Shown here in pieces: positions 1 through 64,000 of a stretch of DNA of 64,000 bases. The stretch covers positions 1 through 64,000 of the forward strand of contig JAKZAN010000355.1 of assembly GCA_023053545.1 (NCBI GenBank), given 5' to 3'. The notes beneath the pieces are model-generated. The model did not search any database and was not told the origin of the DNA. It worked only from the letters and a program-made list of their open reading frames with translations. A program made the translations under genes and the position numbers. The DNA is from Lepidurus packardi (Eukaryota > Arthropoda > Branchiopoda > Notostraca > Triopsidae). How positions within the stretch are numbered: position 1 is the first letter of the stretch; each line of letters begins with the position of its first letter.

Positions 1-42
1 GGCCGAACTGAGAGATCGCGAGGCCAGCGATTCCAAAAGTGA
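1..42 (+). CDS. Tail assembly chaperone, upstream reading frame, C-terminal end (partial)
   Basis: Only the last 13 codons are in the window (frame 1, ending ...RGQRFQK then TGA at 40-42). It lies directly before the tape measure gene and overlaps an open frame shifted by -1. That is the usual position and layout of the first half of the siphovirus tail assembly chaperone pair (lambda G/GT type). The assignment rests on this position. Confidence 0.5.
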   Translation, partial: GRTERSRGQRFQK

Positions 43-488
43 GGGAAGCTCAGTGGATCTGGAGGCAGTATCCTCGACAAATAGCAAGTGACCTGTCGCA
101 GTACCATCATCGCCGGATAAAAGAATGGCACGATGGGTCTATGTCCTCCTACGAGTTGCTTGAGCTCCTGGAGTTCATGCCTGAGCGAGGTGCCTTCAAG
201 ACCGCTGCCAGGGGCGGGGAGTATTCTGGCGATGAAAAGGTTTGGGTTCAGATCGCCAACGAGATAGCGATACTCCGGGCTTCCTATGTCCCCAAGGCCG
301 ATGGCGAACAGTGGGGATCGCAGATTCACCTTTCGCCGTTGAAGCTCAAGGAACTATCCGAGAAAGCCGACGCGCAGGCCGAAGTGCGGGAGAGTTTCTA
401 CGCATTCGCCGCGAAGCCGGGTGTTGCAGAACGCAACACCCCCGAAGTCGGGGATGATGATAACGGCGACCTTGAGGATTGGAGGTGA
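39..488 (+). CDS. Tail assembly chaperone, frameshift-extension domain (T-like)
   Basis: The 149-codon frame has no convincing start of its own. A stop lies at 9-11 in the same frame, and the upstream frame ends at 40-42 next to an A-rich stretch (CCAAAAG, 33-39). Expression by a -1 programmed frameshift near 36-39 is therefore likely, giving a G-T type fusion that chaperones tape measure protein during tail assembly. The segment LLELLEFMPERGAF, followed by NEIAILRAS, resembles the second ORF of actinophage chaperones. The acidic C-terminus contains GVAERNTPE, encoded by a copy of the genome's 19-bp palindrome (421-439). It ends 6 nt before the tape measure start. Confidence 0.72.
   Translation: MREAQWIWRQYPRQIASDLSQYHHRRIKEWHDGSMSSYELLELLEFMPERGAFKTAARGGEYSGDEKVWVQIANEIAILRASYVPKADGEQWGSQIHLSPLKLKELSEKADAQAEVRESFYAFAAKPGVAERNTPEVGDDDNGDLEDWR
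421..439. repeat. 19-bp palindrome copy 1 (spacer AGAAC)
   Basis: GTGTTGC-AGAAC-GCAACAC with perfect 7-bp arms. It lies inside the chaperone coding region and is translated in frame as VAERNT. Confidence 0.9.
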
Positions 489-494
489 GTTGCC

Positions 495-3400
495 TTGGCG
501 ATTCATATCGACATATACGCCCATCTTCGTGAGCAACAGCTGATCAAAGAGGGCGACCAGATCCTCCGGCTCGTCGATCACTACACGGACGAGGCCAACA
601 AGCGTTCGATAAGGGGCGCCCAGGGGCGCTCAAAGAAGCTCATCGCCCTCAACGACAAGCTTGAAACGTCTTTCGACGGCACGATCAACAAGATCGACGA
701 CTTCACTATTGCGCTCAACCGGCAAGAGAGGGCCACGCAAAGTCTTGCAGCCTCCGAGCGGGAAATGATGTTCCTTTTCCTGAGGTCCGAGAAGGATCGG
801 GAGGAGATTACTAAGCGTCACACTGCTAACCAGAAAGAGCTTGCCGCCGCCAATCTGGATCTCGTCTACAAAGGCCAGGCGGTGACCAAGTCGGTTCGTG
901 ATGAAACCCGCGCCAGGTCCGACCTCAACGACGAGAACGCGCTGTACACCAAGAACGCCAAGGAAGTCACGCGCCTGGTTAACCGCAACAGGAAGGAGTT
1001 TACGCAGCTTTCCCGCACCACCAACAAGCTGCGCCGCGAGACGGAAAATCTGCACTCCGCAAACCTTGGCATTGTTCGGGACAACAAAGCCGTCGCCAGG
1101 TCGATGGATGGCATGAGCAAGGCCACTGAGAAGACCTCCAGGGCGCGAGAGCAGTACAACGAAATCCGCAAGAAGGACGGGGTCCGCTCATCGGAGATTA
1201 AGGCTCAGGGTCGCGTTCTCAAGGACGCCCTAGAGGCCGAAGCCCGTCAAGCACAGGACTTGAGTGCACAGATAATCGAGGTCGTTCGACAGCGCCGCAA
1301 TCATGACACCGTAATAAACCAGAACGCGTCTTCGCTGCGCGATCTAACCCAGGACACCATCGACGCGAACCTTCGGGTGCAGCAGTTCCGAGACTCCAAC
1401 CAAAGTCTGATTGACTCAAGCGCGACGCTGAGCCGGCGGTTCGATCGTGTTGGCGATACGACAGAAAAAGTTGTCCGCGAATATCGGAAGTTCAACGAGA
1501 TGTCGCGGGATGGCTCGGTCAGCTCTGCCGCCCTGGCGGTGCAGGTCGGGAAAGTCAATACCGCTTACAGGGATCATCAGAAAGCCGTCAAGGATTCCAG
1601 TGCCGCTCTCGATGAGTATTACAGGCGCCAGGATGATGCCGAGAGAAAGGCGTCACAGGCCGCCTATCAGCAGATGCAGAGGGACAAGAGAAGGATCATG
1701 CCCCAGTCTGCGGGGCAGTACATAGCGCGGAACCTCGGCGCGCTCACCCCGCTGGGTACCTTGTCGCCCTCGGTGCTGCTTCCGGTTGCCGGAATCATAG
1801 GCACCATCGGCGAGGCTGTTGTTACCGCCAGTCAGTCCTTGGCCCTGCTGCCCGCTGCCGCTTACGCGGCAGCAGCGGGCATTGGCACTCTGGTTATCGG
1901 CTTTAGGGGCTTCGGCGACGCCCTCACCGGCATGGGTGACCCCAAGAAGTTCGCGGAGGCGCTGTATACGCTTTCGCCAAACGCCCAGCAGGCCGCGCTT
2001 GCGATCAAGAGTCTTGTCGATGGCCCCCTGGGTGACCTGAAGAGGGCTACCCAGGATGCGCTGTTCGCAAACGTGGGCGTGACCATTCAGAAACTCACGG
2101 AGACGCTTGGTCCGGCGATATCAAGGATGACGACCTCTATCGCTACGTCGCTCAATCAGATGTTCACCGGAATCTCCTTCGAGATGATGACTCCGGAGAT
2201 GTCGGCGCGGATCACCACCATCACCACGAACATCTCAGAGATGTTCAACAATCTCAGGCCAGCTATCTCAGCGTTCAACAGAGCGTTCATGAAAATAGCC
2301 GAGACAGGTTCCGGGTTCCTGCCAGGGCTTGCCGACTCGCTTACAAGCGTGATGACGAAATTCGATGCCTTCATCACCAGGGCGCAGGAGGACGGGTCGC
2401 TGCAGAACTTCATGTCGAAAGGCATCGACGCTATTGCGGCGCTCAGCAAGTGGCTACTTGGGTTCGGTCAAGACATATACAAAGTCTTCGGCAATAAGTC
2501 GCCGGAAGAGTTCATGAACATGCTGAACACCCTGAAGGACGTCGCCATAGGGCTGATCGAGGTATTCCGCGGCGTCGCTTCGGCAATGGATACCTTGGCC
2601 CCGATCATCAAGAACCTTGTCGACTTCTTCGGCGGCTGGGAAAATGTGATGTTGGGAATTGTTTCCGGCGGTCTGCTTGTCGGGCTGTATAAGTTCCTTA
2701 AGTGGGGCAAGGAATTCCTTACCGTTTTCGGCTTGATCGGCCCCGCCGGCGTGAACGCCGCAAGGGGTGTTGGTGCCGTCAGCACGGCCGCCACTATCGC
2801 TGCTGGCGGTTCTGGAGTTACTGCCGCCGCGAAGCAGAGTGCGGCGAATACGGCCTCAGTGTTCGCGGCGGGTGGCACGACCGCGGGTAAGGGCTTCCTC
2901 GCTAATCTCAAGAACTCAATAAAGGGGGGTATCGGACCCGCGATCGGATTGGCGATTGCCGCGCCAATCCTTAACGGCCTTGATCGTGCGTTCAATGAGT
3001 GGATGGCGAGTAAGCAGGACAATCCACAGGAGGCAATGGATAACTACGACCAGAAGACGGAAAGGAATATCTTCCCGCAGTGGTTCCCCATTCTTCCGTT
3101 TTGGGAATCCCTGGTTCGGGACGGCTTGCCGTGGACGGATCAGCCGCCAGCCCCTCCGAAGCCACCGGCCACTGAGAGTTTCTATGAGGACTGGTATCCG
3201 GCAGGCGCGGACCCGGCAGGGGCCATGCCCGAGATACCACCGGGATACCAGTACCCGCTTCCCAACGTGCCGCTGGACGAAAACGGGAAAGCTCTGACGG
3301 AATCCGAAATCCTCAACCAGATTCGGGGACAGCTTCCGCGGGACTCATATGCTGTCGATCCGTTCACCGATCCGATCACCGGCCAGACGCTCAACCCGAT

Positions 3401-6074
3401 GCTGCCCATCGGGCCGAACGGGCTTCCGGAGTACCCAGCTGGCGGCGTGGCAGGGACGCCCAGCATCCAGGGTCCGGTCATGCCGCAGTACAACTCGTTC
3501 GGTCAGATGACCGGGTATGGCGCGAACATGGTCGACCCCGAGGCGGTGTTCGACGCGCAGCTTGCGGTGGTGGACAGGGGACGCGATCTTGAGGAGGCCA
3601 AGAAGGATCTGCTGGCAGGCCAGAAGTCGGGCGTCCTCAGTGCAGAAGAGATTAATGACCTTGAGCGCAAGGTCTTGGATGGAAAGCTTTCGCTGCACAA
3701 ATCCCTGGTTCAGCTAGGTAAAGCTCAAACCGGAGACGTCGAGAAACTTAAAAACTCTACCGATGACATGAAGGATGCTCTCGGAGACTTCGGTTCCGTG
3801 ATCGACAAGGACTTCGGCATCAGCAAGGGCCTGCCGGGAATTGCCGAGAACCTGACGAGGTTCCTCGCCAGCTTGGCGTTCGCCCCGGCATTCGGTGCCA
3901 TGCGCGGCGCGCAAGCCGCTTTGGGCTTCCCCGGCGGAGAAGGTACCGGTTACGGCCTGGCGGGCGCTGCCGCGGTATCCAGGGGCTACTACAAGGGCGG
4001 GCCGATGGACCCCAACGCCCAGCCTCGGGCGGGAAGCTACACTCCCGGCTATTCGAGTGGCCCGTCGGTAACTTCTGCTGGCACCCCGGACCCTGCGGCA
4101 ACAACGGGTGGAGCTGGCGCGGCCGCTTACAATCCCAACTCGCCGATTAAGCTGAATCCGAATAACACGTCCACCGCCGGTTTGAAGCCGCAGAGCATGG
4201 CACTGCTCGGCCTCATTCAGGGGATGCCGCAGTTCCAGAACGTCAAGCTCGGGTCGGCAAAGCAGGGTCGTGAGGGCGATCCCTTCCCGTGGCATCCCAA
4301 CGGCCAGGGGCTCGACTTTAGCCTCAACGCCAATGATCCCGCGCAGAGCGCGCAGGGCGATCAGTTAAAGGCGTTCCTTGAAGCCAACAAGGCGCAGTTC
4401 GGGATCAACCACGTCCTATGGAAGACGATGCAGGGCGGGGATCATTTCAATCATCTGCACGTCGGGCTGAATGGTTCGGGCAATGGAAAGGCCGACACTT
4501 CGCCGTTGATGCAGGGACTCGGCAGTATTGTTCCGCCAGCGGGGGGCGCGGGCGCTGGGGTCACCCCCACCATAGCGTCGCTAGGTTCCGGTATCCCAAT
4601 TCCGCTTCCGGTTACGATCGTGGGTGGCGCTGGTGCCGGGCTGCCAGGAATTACCCCGCCACCCGGTACGCCTGGTGCACCGGGTACCCCGCCAGCTGGT
4701 CCGCCTGCCGCGCCGGGTGCCCGTCCAGCCGCTCCGCCGACAAACAAGCCGGGATGGACTTACCACCCCAATGGGATGCCGCGGTCAGCGCCTCCAGGAA
4801 CAGGCACGGACGCCTTCTCCAACGACGTGGCTGACTGGTATCGAAGCCAGGGCAAGGAGCCGCCCCCCGCGTACGCAAAGTACGGCACAAAGGCTGCGCC
4901 AATGGGTCCGCCTGTGCCAGTCGCTCCGACACCCCCGCCAGTCGACCCGGCACTCCTGCCAGTCGTCCCCGCGGTGCCGTTCAGCCCCAACCCGTTTGAC
5001 CCCAGCAACAATGCGGGCTTGCCGAAGTTCGCCACCGGCGGCGAAGTGCCGATCATGGCGCACAGCGGCGAGCATGTTCTGACTCGCGAGGACGTTGCTG
5101 CGCTCGGCGGTCAGTCGGGGGTTTACAACTTCCGCCGTTCGCTGCACAGCTACGAAGTGGGCGGTGCGATTCCGCGTACCCCGTTCAGCCCTGACCCGTT
5201 CGACCCCAGCAACAATGTGGGCATTCCGATGCCGGCGCGGCCGACAAGTCCGAAGGACTTGGCTAAGCCAACGGACCTGGGTTCACTCCTTGGTGTTGGG
5301 GATAACGCTCCGCAGTCAGCCCCACCACCACCCGCGGCCCCTGCCGTCCCCGCTACTCCGGTCCCCGTTGTTCCTGAGGTTCCTGCCCTTCCCGCCGTTG
5401 CCGCTCCTGCCGTTCTCCCTGAAACCGTTCTGCCTCCCGGCGCTGAAACCCCCGGCGCGGTCATCGGTGCCCAGGCCGAAGCCCCGGCGGGCTATGGCGG
5501 TGGGTTTGAGTTCACCGGGGGTGGGCTTGCCGGGTTGGCGGCGCAGGGCCTCATGATGGCAGCGACATCAGGCGCGGGGATGGCTGGGATGGCCGCTGGC
5601 GCTGCCGGCGGCGGCGGCGGTGGTGGTGGTAATCCCATGGGTGCGATAGCTAGCTTGGGGATGGAAACGGCGATCAAGCTGGGCCAGCGGGGCATCGAGT
5701 ACGGCGCGCAGGTTGCCGGTATTGCCACCCAGGGGTTGCTTGAAACCTTCCTCCCGGCTGGTGGTTCGGAGTTGGCGTCAAACAACTGGCTCACCAGAAT
5801 TGTTGGCGGTGTTGTCGGTGCCGCACCCGCGATGGCCAACCTGGCTGGCGGGGCAGGTGCGTCGAATCAGAGCACGCTCCCCGGCGTTGGTCCGCCCACA
5901 CCAGAGCAGATCGCCGCGCAGGGTATGGACCCGAACCGGGCGCAGCACACCGGTACAGGCGCACCAGCGGGGCCGTACACCGGGGTGAACATCCAGAACT
6001 ACGTCGTGTCGGCGGCTGAGGATCGTGCCGGTCAAGACCTCGCCCGGTACCAGCCCATGCCAGGGGCGCGCTGA
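495..6074 (+). CDS. Tape measure protein (1859 aa) with embedded LAS/M15-like peptidase domain
   Basis: This scaffold sets tail length and is ejected into the host envelope with the DNA. TTG at 495 is the likely start, with GGAGGTGAG just upstream. Residues ~1-400 are charged, Gln/Arg-rich coiled coil. Residues ~415-480 are strongly hydrophobic (LLPAAAYAAAAGIGTLVIGF). A second hydrophobic Ala/Gly stretch lies near 720-830. The middle and end are Pro/Gly/Ala-rich linkers. Residues ~1210-1335 form a compact domain with WHPNGQGLDFS (about 1266) and DHFNHLHVG (about 1316). The H-x2-G-x3-D and H-x-H spacing matches zinc peptidases of the M15/LAS group, so it may nick peptidoglycan during entry. 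The C-terminal FATGGEVPIMAHSGEHVLT segment is common in actinophage tape measures. It is the longest gene in the window, as expected. Confidence 0.95.
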   Translation: MAIHIDIYAHLREQQLIKEGDQILRLVDHYTDEANKRSIRGAQGRSKKLIALNDKLETSFDGTINKIDDFTIALNRQERATQSLAASEREMMFLFLRSEKDREEITKRHTANQKELAAANLDLVYKGQAVTKSVRDETRARSDLNDENALYTKNAKEVTRLVNRNRKEFTQLSRTTNKLRRETENLHSANLGIVRDNKAVARSMDGMSKATEKTSRAREQYNEIRKKDGVRSSEIKAQGRVLKDALEAEARQAQDLSAQIIEVVRQRRNHDTVINQNASSLRDLTQDTIDANLRVQQFRDSNQSLIDSSATLSRRFDRVGDTTEKVVREYRKFNEMSRDGSVSSAALAVQVGKVNTAYRDHQKAVKDSSAALDEYYRRQDDAERKASQAAYQQMQRDKRRIMPQSAGQYIARNLGALTPLGTLSPSVLLPVAGIIGTIGEAVVTASQSLALLPAAAYAAAAGIGTLVIGFRGFGDALTGMGDPKKFAEALYTLSPNAQQAALAIKSLVDGPLGDLKRATQDALFANVGVTIQKLTETLGPAISRMTTSIATSLNQMFTGISFEMMTPEMSARITTITTNISEMFNNLRPAISAFNRAFMKIAETGSGFLPGLADSLTSVMTKFDAFITRAQEDGSLQNFMSKGIDAIAALSKWLLGFGQDIYKVFGNKSPEEFMNMLNTLKDVAIGLIEVFRGVASAMDTLAPIIKNLVDFFGGWENVMLGIVSGGLLVGLYKFLKWGKEFLTVFGLIGPAGVNAARGVGAVSTAATIAAGGSGVTAAAKQSAANTASVFAAGGTTAGKGFLANLKNSIKGGIGPAIGLAIAAPILNGLDRAFNEWMASKQDNPQEAMDNYDQKTERNIFPQWFPILPFWESLVRDGLPWTDQPPAPPKPPATESFYEDWYPAGADPAGAMPEIPPGYQYPLPNVPLDENGKALTESEILNQIRGQLPRDSYAVDPFTDPITGQTLNPMLPIGPNGLPEYPAGGVAGTPSIQGPVMPQYNSFGQMTGYGANMVDPEAVFDAQLAVVDRGRDLEEAKKDLLAGQKSGVLSAEEINDLERKVLDGKLSLHKSLVQLGKAQTGDVEKLKNSTDDMKDALGDFGSVIDKDFGISKGLPGIAENLTRFLASLAFAPAFGAMRGAQAALGFPGGEGTGYGLAGAAAVSRGYYKGGPMDPNAQPRAGSYTPGYSSGPSVTSAGTPDPAATTGGAGAAAYNPNSPIKLNPNNTSTAGLKPQSMALLGLIQGMPQFQNVKLGSAKQGREGDPFPWHPNGQGLDFSLNANDPAQSAQGDQLKAFLEANKAQFGINHVLWKTMQGGDHFNHLHVGLNGSGNGKADTSPLMQGLGSIVPPAGGAGAGVTPTIASLGSGIPIPLPVTIVGGAGAGLPGITPPPGTPGAPGTPPAGPPAAPGARPAAPPTNKPGWTYHPNGMPRSAPPGTGTDAFSNDVADWYRSQGKEPPPAYAKYGTKAAPMGPPVPVAPTPPPVDPALLPVVPAVPFSPNPFDPSNNAGLPKFATGGEVPIMAHSGEHVLTREDVAALGGQSGVYNFRRSLHSYEVGGAIPRTPFSPDPFDPSNNVGIPMPARPTSPKDLAKPTDLGSLLGVGDNAPQSAPPPPAAPAVPATPVPVVPEVPALPAVAAPAVLPETVLPPGAETPGAVIGAQAEAPAGYGGGFEFTGGGLAGLAAQGLMMAATSGAGMAGMAAGAAGGGGGGGGNPMGAIASLGMETAIKLGQRGIEYGAQVAGIATQGLLETFLPAGGSELASNNWLTRIVGGVVGAAPAMANLAGGAGASNQSTLPGVGPPTPEQIAAQGMDPNRAQHTGTGAPAGPYTGVNIQNYVVSAAEDRAGQDLARYQPMPGAR

Positions 6075-6090
6075 TGTTGATAATCGCGGG

Positions 6091-6109
6091 GTGTTGCAAA
6101 ACGCAACAC
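6091..6109. repeat. 19-bp palindrome copy 2 (spacer AAAAC)
   Basis: Perfect copy in the 61-nt gap between the tape measure stop and the Dit-like gene. It is one of only six copies in the first 36 kb. Confidence 0.92.
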
Positions 6110-6135
6110 CACCCCACTGATGGGCGGTGTGTCCA

Positions 6136-7854
6136 ATGGCAGGCGGAAACATAAAGCGTCGGATTCCGGCGAACCCCATTACGCCGCACGGTGCCTACTA
6201 CCTGCTGAGCGGCAAGAAGCCGAACATGGCGTATCGGTCCTACGACGACACGTCCGTCTATCACCTGATGGGCGGCATGTCCATTCCCGATCGGTACACC
6301 GCACCTGAGTCGATACGGCTCAAGTCACTCAGCGGGCTAATCGCACCGTGGGCTCCGATCGAACAGAAAGGTGCTACCCAGGACGGTGTCACCTTCGTCG
6401 ATGCGCTTTACGATCCGATTGACGCGGACATGACGGTGATCGCAACCGGAAAAACGCCGGAAAGCACTGCCCAGCTGATCCGCGACTGGATCGCCGCGTG
6501 GGACGCCAAAGAGCCTGGCGAGTTGTCGTTCTTCGACCACGGCTCCGGTCGCTGGTGGGCGCCCGTACGGTGGACCCGCAACCCGGTCGACAAGATCCGA
6601 GGCGGCAACTTCACCGTTCAGGAGTTCACCTGGCCGTTCAAGGCTGAGGATGCTTTCTGGCGGACCTACGACCACACTGCTGAGTTCCGGTTTGGCTACA
6701 ACCAGCTTTATGAAGAGTTCGAGAACCTGAATAACTGGACGATCGCCTACAAGGGCACCGGAACCGGGACGGTAACCGCCTCCCCCCAGTTCACCGGCGT
6801 ACTCGCGTCCGTATTCGGCAGCGGAGATTCGTACGCCGGGTGGTCGAAAGGCAATAGCAAGCAGGGTCGCACGGCGACTCTTCGGCGTACTGGGTTCAGC
6901 ACTGGCACTGATACCCAAATCGCTTTCATGAGGTTCGGATCGTTTCCGTCATGGAGTCCTTTCGACGAGGCATACAACGACATCTGGTTGCGTATGGGCA
7001 GTGGCACGCCGGGCCAGAACGGTCTACGCCTTCGGATCCAAAGCTTCAACATCGAGGTCTCTTACTTCGTTAACGGCGTCGAGACGACATTGCGAAACAG
7101 GCCCATCGTTACACCCATCCCCGGCGAGACGTGGAGTTTCATGGCCGGTGTTGACGGCGACGCCAGAACGTATCGCGTGCTTCGCGGGTTGAATGGCCTA
7201 ATTCCCATATTGACCATCAAGGAGCCGGGTACCGGATCGCGGCTTGGTTCGGCCTACCGGGGCGTGGGTTTCGGGATGGAGTCTGGCACCGGGGAGCTTT
7301 TCGAGCTTCCGCCCGCCTCCGTGCTGGCTTTCTGGGGAGGCGACAACGCCACGCAAACCCAGTCGGGAACACTTAGTCGGATCAACGTGGGCGATCAGCC
7401 CATGTGGGATCGCTACACCCTGTACGGGCCTGGAACCTTCCGCATCGGCTCTGGCCCGGGCAGCACCGACATGGTGGAATACGGCCCGCTGCTACCCAAT
7501 CAGATTGTGCAGATACGCTCAGACCCCCGCAAGCGGGGTGTCGTGGACCTGACTGCTGTGCCGCCTAGCCCGCAGGAACTTAAGTTCTGGCAGCGAGCGA
7601 TGAAAGATTTCGTTTCGTTCGCTTCCGGAAACAACGCTTCCCCTCTTGCGGAGGAACTGCTGTCACTGTTCGGAGTCAAGCCGCCTCAGGGGAACATGTA
7701 CAGCTTGCTGGATGGCAGGTTCGCTGAACCGATCCCGCCGAAACCGGTCGCCGGTCCAGTTGAGGAATATCAAGTCCTTGTTGAGATCGTGGATGGCAAC
7801 GCCGATTCCAGGATTGTCGCAGCGGGCACACCCCTCAGGAGGTGGCCCCTCTAA
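6136..7854 (+). CDS. Distal tail (Dit-like) minor tail protein
   Basis: About 572 aa. ATG at 6136 is preferred over GTG at 6127 because GGGCGG lies at a usable distance. The N-terminal half has the pattern seen in actinophage Dit-like proteins: LIAPWAPIEQKGATQDGVTF, then LYDPIDADMTV, WIAAWDAKEPGELSFFDHGSGRWW and FTWPFKAEDAFW. Dit forms the hub joining the tail tube to the baseplate. The C-terminal half has a beta-rich section that may carry a lectin-like fold. It follows the tape measure gene and ends in TAATG overlap with the next gene, so the two are likely translationally coupled. Confidence 0.85.
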   Translation: MAGGNIKRRIPANPITPHGAYYLLSGKKPNMAYRSYDDTSVYHLMGGMSIPDRYTAPESIRLKSLSGLIAPWAPIEQKGATQDGVTFVDALYDPIDADMTVIATGKTPESTAQLIRDWIAAWDAKEPGELSFFDHGSGRWWAPVRWTRNPVDKIRGGNFTVQEFTWPFKAEDAFWRTYDHTAEFRFGYNQLYEEFENLNNWTIAYKGTGTGTVTASPQFTGVLASVFGSGDSYAGWSKGNSKQGRTATLRRTGFSTGTDTQIAFMRFGSFPSWSPFDEAYNDIWLRMGSGTPGQNGLRLRIQSFNIEVSYFVNGVETTLRNRPIVTPIPGETWSFMAGVDGDARTYRVLRGLNGLIPILTIKEPGTGSRLGSAYRGVGFGMESGTGELFELPPASVLAFWGGDNATQTQSGTLSRINVGDQPMWDRYTLYGPGTFRIGSGPGSTDMVEYGPLLPNQIVQIRSDPRKRGVVDLTAVPPSPQELKFWQRAMKDFVSFASGNNASPLAEELLSLFGVKPPQGNMYSLLDGRFAEPIPPKPVAGPVEEYQVLVEIVDGNADSRIVAAGTPLRRWPL

Positions 7855-9551
7855 TGGCAGCCGACCTGGAACTTCTCAAGCGGGATTTGCTTTACGGCGA
7901 TCCCATCACTTCCTCTGCCGCCGCCGAGAAGCTGGCGAACCAGAACTCGGCCGTCGATCAGACCTGGCATGTTTCGGTGTACGACAAGATGTGGGTGAAG
8001 ATCGGCGAACTCGGCGACGACATGATCTCGCTGCAAGGTAACGATCCCCGCAATAAGATGCCCGCCGCGCAGTTGAAGATCAAGGGCGAATCGCAGCTTA
8101 TCGACGCCTTCATGAACTGCTCTTCAACGCACGTTGGGGTTGTTATCGAAACGGCCGGCATCCGGTTCGCGTTTTACGTTGATACTTTCGACTACGAGTT
8201 CGATAACGGCGCATGGGTGGGGACCGCCAACCTCAACGGCATTTGGGACATCCTGAACTACCTGGTGATCTGGCCGAACTGGTGGCTGCCGATACAGTTC
8301 CAGCTGTTCTCGCACGCTGTGTTCATCGGACCCCTCTGCACTGTCGTTGAGTCGATGATTTCGGAGAACGCACTGCGGATTCAGTCCGGCCTGTGGGAGT
8401 TCGTTAACAACGCGGCCAGCCTCAACCCTGACATTCGGACCTGGTTCGGGACGCTTCTGCAGTCCAACGGAAACATCTTTGACATGCTGAAAACGCCCAT
8501 CTATGTGGTGCGTACCAACCCGTTCCTTGACACCAGCCCGCTCGTCGCCCGTACCGTCCGAATGGAAACGTGCGGCGCAGTCATCGAAGACATCACCCGT
8601 TCCTACGGGGTCAACACAAACGTCGATCTGTGGCTGCCCGGTGACGACCAGCCCGACTATTGGACGCAGACGTTCCCTTTCCTGGCGCTCACCCAGCCGA
8701 CGTATGTGGTGTCCGTCAAGGACCGTTCGCAGATCACAGGCCCTACCGGGACAGTCATCGACTCGGCGGTGCGTCAGGTCGTGGACGTTGCCGGTACGTT
8801 CTTCGAGGGCGTCCTGCCATTCATTGAGAAGGTTCCCGGCCGGGACGGTGTGTTTATCGCACCGATCCTGGGTGTCGATCACGTCGAACCGTGGGCGGTG
8901 CTGATCGCACCGGAACCCGGCCAAAAGGGCAACGTCCTCACTTGCCGAATTAGCTTCCACACCCCGAAAGGGTGGCAGCACATTATCGGCGGCCGTTCGC
9001 CGAAGTGGTTGAACGACCTGATGAACGCTACCTACGCCTGGATCATCGACTCCATTTCGATCCTGCTTGGCTTCACCGGCATCCCGTCAAACCTGCTAGA
9101 AGGGTTCCTCAACAACACCATTCTGGCGTTTCAGATGGTGCAGCATTACGACCGCCGCGACGAAGTTGGTCCGTACCATCCCGGCGTTGAGGTATTCCAC
9201 GCGACCACATCTTCCCCGTACAACGTCGAAACCGTGTTCGGCTTTATCAACGCCCTGTGGGAGTCCCGCGGCTGGGTGTCAGTGATGGCTACTTTCCGTA
9301 ACGCTGAGGTGTATACGCTGGGCAAGGACGTGTTCCGAGGCGGGCTTGTCTCGGTGCTGTATATGGATCGGACCAGGATCTTCACCGACTACGTTGAAGA
9401 AGTTACGTTCCAGATTGACCGCAATAAGCGCGATATTCTTCTACAGATAGGCGACGGGAAGGCCGAGGAGTCTCCATTGGCTAAGCATCAGCGGTTCATT
9501 ACCGGAGTGCTTGAGTCGATTAACGTGCTCACCTTGGCCCCGCAGCAATGA
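7854..9551 (+). CDS. Minor tail protein, Siphovirus ReqiPepy6 Gp37-like (baseplate)
   Basis: 565 aa. The start is ATG 7854, overlapping the previous stop as TAATG with AGGAGG upstream. GTG 7842 would have no spacing from that ribosome site. Family-like features are the early WHVSVYDKMWVKIGELGDDM, NGIWDILNYLVIWPNWWLP, QFQLFSHAVFIGPL and the late GGLVSVLYMDRTRIFTDYV. In actinophages this protein follows the Dit-like protein and belongs to the tail-tip complex. No catalytic motif is visible. Confidence 0.85.
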   Translation: MAADLELLKRDLLYGDPITSSAAAEKLANQNSAVDQTWHVSVYDKMWVKIGELGDDMISLQGNDPRNKMPAAQLKIKGESQLIDAFMNCSSTHVGVVIETAGIRFAFYVDTFDYEFDNGAWVGTANLNGIWDILNYLVIWPNWWLPIQFQLFSHAVFIGPLCTVVESMISENALRIQSGLWEFVNNAASLNPDIRTWFGTLLQSNGNIFDMLKTPIYVVRTNPFLDTSPLVARTVRMETCGAVIEDITRSYGVNTNVDLWLPGDDQPDYWTQTFPFLALTQPTYVVSVKDRSQITGPTGTVIDSAVRQVVDVAGTFFEGVLPFIEKVPGRDGVFIAPILGVDHVEPWAVLIAPEPGQKGNVLTCRISFHTPKGWQHIIGGRSPKWLNDLMNATYAWIIDSISILLGFTGIPSNLLEGFLNNTILAFQMVQHYDRRDEVGPYHPGVEVFHATTSSPYNVETVFGFINALWESRGWVSVMATFRNAEVYTLGKDVFRGGLVSVLYMDRTRIFTDYVEEVTFQIDRNKRDILLQIGDGKAEESPLAKHQRFITGVLESINVLTLAPQQ

Positions 9552-9573
9552 TGACTAGCCCGACGATGAGTGG

Positions 9574-9592
9574 GTGTTGCAAAACGCAACAC
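9574..9592. repeat. 19-bp palindrome copy 3 (spacer AAAAC)
   Basis: Perfect copy in the 58-nt gap between the Gp37-like gene and the next tail gene, about 18 nt before the latter's ATG. Confidence 0.92.
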
Positions 9593-9609
9593 CCGAAAGG
9601 ATAGCGACC

Positions 9610-10458
9610 ATGCCGGTAACTAACTGGACAAGCACAATCATCGACGGGAAAGAATACCTCGTCATTGACGTAGCGAAGTTCCGCATCCCGATGGACTGGG
9701 ATCCAAGCTCAAGCATGTTCATCGCCGTGGCGGCACCGGATGGCGGACTGGGTTCATTCCCCGGCCTGGTCCAGGGCGACCCCGGCCCCGCTCCTGTCAT
9801 CGACACGGCGATCAACTTCACTGCACTTGCTTCCGGCGATCCGACCCCGGACTCTGCGTCGTGGACAGCGGTCGGGGTCAATACCTACAAGTTGAACCTT
9901 GCGCTACATCAGGGGCCGCAGGGCGACGTCACTTCTTTCAATCTCTCCGACGCCGATGACGTGGCGGGCACCCGCTTGGCGGGAAGGATCATCGCTGTCA
10001 ACAGCGCGGCCAGCGGGTATGAGTACGTCACCCAGAAGGCCGGTGATGAGTATTGGCCCGCGAGCATCCAGAACACGCCGACCGGCAACTCGGCGTACAC
10101 GTTGTGCCAGGTATCCATTCCAGCGCAGCCGTGGGCGTGGCGACCCCAGGTGTCGGGCTGGTGCGTAGTCACCGGGACGGGTGCCGACGTTCGGGTGGAT
10201 TTGATTGCCCGGCTCGACGACCAAGCCGCGGGCAGGGTCCTGGGCCGGGGCCGGGGCAAGATCGGGCAGAACACTGACGGTTCTCCCACCGTGCTTGTGT
10301 CAGGCCCCCCGTCCGGTTCGGCAGCCGACTACAACAAGATCGCGGCCGGCGCTTCCGCGACCATCTTCCTTCGGGCTGAGCGGCAGACCGGTTCTCAGAC
10401 GTTCAGCACCGTCGGTACTGCTACACAGTTCAGCGTTAGGGTGTGCCCTGTTCCATGA
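9610..10458 (+). CDS. Minor tail protein (282 aa)
   Basis: The start is ATG 9610 just after a palindrome copy; a longer frame would read through the palindrome. The N-terminus (INWTSTIIDGKEYLVIDVAKF-like, then IPMDWDP) and the short collagen-like GDPGPAP / QGPQGD pieces are typical of actinophage minor tail proteins downstream of the Gp37-like gene. The C-terminal half reads as a beta-sandwich. It ends in ATGA overlap with the following large tail gene. No enzymatic motif is seen. Confidence 0.75.
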   Translation: MPVTNWTSTIIDGKEYLVIDVAKFRIPMDWDPSSSMFIAVAAPDGGLGSFPGLVQGDPGPAPVIDTAINFTALASGDPTPDSASWTAVGVNTYKLNLALHQGPQGDVTSFNLSDADDVAGTRLAGRIIAVNSAASGYEYVTQKAGDEYWPASIQNTPTGNSAYTLCQVSIPAQPWAWRPQVSGWCVVTGTGADVRVDLIARLDDQAAGRVLGRGRGKIGQNTDGSPTVLVSGPPSGSAADYNKIAAGASATIFLRAERQTGSQTFSTVGTATQFSVRVCPVP

Positions 10459-13400
10459 CTTCTGACGGTGCGATTCCCGACTGGCTTAACCCGGTTCCGT
10501 TTGGGGATGTCGGCCATGGGCAGCTTCCCGGCGATCCGCAACAGTGGGCCGTCATGTCGGAAGATCAGCTGCTGCAAATGCGGCTACAGCTGTTGGAAAG
10601 CATTCTCTCGTCAGTGGTCCAGGCCGTGCGCGGCGTATTCTTTCCCGGCCCGTTCGGCGCGGCGCTCGATCAGCTTATCGAGTGGGCATCCCTGCTTCTT
10701 TTTGGTGGGGACCTGCTCGACGCAATCAACGGGGAGTACGAGGGTGACAACCCTGTGCTCCAGACGATCCAGTTCATCCTCACGCCGGTTCGCTGGATAT
10801 GGCAATTCTTCGGCTACGTCCTCACCGAGTTCCTGAGGCCCGTATTCCTCTACCTCCAGGAGTTGTGGAATCAGTTCGTCGTTGACTGGAACGGGATCGA
10901 CTGGACGACCCCGCTGACGGCGATCCACTCCGCGTGGATGCTTTTCATCGACAACATACTCAACTTCGGCCCGTGGCTGGTCAGCAAGATCGAGGAAGCC
11001 TCTGGCCTGTCCGACATTCCCAACTTCCTTGCGACAGACGTGCTGCGTGAAGTGTGGACGACCTTCAACACGGAATGGTCGGCAATCAGCTTCGCCAACG
11101 GCTTTGCCCTGTGGGACGCGCTGCGGGCCGTGCTTAACCTCGTTCGCGGAACGGTTCACTGGCTGGCTGTCGTATTCCGAAACCTGACCGGCATTGACCT
11201 TGAGAACCTGCTCGAGTCGCTGGGCGCGACCGCGCTGGCGGCGGCGTTTACCACCTGGGGTAACACCCTCATCGGGATCAACTGGGCGAACCCCGTCGCT
11301 GGCCTCATGACCGCTATCAGTGCGTTCATCACCCTGTTCCAGGACATTGGGAACTGGTTCCTGGCGTTGATTGACTCATGGCTGGGGTGGAGCACCGCAA
11401 CAGTTCACGACATGTTTTCTAGCTTCCAGAACTTCGTTGAATCCTTGATTCGGTACTTCTTCGGAGGCACTGCACTCGCCAGCTTCACCTCGGTAATCGA
11501 CAACTTGGCCGGTGGCGCGAACGCAACTCTGACGGACGCGATCAAAGCGGTGAGCGGTGTTCTGGAGTTTGTCTCCAAGGCATTCCAGCCACTGATTGAC
11601 GCCCTCTTCAGCGGCGACATTGCCGGTGATGTCCTTAAAGAGGTTGTTGAGTTCTTCAACGGCATCATTAACACGTCTGGTTCCATTGCTACCGGGATAG
11701 CGGAATTCGCGAGTGGCGCCGGGGGTGCCGTTCTGGAGTTCGTCTCCAAGGTATTCCAGCCGATGATTGACAGCTTCTTCAACGGAGACATCGTCGGTAA
11801 TGTTGTTAAAGAGGTTGTCGTATTCTTCAACGGCATCATTAACACGTTTGGTTCTATTGCCGCCGGTATCCCATCGTTTACCTTTATCACTGACAAGATC
11901 CTTGATGTTGTTGAGGAAATCGGCGGCTGGGTCTACGGGATTATCAACACCCTGACGGGTGGCCTGTTCGGGTCAATCCTTGACGGGCTGGCGGCTCTCG
12001 CCGGGCTTGTTGCGAACATTCCGCTCATCGGGCCGATCGTCTCGTCCATTGTGCGCCCGGATTGGCGGAACTCTATCGGCTTACCGGCGAGTTCACTGGC
12101 TGATTTGAAGTCAGCGGCAGCCGAGAATCTGACAACCTCATCGGTGCTGTATTCCAACAACCTGTACGGGCAGATTCCGTCCGACCTTCTGCCGCCTACG
12201 GGATCTGGCGACGTCGCGGATTACAAGCCGAACCTGGTCTCCGATCCAAGCTTCAAGTCAGCAGCTGCCGTGCAGTCCGGTGAGGGTTGGTCGTGGGATC
12301 CGACGACGAGCCGCACCCCGGGCGACGGCGGTTCCGCAAAGCTGGTCGGCGACGGCGGTGTGAAGCAGATGTTCTCCAACCGGGTGGCGGTATCTCCTGG
12401 CCAGGAGCTTGAAGTGTCGGTGTGGGCAAAGTGGGAGAAGCCTTCCGCGGCACGTCCGACGATCAGCGTTGGCCTGCGAGCGTATAACGGCGAGGCGGTG
12501 GTCTTCACCAACTCGTTCGCTTCACGGTCGAATGTGGTTACGAACAGTTCGGGTGTGGCCGGTCAGGTCAACGGCTGGGTGCAGCTAAAGGGCACCTACG
12601 CGATCCCGACCACCACCGCCATGACGCATGTGCGGTTGTCGCTCTCCGTACTGAACGCTCCGTCTGCTACGTCGGTGTGGTTTGACGAGGCCGCGCTACG
12701 CAAAGTGTCCTTGATCCAGCCCACGCTGGTTGGCGGGGTTGGCACGAGTTCGCTAAGCCTCGCGGACGACATTGAGAATGCTGTCGGTTCAGATCAGTTC
12801 GATGACCTGCTCAGGGCCATTTCAAGGAAGACCGGATACACCCTCGCTGACGTGCAGGCCACGGTTGAGGACTTCCTCGACGGGGACTCCACGATCAGTG
12901 GCGATCAGGTCAAGGCCGGAAATATCGCGTCAAGGTTTATCAGTGATCTAGGTTTGACGTGGGACACAATCTACAAGGGCGTTAAAGATTCCCCGCCGCC
13001 TACTGCCAACGATCTTCCTACTGCGTTCGCGGCCCTGGCGAGTTGGCGCACTGTTATTACATCGGCCGGCGGCCTTTCCTCCGGTGCTGATGCGGCGGCG
13101 AACGGAGCGGTCAGGCGGGTAGACGGCCTCGAGAAGAACTACGCCGATCTGAAAACCTATGTCGGGCTAATGGCTGATGACATTCGGAAGGTGACGCTCG
13201 CGGCAGGCATTGCCCCGACAACACCGCCTACCCCGCCTGGTGATACCCCCATCAACTTCACGTCGGTTAACGACAACTTCGACCGTACCGCGATCGGCAG
13301 CGGCTGGACGGTCAGTTACCGGAGCAGTGTCGCCAGCGCGCTCATTATTCCTGATCAAAACAACGCGTTCTTTCAGGTGCCGGAGTTTTACAACACCCAC

Positions 13401-13913
13401 AACACGTTCTCGGCAGTATTTAATGGCGGCAATAGCTCCACCGAGTACCAGCGAGTGTTCTGCACGTTGGGCAGCGCGCCTGGTCGCCCCGGTTTTGGAA
13501 GCCCTGGTTACAACGATCTGCTGGGCAGGGTTGCCAGTTCGACTCAGTGCATCGTTGCGCGGTTCTACAACGATCCGGGCAGGACTATCCGACTATTTTG
13601 GCGTAGTGGCGGGTTGGAGGCTGACCCGTTCGGGCCGTCGAACCAGTTCGGCACATTCGCCATGCCGTCCGATCTGTCGAGCGGTTCGGTGCTTGAGTTT
13701 TATGTGGGCACCAAGTCCGTTAACGATCAGACGAAGTGTTTCGTCAAGGTGGGCACTTGGATTTCCGGCACTGCAACGATGAACGCTTCGGCGCTATCGG
13801 GCATGGGTAGGGGCTGGGGATTCGGCGGCGGTAACGGTCTCTCGTTCCCGGCCCCGCTGTCGGCATCTCAGTACGCTGGCAAGGTCAACTTCTGGGGGGC
13901 CCAGGATCAATGA
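10455..13913 (+). CDS. Large minor tail protein (1152 aa) with duplicated amphipathic segment and carbohydrate-binding-like domain
   Basis: ATG 10455 overlaps the previous stop (ATGA). Residues ~1-560 are Trp/Phe-rich alpha-helical segments (NFGPWLVSKIEEASGL, GSIATGIAEF). Two near-identical copies of about 57 residues, each containing EFVSK(A/V)FQP(L/M)ID, then GDI(A/V)G(D/N)V(L/V)KEVV, FFNGIINT and GSIA(T/A)GI, lie near nt 11560-11700 and 11730-11870. Residues ~590-755 look like a CBM4/9-type jelly roll (NLVSDPSFKSAA, GWSWDPT, VSPGQELEVSVWAKW). The last 220 residues begin NFDRTAIGSGWTVSY, as in the terminal domain of other actinophage tail proteins. It probably binds cell-wall glycan. The stop overlaps the esterase gene. 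Confidence 0.8.
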   Translation: MTSDGAIPDWLNPVPFGDVGHGQLPGDPQQWAVMSEDQLLQMRLQLLESILSSVVQAVRGVFFPGPFGAALDQLIEWASLLLFGGDLLDAINGEYEGDNPVLQTIQFILTPVRWIWQFFGYVLTEFLRPVFLYLQELWNQFVVDWNGIDWTTPLTAIHSAWMLFIDNILNFGPWLVSKIEEASGLSDIPNFLATDVLREVWTTFNTEWSAISFANGFALWDALRAVLNLVRGTVHWLAVVFRNLTGIDLENLLESLGATALAAAFTTWGNTLIGINWANPVAGLMTAISAFITLFQDIGNWFLALIDSWLGWSTATVHDMFSSFQNFVESLIRYFFGGTALASFTSVIDNLAGGANATLTDAIKAVSGVLEFVSKAFQPLIDALFSGDIAGDVLKEVVEFFNGIINTSGSIATGIAEFASGAGGAVLEFVSKVFQPMIDSFFNGDIVGNVVKEVVVFFNGIINTFGSIAAGIPSFTFITDKILDVVEEIGGWVYGIINTLTGGLFGSILDGLAALAGLVANIPLIGPIVSSIVRPDWRNSIGLPASSLADLKSAAAENLTTSSVLYSNNLYGQIPSDLLPPTGSGDVADYKPNLVSDPSFKSAAAVQSGEGWSWDPTTSRTPGDGGSAKLVGDGGVKQMFSNRVAVSPGQELEVSVWAKWEKPSAARPTISVGLRAYNGEAVVFTNSFASRSNVVTNSSGVAGQVNGWVQLKGTYAIPTTTAMTHVRLSLSVLNAPSATSVWFDEAALRKVSLIQPTLVGGVGTSSLSLADDIENAVGSDQFDDLLRAISRKTGYTLADVQATVEDFLDGDSTISGDQVKAGNIASRFISDLGLTWDTIYKGVKDSPPPTANDLPTAFAALASWRTVITSAGGLSSGADAAANGAVRRVDGLEKNYADLKTYVGLMADDIRKVTLAAGIAPTTPPTPPGDTPINFTSVNDNFDRTAIGSGWTVSYRSSVASALIIPDQNNAFFQVPEFYNTHNTFSAVFNGGNSSTEYQRVFCTLGSAPGRPGFGSPGYNDLLGRVASSTQCIVARFYNDPGRTIRLFWRSGGLEADPFGPSNQFGTFAMPSDLSSGSVLEFYVGTKSVNDQTKCFVKVGTWISGTATMNASALSGMGRGWGFGGGNGLSFPAPLSASQYAGKVNFWGAQDQ

Positions 13914-14968
13914 CGCTTCCGGTGTTCTACTACGCCTGCGGAACCAACTTCATCTGGAATACGCCTGGTCTCGTCATTCCGATGTCCACTCCTGAGCCGA
14001 TCAACATCAAAGCGCTGGATGGAAAGACGATTCTGTGGGATGGCAACATTCCCAACGATCCTTTCCCTCGTCTGCTTGAGCCAACCCTGTGGGACTATGA
14101 GCGGGTTCAATACCCGGCGCAGCTGCTATGGGCAGGGATGTCAGTTGAGGCTGGCGTTGAATACATTATTTCGCGGGTTACTCAGACGCCGGTGGGCACC
14201 CCCTTTGCCGTCGGCGGCTATTCGCAGGGCGCGGGGGTAGCTAGCCGCGTATACAACGAGTGCCGGCAGGGGCGTCTATCCGATAGACGCGCTGATCTTC
14301 GAGCCGTCGTCACCTTCGGCAATGTCATGCGCGAGCAAGGTCATACCTTTCCCAATTCCAGTGGGTATTCTGGCGCGTGCGATGTTCCTGGGGATACGCG
14401 TAATGGTCATGGCGTTGCTCCCACCTGGGAGAGCAATGACTACTTCGGGATGCTGACGAGTCCTTTCATCCAGCGTTTTGCCCGGTTGCGGAACACTGAG
14501 GATTTATTCTGGGACTTCACGATGCCCAATGAAGTTGCCAGCGGCATGGGCAGTTCAACCTATGAGTCCTTAACGCTGCAGAACCTCTTTGGCGATGCCC
14601 TACGGCTGGTTCCACTGGGGCTGGTTGCCTCGCTCCCCCTCGCTATCCTCACAGGTGTATTCACGAAACTTGGCGAGTGGTCTTCTGCGCCCCCCGGGGT
14701 TCCACAGGAGAACCTTGTGGTGCGGGTCGTTGACGCGGTAACGGGAGTGATCAAAACCGCGAGCGGTGGTGGGCACGTTATGTATCCACACTATCCGCCG
14801 CCGAACTCAGACGGCTCCATCCCCGCCTCCGGTGATACCTGCTACCAATTGGCAGCGAAATATCTGAACACGGTGGGCGCCAGGATCTACGACGAGTTGA
14901 ATCCAACGGTGGTCGCGCCAGTCGGTAGGGCGGCTTTCTCGTGGTACACGTCATTGCCGAGCGGTTAG
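13910..14968 (+). CDS. Lysin-B-like / cutinase-like alpha/beta hydrolase in the tail operon
   Basis: 352 aa, ATG overlapping the previous stop (ATGA). The nucleophile elbow G-Y-S-Q-G-A-G is at about 103-109 (Ser105). Candidate acid and base are Asp202 (FWDFTMP) and His289 (GGHVMYPH), in the order of lysin B and cutinase-type esterases. Flanking AVVTFGNVMREQGHTFP matches the lysin B pattern WGNPMREKGKVWP seen at 33737-34747. Known lysin B enzymes cleave mycolic esters of the outer membrane. Its location among minor tail genes, away from the lysis cassette, suggests a virion-borne enzyme acting at entry, but that role is inferred. It is a divergent paralogue of the lysis-cassette enzyme and lacks its N-terminal segment. 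Confidence 0.82.
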   Translation: MTLPVFYYACGTNFIWNTPGLVIPMSTPEPINIKALDGKTILWDGNIPNDPFPRLLEPTLWDYERVQYPAQLLWAGMSVEAGVEYIISRVTQTPVGTPFAVGGYSQGAGVASRVYNECRQGRLSDRRADLRAVVTFGNVMREQGHTFPNSSGYSGACDVPGDTRNGHGVAPTWESNDYFGMLTSPFIQRFARLRNTEDLFWDFTMPNEVASGMGSSTYESLTLQNLFGDALRLVPLGLVASLPLAILTGVFTKLGEWSSAPPGVPQENLVVRVVDAVTGVIKTASGGGHVMYPHYPPPNSDGSIPASGDTCYQLAAKYLNTVGARIYDELNPTVVAPVGRAAFSWYTSLPSG

Positions 14969-14971
14969 CCG

Positions 14972-15808
14972 ATGGGAACTGTAGACGTCCGCAGGGACCA
15001 GGTTGGGGAATGGTTCCTACCAGCCCCGTTCATCACCATCGCTGATGCCCTGGCAATAGTGTCGGCCCGGGCAGATACGGTGGTGTCCGGACTGGTGGGT
15101 TCCGCGTCGGTAGTGCCTACAGGCGCTGCCCCGACGCGGGTGTCAGGGATTCTGGCCCAGGCCACTGTTGCCCCATTCGGATCGGTGTTCATTCGACCCC
15201 TGATGTTGGCTTCTGCCGTAGTGGTGTTCAATAACACTGGTTCGTCGGATAAGGACATCGCGCTTCGCCCCGCCCCCGCAGTGGTCGAGATTATCGCTCC
15301 CGCCGAGGTGGTAGTGGCAACCTCCGGCGTGGCCGCGGTGACAGTGACCCCCTCGGGGAGTCTGGTCACTGCTACTACAGGCACCGCGCAGGTTGAGTTC
15401 GCCTACTACGGCGACGGTAACTTTCCGGTGCTTCCGTGGCGGTTGCCTAATCTTTTTGCTGCCCCACGAAACATCTTGGACGCTGCCGCGCTAGTGGAGC
15501 CAACGGCCCTGGGAACGATCAATGCTGTAGCTGGGTTCGCGGGAGTGGTGTTGCCGCAGTTCCAGGGCAATGCGACGTTGATCCGTAAGGGTTCGACTCC
15601 GATTCTTCCGTGGTTTCTTCCGGTGGTCTTTGATGATCTGCCAGCGAACGTGAATCTTGGTCTGGCTCGCCTGGTATTCAACATGGACAGTGAGAGCATT
15701 GTTTCTGTTAACGGGCAATCTACTGTCACGATTGTCGCACCAGCTTCATCGCTTCCTTCCGCTGTGTTCCCGTGGCTGTTCCCTGTTATCTTGATCGGGG
15801 AGGTATAA
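14972..15808 (+). CDS. Putative minor tail protein (278 aa)
   Basis: It starts 3 nt after the esterase stop. The sequence is Ala/Val/Thr-rich and beta-prone, with two loosely repeated halves each ending in a Pro-Trp motif (VLPWRLPNLF; ILPWFLPVVF; VFPWLFPVIL). No known domain is recognised. Position in the tail operon is the only functional evidence. Confidence 0.6.
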   Translation: MGTVDVRRDQVGEWFLPAPFITIADALAIVSARADTVVSGLVGSASVVPTGAAPTRVSGILAQATVAPFGSVFIRPLMLASAVVVFNNTGSSDKDIALRPAPAVVEIIAPAEVVVATSGVAAVTVTPSGSLVTATTGTAQVEFAYYGDGNFPVLPWRLPNLFAAPRNILDAAALVEPTALGTINAVAGFAGVVLPQFQGNATLIRKGSTPILPWFLPVVFDDLPANVNLGLARLVFNMDSESIVSVNGQSTVTIVAPASSLPSAVFPWLFPVILIGEV

Positions 15809-15829
15809 AAGTGCTGAAAGGTTGTCGAT

Positions 15830-16165
15830 ATGGCGTTCACTAGCGCATCAAAAGACGCGGCGGTCAATGCGCTGACTGCATTAGGTAACTGGATTTCGTT
15901 GCATAACGCAGATCCCGGGACCACAGGCTCGTCGAACATTGCCGGGGTGGACCGTCAGCAGACGACGTGGGGCGCTTCATCGTCAGGTACCTCGTCAGGT
16001 TCCCAGGTGACTTTTTCGTCGGTTCCGTCTGGTAGCTACACCCATTACGGGGTGTGGTCCGCCCAGACTGGTGGGACCTTCCGGTGGGGTTTCGCGCTGG
16101 CCCCCGGCGTGACCTTGTCCGACGTTGGCACCGTGCTGATGACTCCCAGAGTCACGTTCCCGTAG
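15830..16165 (+). CDS. Small tail/virion protein (111 aa)
   Basis: ATG with a GAAAGG-containing upstream sequence. The pattern NWISLHNADPGTTGSSNIAGVD, then TFSSVPSGSYTHYGVW, resembles small beta-sandwich virion proteins found in actinophage tail regions (LHTADPG-type). The product could be a fibre-tip or receptor-binding accessory protein. Function is otherwise unknown. Confidence 0.65.
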   Translation: MAFTSASKDAAVNALTALGNWISLHNADPGTTGSSNIAGVDRQQTTWGASSSGTSSGSQVTFSSVPSGSYTHYGVWSAQTGGTFRWGFALAPGVTLSDVGTVLMTPRVTFP

Positions 16166-16181
16166 AAGGGTCTGGAGTTCC

Positions 16182-17030
16182 ATGGCGGTTTTGAAGAATA
16201 CGTGGCAGAACGGCGAGCAGTGGAACGCCAGTAATCAAAACGAGCTTGCTGACGAAGTAAACAGTAAGTACGTCAAGCCGACGTCGGGTGTGCCGATCAC
16301 CGATTTGACCGCTTCCGTACAGGTCTCGCTGGGCAAGGCCAACACGGCAGTTCAGTCGGTAGCCTCCACGGACATTACCGATTCGACCTCGACAGGCCGT
16401 GCCGTGCTGAAGGCCACAGACGCGGCGGCTGCCCGTACTGCCATTGGCGTGGCATACGGGACTACGGCCGGAACGGTCACGCAAGGCAACGATGCTCGGC
16501 TGTCTCCGACCTCAACTTCACTGACGGATTCCACAGTGACCGGGCGCGCGCTCATCACGGCTACTGACGCGGCGACGGCTCGTACCGCCATTGGCGTGGC
16601 ATACGGCACCGTGGCCGGGACGGTGGCGCAAGGCAATGACTCGCGCCTGTCAGATTCCCGCACTCCCACCGCCGCCGGCCAGGTAGCCGACCTCTCCATT
16701 GTGGGATTTGGTTTCAACACAGCGCGAGCGACCGGGACGGGGGATTTCCCGTTTGGGGTAAAGCTGCAACGTGCGATCACTTTCAGTTCGGTGACCTATC
16801 GTGCGGCGACTGCCGACGCTTCGGGGAACCTTGTGGTTGAGCTTCGCAAGAACGGTGTGGCGGTTTCGGGTTCGTCGGCCACGATTGCGGCGGCGAGTCA
16901 GGTTGCCGGGGGAACCGCCACCGGAACATGGGCGTTCGCCGAGGGCGATGTGGTAACGGTTCAGGTCACGTCTGTTGGCACTACCCCAGGAAAGGGGCTG
17001 ATTGCCGACGTGAAGGGTCTGACTACGTGA
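16182..17030 (+). CDS. Tail fibre-type protein with repeated TARTAIGVAYGT motif
   Basis: 282 aa. Near the N-terminus are two copies of a ~45-aa unit containing (D/S)STxTGRAxxxATDAA(A/T)ARTAIGVAYGT, then AGTVxQGND(A/S)RLS, a repeat style common in trimeric phage tail fibres. The C-terminal ~110 residues form a beta-rich head (FPFGVKLQRAITFSSVTYRA). It probably makes a fibre shaft with a small lectin-like tip. The last codon overlaps the next gene (GTGA). Confidence 0.7.
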   Translation: MAVLKNTWQNGEQWNASNQNELADEVNSKYVKPTSGVPITDLTASVQVSLGKANTAVQSVASTDITDSTSTGRAVLKATDAAAARTAIGVAYGTTAGTVTQGNDARLSPTSTSLTDSTVTGRALITATDAATARTAIGVAYGTVAGTVAQGNDSRLSDSRTPTAAGQVADLSIVGFGFNTARATGTGDFPFGVKLQRAITFSSVTYRAATADASGNLVVELRKNGVAVSGSSATIAAASQVAGGTATGTWAFAEGDVVTVQVTSVGTTPGKGLIADVKGLTT

Positions 17031-18034
17031 TAATTGCTGTCACCAATACCGGGAATTCTGTTCCGACAATCACCAGCTTTAGTCCGTCCAGCCTTACCGG
17101 CGGCGGGCAGATTGCATCTAACGTCACGATCAACGGTACGAATTTCGTTTCGGGCAGCACGACGGTAACGGTAGACGGCAGTTCGCGCACGGTGACCTTT
17201 GTCAGCACGACGCAGATCACCGTATCGTTCCCACCGCTGGCGGCCAGCACGACGACGGTTGTTGTCACGACACCGGGTGGATCCGTTTCGGCCAGCTATA
17301 CCTACACGGTTCCTGCGCCCAGCATCGACAGCATCAGCCCGGAATCGGGCACGTCAGGCACAAGGATTACCCTCTACGGCTCAAACATGAGCGGCGGGAC
17401 TGTCAGTATCGGCGGCACCACCGTATCGGCCAGCTTCGGTGTCAATTCGACGGCCTTTACCTGCCCGACCTTGGGGGGTGACGGCAATAGGACAATCAGT
17501 GTCACCACTGCCGGTGGTACCGCAACCGCGACGTTCTACTACATCATGCAGCGTGCGCCGGAAACTACGTCCTACACAAGCGGCTCAGGCAGTTACTCGA
17601 TTCCGTGGTGGGCGAACTCCGTAGATGTGGTCTGCCTGGGTGGTGGCGCGTCAGGCGAGGGCGGATCAATCAACGGCAGGAACGGCGGCATGGCCGGATC
17701 GTGGGCGGCATCCTCATTCTCCAAGGGCAGTTCCGCTACATACTCATATTCGGTTGGCGCTGGTGGCGTGAGCACGTCCAGGTTTGACCGGACCATTGCC
17801 GGTACCGCCTCTACCGGTAATGGCGTGAGTGGTGCCGGTGCGCCCGGTGGCGGTTTCAGTAACACCAGCGGCAGCACGATTGGCGCGGCACCATCCCCTA
17901 CGACCTATTCGTACAACGGGGCATCGTTCACACCGGACGGGCGCAACGGCTACGGAGGCGACGCCTCTACGGTATCTGTAAATCCCGGCGGTGCTGGTGG
18001 TGGCGGTCAAGTCTGGTTCGTCGCACGTCAATAG
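17027..18034 (+). CDS. IPT/TIG-domain and glycine-rich tail protein
   Basis: 335 aa. GTG 17027 overlaps the previous stop as GTGA. Two IPT/TIG immunoglobulin-like domains occur in tandem, residues ~10-90 (PTITSFSPSSLTGGG, then GTNFVSGSTTVTVDG) and ~95-175 (PSIDSISPESGTSGTRIT). They are followed by a glycine/serine-rich domain (SVDVVCLGGGASGEGGS) ending in QVWFVARQ. TIG domains mediate surface adhesion in many phage tail proteins. The same architecture and C-terminal WFVARQ recur in the protein at 30161-31507, so the two are paralogues bracketing the fibre cluster. Confidence 0.78.
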   Translation: MIIAVTNTGNSVPTITSFSPSSLTGGGQIASNVTINGTNFVSGSTTVTVDGSSRTVTFVSTTQITVSFPPLAASTTTVVVTTPGGSVSASYTYTVPAPSIDSISPESGTSGTRITLYGSNMSGGTVSIGGTTVSASFGVNSTAFTCPTLGGDGNRTISVTTAGGTATATFYYIMQRAPETTSYTSGSGSYSIPWWANSVDVVCLGGGASGEGGSINGRNGGMAGSWAASSFSKGSSATYSYSVGAGGVSTSRFDRTIAGTASTGNGVSGAGAPGGGFSNTSGSTIGAAPSPTTYSYNGASFTPDGRNGYGGDASTVSVNPGGAGGGGQVWFVARQ

Positions 18035-18048
18035 AGATGGGGAAATAA

Positions 18049-18336
18049 ATGAAGAATCTGAAAATCACCTACGGGGAAGCAGTTCTCTGGGATGGGCCTG
18101 TGAGTTCCCTGGAATGGTCAGACTCTGAGAATGGGGTGAAGATTGAAGGGCGCCTGAAAGCCAAGCCTGTCAGCGGCGGTCCGGGCCTCGGCGGCGGTAT
18201 CCTCGACATGCTGACAAAAGCTTCAAAGGCTAAAGCATCCCAGATGGAAGGGGAAGCCCATGAGGCGGGGGGTGTTGCAAAACGCAACACCCCGATTGTC
18301 GAGACGGTTGAGCCTGAGTTGGAGGATTCTGCGTGA
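18049..18336 (+). CDS. Small tail-operon protein of unknown function (95 aa)
   Basis: ATG preceded by GGGGAAATAA. The N-terminal part is beta-rich, the centre Gly/Lys-rich (SGGPGLGGGILDMLTKASKAKA). Near the end GVAKRNTP is encoded by palindrome copy 4. The stop overlaps the next gene (GTGA). Confidence 0.65.
   Translation: MKNLKITYGEAVLWDGPVSSLEWSDSENGVKIEGRLKAKPVSGGPGLGGGILDMLTKASKAKASQMEGEAHEAGGVAKRNTPIVETVEPELEDSA
18272..18290. repeat. 19-bp palindrome copy 4 (spacer AAAAC)
   Basis: Perfect copy inside the 3' part of the 95-aa gene, read in frame as VAKRNT. The outer bases extend the dyad (GGGGTGTTGC / GCAACACCCC). Confidence 0.92.
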
Positions 18337-18659
18337 GTGACTACATAGGCGCACCGCCCGTCACCAAGAAGATTCCCGTCACCAGGGGCTGTGACTTCTC
18401 TTTCACGATCCAGCGTACCGACGCACAGGGCGAGCCGGTCGATTTCGATGAGGGGACCACCGTGTACCTGTGGATCGACATTGACAGAACGAGCCCCACC
18501 AGGGTGAATGCAGTGGTTTCTGGTTCGACCGCCGCAGTGACGATCTCTGATGCCGTGTGTGACCAGGTTAAGAATTCGACTCGTTGGCGTGCGGTGATCG
18601 ACCAGGGCGATCTGGAGGTTCCGCTACTGGTGGGGAAGTTTGAGCGCAATGACGGGTAG
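18333..18659 (+). CDS. LtfC/p132/Gp6-like beta-sandwich protein
   Basis: 108 aa, GTG overlapping the previous stop. VTRGCDFSFTIQRTDAQGEP, then VYLWIDIDRT and WRAVIDQGDLEVPLLVGKFER, fit the small beta-sandwich domain (LtfC-like) common in actinophage tail loci. It likely forms a small structural piece of the fibre or baseplate. It overlaps the next frame by 11 nt. Confidence 0.65.
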   Translation: MSDYIGAPPVTKKIPVTRGCDFSFTIQRTDAQGEPVDFDEGTTVYLWIDIDRTSPTRVNAVVSGSTAAVTISDAVCDQVKNSTRWRAVIDQGDLEVPLLVGKFERNDG

Positions 18660-18990
18660 CTTCATTGTTCAGAGCGGTGTCGTTTCGGTTGAGATCGAGC
18701 CGCCGGCCGTTGTCGATGCAGTGCTGGTTCAAGGTCCGCAGGGGCTCACCGGACCAAACGGCCCCCCCGTGGAAGTACGCGTACAGACGCTTGATGGTGA
18801 CGGCACTACGGAAGACTTCCAGTTGGATGCCCCCGCCGCGTCGGATTTATCGGTCCAAGTGTTTCGTAACGGCCTTGCAGAGATAGTCGGAGTAGGATTT
18901 ACTACGAGTTCCGACGGAGACAACACTGTAGTCAGCTTCTCGACTGTCCCACTGGCAGACGATGAAGTTCAGGTTGTCTACCAGGTATAG
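18649..18990 (+). CDS. Small collagen-motif tail protein (113 aa)
   Basis: ATG 18649 is chosen, with GGGAAG about 9 nt upstream; TTG 18640 is the alternative. A short collagen-like stretch, GPQGLTGPNGPP, separates an N-terminal beta hairpin from a C-terminal beta domain (SVQVFRNGLAEIVGVGF). Such domains trimerise fibre tips. The C-terminal part resembles that of the 322-aa fibre downstream (VYLNGILQEPGTGNDY). Confidence 0.62.
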   Translation: MTGSFIVQSGVVSVEIEPPAVVDAVLVQGPQGLTGPNGPPVEVRVQTLDGDGTTEDFQLDAPAASDLSVQVFRNGLAEIVGVGFTTSSDGDNTVVSFSTVPLADDEVQVVYQV

Positions 18991-19001
18991 AAGGAAGTGG
19001 C

Positions 19002-19970
19002 ATGGCGCAAACACAGATCAACGGCGGCACACAGATCCGCAGCGGGACCATCACCGCCGACAGGCTGGTCGAGGGAACCCTCAGTAAAACCTCCGTTGGC
19101 CTGGGCAACGTCGACAACACCAGCGACGCCAATAAGCCGGTCTCCACGGCCACTCAGACCGCTCTCGACCTCAAGCAGAACCTGTCGGCGAAGGGCCAGG
19201 CCAACGGCTACGCCTCCCTCGACGGTGGCGGCAAGGTTCCGGTCTCCCAGCTGCCTAACTCCATCATGGAGTACCAGGGCGTCTGGAACGCCTCGACCAA
19301 CACCCCCACCCTGGCAAGTGGCACTGGCAACACCGGCGATGTGTACCGTGTGTCGGTCGCGGGAACCGCCCTGTCGTTGGATTTTGAGGTCGGCGATTAC
19401 GTCATCTACAACGGCACCACCTGGGAAAAGTCCGACACCACCGACGCAGTGGCATCGGTCGCGGGCCGCACCGGCAACGTCGTCCTGACCAAGACCGACG
19501 TGGGCCTGGCCAACGTCGACAACACCAGCGACGCCAACAAGCCCATCAGCACCGCCACGCAGACCGCGCTGAACGGTAAAGAGCCGACGATCACCGCTGG
19601 AACTACCAGCCAGTATTGGCGCGGCGACAAGAGCTTCCAGACGCTCGACAAGTCGGCTGTTGGCCTGAGTAACGTCGACAACACCAGCGACGCCAACAAG
19701 CCAGTCTCCACGGCAACGCAGACCGCTCTTAACCTCAAGCTGACCACCGCCAACTACGTCGTGCGGGAAACCCCGTCCGGCTCGGTGAACGGCACCAATA
19801 CCGGCTTCACCCTGGCATTCACCCCGGTGGCGGGTAGCGAGTCGGTGTACCTGAACGGCATCCTGCAGGAGCCGGGAACGGGCAACGACTACACCATCTC
19901 TGCGGCGGCGATCACCTTCCTGTTCACCCCGGTGAGCGGCGACAAGATTCGGGTCACTTACATCAAGTGA
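19002..19970 (+). CDS. Tail fibre protein with NVDNTSDANKP repeats
   Basis: 322 aa, ATG with AGAAGGAAGTGGC upstream. Three copies of VGLxNVDNTSDANKPxSTATQTAL (residues ~30, ~167, ~226) form the trimeric-fibre repeat widespread in phage tail fibres. Between the first two lies a folded insert with NGYASLDGGGKVPVSQLPNS and VGDYVIYNGTTWEKSDTTDAV, also present in the neighbour at 21024-21989. The C-terminal ~75 residues form a beta domain. Probable receptor-binding fibre subunit. Confidence 0.78.
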   Translation: MAQTQINGGTQIRSGTITADRLVEGTLSKTSVGLGNVDNTSDANKPVSTATQTALDLKQNLSAKGQANGYASLDGGGKVPVSQLPNSIMEYQGVWNASTNTPTLASGTGNTGDVYRVSVAGTALSLDFEVGDYVIYNGTTWEKSDTTDAVASVAGRTGNVVLTKTDVGLANVDNTSDANKPISTATQTALNGKEPTITAGTTSQYWRGDKSFQTLDKSAVGLSNVDNTSDANKPVSTATQTALNLKLTTANYVVRETPSGSVNGTNTGFTLAFTPVAGSESVYLNGILQEPGTGNDYTISAAAITFLFTPVSGDKIRVTYIK

Positions 19971-19991
19971 GCGGCGTGAGCGTCCCGGGGG

Positions 19992-20010
19992 GTGTTGCAA
20001 AACGCAACAC
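19992..20010. repeat. 19-bp palindrome copy 5 (spacer AAAAC)
   Basis: Perfect copy in the 73-nt gap between two fibre genes, with an extended GGGTGTTGC / GCAACACCC dyad. Confidence 0.92.
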
Positions 20011-20043
20011 CCGGACTGGACAGACCGGCGGTAAGGACGCGAT

Positions 20044-21027
20044 ATGCCCCGCACTGAGGTAACCGGCAGCCAGATCAAAGACGCATCGGTATCGCTTACC
20101 GCCGACGTCGTTGACACCCTGCCTGTTACCAACGGCGGCATCGGAGTAGCCAGTCTGGCCTCAGGAAGCGTTCTCGTCGGCGCGGGCACCAATGCCGTCG
20201 GAGTTGTTTTCCCTGGCACAACCGGGAACGTACTCACCTCCAACGGCTCGACTTGGGTATCCGGCACGGCAGGTCAGCCGAAGTTTATGACCGGCACCTC
20301 AGCTACTGCGGCAGCCACCACCGCCAAGACGGTGACCCTGGACAGCCCGTGGGCGACGACCACCCCAGCAGCGGGCGATTGGCTCGTCATCAACTTCTCC
20401 AACGGGCACAGTATCGCCACGCCAACTCTGGCGGTGAACGGCGGCACCGCCTACCCGATCCGTACCGCCAACAATCAGAGCAACGCTTCCAACACCGCCA
20501 CTGCGGCTGGCTACCCGGTGCTGCTGTACTTCACCGGGACTGCCTACATCCTGTCCGGCTCAACCGCCAACACCACCTACAACGAGATTAGCGCCGCGGA
20601 GATCGTCAGCACGACCGACGTCAATACGCGCCTCATTAGCGGTCAGCGCGCCGAAACCCTGATGGCCAATGAGGCCACCAAGACCCGCACACTGACCGGC
20701 AAAACAATCTCCGGCGCCTCTAACACCCTGTCGAACATCGCCCAATCCTCAGTCACCAGCTTGACCACCGACCTGGCGGGCAAGCAGTCCACAAGCGAGA
20801 AGGCCCAGGCCAACGGCTATGCCTCGCTGGACTCCTCGGCCAGGGTGCCCATCGCCCAACTCCCGCCAGGCACGGCGGTCGATAGCGTCACCCGCACGGA
20901 TGGCTATATTCAATTTTATTCGGGCACAACCGCAGTCGGCTCCCCGATCTATCTCGACAACAGCGTGATCGACGGCGGCACCGCGGCGTCGTCCAGCGTC
21001 AGCACATTTGATGGGGGGACTCCGTGA
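20044..21027 (+). CDS. Tail fibre protein (327 aa)
   Basis: ATG preceded by GGTAAGGACGCGAT. The N-terminus SQIKDASVSLTADVVDTLPV, then VTNGGIGVASLASGSVLVGAG and GTTGNVLTSNGSTWVSG, is a fibre pattern also seen in non-actinobacterial phages. The C-terminal quarter has KTISGASNTLSNIAQSS and QANGYASLDSSARVPIAQLP, modules shared with the fibres on both sides. It overlaps the next gene as GTGA. Confidence 0.72.
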   Translation: MPRTEVTGSQIKDASVSLTADVVDTLPVTNGGIGVASLASGSVLVGAGTNAVGVVFPGTTGNVLTSNGSTWVSGTAGQPKFMTGTSATAAATTAKTVTLDSPWATTTPAAGDWLVINFSNGHSIATPTLAVNGGTAYPIRTANNQSNASNTATAAGYPVLLYFTGTAYILSGSTANTTYNEISAAEIVSTTDVNTRLISGQRAETLMANEATKTRTLTGKTISGASNTLSNIAQSSVTSLTTDLAGKQSTSEKAQANGYASLDSSARVPIAQLPPGTAVDSVTRTDGYIQFYSGTTAVGSPIYLDNSVIDGGTAASSSVSTFDGGTP

Positions 21028-21989
21028 GCAGGATTCAGTGGCGGCGCGACACCGCAGCAGCGTGGACGGCGGCGAACCCGATCCTGGCTGAGGGCGAGGC
21101 TGGGTTTGAGACCAACACCCTCAAGGTGAAGGTGGGCGACGGGGTCACCGCCTGGAACGGGCTGGCCTATCTCACCGCCCCCGGCGCGGAACTGTTGGTC
21201 AACAAGGGTGCCGCTAACGGATATGCCTCTCTGGACTCCAACGGCAAGGTGCCCGGATCTCAGCTGCCCAACAGCGTGATGACCTATGAGGGTCTGCACA
21301 ACGTGTCCACGAACGTCCCAACGCTGTCGGATGCAACTGGCGACGCGGGCCAGGTCTACCGGGTCTCAGTTGGCGCAAGCCGCAACTACGGATCGGGCAG
21401 CATCACCCTTGACGTGGGGGACTACCTGATCCACTCCGGCACTGTTTGGCAGAAGGCCGACACGACCGACGCGGTGTCCACAGTGGCCGGGCAGACCGGC
21501 AACGTGGTGCTCACCAAGTCCGACGTGGGCCTGGCCAACGTCGACAACACTTCGGACGCGACCAAACTCTCAGCCAACGGCACCCTGACTAACAAGGTCA
21601 TCTCAGGCGCGAGCAACACGATCTCCAGCATCGCCAACGCTTCGCTGACCAACTCAGCGATTACCATCGCCGGGACGTCGACGAGCTTGGGCGGGGCGAT
21701 CACGCAGGACGCCATCACCGGCCTATCGTCCACCGGCCTGGTTCGGCGTACCGCGGCTAATACCTTGGCGACTGCGACCGCCGGCACAGACTTTGTCGCC
21801 CCGGGCGGCGCGCTGGGCACCCCGTCGAGCGGCACCCTGACCAACACGACTGGCCTGCCGGTGGCCGGCATCAGCGCCACCGGCACCAGGGACTCAACCA
21901 CTTTCCTGCGCGGCGACGGGACATGGGCCGCGTCATCTGGTGGTATCAGCACAGGAAAGGCCATCGCGATGGCGATGGTTTTTGGATAA
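21024..21989 (+). CDS. Tail fibre protein with hyaluronidase-type N-terminal module
   Basis: 321 aa, GTG overlapping the previous stop. N-terminal RIQWRRDTAAAWTAANPILA, then GEAGFETNTLKVKVGDGVTAW, is a tail-anchoring module found at the N-terminus of many phage fibres. It recurs in the protein at 29166-30161. One NVDNTSDA repeat is at ~170, followed by shaft sequence (KVISGASNTISSIANASLTN) and a C-terminal GTRDSTTFLRGDGTWA motif common at fibre ends. Confidence 0.75.
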   Translation: MSRIQWRRDTAAAWTAANPILAEGEAGFETNTLKVKVGDGVTAWNGLAYLTAPGAELLVNKGAANGYASLDSNGKVPGSQLPNSVMTYEGLHNVSTNVPTLSDATGDAGQVYRVSVGASRNYGSGSITLDVGDYLIHSGTVWQKADTTDAVSTVAGQTGNVVLTKSDVGLANVDNTSDATKLSANGTLTNKVISGASNTISSIANASLTNSAITIAGTSTSLGGAITQDAITGLSSTGLVRRTAANTLATATAGTDFVAPGGALGTPSSGTLTNTTGLPVAGISATGTRDSTTFLRGDGTWAASSGGISTGKAIAMAMVFG

Positions 21990-21998
21990 GGACACCTA

Positions 21999-22361
21999 AT
22001 GGCTAACCCGAATATCGTCAATGTCACCACTATCCAGGGCAAGACCGTGGGCGCCGCAGTGACGACGACGGTCGCCGCCCTGGTGTCCAACGGCGCGGCC
22101 AGCAACAAAATCTTCAAGATTAACTCTTTGACCATCGCCAACGTGGACGGGGTTAACTCCTGCGACGTGACGGTGGACGTGTTCAAGAACCAGGCCACCG
22201 CACTGCGGCTCGCGTTCACGATCGCGGTGCCGGCCGACGCCACCCTGGTGGTGATCTCCAAGGACTCGTCGATCTACTTGGAGGAGAACGATTCTCTGCG
22301 GGTGACCGCGAGCGTTAACGGCGATCTGGAAGCAGTGTGCAGCTACGAAGAGATTTCGTAG
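21999..22361 (+). CDS. Small virion-associated beta protein (120 aa)
   Basis: ATG with AAGGACACCT upstream. The sequence (SNKIFKINSLTIANVDGVNS, then CDVTVDVFKN and VISKDSSIYLEENDSLRVTA) resembles small beta-sandwich tail or neck-fibre proteins of marine and actinobacterial phages. It lies between fibre genes and probably is a fibre accessory protein. Confidence 0.65.
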   Translation: MANPNIVNVTTIQGKTVGAAVTTTVAALVSNGAASNKIFKINSLTIANVDGVNSCDVTVDVFKNQATALRLAFTIAVPADATLVVISKDSSIYLEENDSLRVTASVNGDLEAVCSYEEIS

Positions 22362-22364
22362 CTG

Positions 22365-23108
22365 ATGGCGGGTAAGGGCACCGTCTTCGACAACGGCGGG
22401 TACATCGGGCGCAAGGGCACCTTCGGTGAGGCACTGGGGGTCGTTCCTACTGTCGTAACTGACGGTCTGGTATTGCACGTCGATGCCGCCAACACGCTGT
22501 CCTACCCCGGCACCGGCACCACCTGGACGAGCCTGGTCGGGACGGGAAACAACCTGACCTTGACCAACTCCCCCACCTGGAACTCAGCGGGGTATTTCTC
22601 CACCGGGGCGAGCGGATTCTTCACCGGGGCAGGGAGCGCGACCATCCCGACTGGCAATAGCAGCTACACCATGCAGTGCTGGGTTCGGCTGCCGACCTGG
22701 GCCGCTGGCCGGGGCATGATGTCCATTGGCGGCTACGGCACCGGAAACCAGGCCAACGCGATTAGAACCACCGACGCGGGAACACTGGGACAGTTCATCC
22801 ACTACTGGTGGGCCAACGATCTATCGTCCAGCAACAACAATGCCGGTCTGGCCGCGAACACTTGGTTCATGGTGACCGCCCAGTTCGACGGAACCAACCG
22901 ACGCATCTGGGCCAACACCAGCAACGTCGCATCTGACGCGCCCGGCTCAGGCCACAACGTCACTTCCTCCACCGTCCAGGTGGCCAAGACATACAGCACC
23001 GAGTACCTGCAAGGGGACGTGGCGACGGCCTACATCTACAACCGCGCCCTGACCTCGACCGAGATCACCACGAACTACAACATCATCCGCACCAGGTTCG
23101 GTGTCTGA
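22365..23108 (+). CDS. LamG/concanavalin-A-like tail protein (247 aa)
   Basis: It starts 3 nt after the previous stop. After a ~30-aa lead comes a single LamG jelly roll: TDGLVLHVDAANTLSYPGTG, then SYTMQCWVRLPTW, WFMVTAQFDGTNRRIWANTS and GDVATAYIYNRALTSTEITT. Such domains bind sugars on the host surface. It overlaps the next gene by one base (TGATG) and is paralogous to it (shared LDAANxLSYPGTGTTW). Confidence 0.8.
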   Translation: MAGKGTVFDNGGYIGRKGTFGEALGVVPTVVTDGLVLHVDAANTLSYPGTGTTWTSLVGTGNNLTLTNSPTWNSAGYFSTGASGFFTGAGSATIPTGNSSYTMQCWVRLPTWAAGRGMMSIGGYGTGNQANAIRTTDAGTLGQFIHYWWANDLSSSNNNAGLAANTWFMVTAQFDGTNRRIWANTSNVASDAPGSGHNVTSSTVQVAKTYSTEYLQGDVATAYIYNRALTSTEITTNYNIIRTRFGV

Positions 23109-23818
23109 TGGGCGTGTGGAGCCTGACGGCGGCGTATGACAGCAAGGCGACACCCGCGCCAGCGGTAGTGACCAGCGGCCTGACCGTCTATCTGGATGCC
23201 GCCAACGCGCTCTCCTATCCCGGCACTGGCACGACATGGACAGATTTGAGCGGTAGTGGGTACAACTTCACCGTCCAGGCTGCGGCCTACACCGCAAGTC
23301 CGACCCCGCACTTCAACTTTGAGGGTTCCTACGGTTGGGCCTCTCGCGGCAGTGACGTGCCAGCCTTCACCAACTCAACAGTGATGGCGTTCAGCACGAT
23401 CAAGAACACCACCTCCGACTGGCGCACCCTATTGCGTGGCAACCGATCCGATCACCAAGTCATCATCGGCAGCGACAACCTCATGGGCATGTACGACAAT
23501 GACGCAGCCGGGTACCTCAACTGCGGCTTCAATATCACCACCCTGCCCAACCCCTACACCCAGTTCAATTGCTTGACGTGGCGGTTCTCGCAAACAACTT
23601 CCCCCTACTATCGCTTCAACTTCAACAGCGGCTCAACGAACTACGACATCTCCGACTCCCGCGCCGGGTCGGGTGACGGCTTCATCGCGCTGGGGGCATA
23701 CCAGGGCGGCAGCCAGTTCTTCGGCAAGATCGCGGTGTTCCTCTACTACAACCGGCAACTGACGACCGACGAGATAACCCAGAACTACAACTTCTTCAAG
23801 ACGAGGTTGGGCATCTAA
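23108..23818 (+). CDS. LamG/concanavalin-A-like tail protein (236 aa)
   Basis: Same plan as its upstream neighbour: TSGLTVYLDAANALSYPGTG, a jelly-roll core, then GKIAVFLYYNRQLTTDEITQ and NFFKTRLGI at the C-terminus. A tandem duplication is likely. The stop overlaps the start of the giant LamG protein as TAATG. Confidence 0.8.
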   Translation: MGVWSLTAAYDSKATPAPAVVTSGLTVYLDAANALSYPGTGTTWTDLSGSGYNFTVQAAAYTASPTPHFNFEGSYGWASRGSDVPAFTNSTVMAFSTIKNTTSDWRTLLRGNRSDHQVIIGSDNLMGMYDNDAAGYLNCGFNITTLPNPYTQFNCLTWRFSQTTSPYYRFNFNSGSTNYDISDSRAGSGDGFIALGAYQGGSQFFGKIAVFLYYNRQLTTDEITQNYNFFKTRLGI

Positions 23819-26800
23819 TGGGCCGGGGCAACATGATCGGCAAGCCCAACCTCCCGGCCACCACTAGGGCCGGCGGGGTGTGGAGTCTGCGTGAGCAGAA
23901 CACCGCGAACCTGGCTGGCGAGTGGCCGGGGTACGACCCGCAGTGGTCGAAGACCTCGCTGTTGCTCAAGACCGGCAGCGTCACTGCCGACACCTTCCTC
24001 GACTCGTCGGCCAACAACTTCGCGGTCACCAAGTTCGGTGACACGATCCAGACCACCAGCACCCCCTACGCCCCGTACTGGTCGAATCTTTTCGACGGGA
24101 CGGGTGACTACCTCACCGTCCCGTCTAGTTCTGCTTACGCAATGGGCACAGGAGACTTCACCGTTGAATGCTGGGTGATGTTCAACGGGATTAACGGAGT
24201 TGCCAACGGCATCTTCCAAACAGGCACCAGTCACTTCCCAGCTACTACCGCGAACAGCATCGCACTGGCGACGGTCACGTCGGGCAGTGTGTGGCAGATA
24301 TACGCCAAAGGCGCACAGAACAACTCTGCGACAACGTGGACGCTAGGGCAGTGGTATCACTGCGCGGTGGTGCGGGCCAGCGGCACCACGCGGCTCTACG
24401 TCAACGGGGTGGCAGTCATCACCGTGGCCGCAGACACCACCGATTACACCGGCACTTTCTTGGGAATCGGCGCGATCTACAGCACGTCGTACTCACAGAA
24501 CGGCTACATCGCGGGGTTCCGGTGCGTTAAGGGAACCGCCGTCTACACCGGCAACTTCACGCCACCGACTTCTCCACTGACGGCCATCAGCGGCACGTCA
24601 CTGCTGACGTGCCAGGACAACGGTTTCATTGACCGCAGTGCCAACAACGTCACGGTCACCCGCGTCGGTGACGTGGCGGTGTCCAGGTTCTCCCCGTTCT
24701 CCTGGGAGTGGACGGCAGCATCCGGCGGCAGTGCGGTCTTCGATGGGGCGGGTGACTACCTCACCGTGCCGTCTACGTCGGGGCAGTTGGGAGCGGGTGA
24801 CTTCACAGTGGAGTGCTGGGTGAACCTCACTTCCAAGGTGACCGCCTACCCGACCATCTTCAACAACTACAGCACCTGGGGCGCGGGGGCGTTGGGTCTG
24901 TTCGCCGGTCACGATGGCGGCAGCACCACCAAGTACAACGTGTCGGTCAACGGCACCTTCCCGGCGATCAACAGCACCGCCGACATCGTGTATGGGCGGT
25001 GGACACACCTCGCCGTCGTGCGGAGCGGCACCATCATCACGCTCTATGTGAATGGGACGGCCAGCGGAACCTTTACCAGTTCTGCCACCCTTAATCAGTC
25101 CAACACATTGTGGATCGGGACGGCGGGGGATCAAGTCGCCAACGGATACCTCAATGGTCAGGTATCAAACTTCCGCGTGGTGGTCGGCACAGCGGTCTAC
25201 ACCACCAACTTCACCCCTCCCACGTCGCCGGTCACCGCTATCGCCAACACCAGGGTGCTGCTCAACTTCAACAATGCCGCCTACCGCGACACCAGCGGCC
25301 TCGCGTCCATCACCCGTCCTTTCGGCACCCCCTCACGCGGCACCGTCGCCCCAGGCACCGACCTGACGAGCATCGGCTTCAACGGCACCACCGACTACCT
25401 CAGTTGGCCGGGATACACCGCCGTGAACTTCGGCACCGGCAACTTCACCATGCAGGCGTGGGTGCGGCTCAACGCCCTGCCGACCTCCGATGCGTGGCCG
25501 ACCAGCTACAGCAGCCACATGGTGATCGTGGAGTGCGGTTCCTTCAATGCCGGGGATGGCATCGCGTTCATCATCGGTGCCACCAAGCTGATAGTCCACA
25601 ACAACGACACCCCCTTCCTGAGTAGCAGTACCCACGGCCTGACCGTAGGAACCTGGAACCACCTCGCGGTGACCCGCAGTGGTACCACGCTGTACTTCTT
25701 CGTCAACGGCAACCCCATCGGTACCACGACCTTCAACGTCAGTTCAGGCACCGGAGCATCCACCTTCGTCGGTTGCGAAACCGGCCAGGGCGCGTTCCTC
25801 AATGGCCTGCTGTGCAACCTCAAGGTGGACAAGGCCGCGCTCTACACCGCCGCGTTCACCCCGTCTCGGCTCGCGGAAACCCCCACCGCCAGCACCACGC
25901 TGCTGCTGAACGCCACCGCCGACTTCACCGACGCGACCAACAAGAACAACTTCGCCAACACCAACGCAACCATCGCCACCACGCCGATGATCTACACCGG
26001 CTCGTCGGCCAGCTTCACCGGGGCCAACTATCTTCGGGCGCACCCGTCCTCCACGCTGTCTACCAACTTCTCGTTCACGACCGGGGACTTCTGCATTGAG
26101 GCGTGGATATACCCGACCGCCGTCACCGGCACCGACCGCTGCCTCTGGGACACCCGCGCCGCCGCCGGCGATGCCGGGATGGTGGTGTTCATCGACACCA
26201 ACGGCAAGCTGTCCAACTACACCAGCGGTGGAATCCGGCTGACCTCCACCCCCGCCCTGGTGGCGAACGTGTGGCAGCACATCGCCGTGGTGCGGGTGGC
26301 CGGCGTGCTGGCTTACTACATCAATGGTCAACCGGCGGGATCGGTGGCCTACGCGACTACCATCGACTGCCCCGGCCAGGCCAGCATCGGCATCCGCTTC
26401 GATAATGCGGTCGGGTTCACCGGGTTTGTGGACGAGCTTCGGGTGACCAAGGGCAACGGTCGCTATACCGGGGCGTTCACACCGGCCACCGGCCCGTTCA
26501 GTCAGGACTGGGAGCCGTTTTACAACGACACCCTGTCTACCTCCAACGCACTGACGGTCAAGACCGTTGATGTGGCCGGGGCGACGAACAACACCTTCTG
26601 GGACGACTCCACCAACAACTTCGCCGTGACCCGCGTCGGGGACACCACGCAGGGCACCTACTCACCGTTCTATCCGACCGGCTATTGGTCGAACTACTTC
26701 GACGGCAGCGGCGACTATTTGAGCATTGCCGACAATGCCGCCCTCAACATGGGCACCGGGAACTTCACCATTGAGTTCTGGTGGATGCCGACAGGAGGAA

Positions 26801-29157
26801 GCTGGAAAACGCCATTTGACAAGGGTTTCACCAACGCGGGTGGTTTGCTGTTCCAGACCAACAACACCACGACCAACGTGATAGACATTTACGCTTCGGG
26901 AACCAAGGTTCTGACCGCGAACACCGCCGTCAAGATGAGCGCGTGGAACCACATCGCGCTCGTCCGAAACGGCACCACCATGACCTTGTATCAGGACGGT
27001 GTATCGGTAGGTTCAGTTTCTAACTCAACCAACTTCACTTGCGCCCAACCCGTCCTTCTCGGCACCGACTTGAGCTACACGACCAACTCCCAATTCGCTG
27101 GGTATCTGTCCAACCTCCGCGTCGTCAAGGGCACGGCGGTCTACACCGCGAACTTCACCCCACCCACCGATCCGCTTACCGCGATCACCAACACCAGCTT
27201 GCTGACGTGCCAGGACAACAGGTTCATCGACCGCAGCACCAACAACTTCACCTTGACCAGGACGGGCGACGTGACGGTCAGCCGCTTCGACCCCTTCCCG
27301 CTCCCCGTCCAGGCGATCACCACCGCCACCAGCGCTCCTTCCGGCAGCGTGTACTTCGACGGCGCTGGCGACTACATGACCGTCCCGTACACCGCCGCCA
27401 ACTTCGACTGGTGGAGCAGCGACCACACCATCGAGGCGTGGGTGTTCGCATCGTCCTGGTCAACGTGGTCGTACACCGACGGATCGTTCACGCTTCCCAT
27501 CGTGGCGGGAAACAACGATCCGGCCAGCCAGATCAACTATTGGTCATTCGGGCCGATTTCGGATGGGCGACTCAGCTTCTACTACTACAACGGTGGGTCT
27601 TACTCGCAGTTCAGCACCCAGACACTCAACGTCAGTCAGTGGAATCACATCGCCATGACCAAGACCTCTGCCGGTATCACGCTCTACGTCAACGGGGTGG
27701 CGGGAACCACCACCGCCATCGTCGGCACTCCGCAGTCCAGCACCGGGTACTCATTGACAATCGGTGCTGGAAAGAATGTCCAGGTGACCGGGAACATCTC
27801 CAACCTCCGCATCGTCAAAGGCACGGCAGTGTATTCCGGCAGCTTCACCCCGCCGACCGCTCAGTTGGCCGCGATCACCAACACCAAGCTCCTGACCGCC
27901 CAGAGTCCCAGCACCGTGACTGACGCATCTACCAACGCCCTGACCGTCACCCGCGTCGGGGACACCAAGGCCAGCAACCTCAACCCATTCCAGGCACCCG
28001 CCAAGTTCGCCACCTACCCCTACGGCGGCAGCGGCTACTTCGACGGCAGCGGTGATTACTTGACCGTGCCGACCAGTACAGCACTAGCACTGGGCACCGG
28101 AGACTTCACCATTGAGTTCTGGGTCTACCCCACAACTAGCGCATTTCAGTTGTGGGTTAGCAGTCCTGGCGGCGCAGAACGCAACTCAGTTGCCGTAGGC
28201 ATGAGAAACGGCAACTTTTGGTGGTTGTTCGGCAACGGGAGCAGTTGGGTTTTTGAGCGAGACATAGCTGGGGCCAACGCCACCCTCAACAGGTGGAACC
28301 ACATCGCGGTCACTAGATCGGGCGGGACGGCCAGGTACTTCGTCAATGGTGCGCTGATCGACTCCCTTGCTGACACCACCAACCTCGTTCAGGGAACGTC
28401 TTGGCAAATAGGTGCCTACACCCCCAACAGCTACTTCTTGACCGGATACCTGTCCAACCTCCGCGTCGTGAAGGGCACGGCTGTTTACACCGCTGCGTTC
28501 ACACCACCCACCGCTCCGGTCACCGCGATCAGTGGCACTAGCCTGCTGCTCAACTTCGACAACGCTGGGGTGTACGACGCAAACGGAATCACAAACTTCA
28601 CCACCTTCGGTGATACCAAGACCAGCGCTGTCAGGAAGTACGCAGGATCATCGCTCGCGCTGGACGGCACCCTCGACTACATCCAAGCCAGCCCAGCCCC
28701 AGTCGGTAACTTTCTCATCGGCACTGGCGACTTCACGATAGAGGCGTGGACGTTCGCCACCGCCAACGACGGGGTGCGCGGCATCTTCGACTGGCGCAAC
28801 GGCGGCGACAGCACCGTCCCCAACCTGGCTTCGGTCAACGGCACCTTCGCCTACTACGTCAACGGAACCCCGATCAGCGGCGGCTCGTGCATCCTCAACA
28901 CCTGGCAGCACATCGCGGTCTGCCGTGCCGCCGGGATCACCCGCATGTTCCTCAACGGCACCCAGGTCGGGGTCGCCTACACCGATGCCAACAACTACAC
29001 CGCATACTCGCACGGCATGATGATCGGTGGAAGCTGGGACTCCGCTGGCAAGGGCGCTAAGGCGTGGAGTGGCAGTCTAGAAGACGTGCGAATCTCTCGT
29101 GCCGCCCGGTACGTCACTAACTTCGCTGTCCCTGCGGCAAGCCTGCCTCTAAGCTAA
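23818..29157 (+). CDS. Giant multi-LamG tail fibre/adhesin (1779 aa)
   Basis: About eight consecutive LamG-like jelly rolls follow a ~75-aa lead. Their openings are at residues ~92, 307, 519, 731, 961, 1177, 1407 and 1615, each marked by FDG(T/A/S)GDYLTVP, then GTGDFT(V/I)E(C/F)WV. Most units carry LYVNGVAV-type strands and end NLRVVKGTAVYTxNFTPPT. Linkers contain DSSxNNFxVTxxGDT. Bead-on-string LamG repeats suggest an extended adhesin that binds cell-wall polysaccharide at several points. It is the largest fibre gene and differs from the collagen-like fibres usual in mycobacteriophages. The start overlaps the previous stop. Confidence 0.85.
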   Translation: MGRGNMIGKPNLPATTRAGGVWSLREQNTANLAGEWPGYDPQWSKTSLLLKTGSVTADTFLDSSANNFAVTKFGDTIQTTSTPYAPYWSNLFDGTGDYLTVPSSSAYAMGTGDFTVECWVMFNGINGVANGIFQTGTSHFPATTANSIALATVTSGSVWQIYAKGAQNNSATTWTLGQWYHCAVVRASGTTRLYVNGVAVITVAADTTDYTGTFLGIGAIYSTSYSQNGYIAGFRCVKGTAVYTGNFTPPTSPLTAISGTSLLTCQDNGFIDRSANNVTVTRVGDVAVSRFSPFSWEWTAASGGSAVFDGAGDYLTVPSTSGQLGAGDFTVECWVNLTSKVTAYPTIFNNYSTWGAGALGLFAGHDGGSTTKYNVSVNGTFPAINSTADIVYGRWTHLAVVRSGTIITLYVNGTASGTFTSSATLNQSNTLWIGTAGDQVANGYLNGQVSNFRVVVGTAVYTTNFTPPTSPVTAIANTRVLLNFNNAAYRDTSGLASITRPFGTPSRGTVAPGTDLTSIGFNGTTDYLSWPGYTAVNFGTGNFTMQAWVRLNALPTSDAWPTSYSSHMVIVECGSFNAGDGIAFIIGATKLIVHNNDTPFLSSSTHGLTVGTWNHLAVTRSGTTLYFFVNGNPIGTTTFNVSSGTGASTFVGCETGQGAFLNGLLCNLKVDKAALYTAAFTPSRLAETPTASTTLLLNATADFTDATNKNNFANTNATIATTPMIYTGSSASFTGANYLRAHPSSTLSTNFSFTTGDFCIEAWIYPTAVTGTDRCLWDTRAAAGDAGMVVFIDTNGKLSNYTSGGIRLTSTPALVANVWQHIAVVRVAGVLAYYINGQPAGSVAYATTIDCPGQASIGIRFDNAVGFTGFVDELRVTKGNGRYTGAFTPATGPFSQDWEPFYNDTLSTSNALTVKTVDVAGATNNTFWDDSTNNFAVTRVGDTTQGTYSPFYPTGYWSNYFDGSGDYLSIADNAALNMGTGNFTIEFWWMPTGGSWKTPFDKGFTNAGGLLFQTNNTTTNVIDIYASGTKVLTANTAVKMSAWNHIALVRNGTTMTLYQDGVSVGSVSNSTNFTCAQPVLLGTDLSYTTNSQFAGYLSNLRVVKGTAVYTANFTPPTDPLTAITNTSLLTCQDNRFIDRSTNNFTLTRTGDVTVSRFDPFPLPVQAITTATSAPSGSVYFDGAGDYMTVPYTAANFDWWSSDHTIEAWVFASSWSTWSYTDGSFTLPIVAGNNDPASQINYWSFGPISDGRLSFYYYNGGSYSQFSTQTLNVSQWNHIAMTKTSAGITLYVNGVAGTTTAIVGTPQSSTGYSLTIGAGKNVQVTGNISNLRIVKGTAVYSGSFTPPTAQLAAITNTKLLTAQSPSTVTDASTNALTVTRVGDTKASNLNPFQAPAKFATYPYGGSGYFDGSGDYLTVPTSTALALGTGDFTIEFWVYPTTSAFQLWVSSPGGAERNSVAVGMRNGNFWWLFGNGSSWVFERDIAGANATLNRWNHIAVTRSGGTARYFVNGALIDSLADTTNLVQGTSWQIGAYTPNSYFLTGYLSNLRVVKGTAVYTAAFTPPTAPVTAISGTSLLLNFDNAGVYDANGITNFTTFGDTKTSAVRKYAGSSLALDGTLDYIQASPAPVGNFLIGTGDFTIEAWTFATANDGVRGIFDWRNGGDSTVPNLASVNGTFAYYVNGTPISGGSCILNTWQHIAVCRAAGITRMFLNGTQVGVAYTDANNYTAYSHGMMIGGSWDSAGKGAKAWSGSLEDVRISRAARYVTNFAVPAASLPLS

Positions 29158-29165
29158 GGAGTGTT

Positions 29166-30161
29166 ATGACTGTCAGGATTAGGTTACGGCGGGGGCTTGC
29201 CGCAGGATGGGCAAGCAGTAACCCCATCCTGGCCGTGGGCGAACTGGGCTACGAGTCCGACACCGGCAAGGCCAAGGTCGGCGACGGCTCGACCACCTGG
29301 AACAGCCTGGCCTATTTCGTGCAGTGGTCGACCATCACCGGCATCCCCTCCGTGATCGCCGCCGGCGCCACTGCCGCCGATGCTCGTACTGCGATCAGCG
29401 CGGAGTTCACCGGAAACAAGAACCAGTCCAACGGCTACTGCGGCCTGGACTCCTCAGGTCTAATCGCCTCGGCCCAGCTGCCCTCCTACGTCGACGATGT
29501 GTTGGAGTACACCAACCTGGCCGGTTTCCCTGGCACCGGCGAGGCCGCGAAAATCTACGTCGCCCTGGACACAAACAAGACTTTCCGCTGGTCGGGCAGC
29601 GCCTACGTCGAGATTAGTCCCAGCCCCGGCACTACTGATTCACTGACTGAGGGCAGCACCAACCTCTACTACACCAACGCTCGCGCCGACGGACGGATCT
29701 CTGCCGCTCGCGGGGTCACCGTTCAGGCATGGGATGCCGACCTGGATGCCTTCGCCCTCAAGACCGCCCCGACCGGCGCGGTGGTGGGCACCACCGATGA
29801 CCAGACCCTCTCATCCAAGACCATCCAGAACTACACCGAGAGCACAGTCGCGATCGGCACCGTGGGCACCGGCACCACCGTCCTGTCGATCAACCTCGGG
29901 ACGGTACTGACCGCGACCCTGACCGCTAGCCAGACCACCACCTTCACCATGCCGACCGCGGCCGTGGGCAAGAGCTTCATCCTGATGCTCAAGCAGGCTG
30001 CGACCACTGGCAACGGGGTCGCCAACTTCACCAACGTGAAGTGGCCCAACAATGCCACCGCCCCGGTCATGACCGCGACCGCTAACCGGATGGACATCTA
30101 CACGTTCTTCTCGGACGGCACCAACTGGTATGGATCGTCGGCGCAGAACTACGTCCTGTAA
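29166..30161 (+). CDS. Tail fibre protein (331 aa)
   Basis: ATG with AAGGAGTGTT upstream. The N-terminal RIRLRRGLAAGWASSNPILA, then GELGYESDTGKAKVGDGSTTW, is the same anchoring module as in the 321-aa fibre. NQSNGYCGLDSSGLIASAQLP and SLTEGSTNLYYTNARADGRI follow; the latter is a classic fibre repeat. The C-terminal ~110 residues form a beta domain ending NWYGSSAQNYVL. Its stop overlaps the next start (TAATG). Confidence 0.76.
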   Translation: MTVRIRLRRGLAAGWASSNPILAVGELGYESDTGKAKVGDGSTTWNSLAYFVQWSTITGIPSVIAAGATAADARTAISAEFTGNKNQSNGYCGLDSSGLIASAQLPSYVDDVLEYTNLAGFPGTGEAAKIYVALDTNKTFRWSGSAYVEISPSPGTTDSLTEGSTNLYYTNARADGRISAARGVTVQAWDADLDAFALKTAPTGAVVGTTDDQTLSSKTIQNYTESTVAIGTVGTGTTVLSINLGTVLTATLTASQTTTFTMPTAAVGKSFILMLKQAATTGNGVANFTNVKWPNNATAPVMTATANRMDIYTFFSDGTNWYGSSAQNYVL

Positions 30162-31507
30162 TGTTCGCCGCCCGCAACGCCTTCATGACACCCCCACCGG
30201 GGGCGCCGACGATCACGTCGCTGTCGCCGACGAGCCGCAACAACGGCGGCGGTGCGGTTACCATCAACGGCACCAACTTCGTCCCCGGCGCGACCACGGT
30301 GCGGGTCGGCGGCAACGTCGTCACTACCACGGTGAACAGCAGGGTCCAGTTGTCCTGCTCCTTCCCGTCCCTTGGGCGGGGTTCCTACACGGTCCAGGTG
30401 ACTACACCGAGCGGCACTGCCAACTCCACATTCACCTATACCTGGACCCCGTATATCAGCTACATCACGCCAAGCAGTGTGTACTACGACTACACCGGCG
30501 GCTACACCATCGTCGGAGGAAACTTCTCTACCTCGGGAGCCGGGAGCGTCTACGTCTGGGAAACGGGCGGCTACTACGGGATCAGCGTCGCCGCCGACTG
30601 GCAGTTGAGCTTCAACCCCGGCGCATTGGGACCGGGCAACTATACCGCCGCCGTGACCGCGCCGGATGGCTGGAGTAACCAGGTCGGCTTCTCCACCAGC
30701 TACTATCCGGCACCGTCGATCAGCAGCGTCAACGACGGCCGCGGCGGCCAGGGAGCGCAGAGCGGATCGACTATCTCCCTTTCCGGCTCCAACTTTGCCA
30801 ACGGGACTACGAGCGTCAGCATTGGCGGCGTGGCGGTCTCCGCTTCTATTAGCGCGTCTTCGATTAGCTTCTCCTGCCCCAACCTCGGCGGCGACGGCAC
30901 CCGGACCATCACCGTCACGACCAGCGGCAGTGGCGGGCAATCGGCCTCTGCCAGTGTGTACTTCTGGCAGCCCTTAACGCGATCCCAGGCGAGCGGTGTC
31001 CTGTCCGGCAGCGGTTCCTACAGCATCCCCGGCTGGGCCAACTCTGTGGATTGCATCGCCATCGGTGGTGGTGGTGGTGGTGGTGGCGGTACCGCCTCGC
31101 AGAACGGTGTCGGCGGCGGCGCTGGCGGCTGGGCGGGTGGAAGTCATAGCCGTGCCGCCAGCGGCTGGCCTAGCACGCTTTCATTTAGCACTGGAGCAGC
31201 CGGTGCCGGTGGCCCGGCCAACATCCTCCGCACCAACGGCGGCGCTGGTGGGAGCAGCACGGCTGGCGGGGTGACAGGCGGCGGCGGCGCGGGTGGTGCC
31301 CGAGCGGACGGTACCGTGAACGGCAACTCCCCCGGCAACTTCACCTTTAATGGTGTGACCTATACGGGTGGCTTCGGCGGTTCCTTCCCGGCCAACGCTG
31401 CCACATCCCCCGGCGGTGGTGGCCTCGGCGGCTCTGGTGGCTTCGGAAACGGCGGCCCCGGCGGTTCCGGCGGCGCGGGCGCGGTCTGGTTTGTTGCCCG
31501 CCAGTAA
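30161..31507 (+). CDS. IPT/TIG-domain and glycine-rich tail protein (448 aa)
   Basis: Three TIG-like immunoglobulin domains at residues ~10-95 (PTITSLSPTSRNNGGGAVTI), ~95-180 (PYISYITPSSVYYDYTGGYT) and ~183-265 (PSISSVNDGRGGQG). They are followed by a long Gly/Ser-rich domain (SVDCIAIGGGGGGGGG, then SGGFGNGGPGGSGGAGAVWF) ending VARQ. It is an enlarged paralogue of the 335-aa protein at 17027. Likely a surface adhesin. It is the last large gene of the rightward operon. Confidence 0.78.
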   Translation: MFAARNAFMTPPPGAPTITSLSPTSRNNGGGAVTINGTNFVPGATTVRVGGNVVTTTVNSRVQLSCSFPSLGRGSYTVQVTTPSGTANSTFTYTWTPYISYITPSSVYYDYTGGYTIVGGNFSTSGAGSVYVWETGGYYGISVAADWQLSFNPGALGPGNYTAAVTAPDGWSNQVGFSTSYYPAPSISSVNDGRGGQGAQSGSTISLSGSNFANGTTSVSIGGVAVSASISASSISFSCPNLGGDGTRTITVTTSGSGGQSASASVYFWQPLTRSQASGVLSGSGSYSIPGWANSVDCIAIGGGGGGGGGTASQNGVGGGAGGWAGGSHSRAASGWPSTLSFSTGAAGAGGPANILRTNGGAGGSSTAGGVTGGGGAGGARADGTVNGNSPGNFTFNGVTYTGGFGGSFPANAATSPGGGGLGGSGGFGNGGPGGSGGAGAVWFVARQ

Positions 31508-31554
31508 GTACACGGTAGGGTCATAGGTAACACCGTCAGGAAACAAGGGGAAAA

Positions 31555-31740
31555 ATGGACGAGTATGTAATCAGTTTCATCAACGATGCCGACGTGTACC
31601 AGCAACTCACCTTCCGGGGGGTGTCTGAGGCAGTGGCCGCCGGTTTGGCGACCGGGCTTTTAGCGGCCGGGTTTCAAGAAGTGAGCCTGTCAGCGAAGGA
31701 ATTCGTTGACCGCGAGATCAACATCCTTGGAGACGAGTGA
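31555..31740 (+). CDS. Small protein of unknown function (61 aa)
   Basis: ATG with AAGGGGAAAA just upstream. Acidic alpha/beta sequence (MDEYVISFINDADVYQQLTF) with no recognisable domain. It is the last rightward gene before the convergence point. Confidence 0.6.
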   Translation: MDEYVISFINDADVYQQLTFRGVSEAVAAGLATGLLAAGFQEVSLSAKEFVDREINILGDE

Positions 31741-31747
31741 GCTAGGG

Positions 31748-31766
31748 GTGTTGCAAAACGCAACAC
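31748..31766. repeat. 19-bp palindrome copy 6 at the convergent operon junction (spacer AAAAC)
   Basis: Perfect copy filling the 27-nt gap where the rightward tail operon and the leftward lysis operon meet. The dyad extends to GGGTGTTGC / GCAACACCC. As RNA it could act as a two-way terminator stem, but neither strand shows a U tract. Confidence 0.92.
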
Positions 31767-31767
31767 C

Positions 31768-32016
31768 CTAATCTCCGTCGACTTCCTCAGTGGCATCCGC
31801 CTGCATAGTGAAGCCTGAGTCGAGAAGTCCCATGGTCACATAGTAGGCTTGGTCCTCGGGGAAGGTCATGCAACTGGATGAGCTGACCTTGCCGTTGGAG
31901 TCGATCTTCTGAACACCCATTACTACGATGTAGTGGTCGAGCAACCAGCCCTCGTCGCCATTTTCGGCGTCAAGGACTTCCTGCAGCGCGACGCGGAGGC
32001 GTTCGTGCGCGGTCAT
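31768..32016 (-). CDS. Small acidic protein of unknown function (82 aa)
   Basis: ATG 32016 overlaps the upstream stop as TGATG; a longer frame starting inside the exonuclease gene is less likely. Sequence MTAHERLRVALQEVLDAENG is followed by a beta segment with no known domain. It is the last gene of the leftward lysis unit. Confidence 0.62.
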   Translation of the reverse strand: MTAHERLRVALQEVLDAENGDEGWLLDHYIVVMGVQKIDSNGKVSSSSCMTFPEDQAYYVTMGLLDSGFTMQADATEEVDGD

Positions 32017-32831
32017 CAGACCGACCTGACAATGCTCATACGTTCCGGCTCCACACTGATCCGCGAATAGCCACCACACTCGGTACAGCGGCGCATTGAG
32101 TACGTGAGCACATTCGCCACATACCTTCTCGGAATCGGCTCAGTGTCGTGCCCACACCTATGGCAGGTAGTCAGATAATCCTTGCCATCAACGAACAATG
32201 CCGGATGATTCGTAATGTAGGGACGAAGGAAATCGTATAAGCCCTGCGTTGCCAAAACATCCCCGACGCAATAAGCGGTCAAGGTAACTTGATCTTCGAC
32301 GGACTTGTTCACTGCCCGTTCCATCGCCTCGCGGTCGTACCGGTCGGTCTTGGATGGCAGCCCAACAATCTGACAGAACGCATCCAGGCCCTTGAACGGC
32401 ACCCCCGACTTGAACTGCCGGCGCAACACCTTCAAGGTGTCCACGGTTTTGAATGGCGGCAGCGGCGGAAGACCCCCCTCAATGAACAGATCCCCGGCGA
32501 GCCAGGGTACATCGGCAGCGTCGAGATTGTGCCCCACAATGATGTCGGCCTGTGCCATCAACGAGTGAACATTCTTGAGGAACCTTTTTCGGCCGCCCTT
32601 GTCCCACTCGGCAAGCTCGATCACGTCAGGTTGGTCGTACCATTTCGCGCAGACAATGGTGGTGCGCGGGCTGCGTTCCACGGTCTCGTAGTGGATGTAC
32701 CTGTTCTTGAGGTCTCCGCGGTCCCACCAGAACTGCTTGGTGATTCCGGGCAGGCGTTCCACGTCAAGAATGAGGATCTTGTTGCGCGCCCGTTCGTTAA
32801 CGGCGATGAGCCGGTCAGCAATACTAGGCAT
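32016..32831 (-). CDS. DEDDy 3'-5' exonuclease-like (RNase H fold) with C-terminal zinc ribbon
   Basis: 271 aa from ATG 32831, which overlaps the preceding stop by 8 nt. Exo I motif ILDVER (Asp23, Glu25), Exo II GHNLDAADVPWL (Asp105/107) and Exo III YCVGDVLATQGLY (Tyr187, Asp191) give a DEDDy active site like that of family B polymerase proofreading domains. The C-terminus has CHRCG and CTECGG, a probable zinc ribbon. It should remove nucleotides from DNA 3' ends. No polymerase domain is attached. Similar stand-alone proteins occur in actinophages. Its place in the lysis operon may be incidental. Confidence 0.82.
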   Translation of the reverse strand: MPSIADRLIAVNERARNKILILDVERLPGITKQFWWDRGDLKNRYIHYETVERSPRTTIVCAKWYDQPDVIELAEWDKGGRKRFLKNVHSLMAQADIIVGHNLDAADVPWLAGDLFIEGGLPPLPPFKTVDTLKVLRRQFKSGVPFKGLDAFCQIVGLPSKTDRYDREAMERAVNKSVEDQVTLTAYCVGDVLATQGLYDFLRPYITNHPALFVDGKDYLTTCHRCGHDTEPIPRRYVANVLTYSMRRCTECGGYSRISVEPERMSIVRSV

Positions 32832-33090
32832 TTCGACACCGCTCGTTGTGGTGGCGAAGGTGAGTACGCCAGGCGCTGTCACTGACATCTAAGGGCGGCT
32901 CGCTCTGGCCCTCGACATTGGCCGACAGAATGATATACAGCTGCAGCCGACTGTTCTCAGCGTCGATCCAGTCATTGATCAGAGCACGCGTTTCATCACT
33001 GATGGTGCTCCACCAGTGACATGAGCGGCAGCCGTTGTTTATATAGTTGGCTTTTTCCTGGGCTTCGCGGATGCGGTCAGACAGGGACAT
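32824..33090 (-). CDS. Small Cys/His protein of unknown function (88 aa)
   Basis: ATG 33090 with GGAGGGCGC upstream. NNGCRSCHWWSTISDETRAL, then INDWIDAENS and a C-terminal HLRHHNERCRNA, provides Cys/His residues that could bind zinc. It resembles small conserved actinophage proteins of the CxxCxW type. Function unknown. Confidence 0.62.
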   Translation of the reverse strand: MSLSDRIREAQEKANYINNGCRSCHWWSTISDETRALINDWIDAENSRLQLYIILSANVEGQSEPPLDVSDSAWRTHLRHHNERCRNA

Positions 33091-33105
33091 GCGCCCTCCA
33101 GATCG

Positions 33106-33426
33106 TTACGGTCGGCGACGCATTCGGTCGACGTCGGAACGCAGGTCATCTACTTGAGACTTGCGTGAATCACGCTCGGCCTGCAAATCTGACCTGAGCG
33201 CGGTGATGTCGTACGCCAGTGCTTCAATCGCGGCGATGGCCCGGTCGAGGTCTTCTCTCAGGGGCGGCTTTCCGGCGTGTCCGTTGATGACTTGATCAGT
33301 CACTTTCTTTAGCGTTTTGTGGGTGGAGTACCAGGACGGTGCGATAGCGATCGCTAAAGCGCCGATGAGTAGGAGCAGCTGTGAGACGATGTCCATCCAG
33401 CTATCGGGGTTGAACCAGCCATTCAT
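33106..33426 (-). CDS. DUF2746-like membrane protein, lysis cassette (106 aa)
   Basis: One N-terminal transmembrane helix (MDIVSQLLLLIGALAIAIAP) followed by a coiled coil (LRSDLQAERDSRKSQVDDLR). Such one-helix proteins sit next to holins in many actinophages and may act as a second holin, pinholin or spanin-like factor. The start overlaps the holin-like gene stop by ATGA. Confidence 0.72.
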   Translation of the reverse strand: MNGWFNPDSWMDIVSQLLLLIGALAIAIAPSWYSTHKTLKKVTDQVINGHAGKPPLREDLDRAIAAIEALAYDITALRSDLQAERDSRKSQVDDLRSDVDRMRRRP

Positions 33427-33740
33427 CGCATGTCACCGCCGCAGCCAGTGGACTCTACCTCAGTGACGTAGACGCCCGGTGTGGATGCAGTAAGTGTCTT
33501 GGCCGGGACCGGTGTGTTTTCCACCGCACGTTCGCGATCCACCGACTGCAGCAGGCTGATGAGACCGGCGACGCCTGAGCTATAGAGGTATCCATACCAC
33601 GGCACGCTAATCTCGGGTAGGGCGTTGAGTTGGTTGGACGTTTGCACAGCCAGCAGCAGCCCTGCCAGAGACTGGCAGAAAGTCCTAAACGCTCGCCAGC
33701 TTGAGTCAAGCCAGAATTGTTTATCGGTCCACATGGTCAC
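33423..33740 (-). CDS. Holin-like membrane protein (105 aa)
   Basis: Sequence FRTFCQSLAGLLLAVQTSNQ, then SVPWYGYLYSSGVAGLISLL, gives two membrane segments with the small-residue, r1t-holin-like layout seen in actinophages. It would make membrane lesions and set lysis timing. ATGA overlaps on both sides place it in one unit with lysin A and lysin B. Confidence 0.75.
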   Translation of the reverse strand: MTMWTDKQFWLDSSWRAFRTFCQSLAGLLLAVQTSNQLNALPEISVPWYGYLYSSGVAGLISLLQSVDRERAVENTPVPAKTLTASTPGVYVTEVESTGCGGDMR

Positions 33741-34747
33741 GCCGCTTTCAGGTAGTCGATGGCTTCGGCGGTTGAGTAGTTCATGTGAGGGCCTGTCTGA
33801 CGGCCAAAGAAGGTTAACGCGTCGACCATCGCCTTGAACATTCCAGTCACTTCGCTGATCTGGTCGGCGTCCTTGACAAAGCCGCCCAGTTCAAGGATCT
33901 GGCGCAGCAGCGAGTCAGGCCCGGAAACCATGTTGCCATCGCGGATCATCTGCCAGATCGCGGTACGGTTCTCGCCACTCTCGTCGGAGGGCACATCGCA
34001 GTAAAGGTCAGAAACATGGGCATAGTTGCGCCACCAGTCAGGGGTGTCCACCATTAGCTCGGCGGTCACTCCCTGGTTCTTGGGCGGTGACGGCGCTGCT
34101 CCTGCATCCGGCCACACCTTGCCCTTCTCGCGCATCGGGTTTCCCCAGGTGACCGCTTTGCGGATATGCGGCATTGCCCAGTGCGAGCGCCCATTGACCG
34201 GTTTGATGTCGTACTCCCAGGCCTCAGAGATGATCAGAGCGCCTTGGCTGTAGCCGGCCAGCGCGCAACCGTGCTTGACGATCCGGTCACGCCAGCCCGA
34301 CATCTGTACGTACAACTCATCCCGGCCCGCGCTGATGCTCGGACCCATCGGCACAGCCTTGGCGGGGTAGCCGATGGGCTGCCACCTGTATTTATGCTCA
34401 ACGGCTCGGGCAGTGTCAGCGTCTGGGCCGACCCACCAGGGGACTGAGGTGCCGCAAACCGTGAAGAGCATGGCGCGGGTGTCAGCCCTCGGTGGCCGCG
34501 GCAGGAAGCCCATCGCGTACTTTGTTTCGGCGTTGATGATGCCCGGGGTATGGATGCCGATCTGTGACGACTTGGCGTAGCGGGCCTGCATTTCGGTGAC
34601 CGTGGCAACCATCTGCTGGTCATAGAGACTGGTGTCGGCCAGCGTTTTGGCATAGGAGAACTTCTTACGCATGAACGCCTTGATGCGTCGAACCTCTTCG
34701 TTTACGTCACCGATGCCTAGGCCGACGTAAGCTCCACCAATTCTCAT
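33737..34747 (-). CDS. lysB: Lysin B, mycolylarabinogalactan esterase
   Basis: 336 aa. The nucleophile elbow is LAGYSQGAL (Ser167); probable triad partners are Asp251 (DLYCDVPSDE) and His321 (GPHMNYS). Residues ~1-85 form a peptidoglycan-binding-like lead (DVNEEVRRIKAFMRKKFSYA). WGNPMREKGKVWPD is diagnostic of the lysin B family. The enzyme cuts the ester between mycolic acids and arabinogalactan so the outer membrane is breached at lysis. It implies a mycolate-containing host. It lies between holin-like and lysin A genes with 4-nt overlaps. Confidence 0.93.
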   Translation of the reverse strand: MRIGGAYVGLGIGDVNEEVRRIKAFMRKKFSYAKTLADTSLYDQQMVATVTEMQARYAKSSQIGIHTPGIINAETKYAMGFLPRPPRADTRAMLFTVCGTSVPWWVGPDADTARAVEHKYRWQPIGYPAKAVPMGPSISAGRDELYVQMSGWRDRIVKHGCALAGYSQGALIISEAWEYDIKPVNGRSHWAMPHIRKAVTWGNPMREKGKVWPDAGAAPSPPKNQGVTAELMVDTPDWWRNYAHVSDLYCDVPSDESGENRTAIWQMIRDGNMVSGPDSLLRQILELGGFVKDADQISEVTGMFKAMVDALTFFGRQTGPHMNYSTAEAIDYLKAA

Positions 34748-35889
34748 TTGTTGTTGGCCTTCTCTAATGCGAGCGCGAGCCCGTCGAGACGGCGGAAGAT
34801 TGCCTCAAGTAGTTGCCGGTCGGTGTAGCTAGCAGGCGGGGTGGGGATGTCGGCGGGCTTGGGTGGCGTCACAGGCGGGGTGACGGGCGGCGCAACTGGC
34901 GGGGCGACGGGCTTGGCGCCTGCATACTCGGCCACCTTGGAGGCGAAGTACGGCCAGGGAAAGTTTGGACCGACGTCGCTGTGGTTTCCATCCTTGAGAA
35001 CCTGGGAGACGTAGGCATGATCGGAGATTCCGGCGCGACCTGCGGTGTAGGGCGGGGCGATGACAGTGGTGGGGATGCCGTACTTCTTGCAGTCCTGCAC
35101 GGCCAACCAGGCCGCGGCGTCGATCGCCTTGGAGTTCTTCATCCACTGATCGCGTGACCAGTTCACCGATGACCCGGCGAAGCACAGGTTGATGCTGCGG
35201 TTATTGGCCGAGAGAACCGACCAACTGGCGTAGTCGGTGTCCACAATGTCGACAACGGTGACCCCGTTGTCCCTCGGATCTTGGCTCACGGTGTAGTGAT
35301 AACTCACCTTTGCAGGTGGGCGTAGGTAACGGGCCAGCGAATCGGCGTTACCGTTGCCCTCCTGGGTGTGCAACAGGAACAGGTCGATTTTGGCGCCGTT
35401 GCGGCGCTGGCTATTGGGCGACCAGTGTGGGTATTCATTGAAGTCGGGGCGCAATGCCTTTTCCTTAGCGGGGACAATCTTCTTCCCGGCGGGGATTGGA
35501 ATCGGGCGGGACTGCCGGGTGTGAACGTGGTCGCGGTGCCCGGCATAATCCGACTGGTAGTAGGGGGTGGCGCTTACGTCCGTTCCGCCTGCCACGCCGA
35601 CCCGCTCACCGGTGGTGGGGTTCTGCCAGATCACCTGTTCGAGGTGCTGGCGATGATTGAGCAGGTAGTCGGCGAAGGCCTGCATGGCGGAGACACTGCC
35701 GGTCCAGTCGATCCCCCGGTTGAGTCGCGCCGAGTTGGGATCAAAGCCAGCCTCAGCGCGGGTGCTCTCCTGGTGGCCGGGGTAGGTGCTGGCCTGCAAA
35801 TTGAACGCCTGCGCGAGTTCATACACCCACGGCGGGAATCCAGCCGAGCCATAGTTAATGCTCGTGCCCGTTGGCATACCATAGGTCAC
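34744..35889 (-). CDS. lysA: Lysin A, peptidoglycan hydrolase (N-terminal peptidase-like plus amidase-2)
   Basis: 381 aa, GTG start. Residues ~1-130 contain LNRGIDWTGS and GHRDHVHTRQ, a LAS/M15-like peptidase pattern related to the domain in the tape measure protein. Residues ~165-320 are an N-acetylmuramoyl-L-alanine amidase (amidase-2/PGRP) with His174 (FLLHTQEG), His198 (VSYHYTVS) and His303 (GNHSDVGPNF) as zinc-site candidates. A Pro-rich linker (PPVAPPVTPPVTPPK) leads to a short coiled C-terminal tail. No clear separate wall-binding domain is seen. It is the first enzyme of the lysis cassette. Confidence 0.9.
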   Translation of the reverse strand: MTYGMPTGTSINYGSAGFPPWVYELAQAFNLQASTYPGHQESTRAEAGFDPNSARLNRGIDWTGSVSAMQAFADYLLNHRQHLEQVIWQNPTTGERVGVAGGTDVSATPYYQSDYAGHRDHVHTRQSRPIPIPAGKKIVPAKEKALRPDFNEYPHWSPNSQRRNGAKIDLFLLHTQEGNGNADSLARYLRPPAKVSYHYTVSQDPRDNGVTVVDIVDTDYASWSVLSANNRSINLCFAGSSVNWSRDQWMKNSKAIDAAAWLAVQDCKKYGIPTTVIAPPYTAGRAGISDHAYVSQVLKDGNHSDVGPNFPWPYFASKVAEYAGAKPVAPPVAPPVTPPVTPPKPADIPTPPASYTDRQLLEAIFRRLDGLALALEKANNK

Positions 35890-35912
35890 ATTAGTGACGG
35901 TACCCCACCGGG

Positions 35913-36332
35913 TTAAGGACTGGGTACGTAGACAGGCCCTAGAGTTCTCCTGGCTGGGGGGTCATTCAGGTAGTTGATGATGCGGATATAGGCGTCGATT
36001 CCACGACCGAGCCGTCCGAGCGTGATGTTACAAGGGCCGCACAAGAGTCCATAAACCTCTCCGGTGAGATGGTCATGCTCAACTGCCAGCCTTCGTACCT
36101 TCCCAGTGGCGACCTGGCATATCGCGCACCGTCCGCCCTGGGCGTCGTACAAGATGTCGTACTGCTCGCTGGTTAGCGAGTAAGTTCGTTCGATCATCCG
36201 GCCGTGATTGCGCGCCTTGGCTTTCTTCTTCTGTGCGCGGTCGTGGCTGGCGCATCGAGGCTTTCTAACGCCTGACACGATGGGCCGCTTGGTGGTGACA
36301 CCCTCAGCTAGACAGTCGATGCAGGCGGTCAT
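35913..36332 (-). CDS. HNH endonuclease, recombination endonuclease VII-like
   Basis: 139 aa. Cys pairs CIDC and later CAIC...CGPC frame the HNH core LAVEHDHLTGEVYGLLCGPC with NITLGRLG, matching the T4 endonuclease VII (gp49) family. Such enzymes resolve branched DNA before packaging. Related actinophage genes are often next to lysis or packaging genes. A basic segment precedes the nuclease domain. Confidence 0.85.
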   Translation of the reverse strand: MTACIDCLAEGVTTKRPIVSGVRKPRCASHDRAQKKKAKARNHGRMIERTYSLTSEQYDILYDAQGGRCAICQVATGKVRRLAVEHDHLTGEVYGLLCGPCNITLGRLGRGIDAYIRIINYLNDPPARRTLGPVYVPSP

Positions 36333-36335
36333 GTG

Positions 36336-36512
36336 TTAGCGGCTCGGCTCGCTGTAGGCGACGGCGCGGACATTGGCAAGCTCGCCGACGATCTGGTTGA
36401 GCTTACGGCGCAACGCATCCCGCTCAGCGGTGACCTCATCCAGCAGATAGGCGGTCGCGGCCAGGTCGCCCCGCAGCTGGTCGATCTCAGAGACGGTTAT
36501 GGCGATACTCAT
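36336..36512 (-). CDS. Small coiled-coil protein (58 aa)
   Basis: ATG 36512 overlaps the upstream HTH gene stop (ATGA). Sequence MSIAITVSEIDQLRGDLAAT, then LLDEVTAERDALRRKLNQIV, is a heptad-type helix. It probably oligomerises. No function is recognised. Confidence 0.6.
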   Translation of the reverse strand: MSIAITVSEIDQLRGDLAATAYLLDEVTAERDALRRKLNQIVGELANVRAVAYSEPSR

Positions 36513-36889
36513 GCGCGAGCGTATTCGACTGTGACCGGGGTGTCGCTGTTCCGTAGATCGCTGAGCGCACGGAAGGCTGCATGGCGATGCCAGGTGGCGG
36601 GGAGGGTGTTGCGTTCTGCAACACCCTCATCGTCTGTTCGACGTGCGTAGAGAACTCCGGCGATGCGAGCGGACTGAGCGATCTTTTCAATCTCCTTGTC
36701 GGTGACCTCAGAGGCTGCTTCAATCACGGCGACCACCCTGGCAGGGACAGTGGGATCGTCCATCCAGCGCAGGATCGTCCGCGACGTGACGTTAAGCTGA
36801 TCGGCCAGCCATGCCGGCGTCAAGCCCAGGCCGGTGAGCGTCACCTTAAGCTCTGCGCCTGACATTGTTCTGCCTGTCATGTCATTCAT
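36509..36889 (-). CDS. HTH DNA-binding protein at the head of the lysis operon (126 aa)
   Basis: The helix-turn-helix is residues ~23-45, LTPAWLADQLNVTSRTILRW, resembling YdiL/DUF1870-type or XRE regulators. It is the first gene after a strong terminator and directly follows an 18-bp dyad (36897-36914) that overlaps its -10 box, so autorepression is likely. The start ATG 36889 fits a leaderless transcript. Palindrome copy 7 lies within the coding region as GVAERNT. By position it may control entry into the lysis operon. Confidence 0.75.
   Translation of the reverse strand: MNDMTGRTMSGAELKVTLTGLGLTPAWLADQLNVTSRTILRWMDDPTVPARVVAVIEAASEVTDKEIEKIAQSARIAGVLYARRTDDEGVAERNTLPATWHRHAAFRALSDLRNSDTPVTVEYARA
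36606..36624. repeat. 19-bp palindrome copy 7 (spacer GTTCT)
   Basis: Perfect arms, inside the HTH gene. Translated on the minus strand as VAERNT. Confidence 0.92.
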
Positions 36890-36895
36890 ACCGAC

Positions 36896-36901
36896 ATCAT
36901 A
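36896..36901 (-). promoter_or_regulatory. -10 box for a leaderless HTH transcript
   Basis: TATGAT on the minus strand lies 6 nt upstream of ATG 36889. In actinobacteria this spacing yields an mRNA that begins at the start codon. No strong -35 is visible. Confidence 0.5.
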
Positions 36902-36914
36902 ACATAGCTTATGA
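36897..36914 (-). promoter_or_regulatory. 18-bp dyad operator upstream of the HTH gene
   Basis: Minus-strand TCATAA-GCTATG-TTATGA, a perfect inverted repeat overlapping the -10 box. Typical of an autoregulatory HTH dimer site. It is unrelated to the 19-bp palindrome family. Confidence 0.65.
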
Positions 36915-36918
36915 CATA

Positions 36919-36957
36919 CAAAAAAGCCCCCGTCCGGATCTCTCCAGACGGGGGCTT
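36919..36957 (-). terminator. Intrinsic terminator upstream of the lysis operon
   Basis: Perfect 10-bp GC stem AGCCCCCGTC / GACGGGGGCT with a run of T on the minus strand (complement of 36919-36925). It ends leftward transcription from the 37-38 kb genes and insulates the HTH/lysis unit. Confidence 0.85.
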
Positions 36958-36959
36958 TC

Positions 36960-37064
36960 TCACTGAACTACCTCGTAGCACAGTTCACAGAGTTCGCGTT
37001 CTAGCAAACTGGGCGCTTCTCCGCAGACAGCGCACGGGTGGCTGTCCCAGTACAACTCCTTCAT
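36960..37064 (-). CDS. Zinc-ribbon microprotein (34 aa)
   Basis: ATG 37064 overlaps the upstream stop (ATGA). Sequence MKELYWDSHPCAVCGEAPSL continues with CELCYEVV, giving two CxxC knuckles. Last gene before the terminator. Such miniature zinc ribbons are frequent in actinophage right arms. Confidence 0.58.
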   Translation of the reverse strand: MKELYWDSHPCAVCGEAPSLLERELCELCYEVVQ

Positions 37065-37228
37065 CTGGCCCATTTTGGGGGCCACCCGAAAATGGTGTTG
37101 CTGATTCGGTCAGAGTACGCACGCGGGCCACTGCCGTCGCCGTGGTCAGGGCAATCGGGGTTGCGACCGTCCTCATGGCCGCAGCACAGGTCGTGCGAGC
37201 CGGATTCGTTATGACACTCGCAGGGCAT
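37061..37228 (-). CDS. Cys/His-rich microprotein (55 aa)
   Basis: ATG 37228 with GGAGG 5 nt upstream. MPCECHNESGSHDLCCGHED followed by CPDHGDGSG gives several Cys/His ligands, so metal binding is likely. Function unknown. Confidence 0.58.
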   Translation of the reverse strand: MPCECHNESGSHDLCCGHEDGRNPDCPDHGDGSGPRAYSDRISNTIFGWPPKWAR

Positions 37229-37406
37229 TGGGCCTCCAATCGGGGTCGATGTGCTGGCCGATCGACCTAAGCTCGCCCTCGATGCTCAACAATCTAGCAC
37301 CGACGAGGAAGGCGGCTTTCGCCCGATCCTCAGGGCTGTACTCAAGGTTATCGAACTCATCAAGCAGTGCGGCGAGACGCTTAGCTTGCTTCACGATGTT
37401 GGTCAT
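37209..37406 (-). CDS. Small helical protein (65 aa)
   Basis: ATG 37406 preceded by AGGAGG and overlapping the previous stop (TGATG). MTNIVKQAKRLAALLDEFDN suggests a helical pair. No domain recognised. Confidence 0.62.
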   Translation of the reverse strand: MTNIVKQAKRLAALLDEFDNLEYSPEDRAKAAFLVGARLLSIEGELRSIGQHIDPDWRPNALRVS

Positions 37407-37684
37407 CAGTCCTCCTTGAGGTGCAGATAGCGGTGGGCGTGGTAGCGACAGGTGTACTTGGCCTCAGAGAGCTTGCGATACCATGTCCCCTCCGGGTTGT
37501 CCCCGAACGGGATATATGACCACTCGCCGTCCCCTTCCCGCCAGCGGCATCGCCATGTGAAGTTGGTGGGGCCGGTGCCGTACCAGTATTTCTCCACGCG
37601 ATACTGACGGCTCTGGACGGGATCGCTGAGATAGTGCTCGCCGTCACGATGCCAGGACAGCTTGGCAAGCTGAATGAAGGTCAT
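37406..37684 (-). CDS. Protein of unknown function (92 aa)
   Basis: Aromatic-rich beta sequence (YRVEKYWYGTGPTNFTWRCR, then GEWSYIPFGDNPEGTWYRKL). The start overlaps the upstream stop (ATGA). No family recognised. Confidence 0.62.
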   Translation of the reverse strand: MTFIQLAKLSWHRDGEHYLSDPVQSRQYRVEKYWYGTGPTNFTWRCRWREGDGEWSYIPFGDNPEGTWYRKLSEAKYTCRYHAHRYLHLKED

Positions 37685-37869
37685 TCCAGTCCTCCTATAT
37701 CGTGGGGGGACACTGGAACGCGAAGGGCTTCCACGTCCTCACTGTTGATACGGATCGGACCTGTGCCCGCTACCCGCCAGGCTGGCAGTTCGCCGCTGGC
37801 AATCAGACGCCGCACCGTCATCCCAGACACCGCCAGAATCTGGGCAGCATCTTTCACTGTGATGATCAT
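37681..37869 (-). CDS. Excisionase/MerR-like HTH protein (62 aa)
   Basis: TVKDAAQILAVSGMTVRRLI, then ASGELPAWRVAGTGPIRI, is the classic winged HTH of Xis/BldC-type proteins. No integrase is in the window, so it may be a transcription regulator rather than an excisionase. Confidence 0.75.
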   Translation of the reverse strand: MIITVKDAAQILAVSGMTVRRLIASGELPAWRVAGTGPIRINSEDVEALRVPVSPHDIGGLE

Positions 37870-38228
37870 TGCACGACCGCTTTCACGTTGACCCGCTTCA
37901 CCTGAGACCTGGCGGCGCGGACATACCTATCGCCGTCGCCACCCAGGAGAGCGACATTCAGCCTAGGCCCGCCATCGTCCTTGATGACAACGTAGATCCC
38001 AGGCCACCGCTCGCCTATCGTCACAGTCTCTCCGATCGAGAACATCACGACAGGGGCGACAACCGGGCCTTTCCCATCGTCGAGACGAAGCATCGAGTGG
38101 GGGCATCGCAACCCGCGGCCGCCGCCCTCCGGCTTCAAGCTGGCGTTCTTCGGTCCATTCGATTCGACAATCCACACGCCGGGGTACTTCTGGCTATCGA
38201 CACGGACTCTTGTGCCTAATGGATACAC
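37866..38228 (-). CDS. Tandem SH3-like barrel protein (120 aa)
   Basis: GTG 38228 is chosen, with AAGGAG 8 nt upstream. A longer frame would read through palindrome copy 8. Two related halves begin YPLGTRVRVDSQKYPGVWIV and FSIGETVTIGERWPGIYVVI, suggesting a duplicated KOW/SH3-like fold. Function unknown. Confidence 0.62.
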   Translation of the reverse strand: MYPLGTRVRVDSQKYPGVWIVESNGPKNASLKPEGGGRGLRCPHSMLRLDDGKGPVVAPVVMFSIGETVTIGERWPGIYVVIKDDGGPRLNVALLGGDGDRYVRAARSQVKRVNVKAVVQ

Positions 38229-38251
38229 TGGCGTTCTCCTTCTTTCGTGGG

Positions 38252-38270
38252 GTGTTGCGAAATGCAACAG
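38252..38270. repeat. 19-bp palindrome copy 8 (spacer GAAAT)
   Basis: One outer mismatch. It lies 5' of the tandem-SH3 gene and is followed on the minus strand by CCCCACGAAAGAAGGAG. Confidence 0.88.
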
Positions 38271-38274
38271 TTCA

Positions 38275-38658
38275 TCATGGGACGATCCGACCGTTATTGC
38301 TGGGAATCCACCCAGGCTCATCCGGCAGCACCGTCGCGTCCGTCACCGGGTAGCGGTCGATCACTTCCAACTCGCCTACCCAGTAGCCGCCCCAGCAGCT
38401 ATACCGTCCGCAAGAAAACGGGACGTAATACTCATCGTCGAAGAACCCGCGTCGGCGCTCCCACGATCCGTCAGCACGGCGCTCGCTGTCGCAGATCACC
38501 CGGTTGGCCGACCGCAGACCTCTCCACATCCAGAAGTCCTCGACGCAGCCCTCACCGATCGGACCCGCCTGAGCCGGGGCCGGCGCTACTACCTGCACCG
38601 CCGCCGTCACCGGCACTAAAACGGCACACGCTGCTGCCACTGCTAAAAAACGCTTCAC
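38275..38658 (-). CDS. Secreted Cys-containing protein (127 aa)
   Basis: GTG start. Sec signal peptide MKRFLAVAAACAVLVPVTAA with cleavage expected after AQA (near 31). The mature part (GCVEDFWMWRGLRSANRVIC, then RRADGSWERRRGF) resembles small secreted mycobacterial proteins, so host origin is possible. It may act in the envelope, for example in superinfection exclusion. This is inference. Confidence 0.68.
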   Translation of the reverse strand: MKRFLAVAAACAVLVPVTAAVQVVAPAPAQAGPIGEGCVEDFWMWRGLRSANRVICDSERRADGSWERRRGFFDDEYYVPFSCGRYSCWGGYWVGELEVIDRYPVTDATVLPDEPGWIPSNNGRIVP

Positions 38659-38677
38659 TTTCTACCTTCTTTCCTGT

Positions 38678-39055
38678 TCATACTTCTGGCGGTGGTGGGA
38701 AACTTCCGTACAGTCCCCATGACTCACCCCGCAGATATGCGGAGTTCTGACGTTCGGCACGCTCCGCCAACATCTCTTCCCGGCGTTGTGCCTCAAGCGC
38801 GGCCTGGCGTTTCTCTTGCTGTTCCACCCATAGCGTGAATGCCACTACGCCCACGGCAGCGGCGATCAGCACAACCCACCAGAACTTGACGATGAGCCAG
38901 ATGAGAATCATGCCGCCGAAGAAGATTCCGAAGAACCCAAAGGGGGCACTCGGCAGAGGATCATGACCTCCGCCGTAGTTGACGTCGCCGTAAACAACAT
39001 TGACGGAGTTGTAGTCACCGTTAATGTTGTGGTCGCCGTTGATGTGGGTACCCAT
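38678..39055 (-). CDS. Membrane protein with coiled-coil tail (125 aa)
   Basis: ATG 39055 in TGATG overlap. Asn/Gly-rich N-terminus (THINGDHNINGDYNSVNVVY), two close hydrophobic helices (FGIFFGGMILIWLIVKFWWV and VVLIAAAVGVVAFTLWV), then a charged helix (EKRQAALEAQRREEMLAERA). Function unknown. Confidence 0.66.
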   Translation of the reverse strand: MGTHINGDHNINGDYNSVNVVYGDVNYGGGHDPLPSAPFGFFGIFFGGMILIWLIVKFWWVVLIAAAVGVVAFTLWVEQQEKRQAALEAQRREEMLAERAERQNSAYLRGESWGLYGSFPPPPEV

Positions 39056-39519
39056 CACTGAGACTCCGTCCGAGGCCAGACCGGCGTCACTTCCCAGGTG
39101 ACGGTCGCGTTCTCGTCGCGGAGCTTGCCGTCCACTACGCGATACCCGAACAGTTCGTTGTCCTCGCCCACCAACCGGACGAAAGAGCCTTCGTCGGCGT
39201 ACCGGCCAAGCACATGCAGCAAGTCCTCAGCGACGCCCATCCACTTGTCCAGGTGATGACCCAGGCGGAACCCGTCATCCTCTTCGCAGTCGTGGAACCC
39301 GGTCAGTTCTTCCACCGCTTCGGTCAACGACTCAAACGGCCTGGGGTGCTGGCAGTCGTGCTCAGCCACGGCGACTGAGGGGTCATTCGGCCAGTAGTGC
39401 GCCCGGTCCCAGCAGGGCCGCTGCAACGCCGGGTCGGCGTTCACGGCGGCCAGCGCCGCTTTCATCTTGTCGGCGGAAATATGGAAGTCGGTCTCCCATG
39501 TGTCAACGGTGTATCCCAT
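39055..39519 (-). CDS. Protein of unknown function (154 aa)
   Basis: ATG with AAGGACGACTAGAGCT upstream. Acidic, His/Trp-containing sequence (FHISADKMKAALAAVNADPA; LGHHLDKWMGVAEDLLHVLG). It resembles immunity or anti-restriction-sized small proteins only in composition. No domain recognised. Confidence 0.6.
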   Translation of the reverse strand: MGYTVDTWETDFHISADKMKAALAAVNADPALQRPCWDRAHYWPNDPSVAVAEHDCQHPRPFESLTEAVEELTGFHDCEEDDGFRLGHHLDKWMGVAEDLLHVLGRYADEGSFVRLVGEDNELFGYRVVDGKLRDENATVTWEVTPVWPRTESQ

Positions 39520-39523
39520 AGCT

Positions 39524-39751
39524 CTAGTCGTCCTTCCCTGTTGGGTCGCAAGCCAAAGGCTCGCCTAAGTGGCCGCGCAGTTCCTTCTTGAGGTTGTCGC
39601 CCTCTTCCTCTGGGCTCATGGTTACGTTGGGCAGCACTGCGATCAGGCACTCTGTGCACAGTTCCAGGCCAGTCCACGAATCGGTATATAGGCGTGTCTC
39701 GCTGCCGTCGCAGGAGTCACAGTTCTTGAGCAGGAGCAATCCGAACCCCAT
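39524..39751 (-). CDS. Zinc-binding small protein (75 aa)
   Basis: ATG 39751 in TGATG overlap. CDSCDGSETRLYTDSWTGLE is followed by LCTEC, giving two CxxC pairs, then an acidic tail. Likely zinc ribbon. Confidence 0.62.
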   Translation of the reverse strand: MGFGLLLLKNCDSCDGSETRLYTDSWTGLELCTECLIAVLPNVTMSPEEEGDNLKKELRGHLGEPLACDPTGKDD

Positions 39752-39906
39752 CACTGTTCCCCCTTCTCGCCGGTGTTGCGATTTGCAACATCCTCGTCCA
39801 GCGCATCCTCAGGTTCGCCGACGATTTCAATGCCGCCGGCAAACCGGCGAACCGGGGTGTCGTCGTCATCACGCGCCGACTTCCACTCGTCACGCTCCCA
39901 ATCCAT
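39751..39906 (-). CDS. Small acidic protein (51 aa) with palindrome near its end
   Basis: ATG 39906 with TTGAGGAGACCTGAT upstream. MDWERDEWKSARDDDDTPVR, then RFAGGIEIVGEPEDALDEDV and ANRNTGEKGEQ. The VANRNT part is encoded by palindrome copy 9. Confidence 0.6.
   Translation of the reverse strand: MDWERDEWKSARDDDDTPVRRFAGGIEIVGEPEDALDEDVANRNTGEKGEQ
39773..39791. repeat. 19-bp palindrome copy 9 (spacer GATTT)
   Basis: Inside the 51-aa gene. The distal arm ends T instead of C. Confidence 0.9.
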
Positions 39907-39907
39907 A

Positions 39908-40297
39908 TCAGGTCTCCTCAATCTCAAGCTCGGTCACATGCTCCGGCAGGGTCACGATCTCTTGCTCATCGCGGCCGGTCATGTACGCGATGACGTGTTC
40001 ACGGGCGACGAATCCGCTGACGATCTTCGGTGACGGGTGATCGTCCTGACGTAGGCGGTGAGCGAACCACCGCGCCCGGGCCTTGTCGAGAGTCCAGCTG
40101 TACCCCTGCAACGCATCATCGAAGCGGTAGCCACGGTAGACGCGGGTCAGCGGCAACAGGCCGCCTTCCTCTGGTGGAAGGCTGAACACGCAGCGCACGT
40201 CCTCGTCCGACATCATCTCCCGGCCCTCAGGGTCGGCGGTAAAAGCTTCCCGCCACCTCTCGGTGTTCTGCCAGGAGTTCTCAGTGTCCGACCACAC
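39908..40297 (-). CDS. Protein of unknown function (129 aa)
   Basis: GTG 40297, just inside the upstream gene's end, is the best start; the frame further upstream overlaps another gene completely. Sequence contains LTRVYRGYRFDDALQGYSWT and LDKARARWFAHRL, a pattern like ART/toxin-fold or small phage enzymes, but no catalytic set is clear. Confidence 0.55.
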   Translation of the reverse strand: MWSDTENSWQNTERWREAFTADPEGREMMSDEDVRCVFSLPPEEGGLLPLTRVYRGYRFDDALQGYSWTLDKARARWFAHRLRQDDHPSPKIVSGFVAREHVIAYMTGRDEQEIVTLPEHVTELEIEET

Positions 40298-40634
40298 GGG
40301 ACCCCAGGAGTTCCCAATACTGGGGTCCGTCCAGGCGCCAGCTGATGTCGAGGAACGCGTCGAGCCGGTACGGGCGCTCATGGAGCCACACACAGGTATG
40401 CCAGTCACCTTTGCCCTTGGCCCGCTTCAACGCCGCTTTCTTCTGCTTGAGCTGGGCATTGACGAAGGCGTTCATCGCCGGGTTATGGACGATGCTGAAT
40501 ACGAGCGGGTGCTTGATCGACGGCCCGAACGGCCCGTTCTCATCTATGTATAGCGCCAGCGCCGGGTCCAGATCCTCCTTGGTTCCGAGCAGCTTCTCGA
40601 AGTCCTCCATGGTGTTGCGTTTTGCAACGGTCAT
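40281..40634 (-). CDS. Protein of unknown function (117 aa) starting at a palindrome
   Basis: ATG 40634 overlaps the upstream stop (ATGA). The first residues MTVAKRNTM are encoded by palindrome copy 10, so the site sits directly at the translation start. The rest (FVNAQLKQKKAALKRAKGKG, then DWHTCVWLHERPYRLDAFLD) is basic and helical. Confidence 0.6.
   Translation of the reverse strand: MTVAKRNTMEDFEKLLGTKEDLDPALALYIDENGPFGPSIKHPLVFSIVHNPAMNAFVNAQLKQKKAALKRAKGKGDWHTCVWLHERPYRLDAFLDISWRLDGPQYWELLGSRVVGH
40612..40630. repeat. 19-bp palindrome copy 10 (spacer GTTTT)
   Basis: Begins within 4 nt of the minus-strand ATG 40634 and is coding. The distal arm ends GG. Confidence 0.88.
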
Positions 40635-41242
40635 TTCCCCCACAACCCTTCTTCGATCGTCATCGCAGTGCGACGAGCTTCGGCGATAACACTCATGGTG
40701 CTGCTGACGATTTCTTCCATGAGCCCTGCTTCAATCTGCTCGCGGAGGAAATCACGAACCTCGGCTGGCATCCTCTTGCTTAGCTTGATACCCATGTGCA
40801 GCGCCGCACCGAAGCGGCCGCCATCACCGGCCGCGGGGAGTTCCTCCCACAGCCCAACCCCGACCTTGCCGCTCTCCCGCACTAGCGACGCAACGCGGAC
40901 GTTGCTGATGCCTGCGCTGTTAGCGGCGCTGATATACGCCACCTCTTTCCGGTTTGGGCGTTTCGACGGCGGCACATCACTGTTGTCGTTGATGGAGGTT
41001 TCCGCAGACCACGCTGAACTGCCGAACGCCACTTCGACCGCACCGTGAACGATGCACAGGGCCGTGATCATGTCGGCAAGGTGATCTTTTCCTTCAGGCT
41101 CTTCGGGCATGTGCCCGAATCCAACGAAGAACTCCTTGTCGCGTTCGTCAATGACGATGACAAACGGAACGAAGTCTTCCTGGTCTGACAGCGACAGCGT
41201 CGAGAACTCGATGAACTGCTGCGCCTTCTTCAATGTTTCCAT
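40631..41242 (-). CDS. Protein of unknown function (203 aa)
   Basis: ATG with AGGAGTTCACTCAGC upstream. Conserved-looking alpha/beta protein (FVPFVIVIDERDKEFFVGFG, then IGMITALCIVHGAVEVAFG-type core). The C-terminal half is helical (MPAEVRDFLREQIEAGLMEE). It begins a unit just downstream of a terminator-like hairpin. No family recognised. Confidence 0.62.
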   Translation of the reverse strand: METLKKAQQFIEFSTLSLSDQEDFVPFVIVIDERDKEFFVGFGHMPEEPEGKDHLADMITALCIVHGAVEVAFGSSAWSAETSINDNSDVPPSKRPNRKEVAYISAANSAGISNVRVASLVRESGKVGVGLWEELPAAGDGGRFGAALHMGIKLSKRMPAEVRDFLREQIEAGLMEEIVSSTMSVIAEARRTAMTIEEGLWGK

Positions 41243-41308
41243 GCTGAGTGAACTCCTGTAGGATTAAGGGTGCCCTTTGGGCATCCTGCTTTCGTGGGGA
41301 AAGTGGAT

Positions 41309-41343
41309 GAGAGGCCCCGGACCTTGCAAGTCCGGGGCCTCTC
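41309..41343 (-). terminator. Strong hairpin after the clamp operon
   Basis: Perfect 14-bp stem GAGAGGCCCCGGAC / GTCCGGGGCCTCTC with a 7-nt loop. It follows the 55-aa gene ending at 41349. There is no clear U tract, so termination efficiency is uncertain. Confidence 0.65.
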
Positions 41344-41348
41344 GCTTC

Positions 41349-41516
41349 CTAACTGTTGCGGAATGCAACACTCGATGGGCACTTCTCGTACTCGCTATGC
41401 CACCATTGCGTGCTGACAACAATGCCGGTGTTCATGGCGTCATAGTCGCGGGTGGTGGCGATGTTGTACGATTCAATGCCGCAGGGGCACTGGCCGTCCG
41501 TAGGACCCGTGCTCAT
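41349..41516 (-). CDS. Small CxC protein (55 aa) ending in a palindrome
   Basis: ATG 41516 overlaps the previous stop (ATGA). MSTGPTDGQCPCGIESYNIA at the start; the C-terminal SVAFRNS is encoded by palindrome copy 11. Three Cys may bind metal. Confidence 0.6.
   Translation of the reverse strand: MSTGPTDGQCPCGIESYNIATTRDYDAMNTGIVVSTQWWHSEYEKCPSSVAFRNS
41353..41371. repeat. 19-bp palindrome copy 11 (spacer GGAAT)
   Basis: One outer mismatch (CTGTTGC). Located in the last codons of the 55-aa gene and next to the 41309-41343 hairpin. Confidence 0.85.
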
Positions 41517-41680
41517 GCTTGACCCCCCATTCTCCGAATGATCTCCCGGCGATAGTCGTCAGCCCGCTGCTCGTAGTACATGCGGGAAACCTCAAGCCCG
41601 CCCTTTTTGCGATGCAGAGACACAAGATCCGTCGCCGCGAGGAACAGGTCGAGCAGTTCCTCGTTGGTGTGCACGGTCAC
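41513..41680 (-). CDS. Small helical protein downstream of the clamp gene (55 aa)
   Basis: GTG 41680, 3 nt after the clamp stop. MTVHTNEELLDLFLAATDLV, then SRMYYEQRADDYRREIIRRM. Basic helical; function unknown. The close spacing suggests coupling to the clamp. Confidence 0.58.
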   Translation of the reverse strand: MTVHTNEELLDLFLAATDLVSLHRKKGGLEVSRMYYEQRADDYRREIIRRMGGQA

Positions 41681-41683
41681 GCG

Positions 41684-42730
41684 TCAGCCGGCCTTCTTAA
41701 CCGGCATGACCAGGTGAAGTGCGTCGGTGAGGTCAGAGATCACCACTGGCGATGTCGGCGACGTGACGCCGAGTACCACCAACTTCGACCCGAGTCCGCG
41801 TAGGGAGTCAGCCAGGAACTTTGTTGAGATGCTGACCGACACCGGTTCGTCGAACTCGTTCTGCACAGTCTGATACAGACCGACCTTCTGCTCAGTCCGA
41901 ATGTCGCTGTCATCGTTCTCGCCGACAACGACGATCGAATCACCGCCGACGGTGAGAGTGGTAGTGATCCCGCTGATCGCCTTGAGCATTTGCTCGCGGT
42001 CGAATACCACCTGAAGGGGCTGATCCTCAGGTATGAGTTTCCGCCAGTTCGGGAAGTCCGCATCGGCCATTGGGCTGGTGCAGCTGCGGCCGCTTGACCG
42101 TAGCTGTACCCAGGGCTGATCCTTCACCGTGCCCGCTTCGACGAACACCGCCGTGGTCGTTCTGGCGAACGCCCGCAGTGCCGCCGAGTTGACCTGGCCG
42201 GTGAAACCAGCCTTGCCGTAGGTCACTCGGGACAGTCGGTGCCGGTCGGTGCTGACCATCGTCCCGTTGTCGAACGCGATGTTCTTCAACGCGGGAATGT
42301 TGTCGTCAGTCCCAACGGAGGTCAACACCTGATTCAGGTTGTCGGGCAGCAGCACCCCGAAACCCTTTCCGGCGAACTGCGGCCACTCAGGGAAGTCCAC
42401 CGCACTGCTGGCCGACCGGATCGTCACCTTCCGCTCGGAGGACTCCAGGGTCAAGTCCTCGTCGTTGATGGTGATGGTGAGCGACCCTTCCAGGGACTTC
42501 AGTGCGTCGAGCAGCTTGCTCGCCGCCACCGTGATGCTGACCTGATCCCCGCCGACCGCGGGAACTACCGACTCCCGGTACTGATCGTCGCTGACACGCC
42601 GCACGATGACAGCGCCGATGACCGCAGTGATCTGAACAACGGCTGACGTCGGCTCGACGGTGGGCATCCTGTTCAGCCAGGAAACCTCCTTGGCGAGTTG
42701 ATCGGCGGCCATTCTCAATGACTTTGACAC
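41684..42730 (-). CDS. DNA polymerase III beta sliding clamp-like protein (348 aa)
   Basis: GTG 42730 with GAAGGGAAAA upstream. Three-domain clamp layout: SVTIAASKLLDALKSLEGSL-type beta strands, PEWPQFAGKGFGVLLPDNLN, a central STDRHRLSRVTYGKAG (the A-T-D-x-x-R-L-like signature of DnaN domain 2) and FPNWRKLIPEDQPLQVVFDR with MLKAISGITTTL for domain 3. The C-terminal SDLTDALHLVMPVKKAG matches the VMPMR-type end. The length is close to the usual ~370 aa. It would encircle DNA and tether host or phage enzymes. No phage polymerase is visible in the window. Confidence 0.87.
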   Translation of the reverse strand: MSKSLRMAADQLAKEVSWLNRMPTVEPTSAVVQITAVIGAVIVRRVSDDQYRESVVPAVGGDQVSITVAASKLLDALKSLEGSLTITINDEDLTLESSERKVTIRSASSAVDFPEWPQFAGKGFGVLLPDNLNQVLTSVGTDDNIPALKNIAFDNGTMVSTDRHRLSRVTYGKAGFTGQVNSAALRAFARTTTAVFVEAGTVKDQPWVQLRSSGRSCTSPMADADFPNWRKLIPEDQPLQVVFDREQMLKAISGITTTLTVGGDSIVVVGENDDSDIRTEQKVGLYQTVQNEFDEPVSVSISTKFLADSLRGLGSKLVVLGVTSPTSPVVISDLTDALHLVMPVKKAG

Positions 42731-42752
42731 TTGTTGTTTTCCCTTCGGTTGG

Positions 42753-42771
42753 GTGTTGCGTTTTGCAACAG
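42753..42771. repeat. 19-bp palindrome copy 12 (spacer GTTTT)
   Basis: Upstream of the clamp start, in the Ku-clamp gap. One outer mismatch. Confidence 0.9.
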
Positions 42772-42808
42772 GGACGAATCCTTGTTGCGCTGACCTGGAC
42801 GGCCATTA

Positions 42809-42838
42809 CCCACCACCAGCCCGAAAGCTGGTGGTGGG
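42809..42838 (-). terminator. Hairpin between Ku and the clamp gene
   Basis: Perfect 12-bp stem CCCACCACCAGC / GCTGGTGGTGGG with a 6-nt loop, 17 nt after the Ku stop. No U tract; probable terminator or processing site. Confidence 0.6.
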
Positions 42839-42854
42839 ACAAAGCGGTCCAGCG

Positions 42855-43739
42855 TCAGGCGATCTTCTTGGCCGGTGCCTTCTTGGCCGGTGCCTTCTTG
42901 GCGGGTGCCTTCTTGGGCGCCGGTGTCCCGGTGGCCTGGATCGACGCTTCGAGCTTCGCCAGCAGATCCGACACGTCGGTGATACCACTGTCACCGTCGC
43001 CGTGGGTGATGCTGGCAATCTCTCCACCGGCAGCTTTCACGCCGATCGCCTCGTTGAGGTTGTCGGTGTAGGCGTCGGCGTAGTCGGACGGCTTCCAGGT
43101 TTTGGTCATCGTCTCGGCCAGCGTCCGCATCACCGGCATCAGCCGGGGATCGACATCGGTGTCGCTGTCGGGAACGCCGCTGGCCTCGCGCAACTCATCG
43201 GGCCACATCATGTTGCGAATGATGAGGGAGCCGGTGGTCTGCTCGACGTCGAGCAGCGCCAGGTGGTTGCGTCCCCACCGGACGTAGGTGACGATGCCGA
43301 CGATGCCCTGCTCGGTCAGCGTTTCGCGGATCATCTGGTAGGTGGTCGCCGCCTGCTTGCGCTTGGGATCGGGGATCAGCCGGTAGATGTTCTGGTCGGC
43401 GAACAGCATCGGGTCGATCTGATCGGCCTTGACGAAGTGCGGAACCTCCAACGCGGAGCCGGTGTTGGCGGCAACTGTTTCCAGTTCGGAGGCGGTGAGA
43501 ACGACCGTTTCGCCGTTCTCGTCGAAGCCCTTGCAGATGTCGTGCGAGCTGAGGGCTTCGCCGCAGCCTTCGCAGGTCTTGGGCATCTTGACCTTGCCGT
43601 AGCTGCCGTCGTCGTGCTGGTGGTACATCGAACCTTTGCGGTCATGATTCTCGATGACGCCCAGCATCTTGACGGCGCAGCTGATCAGCCCGACCGTGAG
43701 GTCGAGGTTGGCGATGGAGCGGGTAGAGGGTGCAGCCAT
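42855..43739 (-). CDS. ku: Ku-like DNA end-binding protein (294 aa)
   Basis: ATG 43739; longer frames run through palindrome copy 13. The bacterial Ku core is clear: LDLTVGLISCAVKMLGVIEN, CEGCGEALSSHDICKGFDEN, VVLTASELETVAAN, ADQIDPMLFADQNIYRLIPD, AATTYQMIRETLTEQGIVGI and LLDVEQTTGSLIIRNMMWPD. The C-terminus is a Lys/Ala/Pro repeat (APKKAPAKKAPAKKAPAKK) like the DNA-binding tails of some bacterial Ku proteins. Ku bridges DNA ends and recruits a ligase for non-homologous end joining. Phages Omega and Corndog are known to carry Ku to help close their genomes. Here a phage ligase is also present at 50329-51393. Confidence 0.93.
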   Translation of the reverse strand: MAAPSTRSIANLDLTVGLISCAVKMLGVIENHDRKGSMYHQHDDGSYGKVKMPKTCEGCGEALSSHDICKGFDENGETVVLTASELETVAANTGSALEVPHFVKADQIDPMLFADQNIYRLIPDPKRKQAATTYQMIRETLTEQGIVGIVTYVRWGRNHLALLDVEQTTGSLIIRNMMWPDELREASGVPDSDTDVDPRLMPVMRTLAETMTKTWKPSDYADAYTDNLNEAIGVKAAGGEIASITHGDGDSGITDVSDLLAKLEASIQATGTPAPKKAPAKKAPAKKAPAKKIA

Positions 43740-43772
43740 GATGTTTTTACCTACTTTCTTTCGTGGGGAAAG

Positions 43773-43791
43773 GTGTTGCGTTTTGCAACAC
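43773..43791. repeat. 19-bp palindrome copy 13 (spacer GTTTT)
   Basis: Perfect copy upstream of ku, followed on the minus strand by TTTCCCCACGAAAGAAAG and the start region. Confidence 0.93.
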
Positions 43792-43794
43792 CAA

Positions 43795-44070
43795 CTACTG
43801 TGGTGCGGCAGCCTTTCGGGCTGCGCGCCTGGCGCGCTGATAGTCACGCCACCATGTGCGGCACTTGGCGCAGTGGCATTCGTAGTGCGTTGCGCCGGTC
43901 TGCGTGCCGTGCATGTCGTCTGGACATCCGCGGGCTATGGCGCGGTTTTTCGTCTCGCGTCGCTGCTCGCTTTTGCGCTTGCTGAGACATTCCGGCGAGC
44001 ATGTCTCTGGTGGCCGTCCGCGGCCAGGTGGGGTATCGAACGCCCCACCGCAGACTAGACATTGCCGCAT
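43795..44070 (-). CDS. Zinc-finger protein (91 aa)
   Basis: ATG 44070 with AAAGGAGACGTAC upstream. CLVCGGAFDTPPGRGRPPET, then CSPECLSKRKSEQRRETKNR, is a C4 zinc finger followed by a basic helix. The second half CHCAKCRTWWRDYQRARRAA adds another CxxC. Probably nucleic-acid binding. First gene of the Ku operon. Confidence 0.7.
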   Translation of the reverse strand: MRQCLVCGGAFDTPPGRGRPPETCSPECLSKRKSEQRRETKNRAIARGCPDDMHGTQTGATHYECHCAKCRTWWRDYQRARRAARKAAAPQ

Positions 44071-44090
44071 GTACGTCTCCTTTCTGCTAG

Positions 44091-44109
44091 GTGTTGCGTT
44101 TTGCAACAT
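44091..44109. repeat. 19-bp palindrome copy 14 (spacer GTTTT)
   Basis: In the leader of the Ku operon, about 64 nt downstream of the -10 box. The proximal arm is perfect; the distal arm ends T. Confidence 0.91.
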
Positions 44110-44118
44110 GGCGAAGAA

Positions 44119-44148
44119 CCCGCCGGGAGCAGGGTAGCTCCCGGCGGG
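44119..44148 (-). other. Leader hairpin of the Ku operon
   Basis: Perfect 12-bp stem CCCGCCGGGAGC / GCTCCCGGCGGG with a 6-nt loop, about 25 nt after the -10 box at 44173 and just before palindrome copy 14. It could be an attenuator or an mRNA-stabilising hairpin. No U tract. Confidence 0.6.
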
Positions 44149-44172
44149 CAGACTTCAACCCTTGTATATATT

Positions 44173-44201
44173 ATTATACCATAGACAAGGGTATTTGTCA
44201 A
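44173..44201 (-). promoter_or_regulatory. Strong sigma70-type promoter for the Ku operon
   Basis: Minus strand TTGACA (44201-44196), exactly 17 nt, TATAAT (44178-44173). Both boxes are perfect consensus. It is one of five leftward promoters with identical spacing. Confidence 0.88.
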
Positions 44202-44213
44202 GGGGGTAACATT

Positions 44214-44291
44214 TCATGGATGCCACACGGAGTAGGCCATCCACGCGAACAGGGTCGCCAGAATGACGAAAAGGACTATAAAGCCCCTCAC
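44214..44291 (-). CDS. Single-pass membrane peptide (25 aa)
   Basis: GTG 44291 overlaps the ParB-like stop (GTGA). The peptide is one hydrophobic helix (RGFIVLFVILATLFAWMAYS then VWHP). Translation by coupling is plausible; too short for certainty. Confidence 0.42.
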   Translation of the reverse strand: MRGFIVLFVILATLFAWMAYSVWHP

Positions 44292-45772
44292 GCCAGTTCC
44301 TTATAGGCGTCAGCCGCCGACATATCGCCGACTATCACCTGCTCCACCGCCGACAGGCCGTAGCCGTTCGCTGCCAAGAACCGCAGGTACGACGAAGTGT
44401 TGTCACGGCTCGGGCTACGCCACGCATCCCGGGGAGTTGCGAACTCCAAGGAACCCAGCGTCACGCCCAGCAGGACAACCTCAGCTCTAGCGTCAGTGGC
44501 ATGATCCAGCAACTCCCCTGACCGAATGTCGGCACCCAGCAACTCACTGGCGACATCCCCGCCCCGCTGAAGCAGGTACGGGTCGGAGACAAGGCGCTCA
44601 GCGATGAACGTAGCCGTCCCCTTCGGTGCGGTTTTCCGCTGCAGCAACTCAGTGATGAACTTCCGCCGCACCGCCATTGCGGCATCGCCGGCCTTGTTCA
44701 GCGTGATCAGCCGTTTGCGCTCGGCCTTCTCCGACGCCTTGCGTTCCAGGTCATCCGACGTCAGATCAGCTGTCCGTGATATGCCGGTTGCGTGCCAACC
44801 GCTAGCGGTCAGACCTTCGGCTTCCAGGTTGACGCAGTAGTACGCAGAAGGAACCCACTCGACCTTCTCGACAACTGAATCGCAATGCAGCATCCCCTCC
44901 GCGGCCTGCGCCTCGGGGTCGCTTTCGGTCGCCCAGTCGATCAGTGATTCATTGACAGGATTTCCATCCGTGTCGGTGAACACCGCTTCGTCGCTCAGGG
45001 TGATCGCCCAGTTGCTCGGGTCTTTCACCGCCGACTCGTCGGCAGGGTTGCCGTCAGCCGTCAACAGCGCGTGTAACGGCACCAACTCGGCGGCGATAGC
45101 ATCGTTCACACTAAGCACCGAGAAGCCCTTCTCGCGGAACGGTGCCGCGGCTTTCTCCCGCTCAGCGGCAGCCATGCGCTCTCTCCGCGCACGCTCTACT
45201 TCGTGGTCGAAATAGTTACGGCCGACCGCCCTCATCAGACGACCCACGACAACATCGTCATCCTCGAACTCGGCGATCGCCGCGGCCTCGTCCAGCGTCA
45301 CTGTGCCGGAAACCAGCGCAGACATCGCCGTCTCCGACTCGCCCACCGCCCTGGACTTCTTCACCCGTTCCGGCGACACTGACAGCCGCTTGGCGACCTT
45401 TGTCATCGACAGGCCGGTGTCCAACAGCTGTTGGATACCCTTCACCCGGTCCACGGAGTTCAGTGACATCCGGTGATCGTTCTCCACGATCTGCTGCGAC
45501 AGCCGTGTGGCGGTGTCCAGATCGGTGTCAGCGATGTAGACCGGGATGGAGGTCAGCCCAGCCTCACGAGCGGCGAGAGTACGCCGCTGACCGGCACGCA
45601 CCTTCACCTTGCCGTCCTCTCGCACGGCGACCACAGGGACGAGTACGCCCTGCTCTTTGATCGACGCGATGAACTGCTTTGTGAGGGACGCTTCCGTCCT
45701 CACATTCGCCTCGACCTCGATCTCGTTCGGGTCGAGATGTTCCAACACTCCAGTTGGCAGTGATGTTGTCAC
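44288..45772 (-). CDS. ParB/Srx-domain HTH protein (494 aa)
   Basis: The N-terminal ParB/Srx domain is residues ~12-95: IEVEANVRTEASLTKQFIAS, QGVLVPVVAVREDGKVKVRA and GQRRTLAAREAGLTSIPVYI. The box GERRxRA of CTP-binding ParB reads GQRRTLA here. ENDHRMSLNSVDRVKGIQQL (97-116) and HTH LSMTKVAKRLSVSPERVKKS (121-140) complete the ParB core. The C-terminal ~330 residues are phage-specific. Such proteins bind inverted repeats and can spread on DNA. No ParA is nearby. It is the best candidate reader of the 19-bp palindromes (inference). Large for a phage ParB. Confidence 0.85.
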   Translation of the reverse strand: MTTSLPTGVLEHLDPNEIEVEANVRTEASLTKQFIASIKEQGVLVPVVAVREDGKVKVRAGQRRTLAAREAGLTSIPVYIADTDLDTATRLSQQIVENDHRMSLNSVDRVKGIQQLLDTGLSMTKVAKRLSVSPERVKKSRAVGESETAMSALVSGTVTLDEAAAIAEFEDDDVVVGRLMRAVGRNYFDHEVERARRERMAAAEREKAAAPFREKGFSVLSVNDAIAAELVPLHALLTADGNPADESAVKDPSNWAITLSDEAVFTDTDGNPVNESLIDWATESDPEAQAAEGMLHCDSVVEKVEWVPSAYYCVNLEAEGLTASGWHATGISRTADLTSDDLERKASEKAERKRLITLNKAGDAAMAVRRKFITELLQRKTAPKGTATFIAERLVSDPYLLQRGGDVASELLGADIRSGELLDHATDARAEVVLLGVTLGSLEFATPRDAWRSPSRDNTSSYLRFLAANGYGLSAVEQVIVGDMSAADAYKELA

Positions 45773-46131
45773 TTCTTATTACCTTCTTCCTGTGGGGTGG
45801 CGTTGCAATTTGCAACACCGTAGGCCGGCAGCTCGTATCCGTTTTTGGTGAGCCACCAGTCTGTTTCACTCCATGCCGTATCGACATGGAAGCCGTTATC
45901 GACAGCAAGAGCGCCGGTACCGCAGCACTGGCAGCCACCGGAAATGCCGATGTCCTCTGCGACGCCGGGCGGAACTTGCCACCGAACCCAATCCTCGCCG
46001 TCCAGCCGATAGACCAGAATGGGCGTCAACCACGGCAGGAGTTTTTCCATGTGCCGGTGATCGTTGGGGCGCGGCGCCCGTACCAGAACCGTCGGTTCCA
46101 GGTCGTGATGATCAGCGCGGATCAAGCGCAC
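45769..46131 (-). CDS. Protein of unknown function (120 aa)
   Basis: GTG 46131 with AAGGGGAATACAAA upstream. WLTPILVYRLDGEDWVRWQV, then GGCQCCGTGALAVDNGFHVD, with three Cys close together; near the end GVANCNATP comes from palindrome copy 15. It overlaps the ParB-like start (GTGA). Confidence 0.6.
   Translation of the reverse strand: MRLIRADHHDLEPTVLVRAPRPNDHRHMEKLLPWLTPILVYRLDGEDWVRWQVPPGVAEDIGISGGCQCCGTGALAVDNGFHVDTAWSETDWWLTKNGYELPAYGVANCNATPQEEGNKK
45800..45818. repeat. 19-bp palindrome copy 15 (spacer AATTT)
   Basis: One proximal mismatch (GCGTTGC), inside the 120-aa gene just before the ParB-like gene. Confidence 0.88.
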
Positions 46132-46289
46132 TTTGTATTCCCCTTCTTTTGATGGTTAACCATGTTGCAGATTGCAACATGATTTCCTTTCCGGCACTCC
46201 CACCGCATAGCACGGCAGAAATACGCTGACGAGCAGCGGGCATAGGCTGGGTAGCCGGGTATCGGAATGCAGACTTCTGCCTCATCCAC
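46122..46289 (-). CDS. Cys-rich small protein, NUMOD4-like fragment (55 aa)
   Basis: GTG 46289 near the upstream stop. CIPIPGYPAYARCSSAYFCR recalls the start of NUMOD4 (IPGYxxY), but no nuclease follows. The C-terminal part NHVAICNMVNHQKKG carries palindrome copy 16. May be a stand-alone DNA-binding piece. Confidence 0.5.
   Translation of the reverse strand: MDEAEVCIPIPGYPAYARCSSAYFCRAMRWECRKGNHVAICNMVNHQKKGNTKCA
46162..46180. repeat. 19-bp palindrome copy 16 (spacer AGATT)
   Basis: ATGTTGC / GCAACAT: the outer pair is changed on both sides, so symmetry is kept by compensating bases. Coding in the 55-aa gene. Confidence 0.9.
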
Positions 46290-46500
46290 TGACCACCTCG
46301 TACGGGTCATGACCCAACAGGATCAAGGTGCGGCCGTTGTCCCACTTCACCCCGATCTGGCGGGTGTACTCGCTGTTCCACTGGCCGATCCAATTCACCG
46401 TTCCCTCAGTGCCGACGGGAATGGGATAGGGATCGTCCATGTGGCCGGTGACCCGTACGCGATCACCGACCTGGACGGGCTTCACCCCTTCGGATGCCAC
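46282..46500 (-). CDS. DUF4314-like protein (72 aa)
   Basis: VQVGDRVRVTGHMDDPYPIP, then VGTEGTVNWIGQWNSEYTRQ and IGVKWDNGRTLILLGHDPYE, matches the small SH3-like DUF4314 family common in actinophages and Gram-positive bacteria. Function unknown. Confidence 0.75.
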   Translation of the reverse strand: MASEGVKPVQVGDRVRVTGHMDDPYPIPVGTEGTVNWIGQWNSEYTRQIGVKWDNGRTLILLGHDPYEVVSG

Positions 46501-46823
46501 GACGCACCACCGTCATGTGAGTGCAAGCCCGACGCCACGACACTCTTGTCGACAGTCCGGCCAGCCAGTCGTTCGGCCTTGGCAATTGCCAACTTCGCCT
46601 GGTGCGAGCCACGCGCCATGATCGCCCGATACACACACGCATCGGTCATGCCATCCCTGACATCTTCGGGGATGCCAGTGAACGTGATACCGCCCTGTCC
46701 GCCGATCCTCACACCGACACGGCCGCTAGCCAGCATCCCATCGACCTGCTGGCTGCGTTTCCGTAGCTCTGCGGCGCGCTGAGCGATCGTCTGACCCTTC
46801 TTGAGCTTCGTGTTACACGGCAT
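46482..46823 (-). CDS. Conserved actinophage protein (113 aa)
   Basis: ATG 46823 near the end of the upstream gene. MPCNTKLKKGQTIAQRAAEL, then ACVYRAIMARGSHQAKLAIA and VVASGLHSHDGGASWHPKG. The C-terminal H-S-H-D-G-G-x-x-W-H pattern is common in unannotated actinophage proteins. Function unknown. Confidence 0.65.
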   Translation of the reverse strand: MPCNTKLKKGQTIAQRAAELRKRSQQVDGMLASGRVGVRIGGQGGITFTGIPEDVRDGMTDACVYRAIMARGSHQAKLAIAKAERLAGRTVDKSVVASGLHSHDGGASWHPKG

Positions 46824-47640
46824 CAGACACCTCCTCGAAGTCGAGGTCCATGCTTGACGGCTGCCGACGAGTCTCAATCACCGTCTCCACCGGCGCAGGA
46901 CTCTCGAAGTCCAACGCACGACTGAACCGCTCATGCTCGATCACCACCTCGTCGGTGGACATCCCGAAGTCCAGGAACGAACTGCGAGCCACACCGATCT
47001 TGGCGATAGCCTGCCGGTCAATCTCGATGGCAGCCTGCTCACCGGACGCGACGATCTTCCGAGCCGCAGCACGCGCCGTGTTGACGGCGGCAGCCACGTC
47101 GGCGTTCGCCTCCGGTGACAACATCTGGCCGATGTCGAGCAGCTTCGCGCAAGCGGCACGAACCTTCTTGACGTCGAGATTTTTCAGACCGTCCTGCATC
47201 TGCGCCATGAACTTCTCCGTCTCGGAGAACAGGGCGCGGGCAGCCTCAACGTCGTCGGCGACAACCTCGCCGCAGATGACGTTGATTTCGACGCGGCTGA
47301 ACACTGCCTTGTCGTTGAACTCGGTGCACAGGACGCGAGCCTCCTTGATCGCCTCCTTGAGGTCGCCGCGGCGATCCAGCGGGCACAGCGGGCCATGCGC
47401 CGTATCGGCGCACAGCCTGGTGATGAGGTAGCGCGCTCGGTTGGCTACCTGGCTCGCCAGCTTTGCCTCGGCCGGGTCGAACACGATCTTTGTGGTGGCC
47501 CACGACGATCGTTCGGTGCCCGTCTCGGTGACGTGGGCGCGTTCGATGTCGCGCTTCTGGTACGAGCGGTTGCCGGACTGTCGGGCATGGACGCTGACCA
47601 GCAGGCCGGGACGGATGGTACGGATGTTGATGTCACTCAT
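46813..47640 (-). CDS. Helical protein of unknown function beside the AAA ATPase (275 aa)
   Basis: ATG 47640 with GAGGAAACAGTA upstream; the longer frame crosses a palindrome. MSDINIRTIRPGLLVSVHAR, SWATTKIVFDPAEAKLASQV and long helices (EAARALFSETEKFMAQMQDG). It may partner the AAA protein, as the order is kept with an ~60-nt gap. No catalytic motif. Confidence 0.66.
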   Translation of the reverse strand: MSDINIRTIRPGLLVSVHARQSGNRSYQKRDIERAHVTETGTERSSWATTKIVFDPAEAKLASQVANRARYLITRLCADTAHGPLCPLDRRGDLKEAIKEARVLCTEFNDKAVFSRVEINVICGEVVADDVEAARALFSETEKFMAQMQDGLKNLDVKKVRAACAKLLDIGQMLSPEANADVAAAVNTARAAARKIVASGEQAAIEIDRQAIAKIGVARSSFLDFGMSTDEVVIEHERFSRALDFESPAPVETVIETRRQPSSMDLDFEEVSDAV

Positions 47641-47672
47641 TACTGTTTCCTCATTTCTTTTCAGTGGTGGAA

Positions 47673-47691
47673 GTGTTGCGTTTTGCAACAC
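47673..47691. repeat. 19-bp palindrome copy 17 (spacer GTTTT)
   Basis: Perfect copy between the AAA ATPase stop and the 275-aa gene start. Confidence 0.93.
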
Positions 47692-47699
47692 CCAGGTAA

Positions 47700-49412
47700 C
47701 TAGAAGTCCAGCGTGCGGACATTTTTCTGCGCCTGCGGGGTGCTGACATCGGGTCGCGTTGCCAGCCGGGCACGGCTCGACCACGCCGTCCGAAGCTGCT
47801 CGATCTTCTCCGATGACGTGCGGGACAACGGAATGATCTTGTTCGCCGCGGTCACGATGTCGTTCGTCGTGACCTCGCGCGCCCCGTCAGCGAACGCCGA
47901 GAACATGGCATCGTGTTCGATAGCCGCAGCGACCTCAGCGCCGGTGAACCCAGCCGTAGCATCGGCCACGGCGTGCAGGTCGATGCCCAGCTTCTTGGCA
48001 TCACGCCCATTGCTCCGCAACGTCGCTACAGCGATAGCCGCACGCTCCGACTTGGTGGGCAGGTCGATGAACCAGATGTCGTCGAAACGGCCCTTACGCA
48101 GGAACTCCGGCGGCAGTGCAGACGGATCGTTGGCTGTCATCATCACGAATGCCTGACCGGAACGATCGTTCATCCACGTCAGGATCGCGCCCAACGCATC
48201 AGAAGAAACGCCACCGTCAGAACTGCCGGATGTTGCACCTTGCAACGCCTTCTCAACCTCGTCGATGTAGACGATGACCTGACCGATAGCGTCGATCAGG
48301 CTGAAGATGGATCGCAACCGGGACTCCGACTCGCCGACATACTTGCCTTTCAGGGCGTTGATGTCGAGACGCATCACCGGCCAGCCCCACTCTGAGCCGA
48401 GGGCTTGGCAGGACAGCGTTTTACCGCAGCCGGAAACGCCGAGCAGCATCACACCCTTGGCGAGCTTGAGGCCGTAGGCGCGGGCTTCCGGTGTGAACGT
48501 GATGCGAGTCCGGGCCATCTCCTCCTTGAACAGGTCGAGTCCACCGACAGAATCGAACCCGCCGGGGCGAGGCTCGTAGTACGTCAACGCCGGTTCGCGG
48601 TTGATGAGGCGTTTCTTCTCTGCGCTGATCGCAGCCACGTCGATGTTGCCGCCTTCGATCAGCGACCGGGCGAACGTGGTCTGAACTTCCAGCGAGGACA
48701 GACCGACGGCCGCATCTACAGCAGAATCGCGGACGCCACCCTTGCTGAGAGCGTCCTTGACCCTGCTCTGAAGCGGATTGGTGTCGCTGTTCGGCAGCAC
48801 GCTGATCTGATTTTCCAGGATCTCGTTGATCTCGTCTCGGTCAGGCAGCGGCCAGTTGATGACGTCGAGTTCACCGTTGGACAGGGCCGGCGGCGGCGAG
48901 TCTCCTGAGGACACGATGATGATCGCCTGAGCCACGTTACGGGCTGTGCCTGACAGTCCATCGGGGCGCAGCATGTTGCGGATTTTCCGGAGCGTCACCG
49001 CACCGGCAACGCCTTCCAGCCACGGGCCCAAGTCCCGCAGAATCCAGACGTTGCGGTCGGTGTCATTGTTGGAGATGTTCGCCTTCGACTTGTCCTCGAT
49101 CAGCTTGAGGATCTCGTCGGGGCCTTCGGCGGCGTTGTAGTCGGGGTTTCCCCGAACCGGGGAGCCGTCGATATCGACCGCGCCGTTGGCGATGTCCCAG
49201 ATGCGGGGCCGATACCCGGCCTTGGCGATAGCCGGAATCAAGTCCTGCTCGGTGCGGGCCTCGTCCTTGCTGACGATCCAGAAGCCAGCGCAGCGTGCCC
49301 TGAGAGCGAGGGTAATCGCCTGACCGGCGACCTGACCCCTAGTTGGGGTGTTGCGTTCTGCAACAGGCACTTCGACTACAACGGGTGCTTCGACTGTTTT
49401 TGCGTTGGGCAT
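47700..49412 (-). CDS. AAA+ ATPase, Ycf46/FtsH-like (570 aa)
   Basis: Residues ~20-280 are a degenerate N-terminal domain as in Ycf46-like proteins (FWIVSKDEARTEQDLIPAIA). The AAA core has Walker A GVSGCGKT (325-332), Walker B VIVYIDEVEKA (from 389), sensor-1 MMTANDPSALP and arginine finger FLRKGRFDDIWF (about 438-449); the lid follows (FTGAEVAAAIEHDAMFSAF). It should form an ATP-driven hexamer that remodels protein or DNA complexes. Palindrome copies lie at the N-terminus (copy 19, VAERNT) and in the core (copy 18). It opens the operon behind promoter B. Confidence 0.87.
   Translation of the reverse strand: MPNAKTVEAPVVVEVPVAERNTPTRGQVAGQAITLALRARCAGFWIVSKDEARTEQDLIPAIAKAGYRPRIWDIANGAVDIDGSPVRGNPDYNAAEGPDEILKLIEDKSKANISNNDTDRNVWILRDLGPWLEGVAGAVTLRKIRNMLRPDGLSGTARNVAQAIIIVSSGDSPPPALSNGELDVINWPLPDRDEINEILENQISVLPNSDTNPLQSRVKDALSKGGVRDSAVDAAVGLSSLEVQTTFARSLIEGGNIDVAAISAEKKRLINREPALTYYEPRPGGFDSVGGLDLFKEEMARTRITFTPEARAYGLKLAKGVMLLGVSGCGKTLSCQALGSEWGWPVMRLDINALKGKYVGESESRLRSIFSLIDAIGQVIVYIDEVEKALQGATSGSSDGGVSSDALGAILTWMNDRSGQAFVMMTANDPSALPPEFLRKGRFDDIWFIDLPTKSERAAIAVATLRSNGRDAKKLGIDLHAVADATAGFTGAEVAAAIEHDAMFSAFADGAREVTTNDIVTAANKIIPLSRTSSEKIEQLRTAWSSRARLATRPDVSTPQAQKNVRTLDF
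48230..48248. repeat. Degenerate 19-bp palindrome copy 18 (spacer ACCTT)
   Basis: ATGTTGC / GCAACGC within the AAA core, next to the Walker B region. The inner TGTTGC / GCAAC is intact. It could be chance. Confidence 0.55.
49348..49366. repeat. 19-bp palindrome copy 19 (spacer GTTCT)
   Basis: In the 5' part of the AAA gene, read as VAERNT. One outer mismatch. Confidence 0.9.
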
Positions 49413-49446
49413 GTTCCTACTTTCTTTTTCGTGGGGGGATGGAGAG

Positions 49447-49465
49447 GTGTTGCATTTTGCAACAC
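49447..49465. repeat. 19-bp palindrome copy 20 (spacer ATTTT)
   Basis: Perfect copy in the AAA operon leader, about 35 nt downstream of the promoter B -10 box. CCCCCACGAAAAAGAAAG follows on the minus strand. Confidence 0.93.
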
Positions 49466-49499
49466 TGAAATGAGGGCAGACTTCGACCCTCTAACTACT

Positions 49500-49528
49500 A
49501 TTCTACCAGGTCAGAGCCATTTTGTCAA
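49500..49528 (-). promoter_or_regulatory. Promoter B for the AAA ATPase operon
   Basis: Minus strand TTGACA (49528-49523), 17 nt, TAGAAT (49505-49500). The spacer ends ...GACCTGG, shared with promoter C. Confidence 0.85.
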
Positions 49529-49542
49529 TAGGGTAAGAAGCG

Positions 49543-49632
49543 TTACGGCGGCAGCTACCGTTCGGATATTTCTGCGATTCCGCATGAACCGGAACCCATC
49601 CATTAGCCGAACGGGAGTAGCTGCCGCCGTAA
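49543..49632 (-). repeat. Long imperfect inverted repeat (23-bp stem with bulge)
   Basis: Arms 49543-49565 and 49607-49632: a perfect 16-bp outer stem (TTACGGCGGCAGCTAC / GTAGCTGCCGCCGTAA), a 3-nt bulge, then a 7-bp inner stem (CGTTCGG / CCGAACG) around a 41-nt loop. It lies between the secreted-peptidase gene stop and promoter B. It could be a terminator, a structured RNA or a replication element. No U tract follows. Confidence 0.7.
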
Positions 49633-49645
49633 AGCTTTCCTTTAC

Positions 49646-49993
49646 CTAGAACACGGTGACGTGAACATGGTTGAAGTGGTCAGGCACTCGCCATAGGACG
49701 TACTTGACGCCGAACCGGCCTGACTGGGATTTCACGTCAGCGGCGATGGTGTCGCCGAGGCCCATGCTCCCAACCATGATGTCGATTGCGTGCCCGGATG
49801 GGTGATCGGGCAGACGATCACGCCTCACCCCTCCGATTGACTGCACGGCGGGATAGTTACCCGAAATGTAGTTCGCCAAAGCTGCGGCATTCGGGGTGAG
49901 GCCACCGCCTCCCACAAGCGGGACTGCGTTGGCGGTAGGGCATGTGATTAGTGTCAGGGCTGCAAGAACGCTCGCCAATCTGCTTTTCATCAT
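49646..49993 (-). CDS. Secreted LAS/M15-like peptidase-fold protein (115 aa)
   Basis: Signal peptide MMKSRLASVLAALTLITCPT ending near ANA. The mature domain contains DHPSGHAIDIMVGSMGLGDT and VLWRVPDHFNHVHVTVF, the same H-x2-G-x3-D and H-x-H pattern as in the tape measure protein. This domain occurs in secreted actinobacterial proteins, so host capture is possible. It would act on peptidoglycan outside the membrane. It is the last gene of the ligase operon. Confidence 0.8.
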   Translation of the reverse strand: MMKSRLASVLAALTLITCPTANAVPLVGGGGLTPNAAALANYISGNYPAVQSIGGVRRDRLPDHPSGHAIDIMVGSMGLGDTIAADVKSQSGRFGVKYVLWRVPDHFNHVHVTVF

Positions 49994-50056
49994 CTAAACA
50001 CCGTGTCACGTTTTGATAACGGACACGGAAAACGCGAGGTTAGGCAGCGTGTCCGA

Positions 50057-50329
50057 TTAGACTGTTGCACTTTGCAACGCCTTCACGTCCACAAACGACA
50101 CGAAGAATCCCGGCAAGGGAACCGGCAGACTCGGATTAGTCCGGTGACGCAACTCGTTGACAGCGTTTTTGTCACCCGCAGACGCGAACGCCCACAAATC
50201 CGAGACGGACATTTTTCGGTAGGTGGTGTCGATGTCGCGCACAAACACCTGTCCATCCCGGGGCGGGTACAGCACCTGGACGTGCCTATCCGGCCCTGCC
50301 ATCGCAACATCGCCCGGTTTCCACTGCAT
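50057..50329 (-). CDS. Protein of unknown function after the ligase (90 aa)
   Basis: ATG 50329 in TGATG overlap with the ligase stop. MQWKPGDVAMAGPDRHVQVL, then YPPRDGQVFVRDIDTTYRKM, suggests an SH3-like fold. Palindrome copy 21 overlaps its last codons. Confidence 0.6.
   Translation of the reverse strand: MQWKPGDVAMAGPDRHVQVLYPPRDGQVFVRDIDTTYRKMSVSDLWAFASAGDKNAVNELRHRTNPSLPVPLPGFFVSFVDVKALQSATV
50062..50080. repeat. 19-bp palindrome copy 21 (spacer ACTTT)
   Basis: Degenerate outer bases (CTGTTGC / GCAACGC), at the 3' end of the 90-aa gene. Confidence 0.75.
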
Positions 50330-51393
50330 CACCGGTCGCCCTGCTTGAACTTCATCTGGCTAATGATGCACTCGCTGGGGAGAATATCGTCCCGCACACC
50401 GAGGTACACCGGCTGGTAAATCCTTCGACCTGCCGTTGCATAGAGGTACCGAATCTCCACGACGTCGCCGGCCTTGGGGATCTCCTTGTTCGGCGGAATG
50501 GCGCAGTCACCGACATAAACCCACTTCTCGCCGTCGAAAAGGCTCACCGACACCGATCGCTTGTCGTTGATCCGAGCGACAATCGCGGACAGCGTTGCCA
50601 CGAACTTCAACTTGAGCTGAGGCCCGCCGAAGCTGGGCCTGCCGGCCCGGTACGGAGAGTCGAGCCGCTTGAACACCACACCCTCGGCGTTGGCCTGTCG
50701 CAGCCTCAACAGGTTGTCTGCCTTATCGACGGTATCCGTCCATGCCTCAACAACGCGGATCGTGCCACCGTTGCGAAATGCAACACCCGCCAACCCCAGC
50801 AGCCGGTAGCGATTCTCTGCATCCACACCACGGATGTCTTTGCCGTCGAAGCTGAGCAGATCGAATGCGTGGTAGACGTTTCCGATCACCTCACCATCGA
50901 AAGTGAAGTCCTGAGTGATGCAGAGAGCGGCGTCCACAAGAGACTGGGATACGGCGGTAACAACACCCAACTTGTTGATGCCCTCGACCACAGTGCCGGT
51001 TTTCCGAAGGATCAGACGGCGGCCGTCCATCTTCTCCTGCATCATCCACGCCGGGTCACCGACCAGAGACACGGCTTGCCGCTCGTCGATAGTGTTAAGT
51101 AGCTGCGGCTTCACGTCCGCGGCGACCTTATTGACGTTGGACTGGTACGGGGTGCCAGCCGCGCCCTCGGTGTAGCCTTTGGCCTGCTTCTCGTTCACCA
51201 GCCTGGTAAAGATTTTCTCGGCTGCCGTCAGCGCCACCGGGCTGGTGGTCTTGGTGCCGGTCGTCAGCGTCGAGTTGCGCTTACCGTAGGCGAAGTTGAC
51301 ACGGTAGCCGCCTTCATCGGGGTCGATGGAGGCCTGATAGACCTTGTCGGATCGCTCGTCGGTGTAGTACAGGGTAATGGTTTTGACCGTCAT
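50329..51393 (-). CDS. ATP-dependent DNA ligase with N-terminal WGR domain (354 aa)
   Basis: ATG 51393 with GGAGGGAAAAGA upstream. Residues ~1-75 form a WGR-like domain (YRVNFAYGKRNS, then EKIFTRLVNEKQAKGY). The ligase core starts near 90: motif I MQEKMDGRRL with Lys121 as the adenylation site, motif III FDGEVIG, IIIa YHAFDLLSFDGKD, motif IV AEGVVFKR, motif V LKLKFVAT. An OB-fold completes the C-terminus. It seals nicks or ends using ATP. WGR domains bind DNA ends in PARPs, so this fusion may guide the ligase to breaks. With Ku it could form an end-joining pair. Palindrome copy 22 lies in the gene as GVAFRNGG. Confidence 0.9.
   Translation of the reverse strand: MTVKTITLYYTDERSDKVYQASIDPDEGGYRVNFAYGKRNSTLTTGTKTTSPVALTAAEKIFTRLVNEKQAKGYTEGAAGTPYQSNVNKVAADVKPQLLNTIDERQAVSLVGDPAWMMQEKMDGRRLILRKTGTVVEGINKLGVVTAVSQSLVDAALCITQDFTFDGEVIGNVYHAFDLLSFDGKDIRGVDAENRYRLLGLAGVAFRNGGTIRVVEAWTDTVDKADNLLRLRQANAEGVVFKRLDSPYRAGRPSFGGPQLKLKFVATLSAIVARINDKRSVSVSLFDGEKWVYVGDCAIPPNKEIPKAGDVVEIRYLYATAGRRIYQPVYLGVRDDILPSECIISQMKFKQGDR
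50768..50786. repeat. 19-bp palindrome copy 22 (spacer GAAAT)
   Basis: Inside the ligase gene between motif IIIa and motif IV. One proximal mismatch (CCGTTGC). Confidence 0.85.
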
Positions 51394-51554
51394 TCTTTTC
51401 CCTCCTTCTCAGCCTCGATAGCTTTTTCCAGCGAAGCGAACAGGCCTTGAAGAACCTGGCCGAACTCGGCGCCATCCTGCGCGGCGTCGAGCGCCTCAGG
51501 TAGCGTGCGCTTGCGTTCCTTATTCTTTATTTCGCGTGCGTGCGAGTCGGTCAT
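51390..51554 (-). CDS. Small charged protein upstream of the ligase (54 aa)
   Basis: ATG 51554 and TGA in ATGA overlap at both ends. MTDSHAREIKNKERKRTLPE, then FGQVLQGLFASLEKAIEAEK. Helical and charged; function unknown. Confidence 0.6.
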   Translation of the reverse strand: MTDSHAREIKNKERKRTLPEALDAAQDGAEFGQVLQGLFASLEKAIEAEKEGKE

Positions 51555-51940
51555 TTTCCAGCCGCCGGGATCACGGTGCCGCCGCCGGTGGCCGCAACGT
51601 CGAACGCCCTATGCACCAGCGCCGTCAGATCGGCAGTGGTCACGACATTGCTGTCACTGACATAGGCGATAGTTTCGCCGTCCCTGTCGTAGATCCCCAC
51701 GGCATAGCCGAAGCTCACGCCCTGACTCTGCGCCTCAATTCGCTCGTCCATCGGACTGAGGGTGTCCTCCGCGTCGGTGATAAGGAGGTGGCCGTTTTCA
51801 ACGGTGGCTTCCAACGCCATGCAGCCACCGCCCGTGTGATAGGCGCAGAACGGTGTGCCGAACTCCGCCGTCAGCGCGGCGGTAGCCTCGCGGTAGCCCT
51901 GCTCGAAGCGGTCAAGATAGGCAAAGTAGCGGTCGGTCAT
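51551..51940 (-). CDS. TGGGCMALEA-family protein, copy A (129 aa)
   Basis: Shares HTGGGCMALEA and the surrounding beta hairpin with the upstream neighbour: EFGTPFCAYHTGGGCMALEA, then GVSFGYAVGIYDRDGETIAY. A tandem duplication. Unknown function. ATGA overlaps on both sides. Confidence 0.65.
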   Translation of the reverse strand: MTDRYFAYLDRFEQGYREATAALTAEFGTPFCAYHTGGGCMALEATVENGHLLITDAEDTLSPMDERIEAQSQGVSFGYAVGIYDRDGETIAYVSDSNVVTTADLTALVHRAFDVAATGGGTVIPAAGK

Positions 51941-52353
51941 GATGCTCCTTCTGTGTCGTTGTTGCGTTTTGCAACACCGGCCAACTCAGCCAGTGCCGAC
52001 TCCACCATCTCGGGAAGGCTTTCAGCCCGACTATCCATATCCACGACGTCGACGATCGAATCGTCGGCGCCCATCCACCCCTCGTCGCCGCCCTGATCCT
52101 CGTAAATACCGATCGACCAGCCTGCGGCGTTATGGTCATCGCCATAGTGAGCGTTGTAGTTATCCGAATGCGACTCCGCGTCGATGCGATCACGAAACCC
52201 GCTCAGGTTTTCATCTGTGGCCACGATCCAATGCCCGGACTCAAGGCGCGCCTCTAGCGCCATGCACCCGCCGCCCGTGTGAATCTCGGTGAAGACGATG
52301 CCGAACCGGGACTGGACATCGGCCAGGATCTCCGTAGCCTTCTCGCCGCTCAT
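51937..52353 (-). CDS. TGGGCMALEA-family protein, copy B (138 aa)
   Basis: Paralogue of copy A: FGIVFTEIHTGGGCMALEAR, then NAAGWSIGIYEDQGGDEGWM. The C-terminus ELAGVAKRNND contains palindrome copy 23. Function unknown. Confidence 0.65.
   Translation of the reverse strand: MSGEKATEILADVQSRFGIVFTEIHTGGGCMALEARLESGHWIVATDENLSGFRDRIDAESHSDNYNAHYGDDHNAAGWSIGIYEDQGGDEGWMGADDSIVDVVDMDSRAESLPEMVESALAELAGVAKRNNDTEGAS
51959..51977. repeat. 19-bp palindrome copy 23 (spacer GTTTT)
   Basis: Coding at the C-terminus of copy B. One outer mismatch (TTGTTGC). Confidence 0.9.
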
Positions 52354-52511
52354 TTGGCGTGCCTCGGAACGTAACCCTCCGGCATGAACACCGGGCTGCC
52401 CACCTGAACTAGCTGAGTCACATCGACGCGCCCGAACGCCGGCCCATCGTCGCCAAGGCGCATCACTAAGGCGTGACGCCCGTAAGTGCAGTCAAAAGTC
52501 CTCATCTTCAT
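52350..52511 (-). CDS. Small YGRHALVM-family protein (53 aa)
   Basis: ATG 52511 with AAAGGAAAGAACG upstream. FDCTYGRHALVMRLGDDGPA, then FGRVDVTQLVQV, matches the N-terminal half of the 97-aa protein at 53276-53569, which adds a zinc ribbon. A short paralogue. Confidence 0.62.
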   Translation of the reverse strand: MKMRTFDCTYGRHALVMRLGDDGPAFGRVDVTQLVQVGSPVFMPEGYVPRHAK

Positions 52512-52939
52512 CGTTCTTTCCTTTCGTTGTCCTTCATGAGTGACCTCAACAGGAACATGCCTGTCGGGGTGTACCGCTGGTTCTCAAGCGTGACACCGGG
52601 CCACAGCTTCATGGCCTCCCGCGTCATCATTTTTCCGATTCCCTCCCGCTGACGGTCGGGTCGGACCCACAGATTCACAGCGTCGGCAGCTTCCAGCGGA
52701 TTTTTGCCGTCGTAGTGATTGAGAATGGCGACGAGACTCCCGGTCTCGTCGCGTAACAGCAGGCAGTTGACAACCGATATGCCTGGGCCGACAAGTTCGG
52801 CGGGAACGTCAAAGACCTCATCGCCGGTTTCCGTGTCCACCATGTGCTGCTCAAGCGCCAGACCCGGCGTACCGCTTTCGGCGTACTGCTTCGCCTGACT
52901 CGCCCAGCTAAAGGCGGGCGGGATTAGCTGTACTTTCAC
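52508..52939 (-). CDS. GNAT-family N-acetyltransferase (143 aa)
   Basis: GTG 52939 with AAGAAGGGAAATGGA upstream. GISVVNCLLLRDETGSLVAI, then LNHYDGKNPLEAADAVNLWV and RPDRQREGIGKMMTREAMKL. The R-Q-R-E-G-I-G segment is the acetyl-CoA-binding Q/R-x-x-G-x-G/A motif. Substrate unknown. Confidence 0.78.
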   Translation of the reverse strand: MKVQLIPPAFSWASQAKQYAESGTPGLALEQHMVDTETGDEVFDVPAELVGPGISVVNCLLLRDETGSLVAILNHYDGKNPLEAADAVNLWVRPDRQREGIGKMMTREAMKLWPGVTLENQRYTPTGMFLLRSLMKDNERKER

Positions 52940-52972
52940 TCCATTTCCCTTCTTTGTGCGGACACGACGAAA

Positions 52973-53001
52973 GGCCGGTGTTGCAAAACGCAACACCGGC
53001 C
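52973..53001 (-). terminator. Terminator-like hairpin built on palindrome copy 24
   Basis: Perfect 12-bp stem GGCCGGTGTTGC / GCAACACCGGCC with loop AAAAC, followed on the minus strand by TTTCG. It lies between the 47-aa gene stop and the GNAT gene. Confidence 0.65.
52978..52996. repeat. 19-bp palindrome copy 24 (spacer AAAAC)
   Basis: Perfect copy forming the top of the 52973-53001 hairpin. Confidence 0.95.
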
Positions 53002-53007
53002 CTGTCG

Positions 53008-53151
53008 TCAGACAGACTTCTCCCTGAGCTTGCGCGCCCATTCGATATGCTCAGCGGCCATGCGAAGCGCCGCGATCTTTCCGACCCTCCTGGCCCGCAG
53101 CAGCCGCGGAACATGAATCCACGGCTCGTTGACGAGCTGATACAGCCTCAT
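53008..53151 (-). CDS. Small basic protein (47 aa)
   Basis: ATG 53151 overlaps the upstream stop (ATGA). MRLYQLVNEPWIHVPRLLRA, then RRVGKIAALRMAAEHIEWAR. Basic helical; function unknown. Confidence 0.58.
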   Translation of the reverse strand: MRLYQLVNEPWIHVPRLLRARRVGKIAALRMAAEHIEWARKLREKSV

Positions 53152-53276
53152 TCGGCTGATCCTGAGCACTCGTAGTCCCCGACCTGGCACCCGGAATGAC
53201 CGGGATGGGCCTGCGCCTGCGGAGCGAGGCCGACAGCTGCCAACCACGCAGCGACGGCGAGTGTTGCAAAACGCAT
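53148..53276 (-). CDS. Secreted microprotein (42 aa) whose start lies in a palindrome
   Basis: ATG 53276 is formed by the variant palindrome arm GTGATGC of copy 25. MRFATLAVAAWLAAVGLAPQ is a Sec signal peptide (cleavage near AQA), leaving a ~20-aa tail (HPGHSGCQVGDYECSGSAE) with two Cys. The upstream stop overlaps as TGATG. Confidence 0.58.
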   Translation of the reverse strand: MRFATLAVAAWLAAVGLAPQAQAHPGHSGCQVGDYECSGSAE

Positions 53277-53279
53277 CAC
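53261..53279. repeat. 19-bp palindrome copy 25, variant arm (spacer AAAAC)
   Basis: GTGTTGC / GCATCAC. The variant base creates the ATG of the secreted microprotein on the minus strand. Confidence 0.9.
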
Positions 53280-53569
53280 AGTCCCCCTTTCCGTGGGGCC
53301 GGGAAGGGTCGGGGTCGACCGTCGGCGGTGGTGCAACGCCCACAGGTGAGGTCAACGCCCCACTCGCCGTCGCACCGATCACAGGTCTTGAGGTGGATGG
53401 GGACGTAACCTCCGGCGACCAGCGATGGATGCACACGTCGTCCGCCGTTTTTCTCGAGAACTTCAATGACATCGACCCGCCCGAACAACGGGCTGATCTC
53501 AGAGTCCGTCATCACCAGGGCGTGCTTGCCGTAGGCGTCGTCGAAAGTTTTCCGCACACGGCCGGTCAT
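53276..53569 (-). CDS. YGKHALVM-family protein with zinc ribbon (97 aa)
   Basis: ATG 53569 with GGAAGGATGCCCG upstream. FDDAYGKHALVMTDSEISPL, then GRVDVIEVL, is paralogous to the 53-aa protein at 52350. The second half CDRCDGEWGVDLTCGRC is a zinc ribbon. Function unknown. Confidence 0.65.
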   Translation of the reverse strand: MTGRVRKTFDDAYGKHALVMTDSEISPLFGRVDVIEVLEKNGGRRVHPSLVAGGYVPIHLKTCDRCDGEWGVDLTCGRCTTADGRPRPFPAPRKGGL

Positions 53570-53709
53570 CGGGCATCCTTCCTATTCTGAGCGCGGGCCA
53601 GCAGCCACGCCAATGCCCCATCGACATGGCAAGAGCAAGCGCAGCCGTAGTGATCGTCCTGAGAGTCAGGGCAGTTCTTGTGATCGCCGCTCACGCAGAA
53701 GCCGGTCAT
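53566..53709 (-). CDS. Cys/His-rich microprotein (47 aa)
   Basis: ATG 53709 in TGATG overlap. MTGFCVSGDHKNCPDSQDDH, then YGCACSCHVDGALAWLLARA. The CxCxC-H arrangement suggests metal binding. Confidence 0.58.
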   Translation of the reverse strand: MTGFCVSGDHKNCPDSQDDHYGCACSCHVDGALAWLLARAQNRKDAR

Positions 53710-54038
53710 CAGGCATCCTTCCCGTCGTAGCGAGTCGCCACCCGGCAGTCGGACTGCATTTCACTTCCGGTGACAGCGTTGCCCTTGTAGTCGTGGTCGA
53801 GCGTCACGTCGAACCACAACTGCCACCGCTGCTCCGGCTCATGCCAGTCGTAGGTGGCGCGAGACAGGTCGATCGTGCCGCGGTCGAGGTTGTTGGTGAA
53901 CACACGCAACCCTTGCACGATCTGCACGCCGTCGGTGGTGAACACCTGATCGCCGACGGTGTACTCGCGACGGCCATACTCGCCGACGCGAGGCTCGAAA
54001 CGAGCCGGATACCTCGTTGAGGCAGGAACATTCTTCAC
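53709..54038 (-). CDS. Protein of unknown function (109 aa)
   Basis: GTG 54038 with AAGGAGAAGATCAA upstream, overlapping the previous stop (GTGA). Beta-rich: YTVGDQVFTTDGVQIVQGLR, then FTNNLDRGTIDLSRATYDWH and RWQLWFDVTLDHDYKG. No family recognised. Confidence 0.62.
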   Translation of the reverse strand: MKNVPASTRYPARFEPRVGEYGRREYTVGDQVFTTDGVQIVQGLRVFTNNLDRGTIDLSRATYDWHEPEQRWQLWFDVTLDHDYKGNAVTGSEMQSDCRVATRYDGKDA

Positions 54039-54166
54039 TTGATCTTCTCCTTCTGTTCGGTGTTGCGATTTGCAACATGCCAGTCGTCATTGCACGAATG
54101 GCGGTGGTTCTTCGTTTCGCTGCAGATGGGGCAACGCGGCCACTGCTGTCCGGCGGCGCTCACCAT
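54035..54166 (-). CDS. Zinc-finger microprotein (43 aa) with palindrome
   Basis: ATG 54166. CPICSETKNHRHSC forms a C-x2-C / H-C knuckle. The end, WHVANRNTEQKEKIK, is encoded by palindrome copy 26. Confidence 0.58.
   Translation of the reverse strand: MVSAAGQQWPRCPICSETKNHRHSCNDDWHVANRNTEQKEKIK
54060..54078. repeat. 19-bp palindrome copy 26 (spacer GATTT)
   Basis: Coding as VANRNT in the 43-aa gene. The distal arm ends T. Confidence 0.91.
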
Positions 54167-54351
54167 TGCACCTGCGCTTTGCACAGAGCGCACCCGCTAG
54201 ACCCGCTGCCGAGCCACAACTGGTGAGTCCCGGCCTTCGGGTCGAGCCGGTGCCGTCCCCGGTAGTCTCCGGGATCGCGGGTCACCGCATCCCAGAATCC
54301 GTCAATCTTGGCGCACTGGGCGTGCCGATTGTTCAGCATGTTCATCTTCAT
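54160..54351 (-). CDS. Small protein with CxxC end (63 aa)
   Basis: ATG 54351 overlaps the upstream stop (ATGA). AQCAKIDGFWDAVTRDPGDY, then LWLGSGSSGCALCKAQVQW. The C-terminal CALC pairs with an upstream Cys. Function unknown. Confidence 0.58.
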   Translation of the reverse strand: MKMNMLNNRHAQCAKIDGFWDAVTRDPGDYRGRHRLDPKAGTHQLWLGSGSSGCALCKAQVQW

Positions 54352-54662
54352 GAATCCACCGCGAATCCACCGATTTCGACTAGGCGCATGAGCCGCTTGA
54401 TCGGCACGGCGTGCTCCATGCCGGTGACGCTGGTGATGCGGAGGTACGCATCGCGCACGTCCTGATCGCTTCCGATGAACCCGAAATTGTCCAGCCCCTG
54501 CACGATGTGCCGTGCAGTGCCCTCATGGATGGTGTAGCCGTCACTGTCCAGCCACCGCACCTTGGCGCTGCGTGAAGCAGCGTCGGTGATGACATACAGC
54601 TGATGGATCTGCGGGACGGTGACGATGGGCGTTGCATTTTGCAACACTTCGTTATTACTCAC
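54348..54662 (-). CDS. Protein of unknown function (104 aa)
   Basis: GTG 54662 in GTGA overlap. The N-terminus NNEVLQNATPIV contains palindrome copy 27 in a different frame from VAKRNT. Rest: HQLYVITDAASRSAKVRWLD, then YLRITSVTGMEHAVPIKRLM. Confidence 0.6.
   Translation of the reverse strand: MSNNEVLQNATPIVTVPQIHQLYVITDAASRSAKVRWLDSDGYTIHEGTARHIVQGLDNFGFIGSDQDVRDAYLRITSVTGMEHAVPIKRLMRLVEIGGFAVDS
54629..54647. repeat. 19-bp palindrome copy 27 (spacer ATTTT)
   Basis: Coding, reads LQNAT near the N-terminus of the 104-aa protein. One proximal mismatch (GCGTTGC). Confidence 0.88.
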
Positions 54663-54979
54663 TTGATGACCCCTTCCTCGGGTATGGTCGCCAACTCGGT
54701 TCCGTTGGCGCTGGATTTGTACAACTTCATGGCCTGAGCGCGAATCGTCATCGCGTCAGAGACAGCCTCACGGTGAGCGCGGGCCTGCGTCGGGCGATCG
54801 GGCTGCTTGAACTCGATCACCCGACGAGTGGAACGCCGCACCATTGGACGCACGCCCCGCTCTACCTTCTCCAGAGCGTCGAGCAGGCCGGCGTGGGTGT
54901 CGTGCCGGGAGCGCAGAACCCAGTGGTGGTCTCGCCAGACGTACAGGTCGAGGCACGGGATCGTGCGCGAAACGGTCAC
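54659..54979 (-). CDS. Basic protein of unknown function (106 aa)
   Basis: GTG 54979. TIPCLDLYVWRDHHWVLRSR, then LDALEKVERGVRPMVRRSTR. Overlaps both neighbours by 4 nt. No domain recognised. Confidence 0.6.
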   Translation of the reverse strand: MTVSRTIPCLDLYVWRDHHWVLRSRHDTHAGLLDALEKVERGVRPMVRRSTRRVIEFKQPDRPTQARAHREAVSDAMTIRAQAMKLYKSSANGTELATIPEEGVIK

Positions 54980-55161
54980 CGGGACACCCCGCAGATGAGG
55001 TTACCCATCGAGGCGCAGTCCCAGCAGGGCTGATCCTCCATGCACGCCACGCTGTAGTCGGGCACCAGTTCGTCGCTGAGCATCTGGGCGATGAACACGC
55101 CGAACACGGTGATGAAGCCCATCACCACGACGGTGGCGAGATTGACCATCGCGGCCCTCAT
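54976..55161 (-). CDS. Small membrane protein (61 aa)
   Basis: ATG 55161 overlaps the previous stop (ATGA). One transmembrane helix (VNLATVVVMGFITVFGVFIA) and a Cys-rich tail (CMEDQPCWDCASMGNLIC). It could display the Cys tail outside the membrane. Confidence 0.6.
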   Translation of the reverse strand: MRAAMVNLATVVVMGFITVFGVFIAQMLSDELVPDYSVACMEDQPCWDCASMGNLICGVSR

Positions 55162-55505
55162 GAGTCGCCTGCCAGGGCATTCTCGTAGCCGTCCATGTCC
55201 GACACGTCGGAGTCGTAGTTCGACATGTTCGACCGCCAGTTGCGGTTCAGCCGCTGCCCGGTCGCCGAGTAGCAGGCTCCGCACTTGTCGCAGTCGGTTT
55301 CCCGGCTGCTGCTCTGAACCGTCGTGCCGCAGTTTCCGCACGGCCACTCGCGGTGGGTGTGAACCTTGGCGTACTTACCGGCGGAGCGGGCCTCGTTGCA
55401 GACGCGGTACGCCTCGTCGTCGTCGGGGGTGTTGACGAGGTTGTTGCCCTCGCCGTCCCAGACGTGGTAGGTGATGGTGATTTTGTTGTCGATTGCCTTG
55501 CTCAT
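55158..55505 (-). CDS. Zinc-ribbon protein (115 aa)
   Basis: ATG 55505 with AAGGGAAAAAACAG upstream. WPCGNCGTTVQSSSRETDCD, then KCGACYSATGQRL, is a four-Cys zinc ribbon following a small alpha/beta domain (YHVWDGEGNNLVNTPDDDEA). Function unknown. Confidence 0.66.
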   Translation of the reverse strand: MSKAIDNKITITYHVWDGEGNNLVNTPDDDEAYRVCNEARSAGKYAKVHTHREWPCGNCGTTVQSSSRETDCDKCGACYSATGQRLNRNWRSNMSNYDSDVSDMDGYENALAGDS

Positions 55506-55696
55506 CTGTTTTTTCCCTTCTCAGTGGGTGATGCGATTTGCAACACCATTGCGTGCGGATTGAAGTAGGACGGGTGGGCGAACTCAGAGATCGACGTCCA
55601 CCCGTAGACATCGGCGGGGCGATACCACGTCACGCCGTTGCTGTCGGTGCGCGCCGGATACATCAGATCGACGCGCTCGACGGGAACGTGCTTCAT
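55502..55696 (-). CDS. Small protein (64 aa) with palindrome near its end
   Basis: ATG 55696. VDLMYPARTDSNGVTWYRPA, then FNPHAMVLQIASPTEKGKNR; the LQIASP part is encoded by palindrome copy 28. ATGA overlap downstream. Confidence 0.58.
   Translation of the reverse strand: MKHVPVERVDLMYPARTDSNGVTWYRPADVYGWTSISEFAHPSYFNPHAMVLQIASPTEKGKNR
55528..55546. repeat. 19-bp palindrome copy 28, variant arm (spacer GATTT)
   Basis: GTGATGC / GCAACAC. The variant arm is typical of the region right of 53 kb. Confidence 0.9.
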
Positions 55697-55920
55697 GATG
55701 CCGGTGTTGCGTTATGCAACATGCCGTAGTAGTCGCCGTCGACGGGGAACTCGCGCAGCACGGCGGCAGCTTCGGCCACCGTGATTTTTCCGATGGACGT
55801 GTACCACTGCACCTGCCCTTCGGCCAGCGAGCGGGCGCGACCGCAGCCGCGCCGCGACATGTGCCGCACCTTGGCGGCGAGCGCGTCCACGACGTTGTGA
55901 CGCACAGCTGAGGCGGTCAC
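55693..55920 (-). CDS. Small basic protein (75 aa)
   Basis: GTG 55920 in GTGA overlap. VVDALAAKVRHMSRRGCGRA, then WYTSIGKITVAEAAAVLREF; the C-terminus MLHNATPAS comes from palindrome copy 29. Function unknown. Confidence 0.6.
   Translation of the reverse strand: MTASAVRHNVVDALAAKVRHMSRRGCGRARSLAEGQVQWYTSIGKITVAEAAAVLREFPVDGDYYGMLHNATPAS
55703..55721. repeat. 19-bp palindrome copy 29 (spacer GTTAT)
   Basis: Coding at the C-terminus of the 75-aa protein. The distal arm ends T. Confidence 0.9.
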
Positions 55921-56207
55921 AGCGCGGACATTCCGCGTGCGACGCGATCGGCATTGAGCGCGTCGATGCGAAGTTCGTTGGCGCGGCGACGATCGGCCAC
56001 GGCTCCCTGGATCAGGCGGATTGCGCGATCCAGGAACTCGTCGGTGATGTGGGTGTCACCGGCACGCAACGCGGCCAAGCCGTCGATCAGCAGGTGACCG
56101 ACGGCGTGATCGGCGGCGCGAACGACCTTGACCGTCGCGGCGTCGAACGCATCCTCAGCCGCGGTCAGGGCTTGCTCGGTAGGGGTGATGTAGCAGCTAT
56201 CGCACAT
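55917..56207 (-). CDS. Helical protein, first gene behind promoter C (96 aa)
   Basis: ATG 56207 with AGAGAGGCACAGCA upstream. MCDSCYITPTEQALTAAEDA, then ADHAVGHLLIDGLAALRAGD. Helical; function unknown. Confidence 0.63.
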   Translation of the reverse strand: MCDSCYITPTEQALTAAEDAFDAATVKVVRAADHAVGHLLIDGLAALRAGDTHITDEFLDRAIRLIQGAVADRRRANELRIDALNADRVARGMSAL

Positions 56208-56236
56208 TGCTGTGCCTCTCTGTTTCGTGGGGGAGG

Positions 56237-56255
56237 GTGATGCGATTTGCAACAC
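56237..56255. repeat. 19-bp palindrome copy 30, variant arm (spacer GATTT)
   Basis: In the promoter C leader, about 38 nt from the -10 box, followed by CCCCCACGAAACAGAGAGG on the minus strand. Confidence 0.91.
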
Positions 56256-56292
56256 CCGAAATCGGAGGCCCATCTCTGACCTCCTATATACA

Positions 56293-56321
56293 ATAATACC
56301 AGGTCAAGGCCATTTTGTCAA
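56293..56321 (-). promoter_or_regulatory. Promoter C
   Basis: Minus strand TTGACA (56321-56316), 17 nt, TATTAT (56298-56293). The spacer is nearly identical to that of promoter B. The leader contains GGTCAGAGATGGGCC, shared with promoter D. Confidence 0.86.
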
Positions 56322-56383
56322 GGGGGTCAATAATGCTGAACAGGCCTTTTGCCGGCTCGAACGCCTGGGCGAACACCTGAACG

Positions 56384-56422
56384 AAAAAAGGGCGAGGCAT
56401 TGCAAAATGCAACACCCCGCCC
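56384..56422 (-). terminator. Intrinsic terminator with palindrome copy 31 at its apex
   Basis: Minus strand GGGCGGGG...CCTCGCCC stem with the palindrome in the upper part, followed by six T (complement of 56384-56389). It ends the 57-58 kb unit just ahead of promoter C. Confidence 0.82.
56397..56415. repeat. 19-bp palindrome copy 31 (spacer AAAAT)
   Basis: GCATTGC / GCAACAC. The proximal arm has two changes; part of the 56384-56422 terminator. Confidence 0.8.
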
Positions 56423-56431
56423 TTTCCCGGC

Positions 56432-56731
56432 TTAATCCACGCCCAGACCTGGAATCGTGGCCTCGCGCTGATGATCGCCGCGCAGACAACTGCGCGAGTA
56501 CATGCGGTAATCCCAGTCCCGCTTCTTCGGCGGGCACGAGCACGCATTGGGCGGGTACGCCTCCCAGTCCTGGATATTGGCGATCAGCCGACGCTCCGAC
56601 TCTGCCGCTCGATCCAACAGCACCTTTTCCAGCACAGGCGACGGGCGCGTCATGGACTCCAACTTGTCGATGCGCTCCGCCGTGTGCTCCCACAACAACT
56701 CCAAAACGCGATCCAACTTCGGGCCGCTCAC
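56432..56731 (-). CDS. Protein of unknown function (99 aa)
   Basis: GTG 56731 in GTGA overlap. LDRVLELLWEHTAERIDKLE, then YPPNACSCPPKKRDWDYRMY. Helical front and Cys-containing tail. No family. Confidence 0.6.
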   Translation of the reverse strand: MSGPKLDRVLELLWEHTAERIDKLESMTRPSPVLEKVLLDRAAESERRLIANIQDWEAYPPNACSCPPKKRDWDYRMYSRSCLRGDHQREATIPGLGVD

Positions 56732-56925
56732 AGCCGCACCACGTTCTCGGGCGCGAACTGGCGGGTATCGCCGGAACGATCCAGCGTGACATGGACGTAA
56801 CGCCGGCCCAGCTTCGCCACCATGCCGAACCTGTCCCCGCGCATCGCACGATCCGTGGCGGGATGCAACTTCACCCGGTCACCGACCGTGAACTGCTCAA
56901 GCAGCAAATCCGTTTGTCCGGACAT
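56728..56925 (-). CDS. SH3/KOW-like small protein (65 aa)
   Basis: ATG 56925 with AGAGAGGGGCAGAC upstream. FTVGDRVKLHPATDRAMRGD, then RFGMVAKLGRRYVHVTLDRS, matches small phage SH3-like proteins. Function unknown. Confidence 0.65.
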   Translation of the reverse strand: MSGQTDLLLEQFTVGDRVKLHPATDRAMRGDRFGMVAKLGRRYVHVTLDRSGDTRQFAPENVVRL

Positions 56926-56950
56926 GTCTGCCCCTCTCTGATCTCCCTTG

Positions 56951-56974
56951 CCCCACGGCGGGATTGCTGTGGGG
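56951..56974 (-). repeat. CCCCACGG start-associated hairpin 1
   Basis: CCCCACGGC...GCTGTGGGG inverted repeat, 16 nt downstream of palindrome copy 32 and 26 nt before ATG 56925. One of three near-identical modules. Confidence 0.75.
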
Positions 56975-56990
56975 AGGCGACGAGGGCCGG

Positions 56991-57009
56991 GTGTTGCATT
57001 CCGCATCAC
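56991..57009. repeat. 19-bp palindrome copy 32, variant arm (spacer ATTCC)
   Basis: GTGTTGC / GCATCAC, extended by GGGCCGG / CCGGCCC to a long hairpin. Confidence 0.88.
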
Positions 57010-57035
57010 CCGGCCCTCGCTGTCTTAGAAGATCG

Positions 57036-57209
57036 CTAACGGTCAGCGATTGCCCAGTCCAGGGCATTAACGAACACCCAGACGAGCAGCGGCACCAGCG
57101 CGATGAACAGCGCGCCGTGCCAGATCACTGCCAGGTTCGCGAGGATCACGAACCCGACGAACAGGAACGCGAGCGCGGCGGCAATGCGAGCCACCTTCCC
57201 CCGGTTCAC
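57036..57209 (-). CDS. Two-helix membrane protein (57 aa)
   Basis: GTG 57209 overlaps the previous stop (GTGA). VARIAAALAFLFVGFVILAN, then WHGALFIALVPLLVWVFVNA. Small hydrophobic protein; could be holin-like or an envelope factor. Confidence 0.58.
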   Translation of the reverse strand: MNRGKVARIAAALAFLFVGFVILANLAVIWHGALFIALVPLLVWVFVNALDWAIADR

Positions 57210-57277
57210 TTGAACGCCCCGATGACCAGCAGGATCATCGCCCAGACCAGCAGCACCTGAGTTACGAACGCCCACAT
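57206..57277 (-). CDS. Single-pass membrane peptide (23 aa)
   Basis: ATG 57277 in TGATG overlap. MWAFVTQVLLVWAMILLVIG then AFK, essentially one helix. Supported by the strict overlap at both ends. Confidence 0.5.
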   Translation of the reverse strand: MWAFVTQVLLVWAMILLVIGAFK

Positions 57278-57591
57278 CAGAGCACCGCCTCGTCGTCGTA
57301 GGCGAACTTCTTGCCCGTGCGGGTGTCCAGGTACTCGCCGGACTCCGGGCAGATGCGCCACGGCTGCAACGCCGGGAAGCTGGCGCGGCACGTCCCGCAG
57401 ACCAGCAGATCGCCGAACCGGGTCTGCGCTTCGACGGTGTGGCACTTCTCGCACGGGCCCATGCCCGCACGATCCCACTCCGGCGTGGGGTCGACCGGGC
57501 AGACGGGCGTGTAGTCCACGATGATCCCCGCCCGCACCTGCTTGGTGTGACTCTGCCGCGCACGGCGGCGGTGGCTAGTCCTATCGGACAT
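57277..57591 (-). CDS. Zinc-ribbon protein (104 aa)
   Basis: ATG 57591 with AGAGAGGAAACGGTC upstream. Basic N-terminus (MSDRTSHRRRARQSHTKQVR), then CEKCHTVEAQTRFGDLLVCG with TC, a four-Cys ribbon, and an acidic tail. Likely nucleic-acid binding. Confidence 0.65.
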   Translation of the reverse strand: MSDRTSHRRRARQSHTKQVRAGIIVDYTPVCPVDPTPEWDRAGMGPCEKCHTVEAQTRFGDLLVCGTCRASFPALQPWRICPESGEYLDTRTGKKFAYDDEAVL

Positions 57592-57617
57592 GACCGTTTC
57601 CTCTCTGTTCTCCCTTA

Positions 57618-57641
57618 CCCCACGGCGGAATTGCCGTGGGG
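57618..57641 (-). repeat. CCCCACGG start-associated hairpin 2
   Basis: Perfect CCCCACGGC / GCCGTGGGG with loop GGAATT, 16 nt from palindrome copy 33 and 26 nt before ATG 57591. Confidence 0.8.
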
Positions 57642-57657
57642 CGGCAGCGTGGGCAGG

Positions 57658-57676
57658 GTGTTGCATTTCGCACCAC
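57658..57676. repeat. 19-bp palindrome copy 33, variant arm (spacer ATTTC)
   Basis: GTGTTGC / GCACCAC, extended by GGGCAGG / CCTGCCC. Confidence 0.85.
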
Positions 57677-57688
57677 CCTGCCCCGCTG

Positions 57689-57769
57689 TCAGCGGGACAT
57701 TGACTCCATGATCGCTACTATGGCGATGCCGATCATCACGCCGGTCGTCACGGCGGGAACCCAGCTCAT
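57689..57769 (-). CDS. Single-pass membrane peptide (26 aa)
   Basis: ATG 57769 overlaps the previous stop (ATGA). MSWVPAVTTGVMIGIAIVAI then MESMSR. One helix. Third such micro-membrane gene in the right arm. Confidence 0.5.
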   Translation of the reverse strand: MSWVPAVTTGVMIGIAIVAIMESMSR

Positions 57770-57921
57770 CGGCGATAGTGAGCGTTCAAGGCCAGATGAG
57801 CCGACGCGATACTTGTCGGCTCAGTGGCAATTCCGCAGTCGTCACACTTCCCGACGTAACGCACGTCGGGAGCCACACCGCGGATCAGCGCGATGCGGCC
57901 GGAATCCTTGCTGCACTTCAT
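57766..57921 (-). CDS. Zinc-finger microprotein (51 aa)
   Basis: ATG 57921 overlaps the previous stop (ATGA). MKCSKDSGRIALIRGVAPDV, then GKCDDCGIATEPTSIASAHL. CDDC plus a distal HLALNAH gives a C2H2-like set. Confidence 0.58.
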   Translation of the reverse strand: MKCSKDSGRIALIRGVAPDVRYVGKCDDCGIATEPTSIASAHLALNAHYRR

Positions 57922-58139
57922 GACGAGACCTCCGCCCGCTGGCGCAGAATCTCTGCGGCGTTCCGCTTCAGCATCCGGCTGTACGCGCCCGGTGCCGCCT
58001 CATGCAACTCGGCGGTCAGCTCGGCCAGCAGTGCCTCGGCGCGTGCAATGATGGCACGCTGCGTGGCGATCTGACTGAGCAGCGACCGCTGACGGCGATC
58101 CACCGACGCTTGCACGGCGGCGATGCTGCCGGGCTTCAT
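57918..58139 (-). CDS. Coiled-coil protein (73 aa)
   Basis: ATG 58139 overlaps the XRE gene stop (ATGA). VDRRQRSLLSQIATQRAIIA, then RAEALLAELTAELHEAAPGA: heptads throughout. Function unknown. Confidence 0.6.
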   Translation of the reverse strand: MKPGSIAAVQASVDRRQRSLLSQIATQRAIIARAEALLAELTAELHEAAPGAYSRMLKRNAAEILRQRAEVSS

Positions 58140-58486
58140 TTGCTGGCACCTGTGTTGCGAATCGCATCACCCTTCCAGCAGTCGCATCCCATGCCGGCGA
58201 GACGTCGAGAGCACCAACCGCCCGGGCACTCGACGGGGAAGTCCTCGCCGATCTCCATAGCGCGTTGCAGCAGGCTTATCGACACGCAGGCCAGCGCAGC
58301 GGCGATAGCGTCGAGCGTCGGGAAGCTCGGCCACTTTTTGCCGTTCTCGATCTCAGCCAGGAACGGGTAGCTGATCCCGGCGGCGGCGGCGAGTTCCTTC
58401 CGCTTCATGCCCTGCTCCAATCGGGTGCAGGCGATAGCGCGGCCCAGATAGACCGCGTTAGGGTTTACAGCTTTTTTCTCGGACAT
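58136..58486 (-). CDS. XRE-family HTH regulator (116 aa)
   Basis: ATG 58486. LGRAIACTRLEQGMKRKELA, then AAAGISYPFLAEIENGKKWP and SFPTLDAIAAALACVSISLL, is a full XRE/Cro HTH. The tail has Cys residues (CPGGWC, CDCW) and ends DAIRNTGASK, encoded by palindrome copy 34. Candidate regulator of the right-arm early genes. Confidence 0.82.
   Translation of the reverse strand: MSEKKAVNPNAVYLGRAIACTRLEQGMKRKELAAAAGISYPFLAEIENGKKWPSFPTLDAIAAALACVSISLLQRAMEIGEDFPVECPGGWCSRRLAGMGCDCWKGDAIRNTGASK
58152..58170. repeat. 19-bp palindrome copy 34, variant arm (spacer GAATC)
   Basis: GTGTTGC / GCATCAC, coding at the C-terminus of the XRE regulator. Confidence 0.88.
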
Positions 58487-58512
58487 TGCTGTCCCTCTCT
58501 CTGTTTCCCTTA

Positions 58513-58536
58513 CCCCACGGAAGGATTGCCGTGGGG
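58513..58536 (-). repeat. CCCCACGG start-associated hairpin 3
   Basis: CCCCACGG / CCGTGGGG, 15 nt from palindrome copy 35 and 27 nt before ATG 58486. Confidence 0.8.
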
Positions 58537-58551
58537 CGGCGGAACGGCAGG

Positions 58552-58570
58552 GTGCTGCGAAATGCAACAC
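58552..58570. repeat. 19-bp palindrome copy 35, variant arm (spacer GAAAT)
   Basis: GTGCTGC / GCAACAC, extended by GGCAGG / CCTGCC. Confidence 0.86.
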
Positions 58571-58596
58571 CCTGCCGCCCCGTCTGCGGGGGAGAG

Positions 58597-58731
58597 TTAC
58601 TTGACCAGACCCAACGGGCAGTCGGTCATCGTGTACGCGCAGCGGTCGTCGCTGTCGTCCATCGGCTGATTCGCCGGTGTGCAGGCGCTCAGTGCTAGCG
58701 CGGCCAGCAGCGCGGCCAGTGCCGCCTTCAC
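58597..58731 (-). CDS. Small lipoprotein (44 aa)
   Basis: GTG 58731 overlaps the previous stop (GTGA). Signal VKAALAALLAALALSAC with lipobox LSAC, then a short acidic Cys-containing tail. Cell-surface exposure is likely; superinfection exclusion is possible but unproven. Confidence 0.62.
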   Translation of the reverse strand: MKAALAALLAALALSACTPANQPMDDSDDRCAYTMTDCPLGLVK

Positions 58732-58973
58732 TTGACCAGAGCCTTGAGTTCGGCCTTGATCCGGCGGGCGTCGTCGCCGCGCCACGATCCCGCGTTGGAC
58801 AGGAAGTACAGCACGATCGACGAGGCATCCTCGTAGCCGTAGCGGTCGGTGATGCTCGACAGACCGCGCATGGCCGAGAGATACGGCTTGGCCGCGTAGT
58901 TGACGTTCGGCCACGTCCGCGAGATTTCCGCGGCGATGGTGCTGAGCGGTCGGACTGTTTTTTGATCGGACAT
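58728..58973 (-). CDS. Conserved actinophage protein (81 aa)
   Basis: ATG 58973 with AGAGAGGGACAGCA upstream. IAAEISRTWPNVNYAAKPYL, then GYEDASSIVLYFLSNAGSWR and GDDARRIKAELKAL. The W.NVNYAA.PYL...VLYFLSNA.WRG pattern recurs in many mycobacteriophage right arms (from memory). Function unknown. Confidence 0.7.
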   Translation of the reverse strand: MSDQKTVRPLSTIAAEISRTWPNVNYAAKPYLSAMRGLSSITDRYGYEDASSIVLYFLSNAGSWRGDDARRIKAELKALVK

Positions 58974-58998
58974 TGCTGTCCCTCTCTTTTTTCGTGGG

Positions 58999-59017
58999 GT
59001 GATGCGATTTGCAACAC
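58999..59017. repeat. 19-bp palindrome copy 36, variant arm (spacer GATTT)
   Basis: GTGATGC / GCAACAC, in the promoter D leader before the 81-aa gene, followed by CCCCACGAAAAAAGAGAGG. Confidence 0.91.
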
Positions 59018-59019
59018 CC

Positions 59020-59110
59020 TGGATTTTTCCGGCGCGGAGATTTTCCGGCAGGATTTTTTCCGGCGCGGAAATTTTTCCGGCAGGATTTTTCCCGGCAAAT
59101 AATTTTTTGC
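59020..59110. repeat. Short direct repeats TTTTTCCGGC in the promoter D leader
   Basis: About five copies of TTTTTCCGGC followed alternately by GCGGA and AGGA over ~90 nt, between promoter D and the 81-aa gene. No reading frame. It may be a binding site array or a structured leader. Confidence 0.7.
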
Positions 59111-59150
59111 GGGGAAGATTTTTTCGGCCCATCTCTGACCTACTACTACT

Positions 59151-59179
59151 ACTCTACCATAGACAGCCCAAAATGTCAA
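59151..59179 (-). promoter_or_regulatory. Promoter D
   Basis: Minus strand TTGACA (59179-59174), 17 nt, TAGAGT (59156-59151). The spacer ends TGTCTATGG as in the Ku promoter. Confidence 0.83.
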
Positions 59180-59232
59180 TAGGGTCACAAGTCAATCAGT
59201 GCAGGTCAGGCCGGGTTCGATGCCCCGAAACG

Positions 59233-59273
59233 CAAAAAGGGCCGAGGCATTGCGAAATGCAACACCCCGGCCC
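59233..59273 (-). terminator. Intrinsic terminator with palindrome copy 37 at its apex
   Basis: Minus strand GGGCCG / CGGCCC stem enclosing the palindrome, followed by five T (complement of 59234-59238). It lies just ahead of promoter D, the same design as at 56384-56422. Confidence 0.8.
59247..59265. repeat. 19-bp palindrome copy 37 (spacer GAAAT)
   Basis: GCATTGC / GCAACAC inside the 59233-59273 terminator. Confidence 0.8.
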
Positions 59274-59316
59274 GATTGCCGATTGCCGATTGCCGATTGC
59301 CATTGCCGATTGCCGG
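59273..59316. repeat. GATTGCC heptamer tandem repeat
   Basis: Six near-tandem GATTGCC units (one shortened) between the terminator and the 53-aa gene stop. Microsatellite-like. Confidence 0.8.
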
Positions 59317-59332
59317 CGGCCCTCAGATGAAA

Positions 59333-59494
59333 CTAGAACTCGTCGTCAGGGCAGTCGCACGGCATACCGATGTCGTGCAGACCGCCACGATCGCAGATCC
59401 AGTCAACAGCGGGTCGCGCCTGAGACGCAGCCCTGGCCGCCGCAATCGCGCCCTCTGCCGCCGCGACTGCGGCCAGCTTCGATGGGTCGAACAT
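59333..59494 (-). CDS. Ala-rich small protein with Cys tail (53 aa)
   Basis: ATG 59494 with GGAGGGAACCATC upstream. MFDPSKLAAVAAAEGAIAAA helix, then WICDRGGLHDIGMPCDCPDD. The CxC end may bind metal. Confidence 0.58.
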   Translation of the reverse strand: MFDPSKLAAVAAAEGAIAAARAASQARPAVDWICDRGGLHDIGMPCDCPDDEF

Positions 59495-59543
59495 GATGGT
59501 TCCCTCCGTACCGATGGATGGTGGTGGAATGAAGACGGGCAGG

Positions 59544-59562
59544 GTGATGCGAAATGCAACAC
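59544..59562. repeat. 19-bp palindrome copy 38, variant arm (spacer GAAAT)
   Basis: GTGATGC / GCAACAC, extended by CGGGCAGG / CCTGCCCG to a long hairpin. Confidence 0.9.
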
Positions 59563-59592
59563 CCTGCCCGTAGCCTCCGCGTCAGTCAGTAG

Positions 59593-59718
59593 TCAGACAG
59601 TGAGGCGGGGACGCTCGTCGGAGACGATGACCGGCTTGGGTCGGGACGGGAAGTAAACCGCTTTACCGAAACCGCAGCCGAGAATCGCGCCGAGAGTAAT
59701 CGCAATGTAAGTGGACAT
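59593..59718 (-). CDS. Small membrane or exported protein (41 aa)
   Basis: ATG 59718 with AGAGGAGAACGTC upstream. MSTYIAITLGAILGCGFGKA is hydrophobic, then a basic tail (FPSRPKPVIVSDERPRLTV). First gene behind promoter E. Confidence 0.58.
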   Translation of the reverse strand: MSTYIAITLGAILGCGFGKAVYFPSRPKPVIVSDERPRLTV

Positions 59719-59759
59719 GACGTTCTCCTCTGCTCTCGTGGGTTGTGGTGATGAGAACA

Positions 59760-59788
59760 ACATTACCCGAAATGCCGCACACAGTCAA
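59760..59788 (-). promoter_or_regulatory. Promoter E (leftward, edge of the repeat region)
   Basis: Minus strand TTGACT (59788-59783), 17 nt, TAATGT (59765-59760). The CGGGTAATGT -10 region is identical to that of the rightward promoter F. Confidence 0.78.
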
Positions 59789-59798
59789 GAGGGTATCT

Positions 59799-59817
59799 AT
59801 GTTGCAAAACGCATCAC
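59799..59817. repeat. 19-bp palindrome copy 39, variant arm (spacer AAAAC)
   Basis: ATGTTGC / GCATCAC, just upstream of promoter E and at the edge of the tandem array. This is the only palindrome upstream rather than downstream of its promoter. Confidence 0.85.
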
Positions 59818-60040
59818 CCCGATGCCTCCGATGCGCGGCCTTCCGATGTCATGGGTTGTATTCGCCAAGCCTCCGATGTCGTGCGCGGCATTCCGATGTC
59901 ATGGGTGCGCGTGCCTTCCGATGTCGTGCGCGGCCTTCCGATGTCGTGCGCGGCCTTCCGATGTCGTGCGCGGCCTTCCGATGTCGTGCGCGGCCTTCCG
60001 ATGTCGTAGGGGCGCGCCTTCCGATGTCGTAGGTGGGTAG
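59818..60040. repeat. Tandem array 1, 20-bp units (candidate origin iterons or centromere)
   Basis: About ten copies of CCTTCCGATGTCGTGCGCGG or close variants. Four are perfect head-to-tail 20-bp units at 59914-59993, with diverged copies on both sides. Open frames across it are low-complexity shadows of the repeat. It lies between divergent promoters. Iteron-type origins and ParB-type centromeres look like this; neither is proven. Confidence 0.8.
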
Positions 60041-60103
60041 GGGTGGGTGGGTGGGCGCTCTCCCCGGTGGCCTACCTGCCGGCTCGAACGCCTGTTCGAC
60101 CTG

Positions 60104-60140
60104 GGCCTGGTCGAACGTCTGTGCGAACGCTGCCGGTGGC
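60104..60140 (+). repeat. 37-bp inverted repeat, left copy
   Basis: Perfect inverse complement of 61744-61780. The two copies flank the rightward module (promoter F and the 329-aa and 54-aa genes). The sequence just to its left also contains the dyad GTTCGACC / GGTCGAAC. Confidence 0.9.
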
Positions 60141-60153
60141 CGGTGGCCGAGGG

Positions 60154-60172
60154 GTGATGCGATTCGCAACAC
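60154..60172. repeat. 19-bp palindrome copy 40, variant arm (spacer GATTC)
   Basis: GTGATGC / GCAACAC within array 2. Confidence 0.9.
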
Positions 60173-60208
60173 GCTGCCGGTGGCCGAGGTCTGGCCGGTG
60201 GCCGAGGG

Positions 60209-60227
60209 GTGATGCGATTCGCAACAC
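60209..60227. repeat. 19-bp palindrome copy 41, variant arm (spacer GATTC)
   Basis: Identical to copy 40, 55 bp further on. Confidence 0.9.
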
Positions 60228-60367
60228 AGGTGCCGGTGGCCGAGGTCTGGCCGGTGGCCGAGGGGTGAGGTCTGGCCGGTGGCCGGTGGCCGAGGTCTGT
60301 CCGGTGGCCGAGGTCTGTCCGGTGGCCGAGGTCTGTCCGGTGGGCAACTGGCCGAACTAGAACCCCA

Positions 60368-60395
60368 TTGACCACCGGCGAATATCGGGTAATGT
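60368..60395 (+). promoter_or_regulatory. Promoter F (rightward)
   Basis: TTGACC (60368-60373), 16 nt, TAATGT (60390-60395), with the same CGGGTAATGT as promoter E. It would drive the 329-aa gene through a ~140-nt leader. Confidence 0.72.
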
Positions 60396-60543
60396 CTGTC
60401 TTGAGCCGGGACACAGCGACCGGGCCAGGAGAGCATCACTGAGGCTCCACACACGGCCCTAGCACCGCAGATAGCAACCGGACGTAGTACCGAGACACAG
60501 CAACCGCTGTGTTCTCACAATCTATTCGGAGGTTTGAAACAGC
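60396..60543 (+). other. Leader of the rightward module
   Basis: About 148 nt without a gene. It holds a small hairpin ACACAGC / GCTGTGT (60493-60510) and ends with CGGAGG 11 nt before ATG 60544. It may be a regulatory leader. No riboswitch family recognised. Confidence 0.5.
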
Positions 60544-61533
60544 ATGAAAACTCAGGGAACTACCAACACAGGTACTGAAGTACAGACCGCGCAAGATCGC
60601 AGCGACCAGGAACTCAGCGACGCTCTCGTCACTGCGTTCCAGTCCGCTGAGAGCGACGCAAAGCGGTTCATCTTCAGCACCGCGACACTGGCAACGGCCA
60701 TCATGGATGTCCATGAGGCCGAGGTCTGGAAGCGCACAATCGACGGGGAAACGGGCAAGCTGTACCAGTCCGCCACCAGCTACTACAAAGCGATTGGTTC
60801 GCGCTTCCCGCTTCTCCACAAGCTTCTCCGTGACGAACTGGTGTCAGAGCTTTACAGCGCAGACCCGAACGCAATCGGCGTGCGGGAACTGGCCGCTCTG
60901 GTACACGTCGATCCGGCACAGGTCACGCGGAGCAAGCAAAAGGCACTGGCCGCTTCCAAGGCCGAGGCCGAGGCAATCGCCAAGGCCGAGGCAGAACACG
61001 CGGCACAGGTCGCTGCCGAGGCAGCGGCGTGCCAGGCCGCTGCCGAGGCACGCGCCAAGGCCGAGGCCGAGGGTCGCTCACAGGCCGAGGCACTGGCCGC
61101 TGCCAAGGCAGCTAGCCAGGCGGTCGAAGCGTTCTCACTGGCCGCTTCCAAGGCACAGGCCGAGGCCGCTGCCGAGGTCGCTGCCAAGGCCGAGGCCGAG
61201 GCCGCTACCAAGGCTCTCGCCAAGGCAGTGAAACGCGCTCTAGGTTCGCTGGAGAGCGGCCTGAAGCAAGCGGATGACGAGCGGCAGAACATGAGCGCAG
61301 AAGATCGCGCTCTCACTCTGGCAGCGGTTCGCAAAGCGGTCGAACGCTGGGAAGCGTTCGACGCGCTGGTGGCCGGTACTCCGGTCAAGGCCAAGGCCGA
61401 GGCCGAGGCCGAACCGCAGAACGCGGCCTACTCCGAGGCACTGGCACGCACTGGCGATCCGGTGATCGCCAAGGCAGCGGCAGCGGCAGCGGCTCCGGCC
61501 AAGCCGCGCAACCGCAAAGCGGCGTCCGCGTGA
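60544..61533 (+). CDS. Ala/Glu/Lys-rich long-helix protein (329 aa)
   Basis: ATG with GGAGGTTTGAAACAGC upstream. Residues ~20-135 form a compact domain (ELSDALVTAFQSAESDAKRF, then LYQSATSYYKAIGSRFPLLH and ELAALVHVDPAQVTRSKQKA). Residues ~135-240 are an extended AEAxAKAEAE helix built from DNA repeats of GCCGAGGC, reminiscent of KfrA or TolA-like rods. The C-terminal part is again helical with a Lys/Ala tail (PAKPRNRKAASA). It may be a DNA-binding or partition-type protein of the adjacent arrays (inference). It is one of only two rightward genes in the right arm. Confidence 0.72.
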   Translation: MKTQGTTNTGTEVQTAQDRSDQELSDALVTAFQSAESDAKRFIFSTATLATAIMDVHEAEVWKRTIDGETGKLYQSATSYYKAIGSRFPLLHKLLRDELVSELYSADPNAIGVRELAALVHVDPAQVTRSKQKALAASKAEAEAIAKAEAEHAAQVAAEAAACQAAAEARAKAEAEGRSQAEALAAAKAASQAVEAFSLAASKAQAEAAAEVAAKAEAEAATKALAKAVKRALGSLESGLKQADDERQNMSAEDRALTLAAVRKAVERWEAFDALVAGTPVKAKAEAEAEPQNAAYSEALARTGDPVIAKAAAAAAAPAKPRNRKAASA

Positions 61534-61694
61534 CGATGGACAGCGAGCGCGTCACTGGCGCGCTCGCTGTCCTCACGCTGGCGCGTGACTCAGCGTGGGA
61601 ACTGGCAGACGCGAACGTCCCAGATGCAACGGCCTTGGCCGAGGCGCTGGACGGTCTCGTCCTCAACTGGGACACGGTGCGGCAGCGCACCTAG
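61530..61694 (+). CDS. Small acidic protein (54 aa)
   Basis: GTG 61530 overlaps the previous stop (GTGA). MTMDSERVTGALAVLTLARD, then SAWELADANVPDATALAEAL. The gene contains an 11-bp GC stem (CAGCGAGCGCG / CGCGCTCGCTG, 61541-61569). Function unknown. Confidence 0.6.
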   Translation: MTMDSERVTGALAVLTLARDSAWELADANVPDATALAEALDGLVLNWDTVRQRT

Positions 61695-61702
61695 TCCCAA
61701 CC

Positions 61703-61746
61703 GGCACGGCGCGTGCGGCGCGGTCTCGTCCCGCACGCGCCGTGCC
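61703..61746 (+). terminator. Strong hairpin after the rightward module
   Basis: Perfect 16-bp stem GGCACGGCGCGTGCGG / CCGCACGCGCCGTGCC with a 12-nt loop. A run of seven T (61782-61788) follows 35 nt later. Probable terminator, overlapping the right 37-bp repeat by 3 nt. Confidence 0.72.
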
Positions 61747-61780
61747 ACCGGCAGCGTTCGCACAGACGTTCGACCAGGCC
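61744..61780 (-). repeat. 37-bp inverted repeat, right copy
   Basis: Perfect inverse complement of 60104-60140. It lies just after the terminator of the rightward module. Confidence 0.9.
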
Positions 61781-61953
61781 ATTTTTTTGGCCGCGCGGCC
61801 GGCCCCGACATACGTCTGGGACTGATCTATCCATTATGATTTCGACAAGTGCCAGGGATGATGCGCGTGGCATCACGGCCGATGGTTGATGCGCCGAGGA
61901 TGGAGTTTCGGCTGGTCAGCCGAATTTAACATTAGAACAGGCGTTCTATGGGA

Positions 61954-61982
61954 GTGTTGCCTGTTGCCGCAACACGCAACAG
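61954..61982. repeat. Interleaved double palindrome (copies 42a/42b)
   Basis: GTGTTGC (61954) pairs with GCAACAC (61969), and CTGTTGC (61961) pairs with GCAACAG (61976), each with an 8-bp spacer. Two overlapping dyads offset by 7 bp. Confidence 0.75.
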
Positions 61983-61988
61983 CGACCG

Positions 61989-62007
61989 CTATTGCAGAAC
62001 GCAACAG
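61989..62007. repeat. Degenerate 19-bp palindrome copy 43 (spacer AGAAC)
   Basis: CTATTGC / GCAACAG, ending right at the stop of the 38-aa gene. Confidence 0.65.
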
Positions 62008-62008
62008 G

Positions 62009-62125
62009 CTATGGCTTGGGCTCGCCCACGGCCGGGAGGCTCATCAGGCAGTCCAGCTTTTTCTGTAGCCGCTCCTGATTCCGCAGCCATCGCTGCTGCT
62101 CCCAGGATGGCTGAGCGTTAGTCAC
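62009..62125 (-). CDS. Small charged protein (38 aa)
   Basis: GTG 62125 overlaps the lipoprotein stop (GTGA). MTNAQPSWEQQRWLRNQERL, then QKKLDCLMSLPAVGEPKP. Last gene of this unit. Function unknown. Confidence 0.52.
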   Translation of the reverse strand: MTNAQPSWEQQRWLRNQERLQKKLDCLMSLPAVGEPKP

Positions 62126-62340
62126 GGGTTGTCGGCGGCGGGGGTGGGCTGGGGTGGAATGGTCACCGTCGTCCAGCCGCCGGGAATCTTGGTGTAGATG
62201 GTATCCCCCGGCTTAGCCGTTGGGATCGGCGACAGTGTGATCGGGGCGTCGGTCGGGATCGGGTCAGGCAGTGGGTTAACGGGCTTGCCGCAGCCGGAAC
62301 TCACCAGAATGACGGACGCGATCAGAAGCATCTTTTTCAT
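62122..62340 (-). CDS. Lipoprotein (72 aa)
   Basis: ATG 62340 (GAGG 7 nt upstream) gives a clean signal MKKMLLIASVILVSSGC with lipobox VSSGC. GTG 62352 is an alternative. The mature part is Pro/Thr-rich (NPLPDPIPTDAPITLSPIPT). Surface-anchored; could act in superinfection exclusion (inference). Confidence 0.7.
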   Translation of the reverse strand: MKKMLLIASVILVSSGCGKPVNPLPDPIPTDAPITLSPIPTAKPGDTIYTKIPGGWTTVTIPPQPTPAADNP

Positions 62341-62348
62341 ACACAGCC

Positions 62349-62525
62349 TCACGGGTTGCCCACTGCTGGGATGAGCGTGGTGGGTGTCGGGATGATGATC
62401 GACGAGACTTCAATGGTGCGCTCGACGGCGATCTGGGCCACGCTCATCGACAGCCAGGCCAGGGCCATGACCCAGCCGGTGATCACCAGCACCGCCAGTG
62501 CGGTGCGCGTCAGGTGACTAATCAC
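62349..62525 (-). CDS. Single-pass membrane protein (58 aa)
   Basis: GTG 62525 overlaps the previous stop (GTGA). Helix ALAVLVITGWVMALAWLSMS, then a Thr/Ile-rich tail (EVSSIIIPTPTTLIPAVGNP). Function unknown. Confidence 0.6.
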   Translation of the reverse strand: MISHLTRTALAVLVITGWVMALAWLSMSVAQIAVERTIEVSSIIIPTPTTLIPAVGNP

Positions 62526-62818
62526 TTGGGTGGCCTCCAAAAATCCATCAGCCCATCCAGTGCCGGGATGCCAAAGTCCACATCGGGCAGGGCCTCGTTC
62601 AGGCGATCCCGAACCTCGTCGGCCACCTGGGCCACGTCTGCTATGCCGGCGAGTTGCGGGATCTGATCCGCGACAGCCTTAGCAGCAGCGGCCGCGGCGA
62701 GCGGGAGCAGCGGGAGCAGCTTTTGGGTGACGATCTTGCCAATGAAATCGCCAACCGCTTGTTGAACCTTTTCGTTCTTGAGCGCGGCAAGTAACAGATT
62801 GACAAGGATCGTGTTCAT
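62522..62818 (-). CDS. Hydrophobic helical protein (98 aa)
   Basis: ATG 62818 overlaps the previous stop (ATGA). VGDFIGKIVTQKLLPLLPLA followed by Ala-rich AAAAAKAVADQ and an acidic tail. May be membrane-associated. Function unknown. Confidence 0.6.
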   Translation of the reverse strand: MNTILVNLLLAALKNEKVQQAVGDFIGKIVTQKLLPLLPLAAAAAAKAVADQIPQLAGIADVAQVADEVRDRLNEALPDVDFGIPALDGLMDFWRPPK

Positions 62819-63231
62819 GCGTCCTCGGTGGTAGCGGCTTCCAGTGCCTCAATCAGGGCTGCCGCTGCAGGCGATGCTTGGACGGCTTCGACGACGGGTT
62901 CATCGACCGGGTCCGCGACGACGGGTTCATCAACGGGTTCATCGTCAGACTCGTCCGGGGCGTCGGCCACGACGTCATCGAGATTCTGCGCGACCGCTTT
63001 CAGGGCCGCCACAGCGTCGGTCACTTCCTGGGTCTGCTCACCGGAAGACGCCAACGCATCTTCCAGTGCCTCGATCTTGCCGGTGACTTCGGCCTCGGCT
63101 TTGTCCAGCTGGTCTTTGATGCCGCGCAAATCGTCAGCGAGTGCCATCAGTAACTCCTTGGTTCGGTATTCGGTGAACAGGCCCATCAGCAGCAAGATGC
63201 CCAGAATGAACAGAGTGAAGGCAACTTCCAC
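62815..63231 (-). CDS. Membrane-anchored coiled-coil protein (138 aa)
   Basis: GTG 63231. One N-terminal transmembrane helix (VAFTLFILGILLLMGLFTEY), a coiled coil (GIKDQLDKAEAEVTGKIEAL), then an acidic Asp/Glu/Pro repeat (DDEPVDEPVVADPVDEPVVE). Layout resembles the DUF2746-type protein of the lysis cassette, so a lysis or envelope role is possible. Confidence 0.63.
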   Translation of the reverse strand: MEVAFTLFILGILLLMGLFTEYRTKELLMALADDLRGIKDQLDKAEAEVTGKIEALEDALASSGEQTQEVTDAVAALKAVAQNLDDVVADAPDESDDEPVDEPVVADPVDEPVVEAVQASPAAAALIEALEAATTEDA

Positions 63232-63248
63232 GCCGTAAGGATACGCCC

Positions 63249-63422
63249 CTACTTCGCTCCCGTTAAAAGCAACCGCTTATCCAGGAGCTCGTCTACACAG
63301 GCCATTAGCTTGTCGATGTCGTGGGATTCCGCCTTTAGAAGTTGCGCCCAGGCTCGGGTTATCTCCAAGTCCAATGCTTCCAATGAGGAGGGTGTTGCAT
63401 TTCGCAACGGGCCGTTACTCAT
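63249..63422 (-). CDS. Small helical protein (57 aa) with palindrome near its start
   Basis: ATG 63422 overlaps the upstream gene end. MSNGPLRNATPSSLEALDLE; the LRNATP part is encoded by palindrome copy 44. Then RAWAQLLKAESHDIDKLMAC. Function unknown. Confidence 0.6.
   Translation of the reverse strand: MSNGPLRNATPSSLEALDLEITRAWAQLLKAESHDIDKLMACVDELLDKRLLLTGAK
63392..63410. repeat. 19-bp palindrome copy 44 (spacer ATTTC)
   Basis: GTGTTGC / GCAACGG, coding near the N-terminus of the 57-aa protein. Rightmost copy seen. Confidence 0.85.
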
Positions 63423-63597
63423 CGCGCATCTCTTTGTAGACATGCCACTTCGCGGCCTCGAGCAGGCCGAGGACTTCGACGGCGTTAAACCTTTCGGGGA
63501 ACAGCATCTTCACGGCCATCCGGCCGTCTTCGTCGATAATCCGGTACAGGCGAACCTCAAGAGTGACCAGCTGGTCGGGGTCGATCGGATCCATCAT
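63415..63597 (-). CDS. Small protein of unknown function (60 aa)
   Basis: ATG 63597 overlaps the methyltransferase-like stop (ATGA). LVTLEVRLYRIIDEDGRMAV, then FNAVEVLGLLEAAKWHVYKE. Alpha/beta; no family. Confidence 0.6.
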   Translation of the reverse strand: MMDPIDPDQLVTLEVRLYRIIDEDGRMAVKMLFPERFNAVEVLGLLEAAKWHVYKEMRDE

Positions 63598-64000
63598 GCG
63601 ACGATCCCCAGTCCCTCGGTTGCGCGTTGCGCCTGTTGCGGTACAACGCCGTTACCCAAAAGCATAAGTTGGCTTACGCGGGCAAGGTTAGTGCCGGCGA
63701 ACCAGTCTTCGGGCCACCCCATCATCCAGATCACGAACTCGACAGTGATACGCAGATTGTTGTTCTTGTTGAGTTCGACGGCCCGGGGGGCTTCGCTTAA
63801 CGTAACGGCTTCCCAGTTCCGGATTGCCGGGAGGTAGGCGTGCCAGGTGTCGTCGTGGTGAGCGCGGATGACGGCGAACGGAAGTGTGGCGCCGGTGCGG
63901 TTGTTCCAGTGTGGTCCACGGGTTGCGTCAGAAGAAACTGGTGTGGGCAACAATGAAAATGCGCTGACGTCGGTGGGGAGCACCGGCTCCGCTCGCCGAT
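63594..64000 (-). CDS. DNA methyltransferase-like protein, C-terminal part (runs off the window)
   Basis: The frame is open to the window edge on its 5' side. FSLLPTPVSSDATRGPHWNN, then LRITVEFVIWMMGWPEDWFA and QLMLLGNGVVPQQAQRA, match the C-terminal region seen in phage cytosine-5 DNA methylases (WLMGxPxGW and GNGVVPQQA motifs). The catalytic domain, if present, lies outside the window, so activity cannot be judged. Such enzymes protect phage DNA from restriction. Confidence 0.72.
   Translation of the reverse strand, partial: RRAEPVLPTDVSAFSLLPTPVSSDATRGPHWNNRTGATLPFAVIRAHHDDTWHAYLPAIRNWEAVTLSEAPRAVELNKNNNLRITVEFVIWMMGWPEDWFAGTNLARVSQLMLLGNGVVPQQAQRATEGLGIVA

Follow-up and report, generated by a model that had tools for sequence, protein, structure and literature searches.

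A dispersed palindrome, re-spelled between lineages of Corndog-like phages, as the putative site network of a ParB/KorB-type protein

The window analysed here, a stretch of 64,000 nucleotides from a contig of 83,344 bp, is to judge from its proteins part of a phage that is a distant relative of Cluster O (Corndogvirus), and it carries many dispersed copies of the palindrome GTGTTGC-N5-GCAACAC. By sequence comparison this palindrome is the counterpart of the Cluster O repeat, that is, the same system with a different inner sequence. The approximately 48 sites across the 83-kb genome are putative binding sites of one phage-encoded dimeric DNA-binding protein, and the explanation that we prefer is a one-protein site network with a ParB/KorB-type binder and KorB-like control of transcription. 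Binder and role are what we infer in this explanation, which as a whole we give a probability of about one half.

The palindrome occurs in the window 11 times exactly, 22 times with one mismatch, nine times with two and six times with three. The excess is real, since these 48 sites compare to 4.31 ± 2.19 (largest 9) in 100 dinucleotide-preserving shuffles. The count of the sequence-only reading, about 44 copies with six in the first 36 kb, holds within the choice of cut-off: at up to two mismatches there are 42 copies, six before 36 kb and 36 after it, and the complete contig contains 48 at this threshold, over the whole genome. Coordinates are given below for these 42 copies, without strand; a copy differs from the consensus at one position unless stated otherwise. 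The palindromes are near-perfect dyads, and in copy 16 (46162-46180, two mismatches; orthologous to Catdawg 57047), which reads ATGTTGC...GCAACAT, both outer bases are indeed altered together, with symmetry kept. The centre is A/T-rich, as was also described earlier, and in addition it is polarised on the transcribed strand. Its first base is a purine and its last a pyrimidine in all 44 contig sites with an assignable transcription strand, and A...C is found 27 times versus 6 times for G...T (p = 3e-4); in Catdawg the polarity is 28:12.

The kinship with Cluster O is visible in protein identities of 70-72% for the ATPase, 60% for Ku, 55% for the ParB-like protein, 67% for the capsid and 76% for the terminase, and 45 genes of the contig have counterparts in Catdawg (E 1e-8). 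No tRNA was found in the sequence, and a Gordonia or Tsukamurella phage lookalike was rejected, its match being limited to a tail-fibre stretch. A tree was computed from 14 of the 20 available tips, without near-duplicates and fragments, and support is 43-66 at several nodes. Conservation of the sites in related phages, on which the sequence-only reading had made its claim depend, is found: 13 of the 22 sites (out of 48) that can be mapped to Catdawg lie at an orthologous place (null mean 1.4; 0 of 5000 shifts), three of them within genes at the same codon. In a third lineage, L231, 10 of the 48 sites are mappable and three match, and 217 of 5000 shifts do equally well. In 27 site pairs with a relative, matched by hand using order and flanks, the inner TGC/GCA is identical in all 27, whereas flanks are 50-54% identical.

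The sites with a Catdawg counterpart include an exact copy at 421-439 in the coding sequence of the tail chaperone (177-488, forward strand; Catdawg 26640), exact copies in the gap between the tape-measure gene and a minor tail gene (6091-6109; Catdawg 31730) and in a minor tail gene gap (9574-9592; Catdawg 35264), and an exact copy at 36606-36624, within an HTH gene (36509-36865, reverse strand), at the same codon as Catdawg 46622. Further to the right, a gene gap holds the copy at 40612-40630 (two mismatches; Catdawg 49291), the leader of the beta clamp gene the one at 42753-42771 (Catdawg 51135, and also L231), and the leader of the Ku gene an exact copy at 43773-43791 (Catdawg 54470). Around the AAA ATPase gene there are exact copies in the gap between this gene and 46813-47640 (47673-47691, matched to Catdawg 59611) and in the leader (49447-49465; Catdawg 61402 and L231). 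Two more lie in its coding sequence: 49348-49366 is at the same codon as Catdawg 61321, and 48230-48248 (two mismatches) is common to 3300020562, with no Catdawg site there.

The window palindrome and the Cluster O repeat share one frame, GGTGT...ACACC, but TGTTCGG-N3-CCGAACA is absent from the window, even when one mismatch is allowed. Other Corndog-like contigs use TGTACGG, TGTTCAA or TGTCCGG, and a comparison of five 17-bp codes in seven sequences showed that each sequence holds only its own code at zero mismatches. At least five spellings of this one network are thus known, in which the places are kept and the letters change together; this is a rare natural example of what is probably joint change in a protein and dozens of its sites. 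Since sites often occupy places where cousins have differently spelled palindromes, the whole set seems to be re-spelled together. The sequence-only reading had proposed a system analogous to that of Cluster O with a new sequence; the inner sequence is new, but analogy understates the relation, as the phage is itself distantly related to Cluster O and many sites are positional orthologues. At the tail-chaperone site, where the gene could be located in 15 of 16 sequences, 14 of the 15 relatives have their lineage's own spelling at the same codon and the peptide follows, which is a DNA-level constraint within a coding gene. The re-spelling of the whole set most likely follows a phage-made clamp-type DNA-binding protein, and it would go with a change in the DNA-contact residues of that protein. 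Phages Adler, Bipper, Typha and MooMoo have no repeated palindrome of any kind. The Cluster O paper mentions two O-repeat copies in strain 05-1390 (PMC4351075), and for this reason the mycobacterial plasmid pMyong1 was searched; a stretch of 25.6 kb contained none of three codes at up to two mismatches, bar one chance-like two-mismatch match.

With respect to transcription, 21 of the 48 sites are located 12-55 nt before a called start, as compared to 10.4% of random points, and 17 are within genes. Among 19 promoter-like sequences from three lineages, the next site is found 35-41 bp past the -10 box in seven (random at most 1.3%) and within 75 bp of it in ten (random at most 11%), while 12 have no site at 34-42 bp. 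Between 41.0 and 60.9 kb of the window there are four promoter-like sequences, no excess over the 4.5 in shuffles, and these score 10-12 of 12. All are on the reverse strand: 44173-44201 (12/12) has the site at 44091-44109 65 bp past its -10; 49500-49528 (11/12) has the AAA ATPase leader site (49447) 36 bp past it; 56293-56321 (11/12) has a leader site, 56237-56255, 39 bp past it; and 59151-59179 (10/12) has a leader site, 58999-59017, 135 bp past it. The Cluster O authors thought it unlikely that the repeat acts in transcription initiation, as promoters are absent from the vicinity of most sites, and they saw little orientation (PMC4351075).

Other leader sites are at 38252-38270, at 45800-45818 (27 nt before the start of the ParB-like gene), at 54060-54078 (leader of 53709-54038) and at 55528-55546 (leader of 55158-55505). 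Sites within genes include an exact copy at 18272-18290 in a small called ORF (18049-18336, forward), 39773-39791 in a called ORF (39751-39906, reverse), 50768-50786 (two mismatches) in a DNA ligase-like gene and 54629-54647 in the 5' part of 54348-54662. Exact copies are also present in a tail gene gap (19992-20010) and in a convergent gap (31748-31766). In some sites the dyad extends into the flanks, with five extra pairs at 52978-52996 (exact), ten at 56991-57009 (after a stop codon), seven each at 57658-57676 and 58552-58570, and nine at 59544-59562. Two copies with two mismatches are part of hairpins, at 56397-56415 (followed by a T run) and at 59247-59265 (in a terminator-like hairpin, 59273-59239, reverse strand), and those at 60154-60172 and 60209-60227 lie in a local tandem repeat. 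The remaining copies are 41353-41371, 51959-51977, 53261-53279, 55704-55722 and 58152-58170, and, with two mismatches, 50062-50080, 59799-59817 and 63392-63410.

That a dimeric DNA-binding protein reads the palindrome, as the sequence-only reading had suggested, is supported by the dyad symmetry, the use of one sequence genome-wide, the invariant inner bases of the 27 pairs and the lack of a G.U bias among mispairs. The analysis leads to one leading and two rival candidate binders and to a predicted table of cross-reactivity. To judge from its profile matches, the fold predicted for it and the variation of its DNA-contact residues, the best candidate and probable binder is the ParB/KorB-type protein encoded at 44288-45772 (reverse strand; 494 aa, ParB_N and HTH). 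It matches Pfam ParB_N and NCBIfam TIGR00180 above cut-off, profile matches to solved Spo0J, ParB, Noc and KorB chains cover the CTPase and HTH parts, and at the sequence level the CTP-binding motifs GQRRT and ENDHR/ENDQR are kept in 29 aligned sequences. A point on the other side is that KorB uses residues beyond the HTH as well. The predicted model (pLDDT 86.8) has the KorB-KorA-DNA complex 8qa9 as its best Foldseek match, and the KorB DNA-binding domain on operator DNA (1r71) aligns to it with a TM of 0.73 by target. All five mapped DNA-contact or specificity positions vary across the three lineages of known code, whereas in the region as a whole 23 of 53 positions do so (p = 0.012); this p value is for positions chosen from a paper on Caulobacter ParB (PMC7383237), transferred via an alignment of approximately 25% identity, and for the only three ParB-like sequences whose lineage has a known code.

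Relatives of the ParB-like protein occur commonly on plasmids and chromosomes of actinobacteria, and of the 80-84 bacterial ParB-like loci that were scanned 10 have a palindrome with arms of 7 bases at least three times, which is suggestive only. Outside the Corndog group, ParB_N scored over cut-off on four of eight palindrome-rich contigs (two of these eight being Corndog-like fragments without ParB_N) versus three of 31 contigs that have one chance site each (p = 0.02, post hoc), and at E 0.001 the same comparison (5/8 vs 16/31) shows nothing. Several proteins in this comparison resemble ParB-methylase fusions. Mycobacteriophage Adler has a protein that is 32% identical to the ParB-like protein over its length, yet it lacks a repeated palindrome. 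Left-arm fragments (11 and 12 scanned) are without a ParB-like or gp76-like gene and, being fragments, are uninformative.

Provided that the ParB-like protein binds the sites, it may act in a KorB-like instead of a partition-like manner. It would load at the sites, perhaps slide as a CTP clamp, and hold back or block RNA polymerase at gene leaders and a short way past early promoters. We propose this mode of action tentatively, at slightly less than even odds. A broader proposal, possible but doubtful, is that Corndog-like phages possess a genome-wide clamp-loading network of which the spelling is repeatedly rewritten: the specificity of the ParB/KorB-type protein would shift, and with it the letters of some 40 sites, whose positions near promoters, in leaders and even within proteins would stay fixed. 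A pressure for privacy from co-infecting relatives, and from plasmids that carry kindred ParB-like proteins, could lie behind this; every lineage would then have its own, non-cross-reacting regulatory code.

The same network could also belong to a ParB-like protein that mainly serves genome handling (segregation, compaction, protection or packaging), in a Noc- or parS-like manner. Membership of the ParB family fits this use, as do the occurrence of sites on both arms, in tail and head gene gaps and, for 17 of 48, within genes, and the clustering of sites 25-28 bp apart in several relatives. We nevertheless consider it rather unlikely, since polarity with transcription and a fixed distance behind promoter-like sequences are not expected for genome handling, and no ParA gene was noticed among the subset of contig genes scanned. 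In their remarks on gp90, the Cluster O authors likewise consider it unlikely to serve genome stability (PMC4351075).

A different binder for the same network is an unlikely alternative that concerns two small proteins, namely the HTH protein related to Corndog gp76 (36509-36865, reverse strand), of which the gene itself holds a conserved site, and an Xre-type gp53-like protein (about 82372-82797 of the contig). The two proteins have been kept in Cluster O as well as in the window clade, and an odd-centred 17-bp palindrome would suit a lambda-type HTH dimer. Their recognition helices, however, are almost constant across the spellings. Residues R29, T30, R33 and W34 of the gp76-like protein are invariant in 32 of 32 aligned sequences, and the Xre helix PPLGLGRIE is identical across the TGTTGC, TGTTGCG, TGTTCGG and TGTACGG lineages, with one or two residues differing in the TGTTCAA and TGTCCGG lineages. 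Moreover, Bipper and Typha encode a gp76-like protein (34%), yet have no repeated palindrome.

It is highly improbable that the repeats are RNA hairpins acting in stability, processing or termination, even though 21 of 48 are in leaders and some are part of longer perfect stems or precede T runs. Mispairs on the transcribed strand of the contig are G.U in nine cases and A.C in ten, and in three genomes together 18 and 15 (p = 0.73); because there is no G.U bias, DNA appears to be read and not RNA. A third of the sites is within genes, one stem sequence is used per genome and changes together between lineages, and Rfam gave zero matches at the gathering threshold. It is also scarcely credible that the repeats spread as a mobile or recombination element and lack a fixed binder, in spite of the many copies and the deletions between repeats that are described for Cluster O (PMC4351075), as orthologous places carry different spellings and shared sites combine invariant inner bases with poorly conserved flanks.

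Among known systems, the Cluster O repeat is closest in form; it is a 17-bp sequence, TGTTCGG-N3-CCGAACA, with 34 copies in Corndog (PMC4351075), and Catdawg has 34 exact copies and 41 at one mismatch. Common to both are the Corndog-like phage background, the TGT...ACA 17-bp frame with GG/CC flanks, more than 30 dispersed dyads, the A/T-rich centre, a right arm richer in sites, and orthologous positions. The window phage differs in its inner GC-N5-GC as compared to CGG-N3-CCG, and has more single-arm variation and a more pronounced polarity of the centre relative to transcription. What the Cluster O palindrome does was left open in 2015, and among open-licence papers none was found that names its binder. 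Cluster A stoperators also are numerous and occur in short gaps, and some orientation with transcription may be common to both systems, here in the centre only (27:6). A stoperator, however, is asymmetric and is the site of an immunity repressor (PMC4351075), whereas the present sites are dyads and lysogeny is not known for their phage group. The start-associated sequences of Cluster K are linked to starts, versus 21 of 48 sites before starts and 17 within genes here.

The sites of ParB-parS and Noc-NBS are 16-bp palindromes with TGTT-type ends. They are of even length and their proteins work with a ParA or membrane partner, whereas the frame of the window phage is odd, at 17 bp, and no partner of this kind is known for it. 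Compared to the operators of plasmid RK2, the sites of the window phage are approximately four times as many. The CTPase and HTH architecture is common to ParB, Noc and the ParB-like protein, and a few contact residues switch specificity (PMC7383237). KorB with its OB operators on RK2 differs in operator sequence and length, and in having a KorA partner, for which no counterpart was identified here, but shares the ParB-type fold, many dispersed palindromic operators and, if the role proposed here is right, the control of transcription (PMC11790492). Should the ParB-like protein indeed bind the sites, a virus would here be using a KorB-type clamp on its own DNA.

Many sites of the window phage, copies of the dyad GTGTTGC-N5-GCAACAC or close variants, are positional orthologues of sites in the Cluster O (Corndogvirus) mycobacteriophages. 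Projection of the 48 sites of the contig through protein matches onto Catdawg gave 22 predictions, and for 13 of these a Catdawg site was present within 60 nt of the predicted place, as compared to a mean of 1.43 and a maximum of 7 in 5000 circular shifts. The conservation in related phages that the sequence-only reading had anticipated is thus found. Three matched sites are intragenic and lie at most 6 nt from the predicted codon, in the chaperone gene, an HTH gene and the ATPase gene. With L231, a stretch of the third lineage (IMGVR 3300027985_000560), 3 of 10 were matched and 217 of 5000 shifts did equally well; the small number of shared genes partly accounts for the weakness of this comparison.

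Placement by PHROGs and tblastn points to a phage near Cluster O, with values of 55% for the ParB-like protein, 60% for Ku, 67% for the capsid, 64–73% for minor tail proteins, 71.6% for the AAA ATPase, 76% for the terminase and 88% for the major tail protein. The gene order is that of Catdawg, circularly permuted, and since the two parts of the chaperone gene stand at opposite ends of the 83,344-bp contig (82878–83342 and 177–488), the contig is probably a whole genome. The assembly to which it belongs has 344 contigs and 108.6 Mb, a size that suggests a eukaryote, so the phage contig would be a passenger there. A Ku-like protein (42855–43739) scores above the NCBIfam Ku_bact cut-off, and 50329–51393 gives a weak ATP-dependent DNA ligase match; the two may possibly form an end-joining pair. 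Over its first 135 residues the endolysin (34744–35889) resembles part of the Catdawg tape-measure gene (43%) as well as several tape-measure families, which suggests that lysins and tape measures have exchanged domains.

The window holds 11 copies of the palindrome without mismatches, 22 with one, 9 with two and 6 with three. These 48 copies compare with 4.3 expected and a maximum of 9 in 100 shuffles, so that the suspected excess over background is real; the whole contig (window, L125 and L126) also has 48 sites at up to two mismatches. By the gene calls of a simple codon-usage caller, 31 of the contig sites are intergenic and 17 lie inside genes, and 21 of the 48 precede a called start by 12–55 nt, a placement shared by 10.4% of random points (p = 3e-9). 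Promoter-like sequences themselves are not in excess between 41.0 and 60.9 kb (4, scoring 10–12 of 12, versus 4.5 in shuffles). Among the 19 listed over the contig, Catdawg and L231, the next site downstream is 35–41 bp away in 7 (random points, at most 1.3%) and within 75 bp in 10 (at most 11%). A few sites fall within longer stems or a terminator-like hairpin. Mispairs on the transcribed strand (G.U to A.C is 9 to 10 in the contig and, in two relatives, 6 to 3 and 3 to 2) give no sign of RNA pairing. The site centre is polarised with transcription, 27:6 in the contig and 28:12 in Catdawg (p = 0.017). A second repeated hairpin, of type CCCCACGG...CCGTGGGG, adjoins several sites at 56.9–58.6 kb and also occurs in the relative L060; tandem GGTGGCCGAGGTCTGGCC repeats surround two sites at 60.1–60.4 kb.

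In 27 site pairs matched by hand with the related contig 3300020562_000013, the inner TGC/GCA is identical throughout, with 94% identity in the arms, 67% in the centre and 50–54% in the flanks. In 14 of 15 sequences the tail-chaperone gene has, at one shared position, a palindrome in the spelling of its lineage, the exception being L252; the sites of L248 and L242 were read off the sequence, where automatic marking had picked another inverted repeat. The encoded peptide tracks the code: GVAERNT or GVAKRNT with TGTTGC, GVQQLNT with TGTTCAA, GVRKPNT with TGTTCGG (one mismatch in the Catdawg site) and GVRFPDS with TGTCCGG. The chaperone sequences argue for DNA-level constraint inside the gene.

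The palindrome of the third lineage is TGTACGG-N3-CCGTACA, with 15 exact copies and one that has a mismatch; the ParB-like protein of this lineage stands at 55%. Eighteen contigs recruited by the major tail protein were examined for the 17-bp frame, which reads TGTTGC or TGTTGCG in eight (L241–L245, L247, L248, L254), TGTTCGG in L246, TGTTCAA in L249 and L256, and TGTCCGG in L250 and L251; no such palindrome was found in L257 and L258. L250 and L251 have three TGTCCGG sites in a row, 25–28 bp apart, beside single ones. L252, L253 and L255 each have one TGTCCGG and one TGTACGG, and the whole records behind L252 and L255 mix TGTACGG with TGTCCGGCTGCCGGACA, so that exclusivity is imperfect there. 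Of five 17-bp codes tested in seven other sequences, only the own code occurs without a mismatch in each. Parsimony on a 14-tip tree, several nodes of which are weakly supported, requires at least six code changes and puts TGTTGC and TGTTCAA at two places each.

The best candidate for the binder is the ParB-like protein (44288–45772, minus strand). It exceeds the cut-offs of Pfam ParB_N (33.5 bits; 26.3) and NCBIfam TIGR00180 (62.8; 58.45), the latter not being reached by its Cluster O and L223 (third-lineage) counterparts (45.3 and 48.8), and the family profile matches 10 solved ParB, Spo0J, Noc and KorB sequences. Foldseek with the AlphaFold2 model (pLDDT 86.8, pTM 0.51) ranks KorB 8qa9 first (E 2.3e-8), followed by ParB, Spo0J and Noc chains. 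Contact residues reported for Caulobacter ParB (PMC7383237) map by alignment to positions 173, 178, 179, 184 and 201; the window phage has P, K, S, G, D there, Cluster O has S, H, A, S, A, and L223 has P, L, S, A, A. All five positions differ between lineages, compared with 23 of the region's 53 (p = 0.012, three ParB-code pairs only). In the TGTTGC group, made up of the window phage and two relatives, a single one of the five differs. Against this candidate count mycobacteriophage Adler, whose 32% ParB-like protein comes with no repeated palindrome, the frequency of such proteins in Actinobacteria (238 related stretches, 80 kept, and 370 plasmid records), and the scan of 80–84 ParB-like loci, only 10 of which have a repeated palindrome. 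As to its rivals, the Xre-type gp53-like protein keeps PPLGLGRIE in the TGTTGC (one I for L), TGTTGCG, TGTTCGG and TGTACGG lineages while a single position reads N, R or S in the TGTTCAA and TGTCCGG lineages; the gp76-like HTH family keeps R29, T30, R33 and W34 in 32 of 32.

Repeats were also seen elsewhere. L281 and L270 (records G017 and G018), contigs of about 48 kb and 45–48% GC in which none of the Corndog-like genes tested was found on the stretches scanned, have 8 and 10 dispersed palindromes of the TGTTCAAWTTTTGAACA type. Each encodes a ParB_N protein (454–464 aa), and one of these proteins looks like a ParB-methylase fusion. L303, a 49% GC contig without ParB_N, has seven tandem TGTCCGG-N3-CCGGACA copies 20–22 bp apart (6316–6460). 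The pMyong1 stretch L237 (18155–25280) has six intergenic copies of TGGCCACC-N4-GGTGGCCA downstream of a ParB-like gene at 43%, and GAGGGG-N4-CCCCTC is repeated near ParB-like genes in Microbacteriaceae (L159, L160, L163, L174, L215).

KorB of plasmid RK2 is reported to be a CTPase that clamps DNA, slides away from its operators and can silence distant promoters (PMC11790492). A KorB-like hold on transcription at the sites would be our first choice, because of the fold, the number of sites and their position in leaders and 35–41 bp behind promoter-like sequences; the main alternative is that the same system would serve genome handling. The statement of the sequence-only reading that Cluster O has a different palindrome without known function agrees with PMC4351075, whose authors counted 34 copies of TGTTCGG-N3-CCGAACA in Corndog, assigned the repeat no function and expected a dimeric binder, with gp53, gp76 and the ParB-like gp90 as DNA-binding candidates. 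In Catdawg the count is 34 for exact copies and 41 once a single mismatch is allowed. Neither Catdawg nor the window contig contains the other's 17-bp code, even allowing one mismatch, and a de novo palindrome search gave GGTGTTCGG...CCGAACACC as the extended repeat of Catdawg and GGTGTTGC...GCAACACC as that of the window contig. The two repeats are thus alike in outer letters and spacing, but differ in their inner letters.
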